From Diplosphaera chodatii (Eukaryota > Chlorophyta > Trebouxiophyceae > Prasiolales > Stichococcaceae): DNA of 64,000 nt. Below the pieces are notes generated by a model. It did not search any database, was not told where the DNA came from, and saw nothing but the letters and a program-made list of their open reading frames with translations. Shown one piece after another: positions 1 through 64,000 of this stretch. Where the stretch lies: NCBI GenBank assembly GCA_032358165.1, contig JAALGY010000033.1, positions 1,116,001 through 1,180,000 of the forward strand. The letters are read 5' to 3'. The position numbers were made by a program, and so were the translations under genes. The first letter of the stretch is position 1. The number at the start of each line of letters is the position of its first letter.

Positions 1-2130
1 GGACAGCGCAATGGAGTGCGCCGGCACGATGGCGGGCGGGCGCGGCGCCGCGGCCGGCGGCTGCTGCGGGGCGGCGGCGGCGGCGGGCGGCGGCTTGGAC
101 GACAGCGCGGCCAGCTGCGCGCGCACGGCCTGGGTGTCGGCGGCGGTGCGGCGGGCCGCCTGCCGCGACGCCAGCTGCGACGCCGCCAGCGCCGCCTCCA
201 GCTCCTGCACATGCGGTACACAGCACTATTGGGACGAAATTCGAGGTTGTGCAACACCCTGGTTGAACGCTGTGGCACCAGCAAGCGCCAGAGCATGGCA
301 ACTGTCAGTGTGTCCACCCCGGCGCTGTGGAGAAACAGCCGACAAGTGCCTGAACCTGCCAACAAGGCGGAGCATCGACAGGACGCAGCAACTGGTGCTC
401 TTAGTCAACCACGATGGCAGTTGCGATGTGCTGATAAGGATCGGGGGTCCGATCGGTACTGGTGACTACAACGGCAGTACGCATCCTTGTCAGCTTCGGG
501 GTTGTACTGCCGGGACTGACTCGCGAATTCGCTGCCAGCTGGGACACAGATACGATCAACACACATAGTTGAGGCAGCGTCACTCCCTTGCAACGGCTCC
601 GCAGCACTGCTGTATACCAAATGTATCGGCTGTTGGGTGAAGAGTCACAGTTTGCACCACCTCATATGCAGTGGCCCAAAAATCGCATCTGGGACCACCC
701 AAGATGCAAAGTGCATCATATCTGGCCAACCGCCACGTACAATCTGCCACCCAGCAGTCGGGCCCACGACTACATCCCCAACTCAGCCAGCCACGGCAGC
801 CAGCAAACTTCAGTAGAGTCAGCGCCGCAGATGGCAACGCCTGTCCTGCTGCTGCCAACGCTAGTGCCAACAGTGGACTGCCACCCCGCAAGCCCTGACC
901 GGAAAACGAACAGCGGCTGTGTGGCGTAGGGCCCGCCAGACGGGGGGGTGCGCACCTGGATGCGGCGCTCGCGCAGCTCGCAGTGGGCGCGCACGGCGCC
1001 TGACGCGATGCCGCGCACGATCTTGGCCAGGGTGGGCTTGCCGCCCTCCTCCCCGACGCCCTCCCCGCACCCCAGCAGCCCGCCCGCCAGCGCGCACTCC
1101 GCCGCCAGCCGCGCCTCGTCCTCCTGTGGTGCCAGCATCCCACAGCACATCAGCACCGTGGCCGACAGCACAGGCGCACGCAGCGCTGGCGGTTGTGGGG
1201 CATGACGATACATGGCCCAGGCAGCAGCTGACATGCGGAGATACATGCGGCTCGCGCACCTTGAGGAACAGGCGGCCGCAGAAGCGGCCCTTGTAGCCGC
1301 CGGCGCGGGGCTCCAGGGAGGCGGCGCGCTGCGCGGGCTTGGGGGCGCGGGCGGCGGCGCGGGCCTTGGAGCGGGGCGTCTCGGGGGGCGGCGTCGCCAG
1401 GTGGGGGGTGGCGGGGGGCGACCAGGGGGCGGCGCGCACCCCCGCCAGCGGGGGCGCCGAGATGGCCGGCAGCGCGGCCGGCGGCGGGGCGACCACGGGG
1501 TTGGGGGAGCCCGGGGCGGCGGCGGTGGCAGCAGTGGCCGCGGTGTCTGCCACAGCCGCGACCGACACAGTCTCGGAGGACGCCGACTCCGGCTGCGGCG
1601 CGGGCGGGGGCAGGGCGGCGGTCGCGGCAGGGGCGGCGGCCGGGCGGGGCGGCGACATGGAGGAGGCCGGCACCGCGGCGGCCGGCGGCAGCGCCTCGAT
1701 GCGCGGCGTCAGCGGCGCGGCCTCGGCGGCCAGCATGGCGGCCGCCAGCGGCGGGCAGCTGCTCGCCTTGTTCAGCGTCTCGCCGTCTGCACATGCGCGT
1801 GGACTTGAGATCAACCACACTTGGTCTGTTTCCTCACACGGCACTGTTCAGTGGTCACAATTTCTTATGCGGCACTGCCTGATTGCCTGGTTTGCATCAC
1901 ACATCCCACTGACCTGTGGTGTGCGACGACATGTCGGAGGACGCCTGCTCAGCGGGCTGCACCACTGGCGCGGTGGCGGCCCGGCGGGCGGGCAGCTTGA
2001 CGCGCTTGGCGGGGGGGCCGGCGGGCAGCATGCCCGCGCTGCCCGCCGGGAAGCGGGTGTGCAGCGCGCGCTTGAGCTGCGCGCGGCGGCTGGTGCCGGG
2101 GCGCGGGTTGCCCGCGGCCACCAAGTCCAT
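1..2130 (-). CDS. Ala/Pro-rich coiled-coil protein, 5' part only (3' end beyond window)
   Basis: Not recognised. From the ATG at 2130-2128, four exons (2130-1914, 1786-1260, 1123-956, 204 to the edge) join in one frame with GT-AG junctions and matching phases, giving 372 residues before the window ends. Exon 1 is basic (RRAQLKRALHTRFP). Exon 2 is a long Ala/Pro linker of low complexity that ends in a more ordered, Lys/Arg/Gly segment (GGYKGRFCGRLFLK). Exons 3-4 look helical and probably form a coiled coil (ELEAALAASQLASRQ) before returning to Ala/Pro. The basic N-terminus, disordered middle and coil would suit a nuclear or cytoskeletal scaffold, but that is only inference. Exon 4 is separated by an intron of about 750 nt, longer than usual here, so a missed exon is possible. 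No partner gene is close on the same strand. Confidence 0.55.
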
Positions 2131-4011
2131 CGTGGCTGCGCTGCCCAGGCGTTCCAGGAGTCACAGGCGGCGGGCTGCTGGCGGCAGGGGGCGGCGGGCG
2201 AGGAGGGTGCGGGACGCTGGATGATTGACTGCAGCACAGCACAGGCGCAGGGTCAGTGGGCAGGCGACGTCACGCTGCATCAAGAGAGGCAGACCATCCT
2301 GGCAGGCAGCAGCTGCTGCCCAGGCGCCAGCTCAAGGGCTCGCCAGCTTGCAGGAGACGCTACGGACGGCCGCGGGGCACGAAGGAATTGCGGGCGATCG
2401 CGGCACGAAGGCATGCAGGCTACCACACGCGCGGCCGTGCCGACGCGGTCTGTGGCGACAACCACCGCTAACGCAGCTACAGGCGGTGGGTGTAGTCACC
2501 CACACGCCGTCGTCTTTCGACCAGGCGTCGTAAACGTGTCCTTCCAGGTCGTCTTTGGGGACACAGCGTCAGGATGGGTCCAACGTGCGATGGCAGTGCC
2601 TGGGGAACGACCTCGGACACCCGGCACAACCGACTGGAAAGTGACTTGGATGGCGAGTCGGACTGCAGCTTCTCGGGCACTGAAGCCCCACAGCTCCGGA
2701 CAGGCAGCGGTCGGGGCCAAGATCATGACAAACAGCGCCTTGCGAGGCTGCTGGAGAGTGGGACAGGCGGTAAGACTGTGCCACCGCGGTGGGAGACGCC
2801 TGAACCCACCAACACAACGTAAAGGCCCAAACCACAGCCGCTCACGGCCCGCGACAGGCCAAGGGCGGCAGTCTCGATGCCCAGGAGCACGCACGAGGCC
2901 TTCGAGGGCAGAAAAGCCGGCCCCCAGCGGCCAGGCAGGCCGGCGCCCGTCGCCGGACGGGCACCTGTCCCGACACCCCACGCCCAAAGGCCTGCACGAC
3001 GTGGCGCGCCCGTAATGGCGTGGCCGCAGCGCCCTCGCAACCGACACAGCAGCCTGAGAGCCAACCGTGGAGCGACGGGAGCTGGCCGAACGCGCTCGAA
3101 CAGGTCGTTGACCTTTTCACTTCCCGAGCTCGCCTCCGCGCGGCCTGCCGCTCCTAACCATTGGCGGCGGCAGCCACACCCGTCAATACAGGGCTATAGG
3201 TCCACCGGGGGCCTGGGCAAGTGTCCAGGGCGGGTCCCGCGGGTCCCGGAGCGTCATGCTTACCCAGGCCACCCACTCCCAGGCAGCGCTTTGAACTGCC
3301 ACCGACCCGGGAAGGCCATCTGCTGACACAACGTCAGCAGCGCCACGCCAAAGGAACAGCCGATCGCCCTGATGTCGCATTCAGCTCAGTCCGACAGGGT
3401 CATTCCCCCGCGGAAGAAGGCTGCTGACGGCCTGTTGGAGCTGAACTATGGGGCGAAAGCCGGCACTCTTGGCAGCCCCAGCGACCGGCAACAGGCTCCG
3501 GTACATGCTCGCTAGCCTAGAGCTCACGAGCGTCGGCTATACGGCACCGGGCCCTGCAAGACTTGGGGAGGGGCCCGCCCAGTCTGACAGTTCGGAGGAC
3601 AGCAGCGCAGGGCTGGTTTCTGGCCTCACCTGGGGTGCGCCGCTCAGCTGGCCTGCCGGCAGACGGCGGGCATGGTCGCAGGCCGGAGCCACGCGCCCGC
3701 GACGGCGCGCGATGCTAACTGACCGCAAACCTCCGAAGCTCCGATACACAGGCCATCACGCGCAGATCCAGGGGCCGGAGCATCAGCCCATCACACGAGG
3801 AGGGTTACTGGTGTCAGACCCGTCAGTCCCATGTTTCAACGGCAGGTGTGCCGTGGTACAACCCACCAATTGTAGGTACAGGCATAGGGTCAGAGGCTCA
3901 CAGACACTGCTGAGACCGGGGCTCAATGCTGTTGATAAGAGTGCAAATAACCCGCCAAGGTCTGGTGAAATACATGCACTGACCCCATGTCGTGAGACGC
4001 CAAGCCCAGCT
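2131..4011. other. Gap with no recognisable gene
   Basis: Open frames on both strands are short and overlapping. None reads like an ordered protein, and none shows the exon/intron rhythm of the rest of the window. No terminal repeats, tRNA or transposase-like protein were seen. The stretch holds the upstream region of the Ala/Pro-rich gene and the downstream region of the carboxypeptidase gene. Confidence 0.5.
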
Positions 4012-6965
4012 TCAGACGCTGCTGCCAGCGGCAACACCTGAAGGGTCTCTGGCGCCATTCAAGTATTGGCTGTGCCGGTCCATCACCACCCGCACCACCC
4101 GCAGCGCTGACTGCGGCTGATCGATTGGGATCATGTGTCCTGCGATGATGATGACGCTGTGAATGATCTGCCAGCATGGCTTCACATTAGCACCACGCCA
4201 TCCGATGACACGGCAGTCTTGACCACCCTGCCCTCGCCAAGAGCTGGTGTGTACATGCCAGTCTGTGCAGGTGGGCAAGCAGCCATGATGCCAGTCATGC
4301 CCCAACCGCACCTGCAGACATGACGGTGACAAGCGCTAGTGGGCCGTGCTGCCGCACGAAACCTGCGGTCCGCTGCGTGTGCCGCTCATCCACGCCGCCC
4401 ACCTGCGATGGCATCCGCTGCTGCTGCTGCTGCTGCGACTGCTTCGACTGCTCTTTTTGCGGCTCTGTTGTTTTCTGACGCTGCACTGCTGCCGGCCGGT
4501 GCACAGCAACAGCTTCAGCATTTCGAGCATGTTCGCTAACATAGAATGGGCGCCGCTTGACAGCCTGAAAGGCCTTCATGCCTGGCCACCGGAGCTTGGC
4601 CAGCCATGCCTCGGCACCCAACGTGCAGCAGATCAGGTCCAGCTGGCCTTGGTATATGGTGACTGGGACGCCTGACATGAAACACGGCAGCATCTCAGGG
4701 CGAGGCCATGTGCAGTTCCTGGTGCAAATGTTGCAGGGACCATCAACCGCTGCTGAGTGTCGTATACCTTCGGCCAGCAAGTCGTCGACCGTGCTGATGA
4801 CGTCAACCATGAAGTCGCCGCGCAGGTGTTTGAAGACTTGACCCGCTTGGCTTCCCCATGTCACATGGTCTGCATGGCAACAGGCCATGGTGACCACGTA
4901 GGATCCACAACTATGAGTTGCTTCCTGTGAAACACCTTTCCACACCGTGCCAGCCAGCAGCTCGGGGGGTGCAGACTTGACACCTGGCACAACTGGCTGC
5001 AGGGCCGCCCGCGCCTGGTGGTTCATCCACTGGACCAGGCTGGGTGGGTGGTACCGGCCCAGGCGGCGCGCCGTCTTCACCGCCTCTTCCGTGCCTGCAG
5101 AAGCGTCGTGTTACGCTCCACCCTCCATCATTGCATGTGATTTTCCCTGCCTCGTTCCCACTTCTTTTCTAGGAACAACTGCAGGGTGCAACGGCTGCTG
5201 CTGCCCGACGCCGAGCGTGGTGCCATCAGGGGCGGATGCAACGCATCGCGCAGGTGCTCTTGCTGTTCCTGAGCACAGTGTCCGCAGCACGGGCGCTGTC
5301 TCCAGCTGCTGAACAGCACCAGCAGTGCGCATCAGCACAATCAGGAAGCGAGGAGCGCACCCCACAGCGCCTGCAGGCTGGCTGCCGCCTGTTCGTCGGG
5401 GATGTGGTGCAGCAGCACCTGGTACCAGTCCACATCGTCCGTCGCATTGCTGATCGTCTCCTGGCTGATCTCGTAGCAGCGGGTGGCCTCTTCGCCCTCG
5501 CCCTTGCGCAGCGCGGCCTGCAGCATGACCCACGGTGGACCACTGTGGCACCCTGTTCGCTGACATCGGTCAGGTAGCAACAGGCCTGGGCAACAGCATG
5601 AGTATGCCTGGAAGCAGATGCATTCTGTAGGCGGAGCGAGCACACCTCAGCATTAGCCGCAATGGCTACGGTGTTGCTCAGCGGCTGCCCGTCCAGCAAT
5701 GACATTGCGTTCAGGTAGGGGCCCCAAGCTGCCAGGAAGTCGGTTGGTGAGATCCAGGAGTCTCCCAAAGCCACGCCTCTGTGTGGTCGGAGAGTGGCTT
5801 GGTGACGGTAATACTGCCCTTATCCACATGGAGATAGAACTGACAGAAGAAGAACTGACAGGCACTTGATCCGGGTGGCTGATCAAGCTGAGCGCATGCC
5901 ACAGTTGTGCGCGCTGAGACGCACTGGAAGTTGATGTTCAGACGGCCTTTGCGCTGATCCCGGGCAATCGCCTTGGCGAAAACGGCGCCCATCTTACCGC
6001 CATATGACTCGCTGCATGTGAGACGTTGAACTGTTCAGTGGATTCCTGGTTGTTGCTGTGCGGTGGCAAACCCTGTCACACTTCAGGTGTGTCCGCACCA
6101 GAACAGGTACACCAGGGCGGTGTGGAACTCGAAGTGGTCCTTGCTCCACTCGTGCAGCAGGGTCATGAGGTCCTCTGCAATGCCCTCATCGTCAGATGCT
6201 GCAGCAGATGCATTTCATTAGAGTCAGTGTCCTGCGCCTGCAACAGTGCCATGCTCTGCCGTTTGCATGCCACATGACCATTGCACAGCTGCTCTACGTC
6301 GTCGCAGTCACGCAGGTGCCGCCTCTTACCAAATCTGCCGTGCTTCTCAACATACGACCAGCCCGTCCCCACAGGATTGTCAATGAAGAGCAAGTTGGCT
6401 TCCCTCGCCCAGCTGTGCTTGCGCCGCTCCCAACCGATCTTGTATGGGCCAATCTCCTGCCCATGCAACAGCCCAGACGCTGTGCGTCTTGTCCAACTTC
6501 AGTGCATAGGCTAGCAGGTCTTGCAATGGGTCTGGTCGGGCGTTACCATGAAGTTGCCGTAGCCGGCGCCAGAAGCCCCTGGTCCGCCTTGCAACCAGAT
6601 GATGAGCGGCTCCTCAAAGATGGACATGTGGTGACACCCCGTGCAGGGCTCCAACATCCTGCACGCGACAGCAGCCTGTTTGCAGGCTTTGCAGACGGGG
6701 AGGCAGCTCTGCTTCCGTGTCAGTGCTGCAGTGATGACGTACACGCTGTCGATCAGCAACTGGTAGGTCGACATGCGCACCAGAACATGTGCGCGCCAGG
6801 CCGCACTTCGACATATCCAAAGTCCGCCTTACTGGTCACGCGAGTGTGATCTGAACGGAGTTTGCCATGTGAGTTTGGCAACCCGGCAGCTGGTGCAGCA
6901 AGCGTGCTGCGGGGCACGCATGCCGCTGCCAGCGCTACCAGGCATGCAACATATGCACAACCCAT
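4012..6965 (-). CDS. Serine carboxypeptidase, SCPEP1/RISC-like (S10 family)
   Basis: Predicted secreted or vacuolar S10 carboxypeptidase that removes C-terminal residues. The ATG at 6965-6963 opens a signal peptide (MGCAYVACLVALAAA). The family landmarks follow in order: YVEVRPGAHMFW, the substrate loop WLQGGPGASGAGYGNF, FIDNPVGTGWSYVE, the nucleophile ESYGGK (Ser codon 6007-6005), LGDSWISPTDFLAAWGPYL, the Asp motif YQGQLDLI and the His motif AGHMIPIDQPQ (His codon 4137-4135). The triad is complete. The best 3' exons are 5094-4984, 4869-4768, 4671-4312 and 4139-4012 (TGA 4014-4012), and all join in phase. GDSWISP and the short spacing place it with SCPEP1/SCPL51-type enzymes rather than plant acyltransferase-type SCPLs. 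Oddities: a Gln-rich insert lies between the Asp and His motifs, the residue before the nucleophile motif is Cys, and the exon after HMFW (expected WLYY) was not found. Confidence 0.85.
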
Positions 6966-7576
6966 GGACAATCGCTCTTCACTTGGTCGATCGACTTGGC
7001 TAGACTGATGGTAATTTGCCGCAGGGGTCTGGCAGGTCGGATGCAGGAATCTCCTGCCTCGACTGCTTGCCACTGTGCACTGATGAGGGCACAACCCAAC
7101 CGGTGCGCAGTGGTAGGGTCCTCAGCATCGGCTGCTATACAAGCGTGGGATGAACCTTGGAGATTCCAAGCGAACAAGCCAAAGCAACCATGTGCGCGAC
7201 AGGCACAGTGACTGTGAAGCTGGGCACGCAGGGTGCTGAGAGCTGAGTGGATGTGGAGCTCAGCATGCATGACATGTGATCTGGGAGCCAGCAAACTGCC
7301 CAGGCGCTGCTGTGTACTCTGCTGATTTCGCACTTGCGTAATGACGGAAGTCTTGAATAGACGCAGGAAAACATCAGAGAGAGTGCTGACTGATGAGACA
7401 GAAAGCAAGGTTGTGATGCCTCTGCAGCTGTTGTCGACATGGTGCAGGCATACACCACACGGAGGGAGCGGGTGTGGAGGTGAGCACTGTCCACGCCTCT
7501 GATAAGCTTGCACGGTGTCGGAACACCGTGCGTGTGAACGAAAGCTGAGCACCCTCTGCTGGTGCTGCGCGTGCAG
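6966..7576. other. Intergenic region between divergent genes
   Basis: Lies between the carboxypeptidase start (-) and the first supported exon of gene A (+). It should hold both promoters and possibly a first exon of A. A weak candidate for that exon is the ATG at 7190, whose frame can be spliced in phase to the exon near 7579. No TATA-like element or other clear motif was seen. Confidence 0.35.
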
Positions 7577-10500
7577 AGGCATCCAGGACGTCCGGCACCC
7601 TGATGGCAGCGTCACCTTCCGCGCCGTGTACCAGCCTCAAGTTGGACCCGAGATTGGATGCCCAACAGAGACCGACGCTGAGGCTGCATATGGCAATGAT
7701 TATTGCCGCCGTGAACTGGTGCGTGACGACTTGCTTGGTTGGCAACAGCAAACGGTGGCAAAGTTGCGCACATGCGGCATTGCATCACACGCACTTCCAT
7801 ACAGTGTTGTATACAACGTGGTCCCACGCAGAGCCCTACGTTCACCGAGGATGAAGCCAATGTCCCGGGGCTGCCGGGCATCACAGATGCAGATGGGAAG
7901 CAACTGCTGCGGCCCATGCCAGCAGCAGAGCAAGCGGCGCGGCTGCTGTGGGTCCTTCTGAGCAGAAGCATATCCTTGCAAGACGCACGGGTGCGGATCA
8001 GCAGCATTGAAGCAGCGCTCGCACCCGAGGTGGGCCTGCTGCATTCACATGGTGTTGCAGACACTTCGCTTCCGGCCCGCTGCTGTATATCATGCAGCAT
8101 GCAGTGAAAATGGGCGCTTGACCCTTGTGCTGCCATCTAATCCAGATCCACAAGTGCAAGGAGGGCATCGGCAGTGGTGAGTGCTGCTCATTAGCATACC
8201 CACTGGTGCATCTGCATGCACTGCACTCGCATGGCTCACATATTTCGACCCTTTCTGCGTGCTTGAAACCACCATGCGCCACACTCGCAGAACCCCTCGG
8301 CGTGAAGCCCGCAGCACCAACACTGCAGTCGGCAGCTGCGCATCACGAGATGGCCGCACAGGGCGGCAAGACCGCAGCTGGAAAAGGCACCACAGCATCA
8401 GCATCAGCAAGCGACGCAGCTGACACGCAGCCTCCGGCAGCCTCTGCGCAGCAGCAGCAGCAGCCAGACAGCGAGGAGGCGGCTCCTGCAGAGGTCACCG
8501 TCCTCGAGACAGCAGCTGCTGAACTCGAGCCCGCAGGAGCCGACAGTCAGGCGTGCGAGGTGTGCGGCAGCACAGCCTTCGTCCAGGACAGCACCACGCA
8601 GCCGCTCGTGATGATGCTGTGCGAGTCGGAGGGCTGCTGCCACGGCCGGCACCTGGGCTGCTGCTCGCCGCCGCTGCTGGAGGTGCCCGAGGAGCCCTTC
8701 TTCTGCGCAGCCTGCAAGCCAGCGGCCCGGAAGCATGTGTGCATGGTGCGCCCCAGACGTGGACAAATTGGCAAAGAGGCACTTGTACATCATTGGTTTG
8801 GACTGCTGTCCGCACCCATGCTGCTCCGCCATCGCTCAGGCACAGGTCATTCGCACAGGTGTGTGGTGAACCTGGGACAAAGCGGTGCCCGCTCAAGATG
8901 TGCACCGGCCGCCGCTGCGGCGCCAACGCGCACATGGCCTGCCTGCCGGGCAAGGGCGTCAAGGGCAGCTGGCGCTGCGTGGAGTGCCTCGACCTGACAG
9001 CCAGGATGTGGGTGGCATGCAGCAAGAACTGTGGAAGTGTTCACAGATGCCCTCCGTCAACAATATGTCCGCAAATGTTGCAACACGCTCATTCTCTCGG
9101 TCCACGTTGCATAGACTGTGCTGCGGCATGTCGCAGCTCAGGTGTGTGCTGCATTTGCTGCTTGCAGGAGCGTGCGCAATGCGAGTTGCTCGCCACGCAA
9201 GCCCGTGATCACACGGCGGGTCAGCGGCTTGTCCGGCGGGCGTTCAGCGTCCGCCCTCGGAGCCGCCGGCTGCAGCGCTGAGGACGCCACCTCGCGACTG
9301 CGCCGCACGTCAGCTGACGGGCTGACGGCTGGTCACAGCCAGCCAGCTGCAGCAGCGCATCCAGCTCCAGTCAAGGAGCAGCCGAATGCCTCCCAGCAAA
9401 TGCGGATTGGGGCTGCTCCTGCACATGCAGATGCACATGCGGCTGCTGCAAGTGGCCACGGCAGTGACCACACAGCGGCAGCATCCGGTGTCCGGCGTGG
9501 CACAGCTGCTTCAGCTGAACCCCACTCCGACAGCAAGCAGCCAGCGCAGACAGCGTCAGCAGGTGCAGTGGACGACAGGCCGGGCAAGGGCCCAGGGCAG
9601 CCCTTCCGGCTGGCAGTCGGCAAGAGGCGGCAGGAAGACTCACTGCGGACATCAGACCAGCTGCGCCCGCCTGACAAACCAGCCGTTGCGCGCGAGCCGC
9701 CACAGCCGTCTGCAGTCCCGGCAGCAGACGCGCACCCGCCGTTCAAGCAGGCACAGCAGGTTCAGCCTGTGCACCATCATCCAGTCTCTGTGGCAGCAAG
9801 GCTACCGGCGGGGGTGTCTCAGCAACCCGTACAGCCATCTGAGACAGCAGGGCACAACACCCTCAGACGGGCGCCCGCCACTGCCAAGCCTGGAGAGCTG
9901 CGTGATCCAAACGAGGCGGCAGTGGAGCACGGCGAGCGGCCCAAGCCCAGGTGGCAGCAGCGGCGGGAGAAGCCACTGCAGCAGCAGGGCCCAGCAGCAG
10001 CCTTCCCTGCTGCCGGCAGCAAGCGTGCTGCGAGCGGCGATGTATCAGATGCAGAACGTGGAAAGCGTCAGCGAAGCCTGGCTGCCGACGAGAGGCCGCA
10101 CGATCCCTGGGCGAACCCAGAGCTGGACCCTGCATTGTCGGCGGCAGTCGCCGGCGTCATTGGGATCACTCCCACAGGGCCGACGCCGTTGCAGGGCCAG
10201 CCGGGATCCCCAGCCATGCAGGATGCGGAAGCACCCCGCGTCTGCTTGCCTCCACCCGGCCTGCGGCACTCAGCGTCCTTGCCTGCATCCAGTGCACTCT
10301 TTGATGCAGCGGAGGTGCAGCACCGGTTGAAGCAGATCCGCACCTCACTGCCGACCCGGGCTCCGGTGTTGGTCGGGCCCCAGCAGCAGGGACCGCCTGT
10401 CGCACTTGTGCCTCCGGCGCCGCCGCCGCTGCCGCAGCAGGAGCCTCCGGTGCCCCAGCAGCAGCTGCTGACGCCAGAGCCTCCCCTGCAAGTGTTGCAG

Positions 10501-13500
10501 CAGACACAGTCCCTACCGCAGTGGCAGCCCACAGACCCGCGCTTCCAGATGTGGCAACAGCGCAGGCAGAAGGTGTGGCAGGACCGCCAAGGAGGCCCCT
10601 TCGGCACAAGCGGCACCCTGCCAACGGCAGCACAGCCAGGTGTTCAGCGCATCCCCGTGCACTGGGCAGAGGGAGGCGACCTGCCGCCAGGGCTGGCGCC
10701 TGGTCCTGCTGTGACGCAAGCCGCAGAAGCTGCCAGCAGTCCGCACCTGCAGCAGCAGCAGCAGCAGCAGCAAGCACGGCATCCTGCGGCAGACCTGCCC
10801 CCAGGCCTGCAGGAACCTGCAGCTGACCCGGTGCCCAGCCCTGCGCCCCGGCTGGCGCACAGCGGATCAGCGCAGCCAGCGGAGCGGCCAACAGCGCCGC
10901 CGCCTGCTACCAGAGTGCAGCTTCCACGGGTGATCACTTCAGCACTGTTGGTGTGCACAGAACTGTGTATGGTGTTGGTGCGCGGCAGTCTGCCAGTGGC
11001 GCCAGTTGCTGGGCAGACAGGCTCAGAGGTGCTGTGATGGTGTGACACTGCAGGTCTTCTTCCCAGTCCCAGACCATGCCGCAGAGGCAGCTGCGCAGCA
11101 GGCCATGCCACCACCGGGCCTTGTCGACAACGACACCCTGGTGCACAGTGTCCCCAAGTCGTCCTGTCACATACGTGACATCTGCTCCATCGGGCACATG
11201 CTACTGGCCACTGGATGCAATGGCACGCTGACTGCGAGCTAGATGACCATATCAGCTGACAAGACGTGCTTCCTCACCACAGTTCAAGGGCTCGGACATG
11301 GTGTACCCCACGATGGAGAACATCAAGCCGATGTACCTGTCACGCGATGCGCTCGCGGCACTCTGGCCGTTGGAGGAACAGCTGCAGAAAGGTGCCGTCA
11401 TTGCCATGCTGGCATCCGGCTGTTGCTGCTCTTGCCCTCTGTTGGTGTGGTGCTCATAACCATGGACCCAGCCTTGATGGGACATGTGCTGTGCCGCAGG
11501 TGGCCAGAGCTTGCTGCAGGGGTGTTTCATTGCAGGCTCGCACGATGCCTCGCTGGCGCTCCTGCAGTCGGACACCTTCAGAGACGGCCGCCGCCATCTG
11601 TGGCACATGTACCCGGTCAGTTACCTCAGACAGTCTTTGCACTGACACATGGTATGGCTGCAAGCTGAATTGACTTACTGCACGTGCTCAACTGTGAGTT
11701 GACTGCATACTTTGCTGTGTGCTGGTTTGCAGTCGAAGGACTTGCAGCTGGCGCCTCCGCACGCTGGCGCCTGCGAGAGTCCACTGCCCCATGTGCACCA
11801 GCAAGCATTGTTGGTGCGACACCTGCCTGCGTGGTGTCCCTTGAATCAGTGCATCCGGCTGTCAACCCTGCAGCAAGTCGATGTACGGAGCATGTATGTG
11901 GTGTGTCACTCCGGGCACATGATCTCTGCGCAGGAGCTGAAGGCACGGGATGGCAGCAGCTCATTGCAGCTGCCGCGGTGGAAGTGTGCACATGTGCCGA
12001 CGAAGCTGCGCTTTGCGCGTGCCTACCTAGAGTGAGGAGCAGCTAACTGATACAATGGCTCTCGGAAAGCAAGAAGCATCCTCGGCCCTGCCATGTTGTC
12101 TGCAACTCCCCACTACATGTGCTGGCCACAGCTCACCGTCACGTCTGCCCATCATCGTGCCGTGTGCCACTGCAGGGCAGCTGAGGACCAAAAGGCAAAC
12201 AAGCTTGAGCACCTGCAGTGGTGCATCAGGACGCGGTTCGCCCACGACTCGGCGCTGGCCGCAGTGGAAGGCGACCCCGGGTCGACCGCCTGGTGAGCTG
12301 CTCGCCACGACCTGCAATCCACGCTGCGCACGCTCGTTGCCGGTGCCGCCTCGTGCTAACCCAGTGAACGGCTCGACTTGCCCCGTCTCCAGGGCAGCAT
12401 CAGAGCAGCCGGTGCCGCAGCTGCTCGAGGCCGCACAACCTGCCACCAGCAGTCGCTCACCATCCCCCGTGGTCCACCGGCACGGCTCTCCCGGCCTCCA
12501 GCAGAACGGCAGGCACGGCGGAACTGACCGCGACCGCAGCAGCCAGCCAGGACACGAGCGACATGGCACGGCGGGCCGCAGGCGCCACCAGACTCGCAGC
12601 CGCAGCACAAGCCGCAGCCCAAGCCGCAGTCCCAGCCGCAGCCGCAGCCCCGAGCGTCTCCACCGCCGACACCGCAGCGGGGACCACGACAGACGCACCA
12701 AGCGCCGCTCTTGCACGCCAGGTGCCGAGCCGGACGGCAGCAGGAAGCGGCACAGGCCGGACAGTGCCGACCGCAGGGGAGGGCGCCCAGCTTCGAGGGG
12801 GCGGCGCAGCCCCCTGTCCGGCGCGGGCCGCCGCAAGCAGCGCAGCCCGGTGCCCAAGCGGCCGCCCGCCGGCCGCAGGAGCCCCCCGCGCCAGCGCTCC
12901 GCCAGCAGGGCCAGCGGCAGGGAGCAGCGGCACGGCTCGCAGCACCCCCCCTTGCGTGAGCGGTCCCCAGCATCCCCCGAGGCGCCCGCCGAGCGCCGCC
13001 GCTCGCCTCCGATGCCACCTGCGCCCAGTGCCCATGCTGCCTCAGCGCAGCTCCCTGCCGAGCCGACCGCCAGCAATGACAGCGTGCTGGGTCCGCAGCC
13101 CGCCGCCGCAGCCCCGGCGGCTGCCGGCGGCCCCGGTGCCCAGCCAAGCACAGCGCGGTCCGGTGGGCCAGCCGCGGAGGTGCCCCCTCCGGTGCCTGCA
13201 GTACCGGCAGCGCCTGCAGCCGCAGCAACTCCCCCCACCATCAGCTGCAGCGCCGCCGGCTGCAGCGGCGATGTCGTCCGCTGCGCAGTCGGCCGTCGCC
13301 CCGGAGACGTCGCCGGTGCCGGAGGAGCCGCCCTACGAGGGGCCGCTGCCCGTGCTGCCAGACCTGACGTGCCCTGAAGGCGAGCTTGTGCTGGGCAGCG
13401 CATGCATCAGGAGCAAGAATGCTTGTGTGCGCAGCGTCATATGGCCCTTTGTCATTTGCACTATGGCTTGATTGGCAGAGGCATAAATCGTGAAGTACTC

Positions 13501-16500
13501 TGGTTGCAGGTGTGCGCATGGCGGCCCCCCCGCCGGTGCCGGGCGCACTTGCGGAGGGCCTGGAGGCCGAGGAGCTGGCGGACATCGGCGAGATCATCAC
13601 CGAGGACCAGTGCATCGAGGTGAGCGGCCTGTGAGTCATTTCTGCGCAGTCACTGCAGGGACCTCTGCGCCATGGTAAGTGTACCGCCCCGCGGTCGCAT
13701 CAGCGCCAGCCCTGCAGGGACATGATGATACAAGGAGGTTCTCGAGAGCAGCTGGTGGTGGCTTCGCTGTGTTGCAGGTCTGGCCGCAGTGCGAGCTGCG
13801 TGGCGGCCCCCCGGGGGCTCCAGAGCGGCGGCTGAGGTCGCAGACGGTGCGTGGCCTCGAGGCCTGCGCCGCAGTGGCCTGGCGGTTCGGCACTGGTGCC
13901 GCGGACCGGGCGGGCCCCGGCTGGCACCAGCAAGCAGGTGCTGCATCTGGTGACCTTGGCGGCGTGTGCTCTCTGGTACAGTCAGCTCGCACCTCTGAAC
14001 CTCTGTGCGCAAACCCTGCACGCTTGAAGCATGTGTGGCTGGCATGAAGTTTGTACATCTGCCGTGCAGGCGCTGGACTGGAGGACCCCGACAGGGCGCG
14101 GTCCGCCGGCGCAGGGCTGTCGATGGACGTGTGGCAGGGCGAGCAGCTGCTGGCGGCTCAGCAGGAGCTGACTGTCTCCAGCCTCGTCGACCTTGGCGCC
14201 CCTGGTGAGCGCGCGTGCTGTTGCTGTGAACCGGTGCCGCACGGGACAATGCGGCTCAACATTGGTAGTGGCGTCTGCTCGACAGCCAGGCACAATTCAG
14301 GGAGAGTCTGTTACCACTGCTGAGCCTGGTCAAATGTGTTCTGTCACTGACTGCGTCATCATCTGCAGGGTCGTGGGAAGCACTGAGGCAGGGGTGGGAC
14401 GGCTTCATCGGCGTGTTTGCTGGCGCCGAGGTGGACAAGGCGCCATTCCCACTCCTACGCCAGTGGAACCGCCTCGCCACTCGCCTCAAGTGCGCGTTGC
14501 TTCCTCTCGTGTCCTGTGCAGTCAGCTCGTGTCAAGCAGGAAGGCGATTCGAGGCAATCATCATTGGCAAGCTGAGCCTTTGCACTCACCAGCCACAACC
14601 CTGCAAATTCTACACATGTGGCATTGGCCATCATGTCATGGTCGCCTGCACGGGTAAACAACATCGGACTCTGATGCACAGGGCCAAAGGCGCACAGCTT
14701 GCAGCATCGGTGCGCTTCAGGGTAGATATCGACCATGTGCCGCGCATCTTCCGGCTGCTGCTGCTGCTGCCAGCCTCACGGGTCGCAGTCAAGGCCCGCA
14801 GGACATTGCCCCAGGTACATACGCAGCCTGTCTGCCTGCAGACTTGCTGGTGTGTCATGCGTACACAATAAAAGGCAGGCGCCACTCTGAATTGGATCGA
14901 CGGGCCATGCTGCTATGATCTGATCAGCATTGCGGAACGGGCAGACCACGCTGAACCTGTTGTTCTGTGTTGCCCATAGGCAGAGCAGCAGCTGTTGACA
15001 GAGCACCTGGCAGCGCTCACCAGAAACCGTGGCCAGCTGCTGGGCCTCGTCGTCGTAGAGCAAGGCACTGCCAAAGGCACAGCTTTTGAAGGCTTGGGAG
15101 CCCAGCAGGAGGCGGCGGCTGCTGCTGGTGCCTCTGGCAGTGCAGCTGCGGGCGCTGCTGCTCAACAGCCACAGCCCGCAACGGCAGCAGCACATCCGGA
15201 CACGCTTCAACCTGCTGCTGATCATACCTTGGGTGCCCCCACGGCGGGGCTTCAGCAGCCCTCAGCGTCTGTGGCGGGAGAGCACAACCCACCTGAATGC
15301 AAGGCACCAGCAAAGCCAGCGTCGAGTGCGGCTGCAGCGCGACTGCCAGCAGGCGGCGACCAGCATGCAGTTCGAGCACGCAGCAAACCGTCTAGGTGGC
15401 GTCCTGAAGCCAGGGAGTCGACCGATGCGCGCTACAGTCCTGGTGGCGACAGCAGTGCAGCACCTGGCTCGACACCAGCCCACAAACACGGCTGCACGGA
15501 TGCCAACCAGCTGCCCAAAGGCATAAGCAGGCAGGATAGCGGCAGGCGTGATCACGCCCGCCACCATCGTGGCAGCAGCAATGCTGACACGCCTGCCACG
15601 ATGCCCGACTTCATCTTGCTTGGGTCTTTCCAGCAGCCAGATGCTGGCAGCAGTGCAGCAGGCATTGCTGCAGCATCAGCACTGCCGACAGCATCGCTGA
15701 CAACTGTGGCATTGCCGGTAGTGTCAGACGAGAAGCCGCCGCTTTCGCCGCTTTCGCCGCCGTCACCCCCGCCGCCGCCGCTGCCATCCTCGCCCCCATC
15801 CCCGGAGCGGCCTTACAGTCCGCTGTTGCCCCAGTCATCGAGGCCGCCCTCTGCCCCGACGCCGCAGTGCAGCACGCCGCTGCAGCTCCCGCCACACCTA
15901 CGCCACTCCCCCTTTGCCGGGCTTCTGCCAGAGCAGGAGGCGGCGAGTCCAGCACAGCTCGCGCCGCCTGCAGCTCGTCCGGCTACGCCAGTCGGCAGCG
16001 ACATGCAGCAGAGCCCTCCGGACGAGGGCCTGGCCTCACCGATGACAGCTGGCGAGGCGGTCTCCGCTCGCAACCTGCTGCAGCCGCCCCCACGCGCGCC
16101 ACGCCAGGCGCCTCTGCGGTTGAAGCTGAGCTTCCCCGCGAAGCAGGAGCCATCGCCAAGGGCTGTGCAGTGCGGGCATGGCGGCTTATCACCCCGCAGC
16201 CAGGGCCATGCGCCTTGGTCACTTGCCGTTGGTCGTCCAGCAGCCCGCCCTTGGGGAGCAGAGCCTGGCGCTCCATATGTCGCGCCAGACATGTCGGTGG
16301 TACCGCTCGTCTTCCGCAACTTGGCTCAGGAGCATGAAGAGCGTGTGGTGGAATTCCTGGCAAAGGTGCTGAGGCAGACTCCTCGCATAATGTTTTTGCT
16401 TTGGATGCGTTTGCATGCCCGTCAATGCCCGTCAGGTGTCAAGCATCCGGCAGGTGGATGTCCACTTGCACGGTGTTCCAGGGCCATGGCACAGATGCTT

Positions 16501-17605
16501 GATGCGTCTGGGCACCCTCCTGTGCAGTGCTGGCAGTGGTGTCCCTGGCGTTTGCTGGAGGTGGAGTGCCCCATTCCATCACTGCTGCCAATGCACAGTG
16601 AGTATATAGAGTGACGTGTCAGCTGCACACGGGTGGTGGACAATGACAATTTGTGGATTGCAGTGTGTGGGTCCCAACCTGATGCCAAATCTGACAGCCT
16701 GTGCTGACATCCGCAGGCACACGCATCTTCATGATGCAGAAGCAGCGCGCCAGCCTTGTTGAAGTGTCGCACGACGGCTCGCATGTGCAGCTGCGCCACA
16801 ACGCCGTTGCCCGAGTGCAGCGCAAGCGCTGGGTGTTGGACTACCTGTACGCGCCACTTGGCAACCTGCATCTGGTGAGCCGCTGCCATGGCGATTCACT
16901 GCTTGCCAACTGGCACTGTATATGCAACAAAGTCTTGACGTGTTCTGGCATTGCCAATGCAACTGTTGATCGGCCCGACCGTCACATGAAGCCTGGTGCT
17001 ACCAGTGCTGATATCCACCACTGTGAGCTGCTCACTGGCTGCAGAGCCCGCGGCACCCATATGGTCGGATGCGCACACTGGTCTCCGACCTGCGGCAACG
17101 TTTTGCCGACCCTGCCATCGATTCGAGGGTGATCCTGCTCGGTACATGATCAACCTGCCTCTTGGCAGCGGCTTGTCAGATTCTGTGGCCAAGGTCGCGG
17201 GACGCCTCCCAACACTGTAGTTGCACGATGACACCAGTCAAGCCGCTCCACATGACCGTTTGCAGGGGCTGACGTTCACGCAGCAGCTAAAGGAAGACCT
17301 AGGCGATGCCCTGACGTTCTTCCGGGACGAGGATGGTGCGGATGTGGTGGAGCCGCGACCCCCACCTGAGGGCTCCTACCTAGCCAGGTGAATTGCTGAA
17401 CATCTACCCTATTAACCCTGATCTACCTGTGGACCATCAAGTACAAAGCCTTATCAACATCGTTGACACATTGTCGAGCCATCCGCTGCCAGGCGTCTCT
17501 TCAGTGAGTCTACACATGAGCGGTCGCAATCATGTTGCTCTGTTCTGTCTGGTGCAGGGGCAGTGCTGGTGGAGCCTGGCCACGGCCATGCAAGGTGTCA
17601 TTTGA
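7577..17605 (+). CDS. Gene A: tandem-PHD, SR-tract, SPOC-like protein (first of three paralogues)
   Basis: Undescribed multi-domain, probably nuclear protein of over 20 exons. Two PHD fingers open it. The first is at about 8551-8720 (CEVC, CESEGC, HLGC, CAAC). The second is completed by splicing 8745 to 8859 (CMVC, RCPLKMC, HMAC, CVEC). A Pro/Gln-rich linker (9168 to about 10930) leads to the module shared with B and C (exons 11283-11391, 11500-11615, 11733-12031, 12176-12292). An Arg/Ser tract follows (12393-13135), then a region of small exons shared with B (13510-14814, on into 14980). That region includes GWDGFIGVF, ASVRFRVDIDHV and GLVVVEQ and resembles a SPOC domain. After a second disordered stretch come the conserved PLVFRNL motif and helical C-terminal exons to 17605. 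Upstream exons (7577-8053) can be joined in phase but their start is not found; an alternative start is ATG 8350. The last exon is uncertain. PHD fingers bind histone tails and SPOC domains bind phosphorylated partners, so a chromatin/RNA-processing adaptor is inferred. Confidence 0.7.
10750..10773 (+). repeat. (CAG)7CAA tract coding poly-Gln in gene A
   Basis: Seven CAG codons plus CAA encode eight Gln inside the Pro/Gln-rich linker of gene A. A shorter run lies near 8450-8463 in the same gene. Such runs are common in the disordered parts of this window's proteins and may vary in length between strains. Confidence 0.9.
12590..12940 (+). repeat. Arg/Ser-repeat coding tract of gene A
   Basis: Imperfect repeats of the AGCCGCAG type encode RS-rich peptide (SRSPSRSPSRSRSPE and later RRSP/RQRS units). 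The equivalent tracts in paralogues B and C lie near 21400-21720 and 30080-30250. RS tracts of this kind are typical of nuclear-speckle and splicing-linked proteins. Confidence 0.8.
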
Positions 17606-18518
17606 TCGTTGCCGGTATCAATTGTCATGTATATACAGTCATGCAGGTGCTCGTGCATTTCCGTAGAGCTATCTGCGGTTTTCAGACGAGCTGCAAGTTC
17701 AGACAGTGGTTTGGTAGTGGGTTGCTGATGGTCAAGGTCATGTTGGTTGGCGTGCTCCGTGACACAGCATTGACCACATGACCTTTGGTGAATTCAGCAT
17801 GGTTTGTGCTGCAGACAAGAGCTTGCCTGGGTTTGCGAAGATGTTGCAGCATTGGCGTGCTTTCAGACCATGGTTGAGTTCATGTATGGTGTGTTCACGC
17901 AATCATGGCTGTGAACCTGCATGCATCTTGTCTGAACGACAAGGATCTCCATTGGCTTGATCGTGCACGTGCACGCAAGTGTTATATACTTCAGCAAGCG
18001 TGGCTGCGTGCACATACTGTTGACGATTCAACGATGCTTCGACGCTTGTGAGCATAGTGTTAGATGCCGTTGCTGCGGGCAGATGCGCCCTGCAACATTA
18101 TGCAAAATATGACCTACTAGTTGTCCAGGCGTCGATGCTTGTGGGTTGCCTTCATTGGCGACCATCTTGTGGCTGAGCGCTAGGGGTGATGAACCTGCTG
18201 ATGAATTGATTTCCTGCGGCACGCGGCCCTCTGCGCTGGGGGGCCTGATGACCCCCACCGTCGTCTCGTCTGGTTTCGAGGCACACAGGCAAGTGAAAGC
18301 TTGCCCACGCCACCAGTGGCACAGCTTCCGCACCAAGAGTACACCGCAAGCCGTATCACTCCTTCGAAAACTGACTCACATTGCCCGCCATTTGACTGCT
18401 CACCTGCCCTGTGCTTAGCAGTGGCGCCGTTGATGAGCGGCTCTGCGCCAGCTGGCTGCCTGCTCAGCATGCTGCAGACAGGTAGCCGGTCACCCTGCTG
18501 CGCACTACCTGCCTGACG
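17606..18518 (+). other. Intergenic region between genes A and B
   Basis: About 0.9 kb after the proposed end of A and before the ATG of B. Short frames only. It may contain a further 3' exon of A (an alternative reading continues past 17605) and the promoter of B. No PHD-like cysteine pattern was found here, so B appears to lack the fingers of A. Confidence 0.35.
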
Positions 18519-21500
18519 ATGCCAGGGCCGCCGGGTAGGGGTAGGAAGTTTCGCCGCCTCAGCAAGCTGGCGCCGGGCGAGGTGGCAGGGATGACGCCGA
18601 CGTCACCGCCAGCAGCCCCTCCAGAGTCACTGGAAGACAGTGGGCAGGAGGACCGCCCACTGGCTTCTCGCCTGCCTGGGCGCAAGCGTCGCCCGCCGCC
18701 GCCCACTGCAGAGCCTGCCCCCACAGCAGAGGCTCCCACGGAGCCCGCGCCGCCCAAGAAGCGGGGCAAGCCGGTGACAGCAAAGACGAAAGGCGGAGCA
18801 GCCGCATCGTCGCAGCCCACAACCAGTGCTGCCTAGCCGTCCGTGCAGCGTGCCGAGCCCAGCAATGCAGAGAGCGGCAAAGCCCACTCTGGCAGGGACG
18901 CTGCAGCCCCCGCGATGCCCTCACCAAGCAAGGCCTGCAGCCACAGCGCAGGCTCACCAGCAGGCAGGGCGCGCAAGACTGGGGCCGAAGTCAGTGCCGA
19001 TGGTCATTCGGACGGCAATGCCAGGCCGCAGCCTAGCATCCTAGACACGGCAGCACCCACCGCTAGCACTGCTGCAGGCCAGCGCAAATTGTTTCAGCTT
19101 GCTGTGGGCCAGAAAGCACGAACAGAAGCCACCACTGCCGCAGTCCCAGCTGGAGCCAAACCAGCGCCAAAGCCCTCACCATCAAAGCAAAAGCAGCGGC
19201 CAACCAGCACGTCAGCTGCAGATCTCGCTGCATCAAAGGCTGTGATAGCAAGGCTGTTGCGAGGCGACAGCGGGGAAGAGCAACCCAGTGCATCGGCAGG
19301 GCTGCAGCTGCGGCGAGTCAGCACCGAGCCAGCTGGCAACAGCAGCAGCGGCGGCGCAACAGCCACACAGCTGCCGCCCACCCCGCCGGCGCACGCCGCC
19401 GGCCCCCTCCCCGCATGGTGCCTGCAGGAGGAGGCCTTCATCACGGGCAGGGTGCCGGATGAGCTGCCGCCGCGACCCGCGTCACCCTTGTCCAACACTC
19501 CGACAAGCGCTCGAGTGCCTACTTCGTCACCCTTTCAGACCTCCCACCATCAGCAGCGGCAGGTGCATCAGGCAGCGGTGACGCGGCAGCCGGCAGATCC
19601 GCGCCTCGGGACGTCACGCGGCCTGCCCCCCAGCAACCCCAGCAAGCCCTGGACTCCCGATCACGGCTGGCAGCAGCAGCAGCAACGGCAGGACAGCCTG
19701 GGTGCTGTGGGCGTCCCATACACCTTCGCATCTGCAGCTCCAGCAGTGAAGCAGGAGCTCAGGCCGCCCCAGTACAGCTACCACCTGCCAACCGTTGGGC
19801 GGCCAGCAGCGCAGGTCCAGCACCCACCACGGCCACCTGCTGCCCAGCAGGAGCAGTGCTCTGCTCTGCAACCGCCGAGACCCATGCACAGGCAGTCGAT
19901 TCCAGCTCCATCACAGAAACGCGCACCTGCTGTTGCCTTTGCACAGCTCACAGCCGCAGCAGTAGTGGCCGTCAAGCAGGCAGGCCCGCCAGCCTCCATC
20001 ATTAGTGATGCATCCTGCCGCTGGGTGAGCCTGTCCTCCACTACCTTTGGCTGTAGGCGTTGCTGCAAGCAGTCGTGCATGATGACTGCAGCATCGGGCG
20101 GCACTCACAACGACCAGCATGCAAACCAGCCAGGCGCACTGCCCACCAACAGCTGCAACCCGCATAGGATCCTGCCTCAAGCTGCTGAACCTGAGACTGC
20201 TGTAGGTGGAGGATCCGATGGCGGCTGTGACACCAATGGAGCTGACGGCAGCCGCGCTGCAGCCGCTGTACCTGTGCCGTGCGGACTTCAGCAGGCTGTG
20301 GCCCCTGGAACTGCAGCTGCAAGCGGGTGTGCTGCATACAATGCCTGACGTTCATACTCGTGGGGTGTGGCGGATGTACTGTTGGCACTGCAAGTGCACC
20401 CAGCACATGGTATCAAAACTTCTTTTCTGTTGGGGCCACAGGTGGGCAAAGCCTACTAGACGGCGCGCTTGTGGCTGCAGCCTTGGATGCCACTTCTCTG
20501 CTTCCACTTACCAGTGTGCTGGCAGATGGAAGGCAGCACCTCACGCACTGCATAGAGGTACTGCCCCCTGGGGTAACCATGCACTGTCTCCGATGCATTG
20601 CCTAGTGCGATGCAGCTGCTCACCTAAATGCAGCTGTTGGTACATGCTTTGGGTTCAGGTGCGTGCCATTAACATCTGCATGTGTATCACAAAGACGGAT
20701 GTCACCCCAGGCTGTCAATCGTGGCTGCAGAGCCACATGCAGCTGGAGGCGCCGCACAGCAGCATGTGCGAGGTGGCACTGCTGAGCGCGGCCCAGGTGG
20801 CGGGCCTCCAGGCGCGCGCCGCCAGCGGCAGCTGGCTGCCGCCAACGATGCGACAGGCTGCACATATTGCCACCAAGCTGGCGATGGGGCGCTCCTGGCT
20901 TGGGTGAGCCGCGATGCCATGGCTGGCGGGTGCTCTGTCTGTGATTTTTACAGCGGGCAGGGGGACCCAGCCACTTCAACATGAAAGCAGCTCCCAATGT
21001 CGTCAGTGGAATCTCGTGCTGCATGCCTGCGACAGTCATGCACGCGGTGCTATAAAGGAAGACACGGTGCACATGGCTATCGGCAGGGCCGCTGAGGTGG
21101 ACAAGCGGGCACAGCTGGACGCGGTGCGGTGGGTCGTCGACAAGGAGTTCGTGCTGCAACATTGCTTTGCAATGGTGAATGGCAAGCCATCCGCCGCCAC
21201 CAGGTGAACCGCACCGGGGTGTCGCTGCCCCCGCCAGCTCTGAGGTTGATCACGCCGAACCTTCGTCACATTGACAACATTGGACGTCATGATACTATGC
21301 AGCAGTGCATGACCATGACCGCTTCTTTGGTGCGCCGCTGTGCAGGGACGTCAGCCAGGCACCCTGGGGTGGGCGGGGCCAGTCACCGGTCCCACGCCGC
21401 CCGCAGAGCACACCGTCCAGGAGCCCGCCCCCCAAGCGCAGCAGGCGCGCCAGCCCCCCGCGCAGCCGGCGGCGCGCCGAGCGCAGCCGCAGCCGCGGCC

Positions 21501-24224
21501 GCAGCCCGGCAGACAGGCGCAGGAGCAGGCGGCGTGGGCGCCCCCGCAGCCGCAGCCGCAGCCGCAGCCGAGATCGCAGTGCCAACAGGCGGCGGAAAAG
21601 CAGGAGCCGCAGACGTGAGGATCGCAGCCGGAGCCGCAGCCCTGCGGCCAGCGATCGGAAGCGTCCGCCACGCGCCAGAAGCTCCAGCTTGCATCGCAGC
21701 CGCCAGTCCTCGGGCGACAATGTGGTGCATGAGCACTCGCTACCAGTCGCAGCAGTCACCGCAGCACAGAGCCACCGCAGCAGTGGCGGCAGTGGGCCCG
21801 TGAGTAGTGCCAGCGCCTCACGGTCTGCCAGCATCGTGGCCGACACCACTGTCGTCGTGCAGTCTGCAGACTCCGCGGGCCAGGACGCACCGACCAGCGT
21901 CGCACAGGCTGCCACCGTCTGCCAGGACGCGGCGGCTGCAGCGCCTGGGGAGGCTGCGTCTGCGCCGCCACAGCAGGCGCCAGCAGAGGGCCCCGCGCAG
22001 GACGCGGGGTCCCCCACAGCAGCAGCATCTGCGGCGCCGGCCCCCCTTGCAGCCGGACCAGCAGTGGCTACCCGGCCGCAGGCTTTGCCGCCACCGACTG
22101 CAGCTCCCGCACCGGGGGCGTTGCCACAGACCCCTGCAGCCGATGAGGCAGCTGCAGCACCACCTGCTGCCCAGCTACCTACAAGTGCAGAGCTGCCCGC
22201 AATGCCAGATTTTGATGCCGATCAGGCTGCGCTGCCTCAGCTGCCAGATCTGAAGTTTCCATCAGGTGCTGCGTCGCCGCCTCTGCTTGCCCGCAAGAGC
22301 TCAGGGCTGTCAATGGGACATGGACATGTCGCTTGGGCTTGGAGTCGTTCAACATGAGCAGTTGCTGTGCTGCAGGTGAGGCGGCGCCGGCAGCGCCTGA
22401 TGCTGGGGCGCCGTGGGACGAGTACACCGAGGACTACCTGTGGGAGATGGGCCAGGTGGTGCATGACGAGGCAGCCAGTGTTCCCCTGCAGGTCAGCGAG
22501 CGGCGAACCTTGTAGAAGGCAGGAAGATGTCAATGCTCACAGCAACACCCCTCACGTTGTTCAAGTGCCAGTCTTCGTGGTGGTGCACGACACGTTGCAT
22601 GTCGTCATGCACATCCCACTTTTGCAGACCAGCAGTGGTGTGCACACGTGACAGGTCTGGCCGCCTGGGGGCGCTGCTGACGGGGCGCCTCTGCCGCAGC
22701 ACACCCTCCGCTGGCAGATGTCATCGCAGCAGGTCGAGAGCGTGGCTGCCGACATGGTGCGCTGGGGCGGCGCAGCAACCGCCCGCGCTGCAGCAGCCTT
22801 GGACAACCACGCAGGTGCTTCACACAGAGGAACCCGAAGCATGGCGAGCATCCCCGCTGGAACTTGGGTCGTGCCTGGTCATGCAGGATGTCAGACCTTG
22901 TTCTGAACAAGCCTGACGCTTGGCAACCGACAGGCAATACCTACATGCATTTACCCAAACCGAGGCAGTTATCCATATGCAACCTGTGGTGCAGGCTGCG
23001 AGCTGACAGGGGAGCGTTTCGGCTGCCTGGGTCTAGGCCTGGAAGTGTACCAAGGCGATTGCGGCCTCGCACACCAGATGGAGCTGACCATCAGCACCCT
23101 CGTGGACATCAGCAGCCCAGGTGAGGACCGAAAACAGCAGCGCACGGCGTTTGAGGACTGGTGCTTCCGCAGGCCTGCGCAAGTCAAGGCACTGTGCTCC
23201 AGCAATCGGGGTCAGGTTCAACCCTGCAGTCTTGCCCAGCATGTGGTGCGTGTTGTGCAGGCGCCTGGCGGGCGATCCGCAGCGGCTGGGATGGGCACGT
23301 GCTGGTGGTGGCGGCGGCCGACGGCAGCGCGGATGCAGCAGGCGCCGGCCAGTCCAGGGCGCTGACGCCGGCGCAGCGGGCCTTTGCAGCCACCAAGCGC
23401 TGGGTCCGGCTGACGAGTCCGCTCAGGTCCGCCTGCTGCTCCGGCTCAGGCGTGATCAGCACCAACGCCAGTGTGGCAGTGCGCCGACTGCAATGCATGC
23501 ATGCCACGCTGCACATCGCGGTGAGGTGTGTGCAAGCAGCTCGAGCGCTCGGTCCGTGGTTGCAAAACTGACCGAGCGCTGTTTGACGGCTGCTAAGCTG
23601 ACTCTCTGGGCGCTCGTTGCCGCAGGAAGAAGGGCACCAAGCGTGCGGCGTCGGTGCGCTTCTGTGTGTCGGTGGACGGGGTGCTCACCTGCCTCCGGCT
23701 GCTCCTGCTGCCAGAGGACTCGGAGCTCGCCAGCAGCGCCAGGGCTCTCCTGCCTCGGGTACACTCTTGCTGCGTCATCGCTCAGGCGCCAACAGCTGTC
23801 TGCCAAGCCAGCGTGGTCAGCAGGACTGACCGGACTCTACCCGCTGCGCAGGATCAGCAGGCCCTGCTGGAGGCGCAGCTGGCCGGGCACAAGCGGCGCT
23901 GCCTGATTGGGCTGCTGGTGGTGGAGGCCAGCCCTGGCGTGGGCGACGCCCCCGCCCGCAGCGGCACGCCCTTCAGCAGCGCCTTTGCAACCGCGCCAGT
24001 GCCTGCCGCAGACGCTGACCCCGCACCTGCTGCCGCCGCCCTGGACGGCGCTGCAGCTGCGGGACACGCAGGACAACCCGCCGCCAGCGGCGTCGCGGAT
24101 GCCTCTGCAGCAGCTGCGGTGAATCCATCACCGCCTGCTGCTGCGGCACCAGCAGTCCCGTGTCCGCCAGCGCACGCATCTCAGGACCTGCTGCAGCGCC
24201 CCAGCCCGGCAGCTGTGCCGCCGC

Positions 24225-24273
<49 letters not shown>

Positions 24274-26653
24274 TGACCAGCAGGGAGCGCAACAGCAAAC
24301 TGCTGCGAAAGCAGCTACTGTCGCCAGCGAGGCGCCAGACCCGGCACCAGGAAGCAGCGTGCACGCAGCGGCGCCGTCTCAGTGCCATGAGGCGGCGACG
24401 GCCGTGCTGCCCAGCAGCCCGGTCGATGCGCTGGACACGGGGGGCGGGGGGGCAGACCCCCAGCGCAGCAGCCGCCGGCACACCAGGCGGTCCAAACACC
24501 GCCGCCGGAAGCCCAGCAGGGCCAAGTCAGACGGCAACAGGTCTGAGGCGCGCAGCGTGGAGCCGCACGGTGCGGAGGAGCCAGCCACCACCAGCGAGCA
24601 GCAGCCTCCAACGAAACAGAGGCGACGGGACCAGCAGCAAACGCCAGGCATGCAGCTCGATGTTGGGGACCCGCGCCGCGCGGCAGCTGCGCGACAGCCG
24701 TCGCCAGTGCCCGCGGACCCTGACGCAGCGGCTCTGCATCCACCATCGACGCTAAGGGTGACAGCGCAACGACAGTATCATCACCAGAAGACAGACTTGC
24801 AGCCAGCGGGCACAACAGCAAGGGGACATGTGTAAGGCATCTCACATCTGTACCGCAGGTGCCCGCAGCGGCGGCAGTGCGGCCATGTTCACCTCTGGGG
24901 CCCGAGTCAGCTGCAGCTGCCGTAGAGGTTTGGCCTCGGGAGGCGCTACCATGTTTTTTGAAGGTAGACTCGGCAACAGCCACCACTGGACTTGCGCCTC
25001 CACAGCTGCCCTCAACAGGCAAGGCCAAGGAATCAGCAGCCGTGCCTACGCAGCCACTATCAACAAGCAGGTCAGCAACTCCTCCTGCGCAGCCAACGCT
25101 CACAGGCAGGATCAAGGAGTCATCAAGCGCGCCCCTGCGGGCACTGCGGACTGGCAGACCCAACGAGTCAGCAAGTGTGCCTCTGCAGCCACCGCCAACA
25201 GGCGGGACCAACTGGTCGGCAGTGCCGCCGTGGCAGCCGCACTTGGGGCAGAGGCTTGGACAAGCGGCAACAGCACCTCACGCCCCTCCAGATTCTACCA
25301 AATGGCCGCGCAGCAGCAGCAGCAGCAGACGTTCGCCTGGCAGGGATGATCATGCTCCTTCGGACAAACCACGCCGGCCGCATAACAGCAGCAGCAGAAG
25401 CAAAGCTGGCAGCGATGGTGATGCACGACCGTCCAGCAGCCGCAGGCCTGATGTGTACGTGCCGCCCGACTGCCGGAATGTGCCGCTGCCATTCCGCAAC
25501 CTGCTCCTGGAGGTGGAGGAATCGCTTGTGGAGGAGCTCCAGGTACTCAGCAGCCACCACATCATGTGCCCCATGACACAGCCGCGGGTGGCTCACATGT
25601 GCAGCCATCGCTTCGTTGCAGCTTGTGTTTTTGCCGTGCAGCATGGAAAGTGGCAGGGAATACAATCCCTGGACCCCGCAAAAACCCTGCCGGCAGACAT
25701 GATCCACGAGGTCCTGGACAACCCCCGCCTGCCCGACTCACTGCGAGGTGCGCAACAGCACCTTGGGGGTTTGGCATCCACTGAAGAAGCACCAGTGTGT
25801 GACGTTGTCCTGTCACACTGGGCCACCGAATACTTGCATGGCCAGAGATCAGCAGCGGGCGTCCCCACTGTTCGTGTGCTGCATGAGCGCAGGTCTGGCA
25901 GCACTGCTGCGGGGCTCACCAGCGCGCAAGCGGCTGTTCGAGGTGACGTCTGACAACTGGCGGGCGCGAATCACGCCCGATGCACTCCGCATCATCAGGG
26001 TCAAGCGGGCGGTGCTCGACATCCTGCTCAGGAGCCCTGCACAGTACCTCCCGGTGAGGCATGGTCCCTTGCTGCACACGCCAACTTTGCAGCCGATGTG
26101 AACCTTGCAGCACAGTCTTGACTGGTGGCAGCGTGCGACAACCAGATGTGGGCACGACAGCTGGCGGCGCCGTGCCGTCCTTCTTCATGCACATCTGCTG
26201 TGCAGGGGCGGCTGCTGCATGGTGATCTCCGGTGCAAGGCGTCAGCAGTGTATGAGGCTGTGCGGCACCTTCTATCTGAAGACACTGCGGTGAGGGCACC
26301 CCGTGAAGGATCCTGCAACTGACACCGCCAATGGCGGCCAAGCTAGCCGCAGCAAGCCTGTTCCAGCTGATGCGATTGGTTGAGCGCCATGTACTGCGCT
26401 GTCAGCGATGGTGATGCTCACGTATAGCCCCCATGAGTGCACAGGAAGACAGCTTTGTCGAGCGGCTGAAGTCAGACCTTGCAGAGCATGCGGAGATCTG
26501 GACCCAGAACCGCACCAGAAACACTGTGATTGAAGCCCGGCCGCCGCCCAGGGACGTGTGCAAAGTGCGCTGCCCTTCCACTTCATCTTTGTGCAGTACT
26601 TCCCGCAATGCAGTCGGGCAAATGGCTGCATCGTGGTCATGGCATCATGGTGA
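18519..26653 (+). CDS. Gene B: SR-tract, SPOC-like paralogue of gene A, without PHD fingers
   Basis: Second tandem copy. ATG 18519 begins a basic start (GRGRKFRRLSKLAPG). A short intron (18773-18850) joins it to a long disordered exon. The shared module is at 20206-20326, 20442-20557, an exon ending at 20903, and 21087-21203. The Arg/Ser exon is 21346-22265. Exons 22376-22491, 22655-22814, 22995-23120, 23261-23426, 23626-23758 and 23852 onward match gene A one for one. Several lengths equal those of A (116, 117, 160 and 133 nt), with the same phases. The SPOC-like part reads GWDGHVLVV, ASVRFCVSVDG and GLLVVEA. A Pro/Ser run, a basic linker and the conserved PLPFRNLLLEVEESLVEELQ motif (ending 25542) precede C-terminal exons to a TGA at 26651-26653. 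Those last exons are less certain. The function is inferred from gene A. The missing PHD pair suggests it works away from histone tails or through a partner. Confidence 0.7.
24218..24274 (+). repeat. CCG repeat coding a Pro/Ser run in gene B
   Basis: Nineteen codons, almost all CCG, encode PPPSPPPS followed by eleven Pro. It lies in the linker after the SPOC-like region. Gene A has a less regular Pro/Ser stretch at the corresponding place (about 15735-15810). Confidence 0.9.
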
Positions 26654-27404
26654 TGAGGGCAGCGCGTTTGCCGGTCCTGTGACAGCTCATCAATATGGCG
26701 TGTTCAGCATCCTCGCACACCAGCTGTTGCACGCTCAGTATGCTGTCACGACGCACCGCTACCTGCTGAACGTTATATGAATGGCGACTGCAGGGCGACG
26801 TCGTGGCCGCTGCGGTGCAGATTCCAGCAGGCATGCTACGACGTGGTGTGCAGGCGGAGCCACACCCGGCCACGCATGTGTCCATGAGTCGTGAACATAC
26901 ACTACCGGCCAGGGGCTGTTGCCCAGAAGCCGGCCCCTGCTGATGGTGCAATAACTGCTTGAAGTTTGGCAAAACTGTGTACATCTGTGCTTGCCAACTG
27001 CTTTACTATAGTACTGTGCCGTGTCCATGAGGCGGGAATGTGACGGTGCTACATGCTCATGCATGGTTCTGTGCTTTACATGGCGAGTGGCTCTTTGCAA
27101 GGTCGGTTTCGCTTGAAAGGTGGAGCTGCTAGCAGCTGCATTGATCAGACTTACTGCCCTTGCATGTTTCGGGTCTGGCCCATCACCATTGTTGATATCA
27201 ATCATCGAGGAGGTGTCACCCTAATACCTTCCCCTGCTTGCATTATTATAGCAAGGCTGCCTTCAACTTGCTTATCCATCACTCAATAGTGACGCACGTT
27301 TTGGTGTGGTCCAATCTCGGTACGTGCATATTCGGCGTAATTGCTTGAGCATGCAGCTGCTGCAGCTGTGGTAATTTCGGCAGTGTCTTGCACATATTTG
27401 TTGC
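26654..27404 (+). other. Intergenic region between genes B and C
   Basis: About 0.75 kb, visibly more AT-rich than the coding parts. Only short frames. It should hold the 3' UTR of B and the promoter of C. Nothing else was recognised. Confidence 0.4.
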
Positions 27405-30264
27405 ATGATGACCAGATGCAGACTGAACCCCTCATGCAGCATGGACAGCGTTGCCAACAGTTGGGTTGTGGAGGCCTCGCGAAAGTCAGAGTGCCATGTG
27501 CTGTCATCAGATGCAAGCACCCAGCTGACAACCTCATCAGACGGATCTTACAAGCCCACTGACAGCGGTGGCTGTTCGAGCAGCAGCAGCCCCGCACCGC
27601 AAGATGACACCTTGGCAGGCACGAGTGGCAGCTTCGATGCATCAAATGCCGCAGCAGAGCCTGTGCCAAAACAGCAGCAGCTGGCCGCGTCGCCGACGGC
27701 AGGACAGCAGGCAGCCAGACGCCAGGGCTGCCTCTACAACATTGTTGCAGGCAGAAGGCAACCCGAGCTGCCACCGCCTCGGCGTGCAGCCAAGCGCAGT
27801 CGGCCTGCAGCTGTGGGGGACCTGCAGGCAGAGACACCCACTGGCATGCTGCCGGGGGGCATCATCCCCAGGCGCCCTTTGCCGCCGCCGCCGCCTCCAC
27901 GGTTTCAGGATGATGACTCGCACCAAGGAGCGCCCGGGCCTGGCTCGGACTCTGACGGGCGCCGCGCCAAACAGGCAGCGCGACGCGATATTGATGACCC
28001 GTGAGAGTGCTCTGTGGCCTGCTTTGCCATGTGCGATCATGCATCATGAACCGGACGACAGCACTGCGTGGTTGATCTGCTGGCGCCTCTGTTTACCAAC
28101 TGCAGTTATCGCATGGGGTACCGGCGGCGCCCACTCTTGCAGCGCGCTCCCATTCGCCAAGTGCATGCCGGCAGCTGGGAGAGAGCGCCGCCGCAGCCGG
28201 ACGCCTGCACCTGGGACCCACCAACCATGCAAACAGCACGCACGGCAGCGGCTGGAGCCGACAAACGAGCAGCACCACAACTAGATGCCGATCAGCGCCC
28301 ACCCAAGCGGCAACACATTGCAGCAGAAGCAAACGCTACCTCTGCTGATGCAGCCAGGCAGACCCTGCAGGCGCTGCCGGCTGCGCCCCAGAGCGTGCAG
28401 CATACTCGGCAGCGGCGCGGCAGCGGCGGGCGTGCAGTTGCCAGCCAGCTGGGTATGCTGTCAGGCCAGAGTGGTGCCGCAACGAGCAGCCGGCAGCGAG
28501 GCAGCATGCAGCAGCGGCCTGCACACCAGCTGTCCAGCATGGCTTCAGCAGATGCGGATGCAAGAGCAGGCTTACGCACCGGCAGTCAGGCCCAGCATGG
28601 CAGTGTGTGCATGGTGGACCCGCGTGCCAGCATCAGCGGTGCCACCGCAAGCGCTCCCGCTGCCCCGCCGCCCGTGCCGAAACCTGCTGGCCACAAACAA
28701 GCTTTCGGCAGCGAGCATGAGCTGATGGGTCTGATGCGGTGTCACGCTTCGTTTGCAGCCAAGTTCATGGAGGGCTGCTACACGCAGCCGACGTGCAGAG
28801 CTGAGCTGCTGCTGCTGCCGCATGTCGACTTTGCAGCGCCATCAGCAGATGCGCAGGAGTTTCTGGCAACCACCGTCGTGCCTGACGACATGCCACTGGT
28901 AGCACTGCAGCAGCAGGTGATGTGATGGCATAAAACGTGATGTATGTGGACAGGGAGACTGCCAGCACGCAGCATGTGCAGATGAGTTTGCGCCAGCATT
29001 TGCAGCCATCGACTTGCATGTTGACCTGCGACACTGCCGCTGCATAGGATGCACCTAAAGAGGTGGTGGAGCCCACACGCAACAATGTCTGGATGACGTA
29101 CCTGTCGCTGCGGCAGTATGCAGCGCTCTGGCCCCTTCAACAGCAGCTTGAGGCGTGTGAGCATCTTTCCAGTCCATCCCGAGCGCGGCCCACAATCTGT
29201 AGTGGAGTCCTTGTTGGCTGCAGCCCCATGTAGCGTAGGGGCTGACGCAGAAAACTACCACTTGCAGATGGGCTTGTGATATACGAGGGCGCGTTTCTGG
29301 CTGGCGAGGAATTTGGCACCCTGCAGCAGCTGACGGTCGTGACACTCGGCAATGGCAGCCTGAGATTGCAGCACAACTGTCAGGTGCACATCTGATAGCA
29401 TCTTACTAGCAAGTCAAGCCCAACGATGCCAATGATACCCTGATACAGACGACTGTGCCTCAAATGTGCTGACTCTCACTGCACCTGCCTCACACTTTAC
29501 GTGGTGTGTGCAGTCGGGCATCAGTCTGGATCCACCTTTCGATGGCATAGCGGCTGCAAGCAGGGTGGACGACGAGCAGCTGGAGACGCTGCAGATGCGC
29601 AGCTGCGGGCTGCAGCTGAGGCGTGCAGACCTTGCACGCACAGCCACAGCGCTCAACATGGGCTTCAAGTGGGCCAGGTGTCAACCATCTTTCTTGGAAC
29701 AGGCTGGGTGGCGGTACGCAGGTTGCCGCCTCAAGCCATGTTTCTGTGGCAATGTCATGTTCTCAGGTTGAGAACATGTGTTGTGGCAAGTATATTGCAG
29801 GGCGGACGAGTCACAGAGGCCGCAGCGCCTGGCGGCTGTGGTGAGATGCCTCAGGGAGGGCCGTGTGGCTGCCCAGTACTACGATGCTGTGGAGCTGCCA
29901 GAGTCAAACACCGCGCCCACCAGGTGCACCGATCTGTGATGTGTTTGCTTGCGGAAGGTTCCCAAGCTTATGCTGTGCGACGACTTCAGGCAGAAGTCGG
30001 TTCAGGTCCCAGGATCGTCTGATGTCGCATCTGCAATCGCTGGGCAGGGCGGTCACAATATTGAGATGAACCACGCTGCAGGTCGCAGCCGCAGCATGGC
30101 GAACAGCCGTCCAAGCAAATCGGCAGCAGGCGCCACAGCAGCTACCATCGCAGCAGTCACAGGAGCAGCAACAATCGGACCAACAGGAATGATAGCCACA
30201 GCAGCAGGCGCCAGCGCAGTCACAAGAGCAGCGACCGTCACGGCGCCAGGTGAGCTACAGCTGC
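27405..30264 (+). CDS. Gene C: third, shortened paralogue ending near the SR tract
   Basis: From ATG 27405, a Ser/Ala/Gln-rich disordered region (27405-27999) splices in phase to 28102, giving DIDDP then YRMGYRRRPLL, and continues to about 28917. The shared module follows with the same intron phases as A and B: exons 29048-29156 (109 nt, as in A), 29268-29383 (116 nt, as in A and B), 29514-29677, and about 29802-29923. Motifs are YLSLRQYAALWPLQQQL and EGAFLAGEEFG. A short Arg/Ser/His tract (about 30080-30260) ends the recognisable similarity. The SPOC-like and C-terminal parts of A and B are absent, and glycosylasparaginase begins about 0.5 kb later. The true stop is not resolved. One frame continues to 30628 with YEWYDYTRFEVPPF, weakly like B (WDEYTEDY). 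It could be a short functional paralogue or a 3'-truncated copy. Confidence 0.55.
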
Positions 30265-30774
30265 CAGTGAAGCACTGCAGGTGGCAGCTGCAGTTGTGGC
30301 AGGCTGTTTGGTGAGTGTGCAGCGATCTGGCCAGGCGCATACATCGCACTTAAGAAGGTACTCTTCAAGTGTAGCGGTGAGGTTGAGCAGCGTTGCCAGT
30401 GCCAGAGTCAATGTTGTGTCCAGTCAAAAGGGTGCAAGACAGTTTATCATGAGAAATTATGAATGGTACGACTACACGAGATTTGAGGTGCCGCCGTTCT
30501 TGGAGCATGCGGGCCTTGGCCAGGGCGAGATCTCTGCTGGTACTGCACGTGGCTGGGCTTGCAATCGGTCCGATCGGCATTCGCCGGAGGCAGCCTGCAT
30601 TATGCATTATGTTATATGCAGAATTTAGCCAAGCAACTGATCACCTGCAGACACTGCAGAGCCTGTTTACAAGGACGTGCTCAGCACTCAAGCGTGCCTC
30701 CTGGCTCGATCAAACCTGTACCCAAAATCAAGTGGCCCTGTTTCGTGATCTAGTCGATCTGCAGCTGGTTATTA

Positions 30775-32451
30775 ATGAGTTTGCCTACTTCGGCTGCGCG
30801 TGCGTTAGCTTGTGCGACCACGGCAATGCTGCTCGCAAGCACGCTACTCTCAGCAGGTGGCGCCACTGCAGCATTGCCAATTGTTGCCAACACGTGGGCG
30901 TTCACGAACGCAACGGAGGCTGCCTGGAGGGTGCTGCACGAGCACGGAGGGGCTGGTGTGGCAGCGCTGAGAGCCGTGGAGGAGGTGCTCCGACTGTATG
31001 TCGCAGAACGCTGGCTGCGTCACCCTCCGCAAACATGCAGGTCCATCCATCCTTAACGGATTACCTGCAGGGCTGCGCTGTGTGCGAAGAGCAGCAGTGC
31101 GACTTCACTGTGGGATACGGAGGCTCGCCTGACGAGGCAGGTCACACCACATTGGACGCCATGATCATGGACGGGGTGAGCTATGTCAGGCTGCACACAC
31201 AGCATGGCCATCTGCAGACTGCTTGGAAACGCTGTACACCGTCTTGCTGGTCGAGGCAGAGCACCCTGCAGGGTTCGATGGCCGCAGGGGCAGTGGCGGC
31301 GCTGCAGGCCACCAGGCAGGCGGTCACAGCAGCTCGCCTGGTGATGCAGCACAGCAGCCACACGCTGCTCGCCGGGCCGGCAGCGGATGCATTTGCGCAG
31401 GAGATGGGCTTGCAGGAGGCAAACCTGTCAACGCCCCACTCTACAGCACAGCACCACAGCTGGTAAGTGGACAGGCTGCCAGCTCCTGCTGTATGTGTGG
31501 TCAACTGCATTATTGGATGTCACCGCTCGGCCCTGTATGCGACAACATGAGTGCGGTCTTGCAGGCGGAGAAGCCGCTGTCAGCCGAACTTCCGGCAAGA
31601 TGTGGTGCCTGATCCTACCACCTCCTGTGGTCCATATCGGCCTGCAGCCCCCGGCAGCAGAAGTGCAGCCGCCGCACGAGCGTGCAGCCAGCATGTACGG
31701 CGAGACAACCATGACACAATTGCCATGATCGCCATTGATGCTGCCGGCAACATCGTGGCAGGCGCCAGCAGCAATGGCGCCAGCCACAAGGCGTGTTCTT
31801 TTTCCTGGCTCTGCTGCTGGCTGCTTCATGGCTGGCCTCCAACTGACGGTTTGCACCAGACAGGCTCAATCGACGGTGGTGACTGGTGACACCTATCCGC
31901 TACTTTTCAGGTGCCAGGCAGGGTAGGCGACGCAGCAGTGCCGGGAGGTGGCGCATATGCTGACAGCGAAGTGGGTGCATGTGGCTCCACAGGCGATGGC
32001 GACATCCACCTGCGGTTCCTGCCATGCTACCACGTGCGCTGTGTGAGTTTTTGCGAGTGGTGTGGGATACTTGCATCGTCCTGCATGGCTCACCCGCTCT
32101 TTCCAGCCTGATACGGGCTGAGCACTGTGTCGTGTAAGAAGCTGTATATGGGATGCAAGGCACCCGCATCCCTGGTGTTCTCAGGTGGTGGAGGGCATGC
32201 GGCATGGGCTGAGCCCACAGGCGGCGGCGGAGGCGGCGGTGCGGCGGATGGTGCGCAAGTACCCTGCGTATGTTGGCGCCCTGCTGGCGGTGGACCGGAC
32301 AGGTCGCCACGCTGCGGCGTGCCATGGCTGGACGTTCACATACGCTGTGCGGTCAGCAGGCATGACTGCAGCACAGGTGTACACGGTCGACAGCTTGGAG
32401 GGCGCTGTTGATGTGGCAGGGGTGCCCAGTGGTCTTGACCTGGCGGCCTAA
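30775..32451 (+). CDS. AGA: N4-(beta-N-acetylglucosaminyl)-L-asparaginase (glycosylasparaginase)
   Basis: Ntn-hydrolase that cleaves the GlcNAc-Asn bond when N-glycoproteins are degraded in lysosome or vacuole. Six exons (30775-30984, 31071-31175, 31272-31462, 31565-31790, 31911-32033, 32185-32451) total 1122 nt, giving 373 residues, close to known enzymes. The N-terminus is a signal peptide ([16 protein letters not shown]). Family landmarks are [63 protein letters not shown], the self-cleavage and nucleophile motif DNHDTIAM (Thr codon 31716-31718, start of the mature beta chain), [16 protein letters not shown] and [11 protein letters not shown]. All exons join in phase. The fourth intron (31791-31910) has a GC rather than GT donor (CACAAG/gcgtgt); no GT site nearby keeps the frame. 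The start was chosen as the ATG that opens the signal peptide. The gene converges on INCENP, leaving under 300 bases between the stop codons. Confidence 0.93.
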
Positions 32452-32740
32452 CAGCTCCCCCACCGCCACAGGGGCATCGTCTGAATGTGTACGAGTATGT
32501 TGCCTTGGTTGCAACAGCAATTGGTACAGTACACCCGACGAACCCCCAAGCTGAAGACCAGGCACAAATCAGTGCAACCACTGCCCCACGTTCCGACCTT
32601 GGTATCTCTGGGCAAGTCGAGCGATGTGAGAGCAAACTGTCTGTGATGGTCAAACCAGTGCAACAACATCTGGAGGTGCAAGCCATGGTGGAATGGGCTT
32701 CCATGTGCTTTGCGCCACTGCATTCCCCTGAGCAATACAA

Positions 32741-35700
32741 TCATAGGTAGCCCATCAGCTTCTTGTACGTAATCTGCTCCTTTGCGGTGACGCGGTCCTC
32801 GATCCAGTTGCCGCTGCTGGTGCGCCGGTTGTAGTCCTTGGCCGCCTTTGCCCGCACTGGATCTGCGAGTAGGGGCCACAAACTTCATTCCTGGACTCAA
32901 ATGGCTCGCTGCCCACCTGCGCATTGCAACCCTTGCAGCCCTGAGTAACTGCTGCACAACAAACATCAACAGTAGGCCGAGCACCAAGCAATAGGACTAT
33001 TTGTAGGCGGTTGTTGGTCTCTGCACACAAAAGTCTGTGTCAGGCGAGCGCACCGGCGTGCCCGAAGACCTCGTTGAGCGCGCACGTCTTCTTGTGCTGC
33101 TGGAAGATCTCGTCGGGGTCCATCTTGACCTGCGCCTGCAGCTGCGCCCACAGCGCCTGCCCCCGCGCCCACTCGGGCACCGGCTTCCGCGGCTCCTCGT
33201 CGTCATCCGACTCATCGCAGTCCGACCTGTCCGACACACGCACATATCGGTCATCGACAAGGGCAGCAACGTCCTGGAGTCGCAGCGTTGCCAAGGAAGA
33301 AGCCCCAACGTGTGCTGATGTGCTTGCTGCAAATGCCGTGCGCACCTGTAAGGCGAGATCTCATAGGAACGGACGGCGGCAGACACCGCAGCGGGCACAG
33401 TAGGTGGCGTCGCCCGCACCGCGCCCATAACAAACTCCTTTGCAGCCGCCAGCATGCCCTGCGGTGGTGGTGGCAGCAGTGATGTCAGTGCAGGGTGGTG
33501 GCGCTGGCAGCGGATGCAGAGGCGCAGCACCTGAGGCTGACCACTGGCAAGGTTGCTGCACTTGCCACATGCTCCCCGCACCTTCTTGCCAGTGCTGGAG
33601 TTCTCCAGTGCTGCAGGTTGGCTGGCGCTGATGGCGGCACCGATGGTGATCGTGGCAGGCGTCGCCTGCAGTCAACAGTGGACTGCTGCCATCAGATACC
33701 GTTAGTGCCACTTCATAAATGCTATCCAGGCTCGCCTGATAGCTTATCTGCTGGCAAGACCCTTCACACAGTGCCCGTGCACGTCCTCACCTGGCTGGGT
33801 GTGGAGCTGATGCTGTGCTTCTCGGCTTCAACCGTGTGCGAGTGGCTGCCCTTTGCATCGCTGGCCTCTGCCGGCTTCTGGAGTGTCTTCAGCAGCAGGC
33901 TGCCGCCACCGCTGCCGCTGCCAGAGGCCGACGGCGCCTGCACAGCGGCGCTGGCCTGCGGCCTCTGCTGCAGCGTAGAGGTGCTGGGCTGCTGCGAGGC
34001 TCCGTTGGGCAGGCGCGGCGCCAGTGGGTGGCGCTCGCCCAGGGGCGCCGGACGCTCCAGTGGCTTGAGCCTTTTGGCGTCAGACTGTGCAGCCTGTCCA
34101 ACACAAAGGACATGACGTTGGTGAAGCGTGCTCACGGCTGAGCGGATTTGACAGGGGAGAAGGGCGGGCCAGCAGATATTTTTGCAAGCAGGTGACAGTT
34201 GAAGCCTGGTGCAGCGCACCTGCATCTTGGCTGCGTCCTGCTTCCGCTTGCGCTCCCGCTCGTCAGCCTGCTGCACCGCCTCCTGTGTGACGTCGGCAGC
34301 GGAGGTTCAATGGCACACAGTGGACACTCACGCTGGCCACTGCACTAGTTGCCATTCAGTCACATGCCCTAAGCACGACAACAACCTATCAGCACTCACC
34401 TTGCGCTTGTTCTCATCGTCGGCACGCTTTGCACGCTGCTCCGCCTTGCGACGCCGCTCCTCAGCTTCCCTGCTCACAGCGGACGGCACTTTCAGTTGCT
34501 GACGCCATACAGGCTGTTGACAGGAAGTGACAGGCACATCACCGCCAAGAGGCTGTGTTGCAGGGTGCGCACCGCTGCTGCTGCCTCTGGCGCGCCAGCT
34601 CAGCGGCACGGGCCCTGGCAGCTTCCTCCTCCCTCGCCTGCAGCAGTGGCAGCACAACATCAGCTCGTCGGCGTGTCTCCTCTTTGATGACGACTGCATG
34701 CACAGAGTCGAGGCATGCTGTGTTCCTCTGCCCAGCCTGCGGTCTGGCCGCTCACAGATACACTGATGATGTCACACTTGATGCAAGCACAAGTCAGAAC
34801 CTTTGCAAGGCGGGCGAGCTCCTTGCGACGGGTGATCTCCTCGGCCTTGGCGCGGCGGGCAGCCTCCGCCTCCTCAGCCCTTGCCTTGACCAGCCGCGCC
34901 TGCTGCAGCGCCGCCACCTACCGGACCATCCCACATGCTGAAAATGAGTCTATACATGCGGCAATACCGCATGCTCGTGCACGTTTTCGGACGAGCAGCT
35001 GCACTGCATCAGGCAGAGCTGTAAAGCAATAGAGGCATTAGGTTGTTCAATGCAAGGGTGTGATTGCCGGGGTTCTGACCTTGGGGGCGTCCTTGCGCTT
35101 GGCGGCGAACATCGGCTCTGTCGGCGCAGGCTTGGCGGACACAAAGGAGCGGAAGCCAGACATGATATTGGACATGACGCCGCCCTGCTGCTGTGGCGCC
35201 GCCTCTGCCTGCTGCAGTCCTTCTGCCTCTGGCTGGCTGGTGGTATCGAGCGGCCGGTCCTCCCTGCTGCCGCTGGTGGTGATGCCATCAGTTACACTGC
35301 TGGCCTTGCCCTGGCTGGCGCTGCTGGTTCTGCCGCCCGCGCCACCGCTGCTGCGGCCATCGGTGGTCTCCGCCCGGGCCCGGGGCACGCTGGGCGGCAG
35401 CGGGAGGGTAGCTGCCTCGGACAGCACCACAATTGCAGGCTGCACTGCAGCGGCTGGAGTGCCTGCGGCTTCTGCGACCACCTCTTCGCAGGCGGCTGTG
35501 GCACTTCGGCCACCGGCGTCCTCTGCTGCGCAGGGTTCACCGCTGGCTGCTTGGTGAGCAGTCTGCGCAGCCTGCTCCTCATCTTTGCCTGCTGCTGGGC
35601 TGAGGGCGGCCAAGCTGCTGGCACCCAGCATGCTGTCAGGCTTGCTGTTGGACTGCGCTCGTGCAGTGGCTGGTGTCCCCTCAGCCGGCGGCTGTGCTGC

Positions 35701-37551
35701 AGGGCTGGGCGCTGCTGGCGTCGCAGCTGCATCAGTGGACCTGTCAGCTGGAGCCGCTGGCACGTCAGACATGCTGTCATCGCCTGGGCCTGCAGCTGCT
35801 CCTCCTAAGTGCTGCTGGTCGACAGGTGACGCCTGTGCTGGGGCGTCATCGGCAGCCGCCAGCCCAGCCTGGGGTGTGGCGCCCTGCGTGGCCTCAGGAG
35901 GCGCTGGGCTGTCCGTCTGCTGCAGCTGCCCGCTGGGCGCTGCAGGGGCTGAGTCGGTGGTGGGTACCATCCCTGCGGCTGCACATGCAGGAGATGCAGC
36001 TGCGATGGGAGCTGCAGGGGTAGCAGCGACCTTGCGGCTGCTGCTTCTGGTTGCAGTGGCGCGCTGCTGGTGCAGCGCACCGGCTGGCAGGAGCTCCTCA
36101 GCTGCAGGGGAGACCTCAGGGCTGGCCTCCGCAGCAGCGGACGCCGGTGTAGCCACAACCATGGGAGTCGGCAGGGGGGTGGGGTCGGGCTTGCGGCTGC
36201 GGCTGCGTGCGGCGCGCGACCGGGTGGTGCGCGGCTCCGAGGCTGCAGGGAGCGCAGCGGCCGGCGTCTGGCTGGCGGCCAGCGCCGCGCGGGTCATGCG
36301 CCGCGGCAGTGCCACCGCTGGCGTGGCGGCGATGCCGGAGGCGGGCGTGCCGGCGGCGCTGCTTGCCGCCTTGCTCTGGCCGCGGGTGCGCCGTGCCAGC
36401 GGCCTCACGGCTGCAAGCTCAGCTGCTGGCTCAGGCCCCGGTGTGGGCTCTGCGTTAGCTGCAGCTGTCATCGCGGCGGCCCCGTCTCCAGCGGGTGCAG
36501 CAGGCTCCTCGGCGGCCGGTGGCGATGCTACAGCATTGGACTGCTCAGCCACCTGTTCCGCGGCTTCGGGCTGGTCAGCCGGTGCCACGGCCTCAGACGC
36601 CTTCGCGCGGCGGCTGCCCTTCTTGGAGGCTGCCGCCTTGCGGCCCTTCGGCTGGCTCTGCTTGGGCGCCGGCTTCGCAGCTGGCTCGTGCGGCTCTGCC
36701 CCGACGTCATCGTCGTCAGCAGTGGCATTGTGGCCTGCTGCTGCAGCTTCCTCAGCTATTGCAGCGGTCTCAGGCTGGGCTGCCTCTGCAGGCTCTCCGG
36801 CCTCTCCTGCGCATATGCATTGACGCTACTCAGCAGGTGTACCGCAGCTGTATATATAGAAGTCAGTTGCGTGCCTGCTGTCAGGCGAACACGATTCATG
36901 GACGCTATATGCCTCGTCACAGCTCCTGCTATACAAGGCTGCAATGTGCTGACAGCACCCTCTGTGCAAGCATACCCGTGGGGGCCGCCTGCGCCTGGGG
37001 CACCTCCGCAGCCTCCAGCTCGGCAGCCTCCTCAGCAACGGTCTCCAGCAGCGCCGCACGGCGTGTGCGGCGGGCTGGCCCTGTGCGCTTGGTCGGCAGT
37101 GGCGGCAGCTGTGCAGCGTTCTCCTGCAAGCATCATAGTCACACCAGGTCGATCAGGCGATCCCGAACGCATGTCGTCTTTCCGATCTGCCCTTTCGTGC
37201 TGTGCGCATTGGGGTGACGCGCGCATGCTGCACCCGGTGCCACACTACAATTCGCGATCATGTCCCAACAGAAGCGAACGACAGCTGGGGTCACACGCAG
37301 GCTGATCACTGAAGCATGCATGAGCATGATGATCTGCTTACCTTGCCATCCCTGTCGGCTTTTGCTTTGCTGCGCGTGGCCCGCTGCCGCTTGGCGGGCG
37401 GCGGACCGCACTCGGCAATCGCCAGCCGGGCTGTTTCCACCAGGCCGCGCAGCCAGCCTTGCGCCGAGGCGAGCTGCTCGTCCGCATTGTTCAGCTGATC
37501 ATCTGCGACGCTTGTGAGCGTGGAGACGGCGGTGCTGAAGTTGCGCGCCAT
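32741..37551 (-). CDS. INCENP: Inner centromere protein (chromosomal passenger complex scaffold)
   Basis: Scaffold that activates Aurora kinase at centromere and spindle midzone. ATG at 37551-37549; exon 1 (37551-37342) carries a helical N-terminus (ADEQLASAQGWLRGLVETA) of the kind that binds Survivin/Borealin. After exon 37123-36976, a very large exon (36806-35080) encodes a basic, Ala/Pro/Thr-rich disordered region. Several small exons (34917-34801 onward) encode highly charged helix (LVKARAEEAEAARRAK, EAEERRRKAEQRAKRADDEN, ADERERKRKQDAAK), matching the single-alpha-helix region. Near the 3' end comes SYEISPYR spliced to SDCDESDDDEE, then the IN-box RKPVPEWARGQALWAQL with DPDEIF (exon 33226-33054). 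A last exon (32862-32741) supplies DYNRRTSSGNW, equivalent to the TSS-type Aurora activation motif, and ends in TGA 32743-32741. Without that last splice the frame stops at 33040 and loses the TSS motif. Estimated length is about 1,050-1,100 residues, most of it disordered. Confidence 0.85.
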
Positions 37552-38666
37552 GCTTGCCACCGGGCTGTGACGCTGTTGCTCGCACAGTCAGAACATCGGT
37601 CTGCCAGCCGATGCGCCGCAGGGGCTGCTCAGACGCACAGTATGCATCAGGTAAAGCTCACAGGATGCTGTGCAGCGCTGAGGTGCCTTGCGCGCATGCA
37701 AACGCCTGCCTGTTGCCGCATGCAGCTGTCACTGGGGAAATAATCCGTTTCGGTTGCATGACCAAAGCTCGAGGGTTTTGCAGGTGTGCCAAGCCGCCCC
37801 GTAGCACAAAGGGGACCAAGTTCTTCAAATCACCTTGGTAGCACCCCTACATAGGCGGAGCGCGGCCTGCGAGAAGGTGCTTTGGCGCAGTGCGACGCCA
37901 CTGTCCGTCCTGCTCTTTCTTGCTCGCAAACATTTGCTGGAGCTGTGCGCGTGTGTGCTGGACCAAGCCAGCCGCACCGCCGCTCGTTGCTGCAAGTGCA
38001 GCAGCCAAACAGCGAAGGCCCTGCCAAGCCACACAGTGGGCAAGCAGTTCGTGCTGTACGCTGTAGCCTTGACACGCCACCCCGGGCTCGGCTGACTGCC
38101 ACCTACGCTGGTCCTGCCCCTGCCAACGTGCGTTCACACAGGGACCACTGTATCTTAATCTTTGGCAGCTGCGCTGTAGAGTGCCCAACAACAGCAGCGG
38201 AGTGTGTCAACCGTGGCAGTGTCATCTCGATATGTGGTGGTTGGCAGGAGCTATAGTTCAGCCCTGCCCATCCTTGCAAAAAAAGCCAGCTGCACCATCT
38301 GGCGTTGGCTTTGCAAAAGTTTTGCAAATGCCTTTGCACAGCATCAAGCACGACGCATGTCGTCAACATCTGTTGCGGAAGCATCTCAGGCGACCTCCCT
38401 ATGTTGCAGTGGCAACCCTGCCACCGGGCGCAGCCAGCAGCAGCCCCCTTCTGGCTGGCCGGCCCTCCGCCTGCCGCTGCTGCGGCAGCTGCCCTGCCGG
38501 CTCCCTGCACGGCGTGCCGGCATGCTGGCAGCACGCCAGTGAGCCCACCGCAAAGCCGTGAACGTCATTGCCGCGGCTGCTGTGCGGAAGCGGCGTCCGC
38601 GCTGCTGGGCGGCAGTACAGCCGCTGCAGCGCCAGTGCAGCCTGCGACGCCCTGTCCACTTTGACG
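37552..38666. other. Divergent intergenic region between INCENP and the cyclin gene
   Basis: About 1.1 kb that should contain both promoters and 5' UTRs. Short frames occur on both strands. The longest on the minus strand (ending near 37847) has a helix-like stretch (VQHELLAHCVAWQGLRC) but no recognisable family and no clear start, so it is not called. No TATA-like or other regulatory motif stood out. Confidence 0.4.
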
Positions 38667-41175
38667 ATGTCGACGGCGGGGCCGTCCAGGCTGCCGAGCG
38701 GCGGCTCCGTGCCGCCGCTGTCGCCGCTGATGTCCCCGCACCAGACGCCGCGCCCTGAGCAGCCCAACTTCTTCCGCCCGCGGTATTACACCAAGGAGCA
38801 GACCGAGCAGGAGGCCCCCAGCGTCAAGGCTGGCATGTCGCTGAAGAAGGTGGCCTCGCAGCGCAAGCAGTACGTGAAGCTCATCATTGACGTCTGCCGC
38901 CACTCGCACCTCGGCCAGTTCATCGCCTGCTCCGCCATCACCTTCTGCCACCACTTCTACCTTGCCCGGGTGCGCTGTCGGCTGCTGCATGCATCTGTCT
39001 GAGCCCCTGCACGAGCTGTTGGTCTGCACGGCTTTGACCCAGCCGTCGCGCCTCAGCTCCAGTGTGTGCCAGGGTGTGCGCCCCCTGACCTTCTGCCGCT
39101 GTGAACCCTGCCCCCCTTTCTGCCTGCAGACGATGCAGCAGAACGACCCGATGCTGGTGGCCATGGCCGCGGTCTTCCTCGCAAGCAAGTCGGAGAACCA
39201 TGGCAAGGCGCAGCTGCATCATGTCATCGGCTGGTTCTTCAAGATCAAGTACGGCAAGGACAAGGAGATGGCCACCAAGATGTTTGCCATGATGTCGAAC
39301 CCGCAGCAGTACGAGTGGCTGCGAGACATCGTGCTCAAGGTACGACGGCACCCCTGCATGGTGCTCTTGGCTTGGTCATCTGATATCTTATGCGCTCCAG
39401 CCACAGTCACATTCTCTGTGCGCACCTCTGCCCTTGAGCTGGTGTCCTGCGCATGTACACCTATCGACGCTCATTGGGAATCTGTTGCTTTTGCCCGCAC
39501 TGCAGGCGGAACGAGCGCTGCTGTATGTGCTGGGGTTCCGCTTCCAGGTGGACCAGCCCACCGCAAGGCTGCTGCAGTTTGCGACCAAGTACAAGCTCGA
39601 CAGCTTCTACAAGGTCACCGCGCCGGGTGGCTCCAAGCTCTCACAGGTATGCTCATGCTCATGCCAACCTCCCGTCGAGTCATCACACCCATGTTGGCCT
39701 GTTGCTCCCTTGCGCCACTGCTTCTTTAACCCACATGAAATTTCTGAAACTGTTGGAGGCGTGCACCCGACTGCTTGACTGTCAGTCTGCCTCAGCACCC
39801 CATGGTTTACCTTGTCCTGTCTTACCATGCTTGCTGCACTGCCACAGCTGGCGGCCAACTTCCTGAACGACAGCTGGGAGACGACGCTATGCTTGCGGCA
39901 CCCGGCAAACTTCCTGGCGGCCGGCATGCTGTACAGCGCGATCAAGGTCACCAAGACCGAAGTGCCCCTGCAGGAGGGCGGCAAGCCCTGGTGCGCATCT
40001 GCACATTCCTCTGCGAATTTCCCTTGTTGCGAGCGGCACACGAGCATCTCAAACCCTGGTCAGTCAGCAGCAGTGCCAGTTGCTGTGCTGAAGCGAACTC
40101 AGCAATGCTGTCGCATCTGGCGCAGGTATGAGCTGGCCGCCGGCGCCACGCAGCAGCAGCTGGAGGCGTTCGATGCGGAGGTCATGCAGCTGTATCAGCA
40201 GATGCCGGTGGATGGCAAGTCGGGCAAGAGGGCTGCCAGCAAGGCAGGCGCTGGCCCGAAGCCGGCTGCGGACGGCAGCAAAGCAGTGCAGCAGAACGGC
40301 GAGGCCCGACAGCATGTGCCACCTGCGCCTGGCACGCCAGTGTCTGCAGGTGATATCGCATGAAATGAACAAAACTGCCCACTCGACGTGCTAAGTCCAC
40401 CTTGGGGTGGCGCCGTGTCATTGGGCCCCGTCACCCACCGCGTCGTAGCCAGGGGTGCAGGTCGGTGCCTCCTCACCTTCTTCAGTTCTCACGTTGCCAG
40501 CATGCGACTCAACTGTGTTGCCAACATCTTGCAATGCAGGGTATGCACCAGCGCACCGTGCAGCCGCCCGTGAGCATACACCGGACGACACACGCAGCGG
40601 CGGCGCAAGCGAGCAGCCCGCCGCCAAGCGGCCTCGTACAGGTATTGATGGTGCTGCTGCTGCAGCGCCTGCTGCCAAGCAGCCCCGCACGGGTGGCGGT
40701 GGCTCCACTGCTGCGCCGCCGCCGCAGCAGCCACCCGCTGGCAGCAGCGGTGCCGCTGGCGGCCAGCGTCTCAAGGCAGAGGGCATGCCATTAGCGCAGT
40801 CGGCTGGCCGCACGGCTCCAGCAACGAATGGCGTCGCCTCGGCAGTGCAGCAGAAGGGCTTGCCGCCCAGCGGCGGGCCGCAGCCAGTGACTGCCACTCA
40901 CGCTGTCAGCAGGGCAGCAGGCAACACAGCACAGCCTCAGCCCCAGCAGCCTGCCGCCGGCACCCCCACCGTCCGGACAGCTCCACCAGGTGGGCCTGCT
41001 GTTGCTCCTTCTTGGCCCAAACTTGCAGCTGCCTATACGATGCCGGCTGTAATGCCCATCTTGCTGTTCCCACACCTGGGACTCACACATGGGCCATGGC
41101 ACAGGCCTGGCTGCGGGTTCCGCTCCTGCCACAGCCCTGCCAGGCATGCAGACCACACCTGCCGGCACTGCCTGA
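38667..41175 (+). CDS. Cyclin T/K-like protein (transcriptional CDK partner)
   Basis: Probable regulatory partner of a CDK9/CDK12-type kinase that phosphorylates RNA polymerase II. Seven exons (38667-38969, 39130-39339, 39506-39646, 39848-39990, 40126-40349, 40540-40989, 41105-41175) total 1542 nt, giving 513 residues with all phases consistent. The first cyclin box includes RPRYYTKEQTEQE, ITFCHHFYLAR, NDPMLVAMAAVFLASKSEN and LRDIVLKAERALLYVLGFRF. The second includes LAANFLNDSWETTLCLRHP and FLAAGMLYSAIKVTK. The HxFYxR and ERxLLxxLGF patterns and the NFLNDSWxTxLCL motif are typical of cyclins T, K and L; T or K is favoured because no RS tail is present. The C-terminal half is Ala/Gly/Gln/Pro-rich with KRPRTG and KQPRTG repeats that could be nuclear localisation signals. 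The last small exon was chosen because it restores the frame and gives a short Ala/Thr-rich end with TGA 41173-41175. Confidence 0.82.
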
Positions 41176-41604
41176 GTCCTGTGGCCATTAGTCATGGCAC
41201 AGTGCTGCGTGCTGTGTACGCCCCGCCTTCTGTGATGTTTGGGCCTGGCGCTGGCTGCGCATGTGTGGTCGCCTGCTGCCATTGTCGTGTTGCTGCATGG
41301 AGTGCGGCCATTCGTTGGGTGTACATGTCTGTCTCAAGCTTGAAGTACCCTGTAACAAGAGTTGTAACGCGTTCAAAGACCATGCTGATGCATCCAACCC
41401 TTGCAAACTCAATCTGCCGCCAACATATTTACATGACCCAAGCATGCATGACCCATATATATTGCATGGAATGCATCATGAAACCGCCTTCAATCATGGC
41501 GCACAATAAGAATGTTGAGTGTTCATACAGTCACACCCATATGAGCATCGACGTTGGGGCTAGAACAATGGTCGGAACACTAGTATAGACGCAAACCCTG
41601 ATGA

Positions 41605-43413
41605 TCACTGTCTCAACGGTGTGAGAGCCACGCTCCTCTCAAATGTTGGCCGTGGTGACCCATGCTTGCTGCTTAAACGGTCAACGGCTAGCAACTGTGC
41701 CTCCTCATCATCGGTGTCTTGGCCCTCTGAACTCTGCGGCACAGGCTCCTGCGAATCCCTGCTGCGCTGCTGCCAGCCCTCTGACGCCATGACGGCCATG
41801 GTGCCCAGGCAGATGACCCCAGCCCCAGCAGCCTCCATGACAGTCGGCACCTCATTGAAGATGAACAACCCTGCCAGGGTTCCCCACACGACTGACAGGT
41901 ATGAGATGGCTGCCGATGGCGCTGCCTTCATCCGCCGCAGCCCCATTGTCATGGTCACTTGGAACAGGTAGGCACTGATGCCTGCAACAAGATGGACAGT
42001 CGTGTCAGCATCTGGCTTGTATGTATGTCCAGGCACTCACCAGGTGCAATGATGATTGGTGTGTTCATGCATCATACTGCTGTTGCTCATACAGGATGCT
42101 ACCTGTGCCCAGCAGCAAGCTGCTTTGCAGCAAGTTGCTGGGTGTCACCCATTGCCCCGGCACAAGTGCACAGGCAGCAGTGGCGCCGGCGCTGCAGGTT
42201 GCACCATCAATGTGAATGTTCAAACTGTGCAACAGATTGAGACACTATAGGAACGAATGGTTGATGTAAGCTGACATGCAGATATGTGAATGTCTTACCT
42301 AGATATCGTCCCCAGCCAAAGGATGATCACATTTGGGTGATCCGTCTTGCGTAGCTCCCTCACAGATAGCTGCACAGGGACGATGAAGTGCTACGGCGCT
42401 ACTTGGAGCACATCGAAAAGTGGGCACACCACACTGCTGCTGCACGACGGACCAGCTGCGAAGATATGTAAAGTCCTCACCTCACAAAGAGTACCCTCAC
42501 CTTGACAAGGCTGCCGACAAATGCCTGCAGCAGCGCTGCAATGACACCAGCTGTATTCAAACGCTGTTTGCCGCCAAATATGAAAGGCGGCTTCAAGCAC
42601 AGCACCACACCGATGATGCACACTGGTGTCATCGCCAGCACCATCCTGCACAGGTCGACAGCTGTTGAGCTGTGCAAGATTCATCTCGACTACACCGCAC
42701 AAGCAACGAATCCAGGAATGCACAGTGGGAGCTTGGGCACACCACGAAGGGTGCTCCTTGACCAGCAGCGGACTCAGCAATGCCACGATCAGGGGTGTGA
42801 GGAAGCCGAACACGACAACGTCTGACAGCGGCAGCAGCAGCAGTGCTGTATACCATAGGCAGATACCTGCAGAGGCCAGAAAAACGGAATCGGATGGGAG
42901 GGCTGTGTGTCACGTTGAGTGTATGCAGGTATGAGCACCTCATATTGAGTGCTCATCTGGACGCACTACCTGCAAAGCCGACCAGGCTGCGAGCCAGCAG
43001 CAGCCATTGGCGGTTGCCGCGCGGGTCCTGCCGGCGCACAGTCACCGTCAGCAGAGCGCACACCAGCATGACGGAGCTGCGTGCCAGCACGATCTCCATG
43101 ACCGGTAACCCATGCTGCCCTGCAGGCAGTGACAATCCTTCACAAAAGAGCTGCAGTGCGGCCGTGGCAGCTGAAGGCAGCGCAACGGGGCCTTCGCAAA
43201 GTGCCATGAGCATGTGGCGCTTACAGGACGCTCACCGGCAAGCTTAGCGCAGCTGGCCATAAGCATGACGAACACTGTGGACAGGGCATTGAACGCAGCT
43301 CCGATGACGACATGCTCTGATGTGTCGCTCTTCAGTTGCTCCGGCCCCGCTGCTGCCTTCTGTCCTGGGTGGCCGCTGGCTGCCACCTCAGGTGCTGCTC
43401 GGGACACGTGCAT
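41605..43413 (-). CDS. EamA-type drug/metabolite transporter (DMT superfamily)
   Basis: Multi-pass membrane transporter with two EamA repeats and about ten predicted helices. Seven exons (43413-43236, 43119-42970, 42866-42743, 42645-42501, 42369-42299, 42191-42103, 41981-41605) sum to 1134 nt, giving 377 residues with every phase matching. Landmarks are AAFNALSTVFVMLMAS (helix 1), GLPVMEIVLARSSVMLVCAL, YTALLLLPLSDVVVFGFL (the LPLsDa motif of plant and SLC35G-like members), PLIVALLSPLLVKEHPSW, RMVLAMTPVCIIGVVLCL, SAYLFQVTMTMGLRRM and SYLSVVWGTLAGLFIFNEVP. The C-terminal tail is acidic and polar (GQDTDDEEAQLL), probably cytosolic. The substrate cannot be told from sequence; relatives are reported to move diverse metabolites. 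The membrane (plasma, Golgi or plastid) is also open. No clear transit peptide precedes helix 1. Confidence 0.85.
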
Positions 43414-44117
43414 GATTGGGACGGACGCAGAGCTCGCTGTTGTGAATTCACATGCCTAGAAAGTACAAACGCGATGTTCCAGCTCGAGCGCATTGTACAC
43501 ACTAGCTCAACACTATGCTTTGTGTGAGGCGCATGCACAACTGCTCGTGATGTTGCACTTGCATGACGCGCTGCCTGCAATACGCGCCGTGACCCGGAAA
43601 GCTAGCAACGTTACTCTGGCATGTGATTCTATCAACTGCCCATGTGCATCTGCTACGACTGCTTCCGCAGCAATGTGCCCATGCTGTCAGACAGATTTGT
43701 CATCGCCAGGTCATGCGTGCGAAATGTCACCTATGCATTTCATAACCTCCAACAACAACCAGAGACTGATTGCCCTGCAGGTGTGTGACACAGACGTCGC
43801 GGTCGTCTCGCTTTGCAGATTGAAGGACGCCTGCACAACAGTGGGTGGTGCTTTTGAGCATGCATGCATGCACTGGGTCAGAGAAGCGGTCAGCATTGAT
43901 GATGTCGAGTGACGAAAGTATTGCTGATGTGTGCTGAGCAGACGCTCTCCTTTACGAACCGCACGCATTTGTGAAGCGGTTGGATCCCCAGCACCAACTT
44001 GCCGCATGGTGGCCTGCATGCGCCGATCGTTTGAGACAGGCGCATAGGGTGTCGAGGAACGACGTGCTCACATATGCGTATCAACTTTGGGGAGCAGCCC
44101 TGAGCTTCGGCCCGGCA
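43414..44117. other. Divergent intergenic region between the EamA gene and lipase D
   Basis: About 0.7 kb between two divergent starts. No ordered protein frame was seen. It should hold both promoters; no specific element was recognised. Confidence 0.45.
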
Positions 44118-47100
44118 ATGCCTTCCCGACAGGCTGACGCCGCTGTGGCGCCGCCAGCGCCGGATGCCCACCAGTCCATCCTGCGCAGTGGCAACAGCAG
44201 CCAACAGGGTGCAGCGCCTGCAGGCGAAGACAGACATCCCGGCGTCATCATGCAAGAAGTCGGACGAATCGACCAGCCGCACGCGTCTCGAGCAGCGCAC
44301 CATGCCCTGCCACAAGGTGCCGACGGTGTGGAAGCGGATGGAGTTGTGGATAGCGGTGCACTCAGCGAGCCGGACGCGCAGCAGGCAGCCCGTGGACACA
44401 GGCATGCACGGTCGATGTCCGGACTTTCGGCTGGCTCCGTGCCCTCTGTCGACTTCGAGCAAACCGCCCAGCCCGTGCCGTCCAGCGGGTTCGGCGATCA
44501 TGTGCGCCTCTGGCCGTGATGCATGCGCAGAATGCTACAGTGCCTGTCGTAGTCACCAATCTTTTCATACTCTCAGTTTGCAAATGTGCATAAATTCTCT
44601 TGTTCAGGAGTCCGTACTGCCACTGGCCAAACACCTCAGCTATCGAGATCCCAGCCGTGAAGTGGTCCTGAGGGTCGAAGCTATCGTGGAGAAGGAGGCA
44701 CGGGTGTGCAATCGTTTGTAGCAACTGTGCTCGCATGCTGACGTGTTGTCATCGACCAGAGGATGGTGGCGCCATAGCATCTGATGTTCAGGGGCATGAA
44801 TGGCTTCGTTGGCCACGCTCAACAGCGCACATGATCTGCTCTTGGCTCTGCGATGTAGGTTGTTGTACTCATCAGCAGAATAGTTGTGATTGTTGGTCTC
44901 GCCGTCCTCCTGGCGAGTTTGGGTCTGAAGTTGTCCAAGGTGAGCTCAGTAACCTCCACATCTCCCTCCACTAGAGATTAAAACCCGCGGTTTGTGCTGT
45001 CGACACCTGTGCTAACACATTGCTTCGCTCGACCATGCAGGATGATAGCTGGTTCATCCAAAACCATGCCGTATACGTTGTGAACCTGTGCTTTGGGGTC
45101 ATACTTCTGGTTTTGTCGCTGGCGGCCGTCGCTGCATGTGGCCACCGCATGCTCAAAGCAAAGCGGTCTGGCAAGCGTTGGTACGAGTGCTCCGCAGCCC
45201 ATGTGATTGCTGCCGGAAATACAGGATGCAAGCACTGGTGCTGCTGCATCTGCAGTGCATCAAGTCAGGAGTGTGGTGCGTTCCGCAGGTCACGTCGGCG
45301 GTCGTTCGTTTCTGTGGCCACGTTTGTGCAGCTGGTGATCCAGGTGCTTGCCAACTTGCCATGTGCTATGTGTCGGCCTTGCAGCACCACTTCCTGCAGT
45401 GCAAAGGCTCCTGACCACAGCAATATTTATTTGTCATCACTTCATTCGGCTGTGTTGCAGACGGTGTCCCTGCTCTTCTTTGTGGTGCCAAACGCCTACA
45501 TCCTCTCTCACGGTACAGCATACAATGCTACAGTGGTATGCTTCCTGCCAGCAGCAATGTAGATGTGCAGCTGCAGTGCACAGCAGGGCCACCCTGGCCT
45601 GACTCTTTCGGCATGTTTGCAGATTGCGCTTGGTTTGACAGTGTTGTGATTTGGTCCGGGGTGGTGCGATGGCAGGTGGGCCAAGATCTCCTGCTGCGAT
45701 GCTGCAGACAAGCTGCAAGCCGCTTGCATCATGGCCTGAGCATGGCATCGCATTAACGCTGCTGCAACGTGCATGGCTTACCTTGCCTCATGTGTGAACA
45801 GTGTTGGGCCAGCATCTTCATCATTTTCGTCATATTCTCACATGCGGCCAACCCCTGGGTATATGTCCAGCGTGACCACGGTTGCATTGGTTGCAAATGC
45901 ATGCCAATGGCTCCGCTGTGTCGCCTATGACGATTGTTTCATACCACATAGGTCAACCCGGCTGCGCCAAAGGCCTCTGCTGTGATGTTTGATGCGCCCT
46001 TTTGGCAAACGCACTGGTGGAAGTTCGCCCTCTTGTGAGCGCAAATGGCTTGACAGCCTGGCTGCAACTGTGCCGCGCCCAGCTATCATGGGGTGCTTGT
46101 TCACATACTTGGGCCGTGTTGCCTGGTCATGCAAGGCTGCTGACGTACTGCCCTGCAGGCTCGCCTTTTCAGCTTGCAACATCTCTGTTGGCGCCATCCT
46201 GCAGCATGGTCGGTGTTGTGACTGTTTTGTGAACAACTTCAGCCCAGTCCCAGCGTGTGCAACTGCATGTGTGACATAGGTGCAGCTGTGCCGTAAATGC
46301 CAGGTTGTGCAATCTGTCAGGCAGCTTGCCGTCCTGCTCCCAGATGAGCTCAGTGGACAACGAGGACCGAGTGATGTGGCCGGCAGCGTGGCATCGTCAC
46401 GGCACTCCTGCCGAGGAAAGGACTACATCTGCAAGCTGGACACATCTGTGTGAGTAGCAATGCCAAATGTACATGCCAGTTTGAGCTGCGACTTAGGCCA
46501 ACGCTGTCGTCGGCAATCTGTGTACACTGAGCATCCTGGTGTCCTACTCTGCGCAGCCTGGCTTTGGCATGCACTAGCATCGCTCTGCTGCTGCTGTTTC
46601 TTGGGCTCTGGGTGTTCTTCATTGCACGAGCGTACCGCCGCGTTCTGCAGCTCAGCTATGCCGAGAACCGCATAGCTAACATCTCAATCCGCATCCAGGT
46701 ATGCCCTTACGATTTCTGCTTGCCATCATGTGAAGGGAGGCGCAAGTCGACTGAGAACTCGAGCAAGTTACAGTTGCCTTACTTGTGTATGTCTGCCCAG
46801 CCCTGATCCTGCACTGTCTTGTTGCAGATACGCAGCAAGGGGTCAGTCAGCCTGGTCAACAAATTGCAATGACACGATCAACAGTTTTGACATAGCCGCC
46901 GATCGAGGTCATCAGCACATTGAAGAGAACATGCATGTTGCAGGTTTCCAGTGGTATTCTTTGTTGTAGCGTTGGTGGTGCTTTTCTACCTGCACCTGGA
47001 TAGTTGCGCATCCTATGTTGAGTCCTGGATTGGCATGTTGGCGCCTCAGGTGGGTGCACCCTGCACAGAGGCAGTGTACAATCGAACCTGCATCTGTGGT

Positions 47101-50100
47101 GCATGCGAGAACCAACCAGGTCTTTTTCCAGCCCAAGTCTGCAGCTGTTTCGCTTGCAGATCGTGATGACAACCACCTCGATCCTGGGTTGCTTTACCTA
47201 CATGGTGAGTGCAAGGTATGCACTCCGCCTGAGATGTGCCTCCGCCACCTCAGGAATGCTGACATGACTGCTGACTTGCTGAGTTCAATCCACGCAGCCC
47301 AGCAACCCCGATCTCGTCAACCCAGTGCTCCAGGTTTGATGCCTCGACAGCTGCGTCGAATTCTCAAACCTGCACAACGCGTGCATCACGCAGATACCTG
47401 ATCATATCTAGCTCACTCTCATGCAACATCTTTGAGTCTGACCATCTGAAAGATGCACTGACAGGTCTGGCTGCAAGAGTTCGCATGGTCAGAAAAGGGT
47501 CGGCGGCTGAAGCTGAAGGCTCGCGAGCAGATGGCAGATCACATGCCGCAGCTGTTGACTGAGCCGATCTTTTGTTTTGAGACGGCCGTCAGGATGCTGT
47601 ACTGGTGAGAACGCCCACATGCATCTGATTTGTGCACAGAGGTGGTTGTAGCGCCACACATGCAGCACATGTCTGCACGCAGCTGTTGCACTGACAGACA
47701 TGTCAGGATGCAGGTCAATCCTCGTGTACAGATACGAGTCGGTGAGGCCACAAGCCTGACATGGCCTCGTTGTGGCCCTAGTGTGGAACAGGCTCTGATG
47801 CTGCAGCAACTGCAGTGCGAAGACCTAGCAAACACTGGCATTGTGTTGTCTGGCAGGAGACTATCAGGAGCAATGACAATCTCTACTCGCTCGACACAGC
47901 TATGAAGGTGGGGCTCATGTGTGCAGCAACTGTCCAGATGAAGGCTAAAGGCTGGAGGCTGAGTGACTGCGGATCCAGCATCGTGTCACATCCACATCAC
48001 TGGTGGCCCAGATCTGCGCTGTCGGACATCTGCATGCTTACTGCATGGCATGTTGTGTCCGTTGCCGCTGCGTGTCCTACCTGAGCTGTGCTTGCACTGC
48101 AGCTGTACAACTTTGACAGCTTCGAGTTGTTGTGGGAGCGGCGTGAGGACACCAAAGTGCTTCTGGCATGGAATGCGGAGCGAATACTGATGTCCTTTCG
48201 TGGCACAGCATCCTTCGTCAACGTCCTTGCCGATCTGCAGGTGTACGCTACAATCAACGTCCAAATGAGTTTTGCTATAGCCAGGACCTCCTACCCTGAC
48301 CTGCTGTGGGTTAGCAGTGCTGCTTATGTCAACTGCTCGTGCCCGCAGTTCTGGATGAGCACGCATCCGCCGTCGAGGGGCCGGGGCACACGATACATTG
48401 GCACACGCCCGGCGGTGCATGCCGGCTTCCTGCGCAGCTGGCTGGCAAACGGCCTAAACAAGTACAATCATCTTCTTTGCACCTGCTCAGCTGTGGATGT
48501 GTTGCCTGATGGCATGCGTCCTACACCACGTGGATGCAGCAATCCTCTTCGTGTCGGCAGCATGCATTCCGGTATGCAGGCGTGTGATACAGCGACTGGA
48601 GGAAATCATCGACCAGAGTGGCAAAATGCCAGATGGGATGCAGCGCAAGATCATGCTCACAGGTGCGTGCAGGCTGACAACAGCATCACGCTGCAGAATA
48701 CTGCTGCATTGGCTGCGCGGTCTGGCCAGCTTGGATGCTGAGTCTGTGCGCACAGGTCACAGCCTGGGTGGCGCTCTTGCCCACCTTGCAGCCTACGACA
48801 TCACCAAGGCATTTCCCAACCTGTTGGTGCGCTGCTATACCTTCGGCGCCCCAAGGTAGGAGTCCTCTCGGAAACCGTTGCTGCCCATTGCTGCTGCGAA
48901 ATGAACGGTGCAGGCAGCATGCCATCGAAGTCCTGAAACGTCCATCCGCCCAGGGTTGGCAACCACGCATTTGCCAAGGACTACAACAACACTGTGCCGG
49001 ACTCATGGGCGGTCATCAACGGTGTGCATGCAAATTTGTGGGAAGTTGCTCGTTCATACAGTTGCTTGGAGGCATTTCGCCAAACAAGGCACAGCTCCCT
49101 GGTCAGCTTATGCCCCAGTGTCACAAATACGTGGTTGCAGGCCAGGATGTGGTCACACGCGGAGCAAAATTTGGCGTATACAAAAGGTACGTGTATCAGC
49201 AGATGCATGTATTCAGCAAGAAAACGGTGTGCCAACACGCCAAGCTTGCTTGTCCACGTCGTCTCGTGCCTCAAACTCTGGTGAACCTTGCATTGGTGCA
49301 GATGCGGCCATCGGGTGTTTATCGGCGGCACTGGCGAAATCCTGGTGAGGCACAACTATGTAATGTGTGATGCAACCTGGCAGCTATGGCACAGAACAGC
49401 TACTATAGCCGTCGTGCAGCTTGATTGATTGGTGCAAGCTGCAGGGCTGTGCAGTACAGCCTGTGAACCCTGACATTGTTCACGCCATCCGCTCAGGTAC
49501 GGCCCAGCTTCTCGGAGATCTCCCTGCGGCAGACTTCGTGGAGTGCCTCTGCGCGCGACCACATGCTGGCCAGCTACAAGGAGGCGATGATATCGATCAT
49601 GCTGCGCCAGTTCGACAAGAGCAAGGGCTTCAAGGACGGGATGCAGGCGCGTGTGACGACGCATGGTTTCCAGTCAGCTGCATGACCTCATGCCTACACT
49701 GGTATGGGAAAACGCCCAGACCGTTCCCCTGGACATACACGTCGACCCAGTGGCATTCCTACACAATACTGGGCATCTGCGCAGCACTTTGGATGCTGTA
49801 GGCACCAACACAGTCCAGGCAAGCCGTACCCCTCTTTTGGTGCAGGGGGTGCTGGAGCTGATGGAGACCATCAACATTGTGCGCTTGGAGGGGGATGCGC
49901 CCAAGACTGCACGCGAGGCGGAGTTTGCTGCGAAGCTGGCCACGCTGGCTGGTCTCGGCGGCCTGGCAGCAGAGAAGGTGGCAGAGGCCGCCAGCGATGC
50001 TGGCAACGCCGTGAGCAGCGCGGCAGATGCGGCAGGCCATGCAGTTTTGGGCGGCACCTCCGCCGCTTTCCATTGCGTGAGCCATCCTCTCACCGCCAGG

Positions 50101-51236
50101 CACCAGACGGAGCGCGCCAGCTGGCGGCTGTACGGCGTGCCATGCACACACAGGCTGAGCATCTCAACGTGGGGACATCGTGCATTTCTGTGGCTCGCAT
50201 GGCGTGCAATGACAACTGTGTGCGAATCTGCAGGTGCAACCAGCAGATAACGATGAGGACGACCCGGAGGCAGATGAGGTCGGCAGCCTGCCGTCATTGA
50301 GCCGCCACTCATTGGCGGACGTCCCCGTTCCAGAGCCGCCCATTGTGGAGCCGGCCCCCAGCAGGAGCAGGTGCAGTCGGATGCGCTGGCTTCTGCACAA
50401 ATAGCCGAGCTGATTGCCACAATCACATGCCTTGAGACGCCTTGTTGGTCGGCGTTGGTCGCACGACAGATTTACCCAGCTGTGCATGGCACTACTGATC
50501 GATACCAGGACAAACAATGCCAATCTGAGCAGTTGCTGCATGATGTGGTGCAGTGAAACAACCAGCAAAGCGCATAAACAGCAGATGCATGTGCGATCTG
50601 CTGCCTGTCTTGCGCTGTTACAACATCGCATAATCGTGATCATGGTGCAGGCGAGGCCTGTGGCCGCACATCCAGCGGGATGCGCGCACCAGCAGCGAGA
50701 GTGCGCGCGGGTCCGATCAGGATGCGAGCTCGGCCGCCTCGAGGCGCAGCTTGCCTGTCGGCAGCCCACCCAGCATGGCGTCTGCCGTCAGCGCCACAAG
50801 CGGTTCTGGGAGGCCAGGGGATCGGTCGTCGGGCAGGCCCAGGGCGGACGGCATCCGCAGCAGCGGCACCTACCGTCGCGGCGCCGCAGCGCCATACACG
50901 CAGTCAGCTCCTCCAAAGCCCTGCCTGCCTCGTGAGGGTTCGCCTGCAGAGGGTGGCGCACGCCCAGGCAGCCATGGCGGCTCAGGCGGCCACGGGGACG
51001 ACACTTCGGCCACTCACCATGGCTCAGTCGCGGGCCTCCAGCACCCGAGCCCGCAGTCCCTGCCGGAGGGTCTGCTGCCCGGCGGCGCCGACATTGAGCG
51101 CGGCATCACCTATGAGGGCGGCATGCGTCGCGTCACAGGTGATAATCTCATCATCGGATGGTTGCTTGTCACAAGTGGCATGTTGCCAGGCTCACGGACC
51201 TGGCTGCATGCGGAGGGACACGTCCTGCGACGGTAA
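44118..51236 (+). CDS. Lipase D: multi-pass membrane class-3 lipase (first of three paralogues)
   Basis: Predicted membrane-anchored acylglycerol or phospholipid hydrolase with a class-3 (fungal lipase-like) alpha/beta-hydrolase domain. ATG 44118 opens a polar N-terminus; exon 44608-44703 carries LSYRDPSREVVLRVE, shared with E. Many small exons follow with hydrophobic segments (VVIVGLAVLLASLG, VVNLCFGVILLVLSL, LLFFVVPNAYIL, IALLLLFLGLWVFFI, FPVVFFVVALVVLFYL), then WLQEFAWSEKGRRLKLKA. The lipase domain has FELLWERREDTKVLLAW, the oxyanion-side motif MSFRGTASF, GHSLGGALAHLAAYD (Ser codon 48761-48763), CYTFGAPR, INGQDVVTRGAKFGVYKR (likely Asp) and CGHRVFIGG (likely His), so a Ser-Asp-His triad is present. 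After a GC-AG intron (49647-49845) an Ala-rich helix and a Ser/Gly-rich tail follow. The stop at 51236 is the first in frame; a splice near 51139 is possible. Diacylglycerol lipases also place such a domain behind membrane helices, but here there are more than four. Confidence 0.78.
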
Positions 51237-52014
51237 TACCTGGCGCCTCGTAGGCAGTGTCGATGCTACTCTGATGTGGCACGTGGCACACGATCATATC
51301 TGCATGCGCAGGAGATGCTGGCAGCGATGACGGACAGACGGAAGTCACAGCAGAGGGACACTGGCCGGGGGCTGGTGTCAGCATGGCCAGTGTGTTGTGC
51401 GCCCCGCTGCCACAGAAGCACTGAAACCCCCTGTTCATGCCTTGATGTGGCATGTGTGCAGTCGCCGCCACAGCACTCACTTTATGACAATATTGCCCTA
51501 CCTGTATCTTTCGTGAGGAGCTGCTTCACTTGAAACTAGTTCAGAAACTGGTTGGTCTGTCGCTTCGCCTTTGTTCACTTCATCAGTTGCGCACTGCTTG
51601 TGCTTTGAGGTCATCAGTAGTCGAGTGACCTATGTACAGGTCTTAACAACGACGTCAGATGTCATGCCGCAGCTGGAAACCCTGGCGGTCGTCCCAAAAC
51701 CTCCGACCCGAACTCTGATGCAAGCCAATTGAGGAACATCGCGTGGCAGGCAGTCGTGATTCGAGCGAGCAAGCCTTGAAGGCTTGTACGCTTGGCGTTT
51801 GCTGCCCAGCAGACGGTGTATGTAGGGGAGGCTGCGTTCTCCTTGCTGGCTGGGACATCTGCATGCAATACCGTCCTGGCAGGGGCTGCACGCAGCTGTC
51901 GATGCGCATGGCTTGTGACTTCATCAGTCAGACACAGCCCAAGCGTGATGGCACATCTCGGCGGCCAGCAGGAGCAGGAGCCAGGTGGTTACATGTGCCA
52001 CCACTGAGACACAC
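51237..52014 (+). other. Intergenic region between lipases D and E
   Basis: About 0.8 kb with short frames only. It may contain an untranslated first exon of E, or a coding one, because the N-terminus of E is not firmly placed. Nothing else was recognised. Confidence 0.35.
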
Positions 52015-55000
52015 ATGCTTTCTGCGCGCGTGCATACTATGGATGCTGTCAAGCCATGCCACAGCCATCCCTTCTGCCCGGATCCCAGCACCGTGGGTAG
52101 GCCTTCTAGACCTTCCTACCACTGGTCGCACGCAGGGACCCCTACAGATGGACAGGGCATCCCCGTAGCTGCTGCACAGCCGGCAGGCATTGCTGACGCC
52201 GCCAGCACGACCACTGTCAGTAGCCAAGCCGAAGCAGATGCTGCCGAGGCAGCTGCACCAGCGGCTGGCGAGGCTGCAGCAGTGACACATGCGCAACCTG
52301 CAACAGGTGCCAGGGATGCAGCACGTGATGGCCCAGACATTGGGACGCCGTCAGATGTGACACCAGATGACGCCATGCAGCCGCTGCCAGATGTGCGGCG
52401 ACCCAGCGGCCACCACACCAACTGGCTGTCGTCCATCAGCCCAGTGTCCAGCAGGCAGTCGACCGGCTCCTCTGGATGGACCAGCGACTTCGAGCGCACC
52501 GCTGCCCCAATGGAGTCCAGCGGACTGGGTGATGCTGGCACCAGCACCCTGCCGGTCACCCACTCGCTGAGCTACAGGTGCAGTAGGCCGACAAGGTGGT
52601 TGGCACGTGGTGTTCACCTTGGGAGCGTGAGGCAAAGCACACTAGTCGCGTCGCAGACCCCTGAGTGACTGATTGACTCGGGTTGCTGCAGGGACCCACA
52701 GAAGGAGGTGGTGCTGCGGGTGGAGTGCGCAAGCGATCGTCAAGTGCGGGTGGGCGCTGCATTGTGCCTACACTCATCTGCCAAGCCTCGAGCAAGGTTC
52801 GACTTGCCACCCTGGTGTAGAGTCAATCACGCCTTTGCGCACCCTGCGTGTAGGGCGCCATCCTGTGCGTGCGATCAGCCACTTTCCTGGGCACTGCATG
52901 CCTCGCCGCATTCTTCACCCTGAAGTTCACACAGGTGTGTCTGTGCTGTGGCTGCCAACACAGCAGACATGTGGCGAACAGATGCTTGCAGCATGCAGTA
53001 GGTGATCCATTATGCTGCTGTGAGGATACTGTTGGCATCGGAGGGACAAACACCACTGCATCATTGCATCCATGCAGCACGACAGGTGGTGGCTGGACCA
53101 GAGGGCGGTCTACATTGTGTACGTATGCTCTGGCAGCATCTGCTTCCTGTTCTCGCTGGTTGCTGTTATCCTCGGCGGGCAGCGCATTGTGATGGCATTC
53201 AGATCCGGCAAGCGTTGGTGAGTATCGTGGGCACATGCTTCTGCCTGTGAGCAATAGCACGCTTTCCGCACTTCAAACTGCTAGAAAGCAGCAACGCTGC
53301 TGAATCGGGGAAGTGCAGGTCAAAAAGGCGGCTGTTCTTCTGCCTAACCAGCTACTTCCAGCTGGTCGTTCAGGTGCTGCGATACATGGGATGCGCCCGC
53401 AAGCAGTTTAGTGCCGACAGTTGCTGCATTCGTTGTGTGTCGTGTACATCTTGTTGTGGAAGTTGGTGCAATGCGCGCAGTGCATCAACGATGTCACCTT
53501 CATTCTGCCATCTGCTTACATCCTGGCAAGGGACTGTGGCTGGTTCGACCCCTTCATTTGGTAAGTATGAACACTACGTATGTATCTTCGCATCTGGATT
53601 GTGGTCATGGGATGTATGTGGTCACGGTGGTCATGGGCGACAAGACAGCAGTGTGCTGTCAGTGGCAACCACACTGATTTCAAGTGAGTGTCTGGCGACA
53701 AGGTGGATGGCTATCATACGGTGGGAGGTGAGGACCTGGTTACCTGGCAGTAGCACAGAGCGAGAGCCGAGTGCGTGAGGTCATGCATCTAATGTTGCGA
53801 CCTTTCGAAGGTTGACTGCACGGTCAGCCCGGCAGCAACATTTCGATGCAATGAATTATGATCTAATGGCTGCAGTGCTGGGGTTTGATCTTCTGCAATT
53901 TCACAGCACAAGCGCATGCCGCAAATGTTTGGGTGAACCCCAAGGCGCCGGAAGCGGACGGCCTGGTCGTAGACCGACCGTTCCTCAGAGTCCACTGGTA
54001 CCTGATTTGCATCTGGTGAGGTTTACACCCTGGTCACCAGATTGACCAGTGCATCATACGCTTGCAGTGTCACGGTAGTGTTGAGACTGCACCATTTGCA
54101 ACCATATGCCATGCAGGCTGGTGTACGCGGGCATTGTCCTGGCCATTGGCATCCTGTTGCAGCAACGTGAGCTCTGAAGGCAGAGTTTTTCCATGCTGCC
54201 AACATGCGCAGCTGCAGTTATGTTGATATAGACGCTCCAGACAAGCCATGCTAACTCCTTTGTTCGATCCAAACAGACCATGAACTTAGCAGCTTTGCCG
54301 AAACTGGGGCTCGGCACAATCCCTCCAGTTTCCTAGAGATGTGTCGGGGAAAACACGTGTGGGTGAACTGCAGGGTTGACCGAGTGCCGTGAGTCCCTGC
54401 AGACGACCAGATGCTGAGCCAGCGGCGAGATGTATGGTATTTTGCCCATGTGACCCCACCTGCCCTCCTACGTCTACACGCCCTGATCCACGACTGCTGC
54501 ACTGCAGGCTTGCCCTCATATACACCTCCCTCGGTATCCTGCTGGCAACGCAGCTCATGTGCGCTGTGTGTCCGGCATGCAACACTTGCGGCCGACGTGC
54601 CACTCGTCACACAGTAGTGACCCCATGCACACATGTGAGACACATGTGTAGGTGGGCCTACTTCATCGCAGAGGCGCTGCGTCAGGTCACCCGCGGGGGG
54701 TACAACCAGGTAAAACCTACCAATACCTCAACATGCTCACGACCTTGTACATCCTGCTATCAGTGCTGCCGACGCCCACGTGTGAGCCCAGCAGACAAGG
54801 CTGACCACATATGCTGTGATGGTTTGCAGCACCGCATGTCCCAGCTCACGATGCGGATCCAGGTGCGCATGCTGCTATGTGCACTTCGTTTGACGTACTT
54901 GCAGGTGCAATCTCTTGCCTGGTGCATCTCTTCGACCCCTGCATGGCATCGTTCAATTTGATAATTTGTGGCACGCAGATTCGCAACAGAGGGTATGAGC

Positions 55001-58000
55001 ATGACGCGGGAACACGCGACACAAAATCTGCACGCCAAGCTTCAGCAGCTTTCAATACTCCATATCAAATCATGCCTGAGCGTAGGGTCCATGGTGTGAT
55101 TCACGCATGGTCTGACCTGGTGGCTTGCAGGTTTCCGATCCTATTCTTTATCGTCTGCATCGTGCTGCTGGCCTTTGTGAAGCTGAACAGCTGCTCATCG
55201 TTCATTGAAGCATGGCTAACGCTGCTGCCGATGATGATTGTGATGACGGTGGTGAGCGTGGTTGGCGCCTACATATTTGAGCCCGTGGTGAGCAACCATC
55301 ATGTTACAGTGCACCTTGAGCCAGTAACTGCAGGCGTCTCAGCTCAACTTCGCGAGGGAGATGTGTTGCCATGCTCACTGACAGAGCCGCACGCGTGTCC
55401 AACTTGCAGGATCCAGACGTCTGTGGCCCGGTCCTTCAGGTTTATGTGCCAGCATTCGCGCACACGAAGCACCTGCCGCCCCAACAACATCAGCAGCATC
55501 ATGCGTCGCGGTGACAGAACCTGCATTGCCAGCTGCGCACTTCCTCTGCTGTGCAGGTATGGCTGCAGGTGTTTGCCTGGTCCGAGCGGGGCCTGCGGCG
55601 GAAGCTGGCAGCTCGGGAGGCCAGCATCTCACACTGCGGGTCGCTGCGCCATGCGCCCATGTTCTGCATGGAGCGCGCGATCCACCTCTTCCACTGGTCC
55701 GCCCTGGTGTACAAGAGCGACGAGCAGGTAACATCAATCTGCTGACCTTTCAGGGTATGCGACGGCAGCATGCCAGCCCCCTCAAATGATGCCTGATAAC
55801 ACGGCGCTCCTAGGCGACTGCTAGGCACGCATGCAGATCCTTTCATCGTAGAGAAGGGTCTGCTGAGATACATGTGTGCAAGCCCGTCTGCAGGAGTCTG
55901 TTGACAACTCTGCCAAGCAGCTGGAAACCGCCATGAAGGTCTGGCACTCAGAAAGCAGTCGGCACACCTGCAGGGCCAGACTGCAGACATGCTCGTCTCG
56001 ATGCTCCTCGTCTACACACTCGGCTGTTTGCACTTTTGTGAAATGTACGCAGTTCTTGCTGCTCTCTCCAGACATGTACACACCACGTGACTGCATGCAA
56101 CACTTATCAGCATTGTTGCTGCTGGTTGCAGGCGTTTGGGCTTGACCACTTCGAGCTGCTGCTGGAGAAGGCACTCGACACCCGTGTGCTGCTGGCCTGG
56201 GGTCCAACCTCGGTGGTGCTGTCATTTCGGGGCACCTCATCCTGGACCAACCTCAAGGCCGACCTCTCTGCCTGGCTCACCGGTGAAGCGTGCATGCTTG
56301 CTATGCTTTGTCGATGGCTGCGCAGGGAGTGCGTGGCATGGTGCCAGGTTTTCACCTTTTCAGCCGTGGCATGCGAGTGTAGCCTGTCATGTACTGGACT
56401 AGTGTGTCGCCATCCTGCAGGTTATCCTAAGGGTCGAGGGTGGGGCACCACGATCCTGGGGACCCGGCCAGCTGTGCACAGGTTGGCTGCAGCGTCCCTG
56501 AGCGCAGTGCAGCCGTTGTGTTGAACAGCACTTGCATCGGGCCTCCTAGCCTAAGTTTGTACAGCATATTGCCTGATGACGACATGTTCTGTACAGCGGC
56601 TTCCTGCGTAGCTGGAAGACGAACGGCCTGGATGAGCGGGTGTTGCAGCGCGTTCAGGAGATCCTGACAGAACCGGGTGCACACCAGCGGCACGTGTACA
56701 TCACAGGGTGAGCCCATGTGGCTGGAGATCAGAGTATGTGACGGACGTCACGCAGACGATGCCACCGTGTCTTGCATACTGCAGGCACAGTCTTGGTGGC
56801 GCACTTGCGCAGCTGGCTGCGTATGACCTGGCCACAGCGCACCCAGACCTTCCCATCAGCTGCTACACATTCGGTGGCCCAAGGTCAGGACATTTTTAGC
56901 TGCAGCACTTATCAAATAGAGTTTGACATTCAGATCACCATTCAGTTTCTGTTCCTTCCGGCATGTGCGCTTGATTTTTGCGAGTTTTGTACCATCGCAG
57001 AGTTGGAAACCATCGCTTTGCGGCAGAGTACGAGCGCGTTGTGCCAGATACCTTCCACATCATCAATGGGCAGGTGTGTGCGCCTGTACCTGAGACAGGA
57101 CGAGCTCACGTTGCTGCCGGCATGGGAGAGGACCCAAGAGAAGGGCACTGTGATCACCAGAGCTCAGTCCTCGTGTCATGTTGGCAAGGACCTGGTGACG
57201 AGGGGAGGCAAGTTTGGGGTTTACAAGAGGGCGGGGCACCGTGTCCTGCTGTCTAAGGGGGACATGGTGGTGGGCCCGCAGGGCATAATGTTTTTCACAC
57301 GCAACATGCAAAATCAACGTTGCACCAGGGTCCACGCTTGTCCTGCACAGCTTGCACAGATGCCTGATGAACGTGGGTTCCTGCCAAGATTGTATAGCCA
57401 CATGTGCAGGTGCGGCCTTCGTATGCTGAAACATCGCTGCGGCAGGTGCCATTCGGCGCCTCAGGCCGTGACCACCTTCTGAAGGCCTACCGCAACAGCC
57501 TCATGTCGGTGCTGCTGAACCAGTTTGACCGCAGCAAGCGGTTTCAGGATGGCATGCAGGCGAGGCGTCAGTGCCCATTCCAAGGACAAATGCACTGCAA
57601 TGTGCATTTTGCACCATATCAGTTGCTTGCCGCCCCAGCGCCACTCAACGCCACGGCATGCAATGCGCCCTGCGGCAGGGAGTCATGGAGCTGCTGGAAG
57701 GCATACAGATCCTGCAGCCTGCGCCAGGCAGCCGGCAGGTGCAGTGCCAGACAGTCTTGCTGACCAGTGGCTTCGCATGTGACGTGCAGTAGATCCATCA
57801 GCTCAGATCCCCAGCCTGTGGTATCCCAGTTGAGCATACCTCTGTGCACGGCAACTACAGGATAGGGATCAGGCGCGGAAGCAGTCGCCGCAGGAGATTG
57901 AGCTGATGGACCGGCTGACGGAGCTGGCGGCCGCCCGCGCATCCGGCGACATCACGGCCTCCATGCTGCTGCCGCCGCAGTTTCGGGGGCACCCCGCCTT

Positions 58001-58553
58001 CATGGAGTTCGAGGAGGTGCTGGCAGCGCTGCTGTTGCTGCTGCTGTGCATTGCCCGTCTTGTAAGTCCCTCACATGCCTGGCATGCAGCACTGGCTCTG
58101 CATGTCATGGCTTCTGGAGATGATACCTATGCAAGACTGCATATTGCACAACCTATCGGCTCAGACCAACCGCGCGCTTGCACCCAGGAGCCGCCGTCTG
58201 TGGATGGCAGCGTCGCAGCGGGCGCAGAGACTGTGCAGCATGCCGCATCAGATCATGGAGCACGCGGTGAGGACAATGGCGCAAACGAGCCCGCTGCTCG
58301 GGACGCCGATGCCGCAGCATGGGCCGCAGATGCAGCCGGTACACCTGGCAGGGCAGCGTCTGTCACGCTGGGCCAGCTGGCGCGCGGCTCAGCTCGGCCG
58401 CCGCTATCTGTGCTTGTGGCGGCCAGGACGCACTCCGTGCCCGCACCGCAGGCGTCACTGCCGCCCTCGATGCGCAACCTGCCACGGCTGCAGCAGGCCA
58501 GCAGCGTGTGCAGCTCTGGCACGTTCTCACGGCGCGGCTTGCGCCGGGAGTGA
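52015..58553 (+). CDS. Lipase E: multi-pass membrane class-3 lipase (second paralogue)
   Basis: Colinear with D. A Thr/Ala/Ser-rich N-terminus ends in TSTLPVTHSLSYR and splices (52577 to 52692) to DPQKEVVLRVECASDR. Membrane segments include ATFLGTACLAAFFTL, AVYIVYVCSGSICFLFSLVA, FQLVVQ, LVYAGIVLAIGILL, LALIYTSLGILLATQ and FPILFFIVCIVLLAFVKL, then WLQVFAWSERGLRRKLAARE. The lipase domain has FELLLEKALDTRVLLAW, LSFRGTSSWTNLKADL, GTRPAVHSGFLRSWK, GHSLGGALAQLAAYD (Ser codon 56789-56791), CYTFGGPRVGNHRFAAEY, INGQDLVTRGGKFGVYKR and AGHRVLLSKGDMVVGP. A C-terminal VRPSYAETSLRQV motif, a GC-AG intron (57560-57678) at the same codon as in D, and GVMELLEGIQIL follow. The tail ends RRGLRRE with TGA 58551-58553. 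ATG 52015 is a provisional start, being the first ATG in the open frame. The 52868-54020 exons are the least certain. Confidence 0.76.
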
Positions 58554-59212
58554 GGTTTGGCTGGCTTGCTACACAGAGGGCATCCTCCACTGTTGTCGGC
58601 TGAGTAGGACGTGAGCATGCAGCAGGTTGCACCCCGAAGAAGCTTGCCGAGTGACTGTGCAACACATCGATCAACATCATGCTTGCTGTATGTTTCCCTG
58701 GTCTGTAATGACCTTGCAAGCCTAGTACGATCACCAAATTGTCCTTCTCATTTTGCACTGCCAGCCTGCCATGCCACGCTGGCGCACAATTACAGGCTGC
58801 AGCGTGCAGAGGCTGAATCTGCCACACTTCGCACCATCGTGTACGGCATCGGCGGTTTATCTGGCGTTGGTATCGCAGGGCATGCACCTTACCACATACG
58901 GCAGGTGATCGTGCGTCAGGATGCCCAGTTCTTGAGTGCATTGAATGCATGACCCGAAAGCTCTCAAGTCGATACTCAGCAGGCTTGCTTGCTGAAGTGG
59001 CCTCGCGCGACAAAACGAAGGTATGTCCAGTGCAGAAGGGACTTCCATATGCTCTTGCATGCTCTCAGCCGTATGTGCATCAGCAACAGCAGTATGGGCC
59101 AACTGTCTTTCTTGTGGCTGCCGCCAGGGATGCCCTTGCACAGGGAACCAAAAAACCGCAAGTGAACACGTGAGCAAAAAGCACGTTTCGAAGCTGCAGT
59201 TTTGAGAGCTTG
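58554..59212 (+). other. Intergenic region between lipases E and F
   Basis: About 0.66 kb without a recognisable coding stretch. Expected to hold the 3' UTR of E and the promoter of F. No specific signal was seen. Confidence 0.4.
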
Positions 59213-62200
59213 ATGCCGCCACCAAAACCGGCGGCATCGCGCCGCCCCGCACATCATGGGGAAGGGCTCGATGCCCCGCTGGCCTCCTCCAGCTTCAGCA
59301 ACCCTGGTACCAGCACACTACCGGTCACTCAGCACTCCAGGTGGCCAGCATCAATCAAGCTGCGCATCGATCCCACTGCTCTGCCAATGCCAACCTCTTC
59401 GCGCTGACGCATATGTGAACACCTGTGCACGCAGCTTTCAGCACCCACGGGACGAGGTTGTGCTGCGGACTGAGTGTGCTGGCGACCGCTCTGTTCGGGT
59501 ACAGCCGCCGGCCATACATGATCAGCATTGAGCACCGTTTCGTTACTGTCTATCTGCTGGTCAGCAACAGGGTCATCACATAAACACCGTGTCCTGTTGC
59601 CTCCAGGCGGGGGTTGCCTTTGCGAAGTCCGTGGCCTTCGTTGGGGCCTTCTTTCTGCTACTGCTGACGCTGCTGAAGTTCAGAAAGGTCAGCAACAGCG
59701 AGGAATATACCCCATGCCAGACAAGTGGCAGTCGGCTGCAGTACTGCACACATGTGCCACTGGTGCACAGATGCAAGTACAACTGCGCCTTTGTACTGCA
59801 GAAAGGGGACTGGTTTCTGCGAAGCGCCTCGCTGTTCATTGCAAACATTGCAATTGGGTCATTCTGCCTAGCAACGGCGCTTACAAGTGCCATCATCTTC
59901 GGGTGCCGCCTCAGACACATGCACACATGCGGCAAGAAGTGGTGAGTGGGCATGTTGACTCATGTTGCTGCTCTGTTTCGCTATTTAGGGGTCAAAACGT
60001 CATCATGCTGCATGCATGACAGGGCAAAGCGGCGAGCGTTCTTCTCCATGATCACATACAGCAGTCTACTAGTTCAGGTAAGTCACCATGCTGCAGCTGA
60101 TGTTGTTCATTGGACACCAGCACCTTGCACTGAGGCTGCAGCTCTGGAAAGCCTTTGCTGTGACATGCACATACAGTGTTTCTATTTGGTCTTCTTCGTG
60201 TGGCCCTCGGTGTACATTCTTGCAGATGTGAGTCGTGGGCCGCCAGTGCATTGCTGACAGTACCATCAGCAGCATGTCAACAGACAACTGATGGAGACCT
60301 GCAAGCGCCTAGCTGGGCTGTTGCAAGAAGCGGAAGGGCCACGTGCACGCCCGCTCACACACAGAGCAATGTCTTCCATGCTTGCTGGCAGGACTGCTCC
60401 TGGTTTTCAGCTGGTGCAAGGTGGGCAGTGGTGCGGCTGCAGGTATGTAAGTGAGCAACGTGCGACATGCCAGTAACTGTCGGAACACTTTGACAAGCAG
60501 CATAGTGTGGCAGCACGACAAATAAGTCCATACCGAACCTTGGGTCATGTGTGGTGCAGTGCCTAGGATTGATCTTCGCTGGCTTTGTCATTCAAGCGCA
60601 CGCGGTGTTACCGTGGGATAACCCTGCAGGTGGGGTCAGTATACAACTTGCAGGCCCTGGAATAGGACCCTAACAATTGACATGGCCAGACCACTTCATA
60701 CGGTGCTGTGGCTGGTGCTTGCAGCTCCGGATGCAGATGCCCTCAGGATCGATGATCCCGCCTTTTATCGGGCCTCTTGGCCATACTTGCTGCTTTGGGC
60801 CGTGTATGCACTGCTTGTGACAGCCACTGGTGTGATCCTACAACTGGGTGAGCACGCGCGAGTGGTCATCAGCCAGCGCTTTGCTGCACAACAATAGGAG
60901 GCAGCCCTCCACCATCTGTTGCATGTAATGTGCCTGACACCTCATATATATCCCGCATCCAACGCAGATGAAACCGGTTGGAGTGCGGCATCACAGCTGC
61001 CACAGGGCGAAATCCGTGTGCCAGCGGGGAAGTGCTACCACGGCAGCCTGTCATGCCCCCTCTCAAAGACAGCGTAAGCGACAGTGCTACCACTTGCCAC
61101 TTGTCAAGACTGGTATGCGAATTAGCTACGGTCTGCTTGCCCGAAATAACTTATTTATGATCACCCCCCAGGTTTGCGCTGAAGCTGGCCATAAATGGCG
61201 TGCTGCTGCTGTTCCTGCTGACCTGGCTGGTGCTTATTATGCGGGGGTGGCGCGTGTTGGTGAGAGGACGTCAGGCCAACCACAGGATTGCTGCGCTGTC
61301 CATCCGCATCCAGGTCAGCCCCGTTCTGCGTGTGAATGCCCTGGCCTGCGCCTGGAAGTACAATCTGTGGCGGAACGTCAAGATCCACCAAGCAAAAGGG
61401 CCCAGTTGTGCAAGCGCAGGTCAGAAACAAAGGGTACGTGGCCGTTGCAGGTTGTTCGCGCGTTGGCCGTTATTACCACATTGTGATTGTGACAGACTGC
61501 ACGCATTCCTATTGAAGCCAGCATACCCAGCTTGCACAACCATGAGCACTGGCTGCGTGACCTGCAGCTTTCCTGTGATCTTCATTTTCGTCTGCATCAT
61601 CCTCCTGGGCTATGTCCGCCCGACCAGCTGTGCATCCTTCGTGGAAGCCTGGCTAGGCTCGTTGCCCACCACGGTGTGGAGATGTCAACCTGCCCATGGC
61701 CTGGAACGTGGCAAGAGCTGGCTGCCTGGCGTCCTTAAGCGATGCACTGGTGATCAGTACTGCAGCTTCGCAAAATGTCGTCGATCCAAGTGCAGGTGGT
61801 GCTCACTGTTGAGGCTATGTGCAGCGCTCTGGCTTTCATGCCAACAAACCCTGCTGACGGCACACCACCCACTCTTCAGGTGTCTGTCGGCGACCAGCTT
61901 ACATTTGAGACAGCATGATTGACAAAGCTCAGCTTGTCTGGAGACACGCTGTTGCATGCGCAGATCTGGCTCCAGGAGTTTGCCTGGACAGAGCGTGACC
62001 ACAAGCACAAGCTGGCACGTCGGCGCATGCAATGGGATCATTCCCTGCAGCTGCGCACTGCGCCGATGTTCTGCTTTGAGACCGCCATTCGCCTGTTCTA
62101 CTGGTCAACGTTGGTGCGCCATCGCACGTCGAACGCTTGACGCTGATGCAACAAGGCCTCTGCTGATGCATAGTTGTGTCTGCAGCTGAGCACTGGTCCT

Positions 62201-64000
62201 CTGCTGTGTGCAGATGTATCGACACGAGGTGGGTCCGCCATGGGTGGCTGTTTGCTGGCTCTCTCTGCAGGAACACTTTGCGGGTTGACAGTCAGCCTTG
62301 ATGCTGTGACGACACGCAGGAACGCGTTCAGGACCAGTCCATCAATGTAGAGACTGCCATGAAGGTGACAATGATGATGGGATGATGCATTGGGGTAGCG
62401 TGCCCCGTCTTTATTTGCACACCAATATCTTTGGCAAACTGCCACACGTGCTGCTGAGCAACTCCCGGATGCAGCTCTACGACCTCCACAGCTTCGAGCT
62501 GCTCTGGGAGGCGGCTGAGGACACAAAGGCACTGATGGCGTGGAGTGCAGAGCGCATTGTGCTGTCATTCCGTGGCACCGCCAGCTGGGCAAACGTGCTC
62601 GCAGACCTGCAGTTCTGGCTCAAGGGTGGGACAGTCGAGCATGCCTGCAGAGGGCTGTTGCTGCTGGTGCTCAGCGTTGTGTGGCACACTATGGTTGCGA
62701 TTTGGTACTATGGCGTTCATTCACAGCATCTATGTGGTGTTGCAGAGCACCCGCCAACTAGAGGCAGAGGTACCTGGATACTTGGCAGCCGCCCACATGT
62801 GCACTCTGGCTTTCTTCGCAGCTGGCAAGCCAGCGGCCTGAACGCCAAAGTACTGGAGCGGGTGCGCAAGATTGCAGAAGACAGTGCAGCCTGTGGTGTG
62901 AAGCAGATGACAGTCTATGTCACAGGTGAGCTGTGATGCGAGGTAGCCTGGCTTCGCCACCTATGTGACACACACATGCTTGTGCCTACCTTGCTCCCCT
63001 TGGCCGACTGAATGAGAACTTGAGAACTTGCTCGGCTCTCTACGCACACTCAACGATACCTGACTTTGACAGGTCACAGTCTGGGCGGCGCACTGGTGAG
63101 CATGATGTTACCCGACAAGGTCATGGTTCAATCAATGCAGCCGACCATGTGAAAAGCAGCGTCAGTCGGGTGGCAGTCACCTCCTCAGTTGGTGGCGTTC
63201 AATGGAGTCAACAGAAGATCGTGTTCTCCTGCAGGCAACTCTGGCGGCATATGATATTGCTGCGTGCTTCCCAAGCTTGGGCGTCAGCTGCTACACGTTT
63301 GGGGCGCCACGCACTGGGAACCGCGCCTTTGCAGATGACTACAGTCGTGTTGTTGAGGACACCTGGCACATCATCAACGGCAAGCGCGATGCACATGGAT
63401 GCGGCATGCAATGCCTGCCTGTGTGCAGCACACATACGAGTATACCACTTGATGCTCTTTGCTGCTGCCACAGACCAGGATCTGGTCACACGTGGGGGCA
63501 AGCTCGCTGTATTCAAGAGGCCTGGACACAGGGTGCTTTTAAAGCACGGGGGCATGCTGGTGAGGAACCGCTGGGACCACCTGATGGCCGTTTGTCAAGG
63601 AAGTACAAAAGGTGTCTGTGGTTCTTCTTAAGGCCAGCATGCATGCATCTTTGTGAGTGCACATCGAGGGTCTTGTTGCTGGCAACTGCTGCAGGTTCGG
63701 CCATCGGATGTGGAGGTATCCTTGCATCATGTACCCTTCCGCAGCTCCGCGCGGGATCATTTCATCTTCAGATACAAGCAGGCATGTCCTAGCACAACAC
63801 GTCCGTCATCTAGTTGGCTGCTCCAACATCAACAGGTACCGCATCATGAAGCTGATGCCAGGTTGGACCCGTGAGGCGCCATAGCCCGCTGTCTGTGCAG
63901 GCTCTGATGGCGGTCATGCTGCAGCAGATGCGCAGCAGCAGCCGCAGCAGTGACACCCTGAGGGTATGTTGCTGGCTGCCGAGTTTGTGTCTGGAACATC
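59213..64000 (+). CDS. Lipase F: multi-pass membrane class-3 lipase (third paralogue, 3' end beyond window)
   Basis: Colinear with D and E but with a short N-terminus: ATG 59213 (MPPPKPAASRRPAHH) leads directly to GTSTLPVTQHSR. Membrane segments include SVAFVGAFFLLLLTLL, FIANIAIGSFCLATALTSA, LVFFVWPSVYILAD, LLLWAVYALLVTATGVIL and FPVIFIFVCIILLGYV, then WLQEFAWTERDHKHKLARR and FETAIRLFYWSTLV. The lipase domain has FELLWEAAEDTKALMAW, LSFRGTASWANVLADLQF, GSRPHVHSGFLRSWQ, GHSLGGAL (Ser codon 63078-63080), CYTFGAPRTGNRAFADDY, the Asp region DQDLVTRGGKLAVFKR and PGHRVLLKHGGMLVR. Unlike D and E, an intron (63096-63234) splits the nucleophile elbow right after GGAL, and a GC-AG intron (63782-63900) splits RYKQ from ALMAVMLQQ. 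The frame continues past 63960 to the edge, so the C-terminus is missing from view. Confidence 0.75.

What the first reader, a model, noticed from the sequence alone, without database searches (positions are those of the whole stretch)
7577..30264. Tandem triplication of an undescribed PHD / SR / SPOC-like gene family
Genes A, B and C lie head to tail and share a module encoded by exons of identical phase and, in several cases, identical length. The 'GGQSLL' exon is 116 nt in all three. In A and B the exons of 117, 160 and 133 nt also match while their proteins have diverged. The architecture (two PHD fingers in A only, disordered linker, shared module, Arg/Ser tract, SPOC-like region, conserved PLxFRNL C-terminus) matches no family I know. 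PHD-plus-SPOC proteins such as DIDO/PHF3/Bye1 have a TFIIS-like domain and a different order.
Basis: partly seen in the sequence, partly recalled or inferred. Interest (0 to 1): 0.85.

Follow-up and report, generated by a model that had tools for sequence, protein, structure and literature searches.

The report
Algal PHD/RS tandem gene array
Three neighbouring genes of an alga-like genome descend from one ancestor and make large, probably nuclear proteins built from conserved parts that match no domain family searched; one also carries a histone-reading type of zinc finger, and calling one part "SPOC-like" was not borne out by the tests.

Summary
The tandem array is real. Gene A (7439-17391, 25 exons, 2252 aa), gene B (about 18915-26564) and gene C (27441 to about 30250) share an orphan module, M1. 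The genome holds a second, collinear copy of the window on another contig, about 75% identical in DNA, which gives a strong check: in A, 5 of 5 exon length differences are multiples of three (introns 7 of 23), and dN/dS is 0.11-0.25 in the PHD pair, M1 and SPx against 1.4-2.9 in the wrong frames. SPOC is not supported: a SPOC gene of the same genome scores 42 bits, A and B score nothing. No TFIIS-like, AP2 or other Pfam domain besides PHD reached a cut-off in the parts scanned; M1, SPx and the C-terminal block match no solved structure by sequence. One exon of A has a close relative in an unidentified ENA contig. Best reading: a lineage-restricted family of chromatin/RNA-processing adaptors; the mechanism is inferred, not shown. 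Interest moderate.

The parts
7439..17391 (+). Gene A: 25 exons, 2252 aa (7439-7479, 7577-7718, 7832-8029, 8146-8176, 8291-8745, 8859-9007, 9168-10929, 11054-11140, 11283-11391, 11500-11615, 11733-11813, 11934-12031, 12176-12292, 12393-13162, 13251-13379, 13510-13619, 13778-13937, 14070-14204, 14369-14489, 14682-14814, 14980-16365, 16537-16597, 16717-16874, 17045-17128, 17266-17391)
   Evidence: Open in the window and in the C26 copy with the same start and stop position; 24 of 24 introns with conserved splice dinucleotides, 23 GT-AG and 1 GC-AG, though the gene finder itself rewarded conserved splice sites
7439..8029 (+). N-terminal conserved block of A (exons 1-3); looks AP2-like by eye, no Pfam match
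   Evidence: dN/dS 0.36 in frame, 0.87 and 1.77 off frame; no Pfam hit at E<=10 for A or A'
8554..8715 (+). PHD finger 1 (C4-H-C3 pattern)
   Evidence: PF00628 23.4 bits in A, 31.5 in A', cut-off 24, domain scanned alone; 19.8 and 20.8 in longer pieces; PDB matches led by KAT6A, E 4e-6, for A'
8740..8987 (+). Putative PHD finger 2, atypical, split by the intron 8746-8858
   Evidence: Weak NSD-type PHD 19.6 bits, cut-off 23.9; both fingers together dN/dS 0.14
9168..10929 (+). Low-complexity linker of A
   Evidence: Single 1762-nt exon, C26 1777 nt; dN/dS 0.41
11283..12292 (+). Module M1 of A (orphan; contains the GGQSLL exon 11500-11615); exon 11054-11140 just before it may also belong (by eye)
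   Evidence: dN/dS 0.15; homologous to B and C; no Pfam match in 6 of 6 members, no PDB match better than E 0.54
12393..13162 (+). Exon of A with the Arg/Ser tract
   Evidence: 25 RS/SR pairs in 213 residues against 15.4 in shuffles; dN/dS 0.61; partly a CGCAGC hexamer array
13778..15063 (+).
   Evidence: dN/dS 0.11; homologous to B; no SPOC match
16270..17391 (+). C-terminal block of A, from a few residues before PLVFRNL to the stop
   Evidence: dN/dS 0.29; homologous to B
18915..26564 (+). Gene B: 18915-20024, 20206-20326, 20442-20557, 20731-20903, 21087-21203, 21346-22265, 22376-22491, 22655-22814, 22995-23120, 23261-23426, 23626-23758, 23852 to about 24706, about 24857-25542, 25642-25747, 25893-26053, 26206-26289, 26445 to at least 26564; both ends and the linker intron unsettled
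   Evidence: 10 of 10 tested exons (20206 to 23758) with conserved GT and AG; C-terminal exons found in B' by tblastn
20206..21203 (+). Module M1 of B
   Evidence: dN/dS 0.11, off frame 1.57 and 2.82
21346..22265 (+). Exon of B with the Arg/Ser tract
   Evidence: 33 RS/SR pairs in 128 residues against 20.4 in shuffles, 0 of 5000 shuffles reach it; dN/dS 0.50
22655..23935 (+). Block SPx of B
   Evidence: dN/dS 0.25, off frame 2.47 and 1.39; score 311 to A, best shuffle 72
25453..26564 (+). C-terminal block of B (PLPFRNL onward)
   Evidence: Alignment A5; five B' pieces 51-80% identical by tblastn
27441..30254 (+). Gene C: 27441-28000, 28106-28916, 29048-29156, 29268-29383, 29514-29668, 29801-29923, last exon from about 30082 or 30095 (frame unsettled)
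   Evidence: 5 of 5 tested exons (28106 to 29923) with conserved GT and AG; the first and last exons were not part of that count
29048..29923 (+). Module M1 of C
   Evidence: dN/dS 0.19, off frame 2.25 and 1.47

Best explanation
A, B and C are paralogues in an old tandem array that was already there before the two genome copies of this organism split. A is the fullest form: two PHD-type zinc fingers (the second uncertain), a flexible linker, the orphan module M1, an Arg/Ser tract, the conserved block SPx, a second flexible linker and a conserved C-terminal block. Most likely (inferred) A is a nuclear adaptor: PHD finger 1 docks on the histone H3 tail, the Arg/Ser tract is phosphorylated and draws splicing or RNA-processing factors, and M1, SPx and the C-terminal block bind partner proteins. 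B, and less completely C, keep partner-binding parts without a detected PHD finger and would serve as partners or competitors of A away from chromatin. Shown: gene structures (by comparison of two copies, without transcripts), common ancestry, purifying selection, the PHD finger of A, the enriched Arg/Ser tract of A and B. Inferred: nuclear location, every binding partner, adaptor function.
For: Second copy with conserved frames and splice sites. dN/dS 0.14 PHD pair, 0.15/0.11/0.19 M1 of A/B/C, 0.11/0.25 SPx of A/B, against 1.39-2.90 off frame. A-A' 83%, A-B 35% identity over M1 to SPx, so the A/B duplication is older than the split of the copies. PHD finger 1 matches PF00628 and, for A', KAT6A among solved structures. 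RS/SR pairs enriched in A and B, same counts in A' and B' (25 and 33). A PHD protein that also binds the phosphorylated polymerase tail is known in PHRF1 (PMC7392320, passages), whose PHD-containing region binds the H3 tail (PMC6979384, passages).
Against: No transcript, location or binding data. No detected polymerase-, RNA- or histone-modifying domain. The Arg/Ser tract lies partly in a CGCAGC repeat and is weakly constrained (dN/dS 0.50-0.61; for A one wrong frame gives 0.68), so it could be a by-product of repeat expansion. PHD finger 2 is below every cut-off and PHD finger 1 of A itself is just below. C lacks SPx and the C-terminal block, and its Arg/Ser tail is not established.
Confidence: 0.4

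Rival explanations
1. The family is a far-diverged branch of the PHD-plus-SPOC transcription factors (DIDO/PHF3/Bye1, or plant AIPP2-like proteins), and SPx is a SPOC domain beyond the reach of sequence methods.
For: PHD finger and a C-terminal conserved block in one protein; by eye SPx begins with a W-x-G motif and ends in a helix followed by a strand, as SPOC domains do (recalled). The poor single-sequence model has strand-helix-strand-helix-strand at its end.
Against: PF07744 finds the SPOC domain of another gene of the same genome at 42 bits and none in A, A', B, B'; alignment to that domain is at shuffle level; hhalign probability 0.1, a weak test; no TFIIS-like domain in the parts scanned.
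Confidence: 0.2
2. A PHRF1/Asr1-like or SCAF-like factor: histone reader plus Arg/Ser tract plus a C-terminal domain that binds the phosphorylated tail of RNA polymerase II.
For: Order PHD, Arg/Ser, conserved C-terminal block is similar in outline; PHRF1 has PHD, RING and a C-terminal SRI domain (PMC7392320, passages). SCAF proteins are recalled.
Against: No RING and no SRI or CID domain by Pfam in the parts scanned.
Confidence: 0.15
3. What is called A is two or more genes, or B and C are decaying copies with no function.
For: B has an in-frame TAG at 18834 and B' a 2-base deletion upstream of a shared ATG; the C-terminal half of B diverges fast; C is partial.
Against: A is one unbroken frame through 25 exons in both copies; M1 of B and C and SPx of B are under strong purifying selection, and so is the first exon of B from 18915 on (0.30, off frame 1.50 and 1.38); the stretch of B with the TAG shows no clear coding constraint (0.75 in frame, 0.86 and 1.22 off frame), so B probably starts downstream at 18915.
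Confidence: 0.15

Closest known systems
DIDO / PHF3 / Bye1 (PHD, TFIIS-like domain, SPOC)
   Same: PHD finger in a large protein with further conserved C-terminal blocks
   Different: No TFIIS-like domain in the parts scanned and no detectable SPOC domain; an Arg/Ser tract and an orphan module M1 instead
PHRF1 / Asr1 (RING, PHD, SRI)
   Same: Couples a PHD finger to a conserved C-terminal block
   Different: No RING, no SRI domain in the parts scanned
AIPP2/PAIPP2 of the Arabidopsis BAH-PHD-CPL2 complex
   Different: M1, SPx and the C-terminal block match no Pfam family, the AIPP2 SPOC-like family (name recalled) included; the Arg/Ser tract was not compared
SR-related proteins
   Same: Arg/Ser tract rich in RS/SR pairs in A and B
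   Different: No RNA-recognition motif found in the parts scanned; the tract sits in the middle of a long protein, in A together with PHD fingers
FPA/Spen-type SPOC gene of the same genome (C17, C45)
   Same: Nothing beyond chance
   Different: SPOC at 42 bits; used here as the positive control

Membership tests
PHD finger (PF00628) | C4-H-C3 zinc-ligand pattern in finger 1 | tested here: met
   Read in the sequence of A and A'; consensus pattern recalled; A' fingers match KAT6A and other PHD structures, E 4e-6
PHD finger (PF00628) | Finger 1 scores over the curated cut-off of 24 bits | tested here: inconclusive
   Domain alone: A' 31.5, A 23.4; longer pieces: A' 20.8, A 19.8
PHD finger (PF00628) | Second finger over a PHD cut-off | tested here: not met
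   15.8 bits (cut-off 24) and NSD-type 19.6 (cut-off 23.9)
SPOC (PF07744) | Profile match of the domain | tested here: not met
   No match in 4 of 4 members of A1 at E<=10; control SPOC of the same genome 42 bits, cut-off 25
SPOC (PF07744) | Barrel fold with a basic phosphoserine-binding patch | not testable with these tools
DIDO/PHF3/Bye1 | TFIIS-like domain between PHD and SPOC | tested here: not met
   No such Pfam match in the pieces scanned of A and A' between the PHD fingers and the end of SPx
PHRF1/Asr1 | RING finger and SRI domain | tested here: not met
   None in the pieces scanned
SR-related protein | Tract enriched in RS/SR pairs | tested here: met
   A 25 against 15.4 (18 of 5000 shuffles reach it), B 33 against 20.4 (0 of 5000); C 6 against 6.3, not enriched
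SR-related protein | Role in splicing, nuclear speckle location | not testable with these tools
   No expression or imaging data
AP2 (considered for exons 1-3 of A) | Profile match PF00847 (accession recalled) | tested here: not met
   No Pfam match at E<=10 for A or A'

The most novel reading that the evidence does not exclude
M1, SPx and the C-terminal block are three undescribed domains that define a green-algal family of chromatin-to-RNA-processing adaptors, kept as a tandem array with a division of labour between a PHD-bearing member (A) and members without a detected PHD finger (B, C).
Probability: 0.2. Interest if true: 0.6.

Novelty: new variant of a known kind. Interest (0 to 1): 0.42.

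Why it matters
If the reading is right, algae of this lineage evolved their own link between a histone reader and RNA processing, made of domains that the profile library searched does not name. The array, kept in two diverged genome copies, gives ready-made gene models and constraint maps for testing it, and M1, SPx and the C-terminal block are candidates for new domain families.

Tried and rejected
SPOC identity of SPx: tested by Pfam on four members, by hhalign and by shuffled alignment against a SPOC domain of the same genome; not supported. The hhalign test is weak (about 1.6 effective sequences against a single one) and had no positive control of its own; phmmer with that same SPOC domain reached solved SPOC structures only at E 0.5-1, so single-sequence methods are weak here. 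AP2 identity of exons 1-3: seen by eye, no Pfam support. Winged-helix or LOTUS look of the C-terminal block: by eye only, no Pfam or PDB support. An upstream start of B at 18519: rejected as likely start because of the TAG at 18834, the 2-base deletion in C26 and the lack of clear coding constraint. The automatic gene finder merged all genes into one and put introns into exon 3 and exon 21 of A; I corrected these by the C26 alignment. Its scoring rewards splice sites that C26 keeps, so the 24 of 24 is not an independent test; the dN/dS frame contrast and the exon lengths lean on it less. The intron 13163-13250 of A is inferred: by eye the C26 copy would also be open without it. A first dN/dS value for the PHD pair (2.24) was a frame slip of mine and was redone. 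The frame of the last exon of C: 0.44 in the Arg/Ser frame, 1.32 and 0.52 in the others, not decisive. The genome search with the C-terminal block missed B itself, so I tested C again with eight queries. Relatives in viral contigs: none. PDB by sequence: only matches at E 0.18 or worse for SPx, M1 and the C-terminal block. Papers: one search found no paper; others (15 of 36 listed; 12 of 531; 12 of 1,255; 8 of 40; 1 of 1) listed none whose title or abstract start names such an array; beyond listings I saw passages of four papers.


Full report
What was checked. I read the stretch, built exon models with a two-sequence gene finder and corrected them on the alignment to a second copy of the locus.

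A second copy of the locus. The window lies at C27:1116001-1180000 of an assembly of 85.6 Mb in 55 contigs. Searches with parts of A found a second locus on contig C26, minus strand. blastn then gave 11 pieces in order, from window 2-3860 at C26:3,129,147 down to window 58176-63971 ending near C26:3,064,450, at 65.6-79.8% identity, plus three small pieces out of order; the largest gaps lie in 26057-27437, 51461-52295, 43445-44175 and 24480-25160. The aligned stretch 3997-33500 averages 75% over ungapped columns. PRP8, a gene that is usually single-copy (recalled), also occurs twice, with 7 exon matches each on C15 and C47. The assembly therefore seems to hold two diverged genome copies: a hybrid or old duplication, or a mixed sample. 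I cannot tell which.

Gene A. The model has 25 exons from ATG 7439 to TGA 17389-17391 and encodes 2252 residues. The C26 counterpart is open over the same exons, starts at the same ATG and stops at the same place with TAA. Of 24 introns, 24 keep their splice dinucleotides, 23 GT-AG and one GC-AG; the gene finder favoured such sites, so this is consistent rather than independent. Five exons differ in length between the copies and 5 of 5 differences are multiples of three; of 23 introns that differ, 7 are. This makes it unlikely that the Arg/Ser exon and the SPx exons belong to different genes, but transcripts were not available, and upstream exons before 7439 are not excluded.

Genes B and C. 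B shares with A the module M1, the Arg/Ser tract, the block SPx and the C-terminal block. Its intron phases equal those of A at 11 of 11 shared positions from M1 to the end of SPx and at 4 of 4 in the C-terminal block. The start of B is uncertain: an open frame from 18519 is cut by TAG at 18834, the C26 copy has CAG there but lacks two bases further on, and the stretch shows no clear coding constraint. Both copies share an ATG at 18915, the likely start; from there on dN/dS is 0.30 (off frame 1.50 and 1.38). The linker intron near 24707-24856 and the 3' end of B are not settled. C has M1 with 4 of 4 intron phases equal. The genome searches showed no SPx or C-terminal match at C, but one search also missed B, so I repeated the test: four SPx and four C-terminal queries all match the A and B stretches and none the C stretch of the window or of C26 at E<=0.01, while M1 queries match C. 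The M1 hit at C27:1145060-1145152 is C itself. The end of C is unsettled: the Arg/Ser-like frame after 30082 depends on an acceptor that C26 does not keep, its dN/dS is not decisive (0.44 against 1.32 and 0.52), and its RS/SR pairs are at the level of shuffles.

Homology and age. Local alignment scores against 500 shuffles: M1 A-B 264 (best shuffle 57), A-C 154 (59), B-C 108 (58); SPx A-B 311 (72); C-terminal block A-B 127 (59). From M1 to SPx, A and A' are 83% identical, A and B 35%. The duplication that gave A and B is therefore older than the split of the two genome copies.

Constraint. dN/dS between the two copies: PHD pair 0.14, M1 0.15 (A), 0.11 (B), 0.19 (C), SPx 0.11 (A), 0.25 (B), C-terminal block of A 0.29, N-terminal block of A 0.36, linkers of A 0.41 and 0.54, Arg/Ser exon 0.61 (A) and 0.50 (B), exon 2 of C 0.50. 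The same bases read in the two other frames give 1.39-2.90 for the PHD pair, M1 and SPx, 0.97 and 1.12 for the C-terminal block, and 0.68 and 1.30 for the Arg/Ser exon of A, so in the last case the frame signal is weak. The linkers, the Arg/Ser exon of B and exon 2 of C had no off-frame control.

Domains. In Pfam only the PHD finger reaches or nears a cut-off: 31.5 bits in A' and 23.4 in A against 24 when the domain alone is scanned, and 20.8 and 19.8 in longer pieces. For A', solved structures by sequence are led by KAT6A at E 4e-6. AIRE, BAZ2 and PHF21A are among the hits; AIRE and PHF21A fingers prefer the unmethylated H3 tail (PMC6979384, passages), but methyl-lysine and other readers are in the list too, so my expectation that PHD finger 1 reads unmodified H3 is a guess. 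The second finger stays below all cut-offs. The scans covered pieces: of A residues 1-359, M1, the Arg/Ser exon, SPx and the C-terminal block; of A' residues 1-955, M1, SPx and the C-terminal block; of B the first exon, M1, SPx and the C-terminal block; of C all before M1 and M1 itself. Not scanned: the linker of A after SPx (about 1725-2075), and the Arg/Ser exon and long linker of B. M1 has no Pfam match in 6 of 6 members. SPx has DUF4390 in 2 of 4, best E 0.13, far below cut-off. The C-terminal block has GRIM-19 (E 0.028) and MazE (E 0.1), each in 1 of 4. I take these as chance. No solved structure is matched by sequence better than E 0.18.

SPOC. PF07744 searched over the genome gave two weak single-exon hits on C17 and C45 and none in the window. 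Spliced by eye, the C17 domain scores 42 bits, so the profile works in this genome; A, A', B and B' give nothing at E<=10. Alignment of SPx to that domain is at shuffle level (A: 72 of 500 shuffles reach the score; B: 480 of 500) and hhalign finds nothing, though with so few sequences it is a weak test.

Relatives elsewhere. Of five protein searches that were sent in proper form, four failed on time and one was answered: a single hit, P0001, 59 residues from an ENA contig of 4955 bases, E 1.5e-3. Its first 32 residues match the A exon before the GGQSLL exon at 28 of 32 positions, and 26 of 32 in A'; the match ends where the intron of A begins (read by eye). So an A-like exon exists in another sequence record, probably of another organism. 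No relative was found in viral contigs.

How it may work. A histone-reading type of finger joined to an Arg/Ser tract and conserved blocks suggests an adaptor between chromatin and RNA processing. This is inference. Known proteins that work in a similar way are PHRF1, which binds the phosphorylated polymerase tail through a C-terminal SRI domain (PMC7392320, passages), DIDO and PHF3, which do so through SPOC (PMC9834408, passages), and the Arabidopsis BAH-PHD-CPL2 complex (PMC7718874, passages). None is a family to which A can be assigned here.

Verdict. A real, old, constrained tandem family with one recognisable domain type and three unnamed blocks.

Noticed in passing
Window 1-64000 and C26 about 3,064,450-3,129,147: Nearly the whole window has a collinear copy at about 75% identity; PRP8 is also present twice (C15, C47). 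The assembly seems to hold two diverged genome copies.
   Followed up: partly
18519-18914: Open frame upstream of gene B with an in-frame TAG at 18834 where C26 has CAG, while C26 lacks two bases near 18911; high DNA identity (0.86-0.90 in its two 250-base bins) without a clear coding signature.
   Followed up: partly
24250-27500: The end of gene B and the B-C gap align at only 0.43-0.67 identity to C26, below the rest of the array; the C-terminal exons are still there in B'.
   Followed up: partly
13380-13509: GC-AG intron in gene A, GC kept in both copies.
   Followed up: yes
about 6500-6830 (minus strand) and 30857-32421: Flanking genes: serine carboxypeptidase S10-like (PF00450, 20.7 bits, just under the cut-off of 21.9) and an asparaginase_2 family gene (PF01112, 71.4 bits).
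   Followed up: partly
L043, L044 (C17, C45): FPA/Spen-like SPOC gene, apparently in both genome copies; 42 bits when the C17 copy is spliced by eye.
   Followed up: partly
G000:C47:1716102-1716269: Another PHD-type match (E 5.2e-4), with a weaker one on C15 (E 0.094).
   Followed up: no
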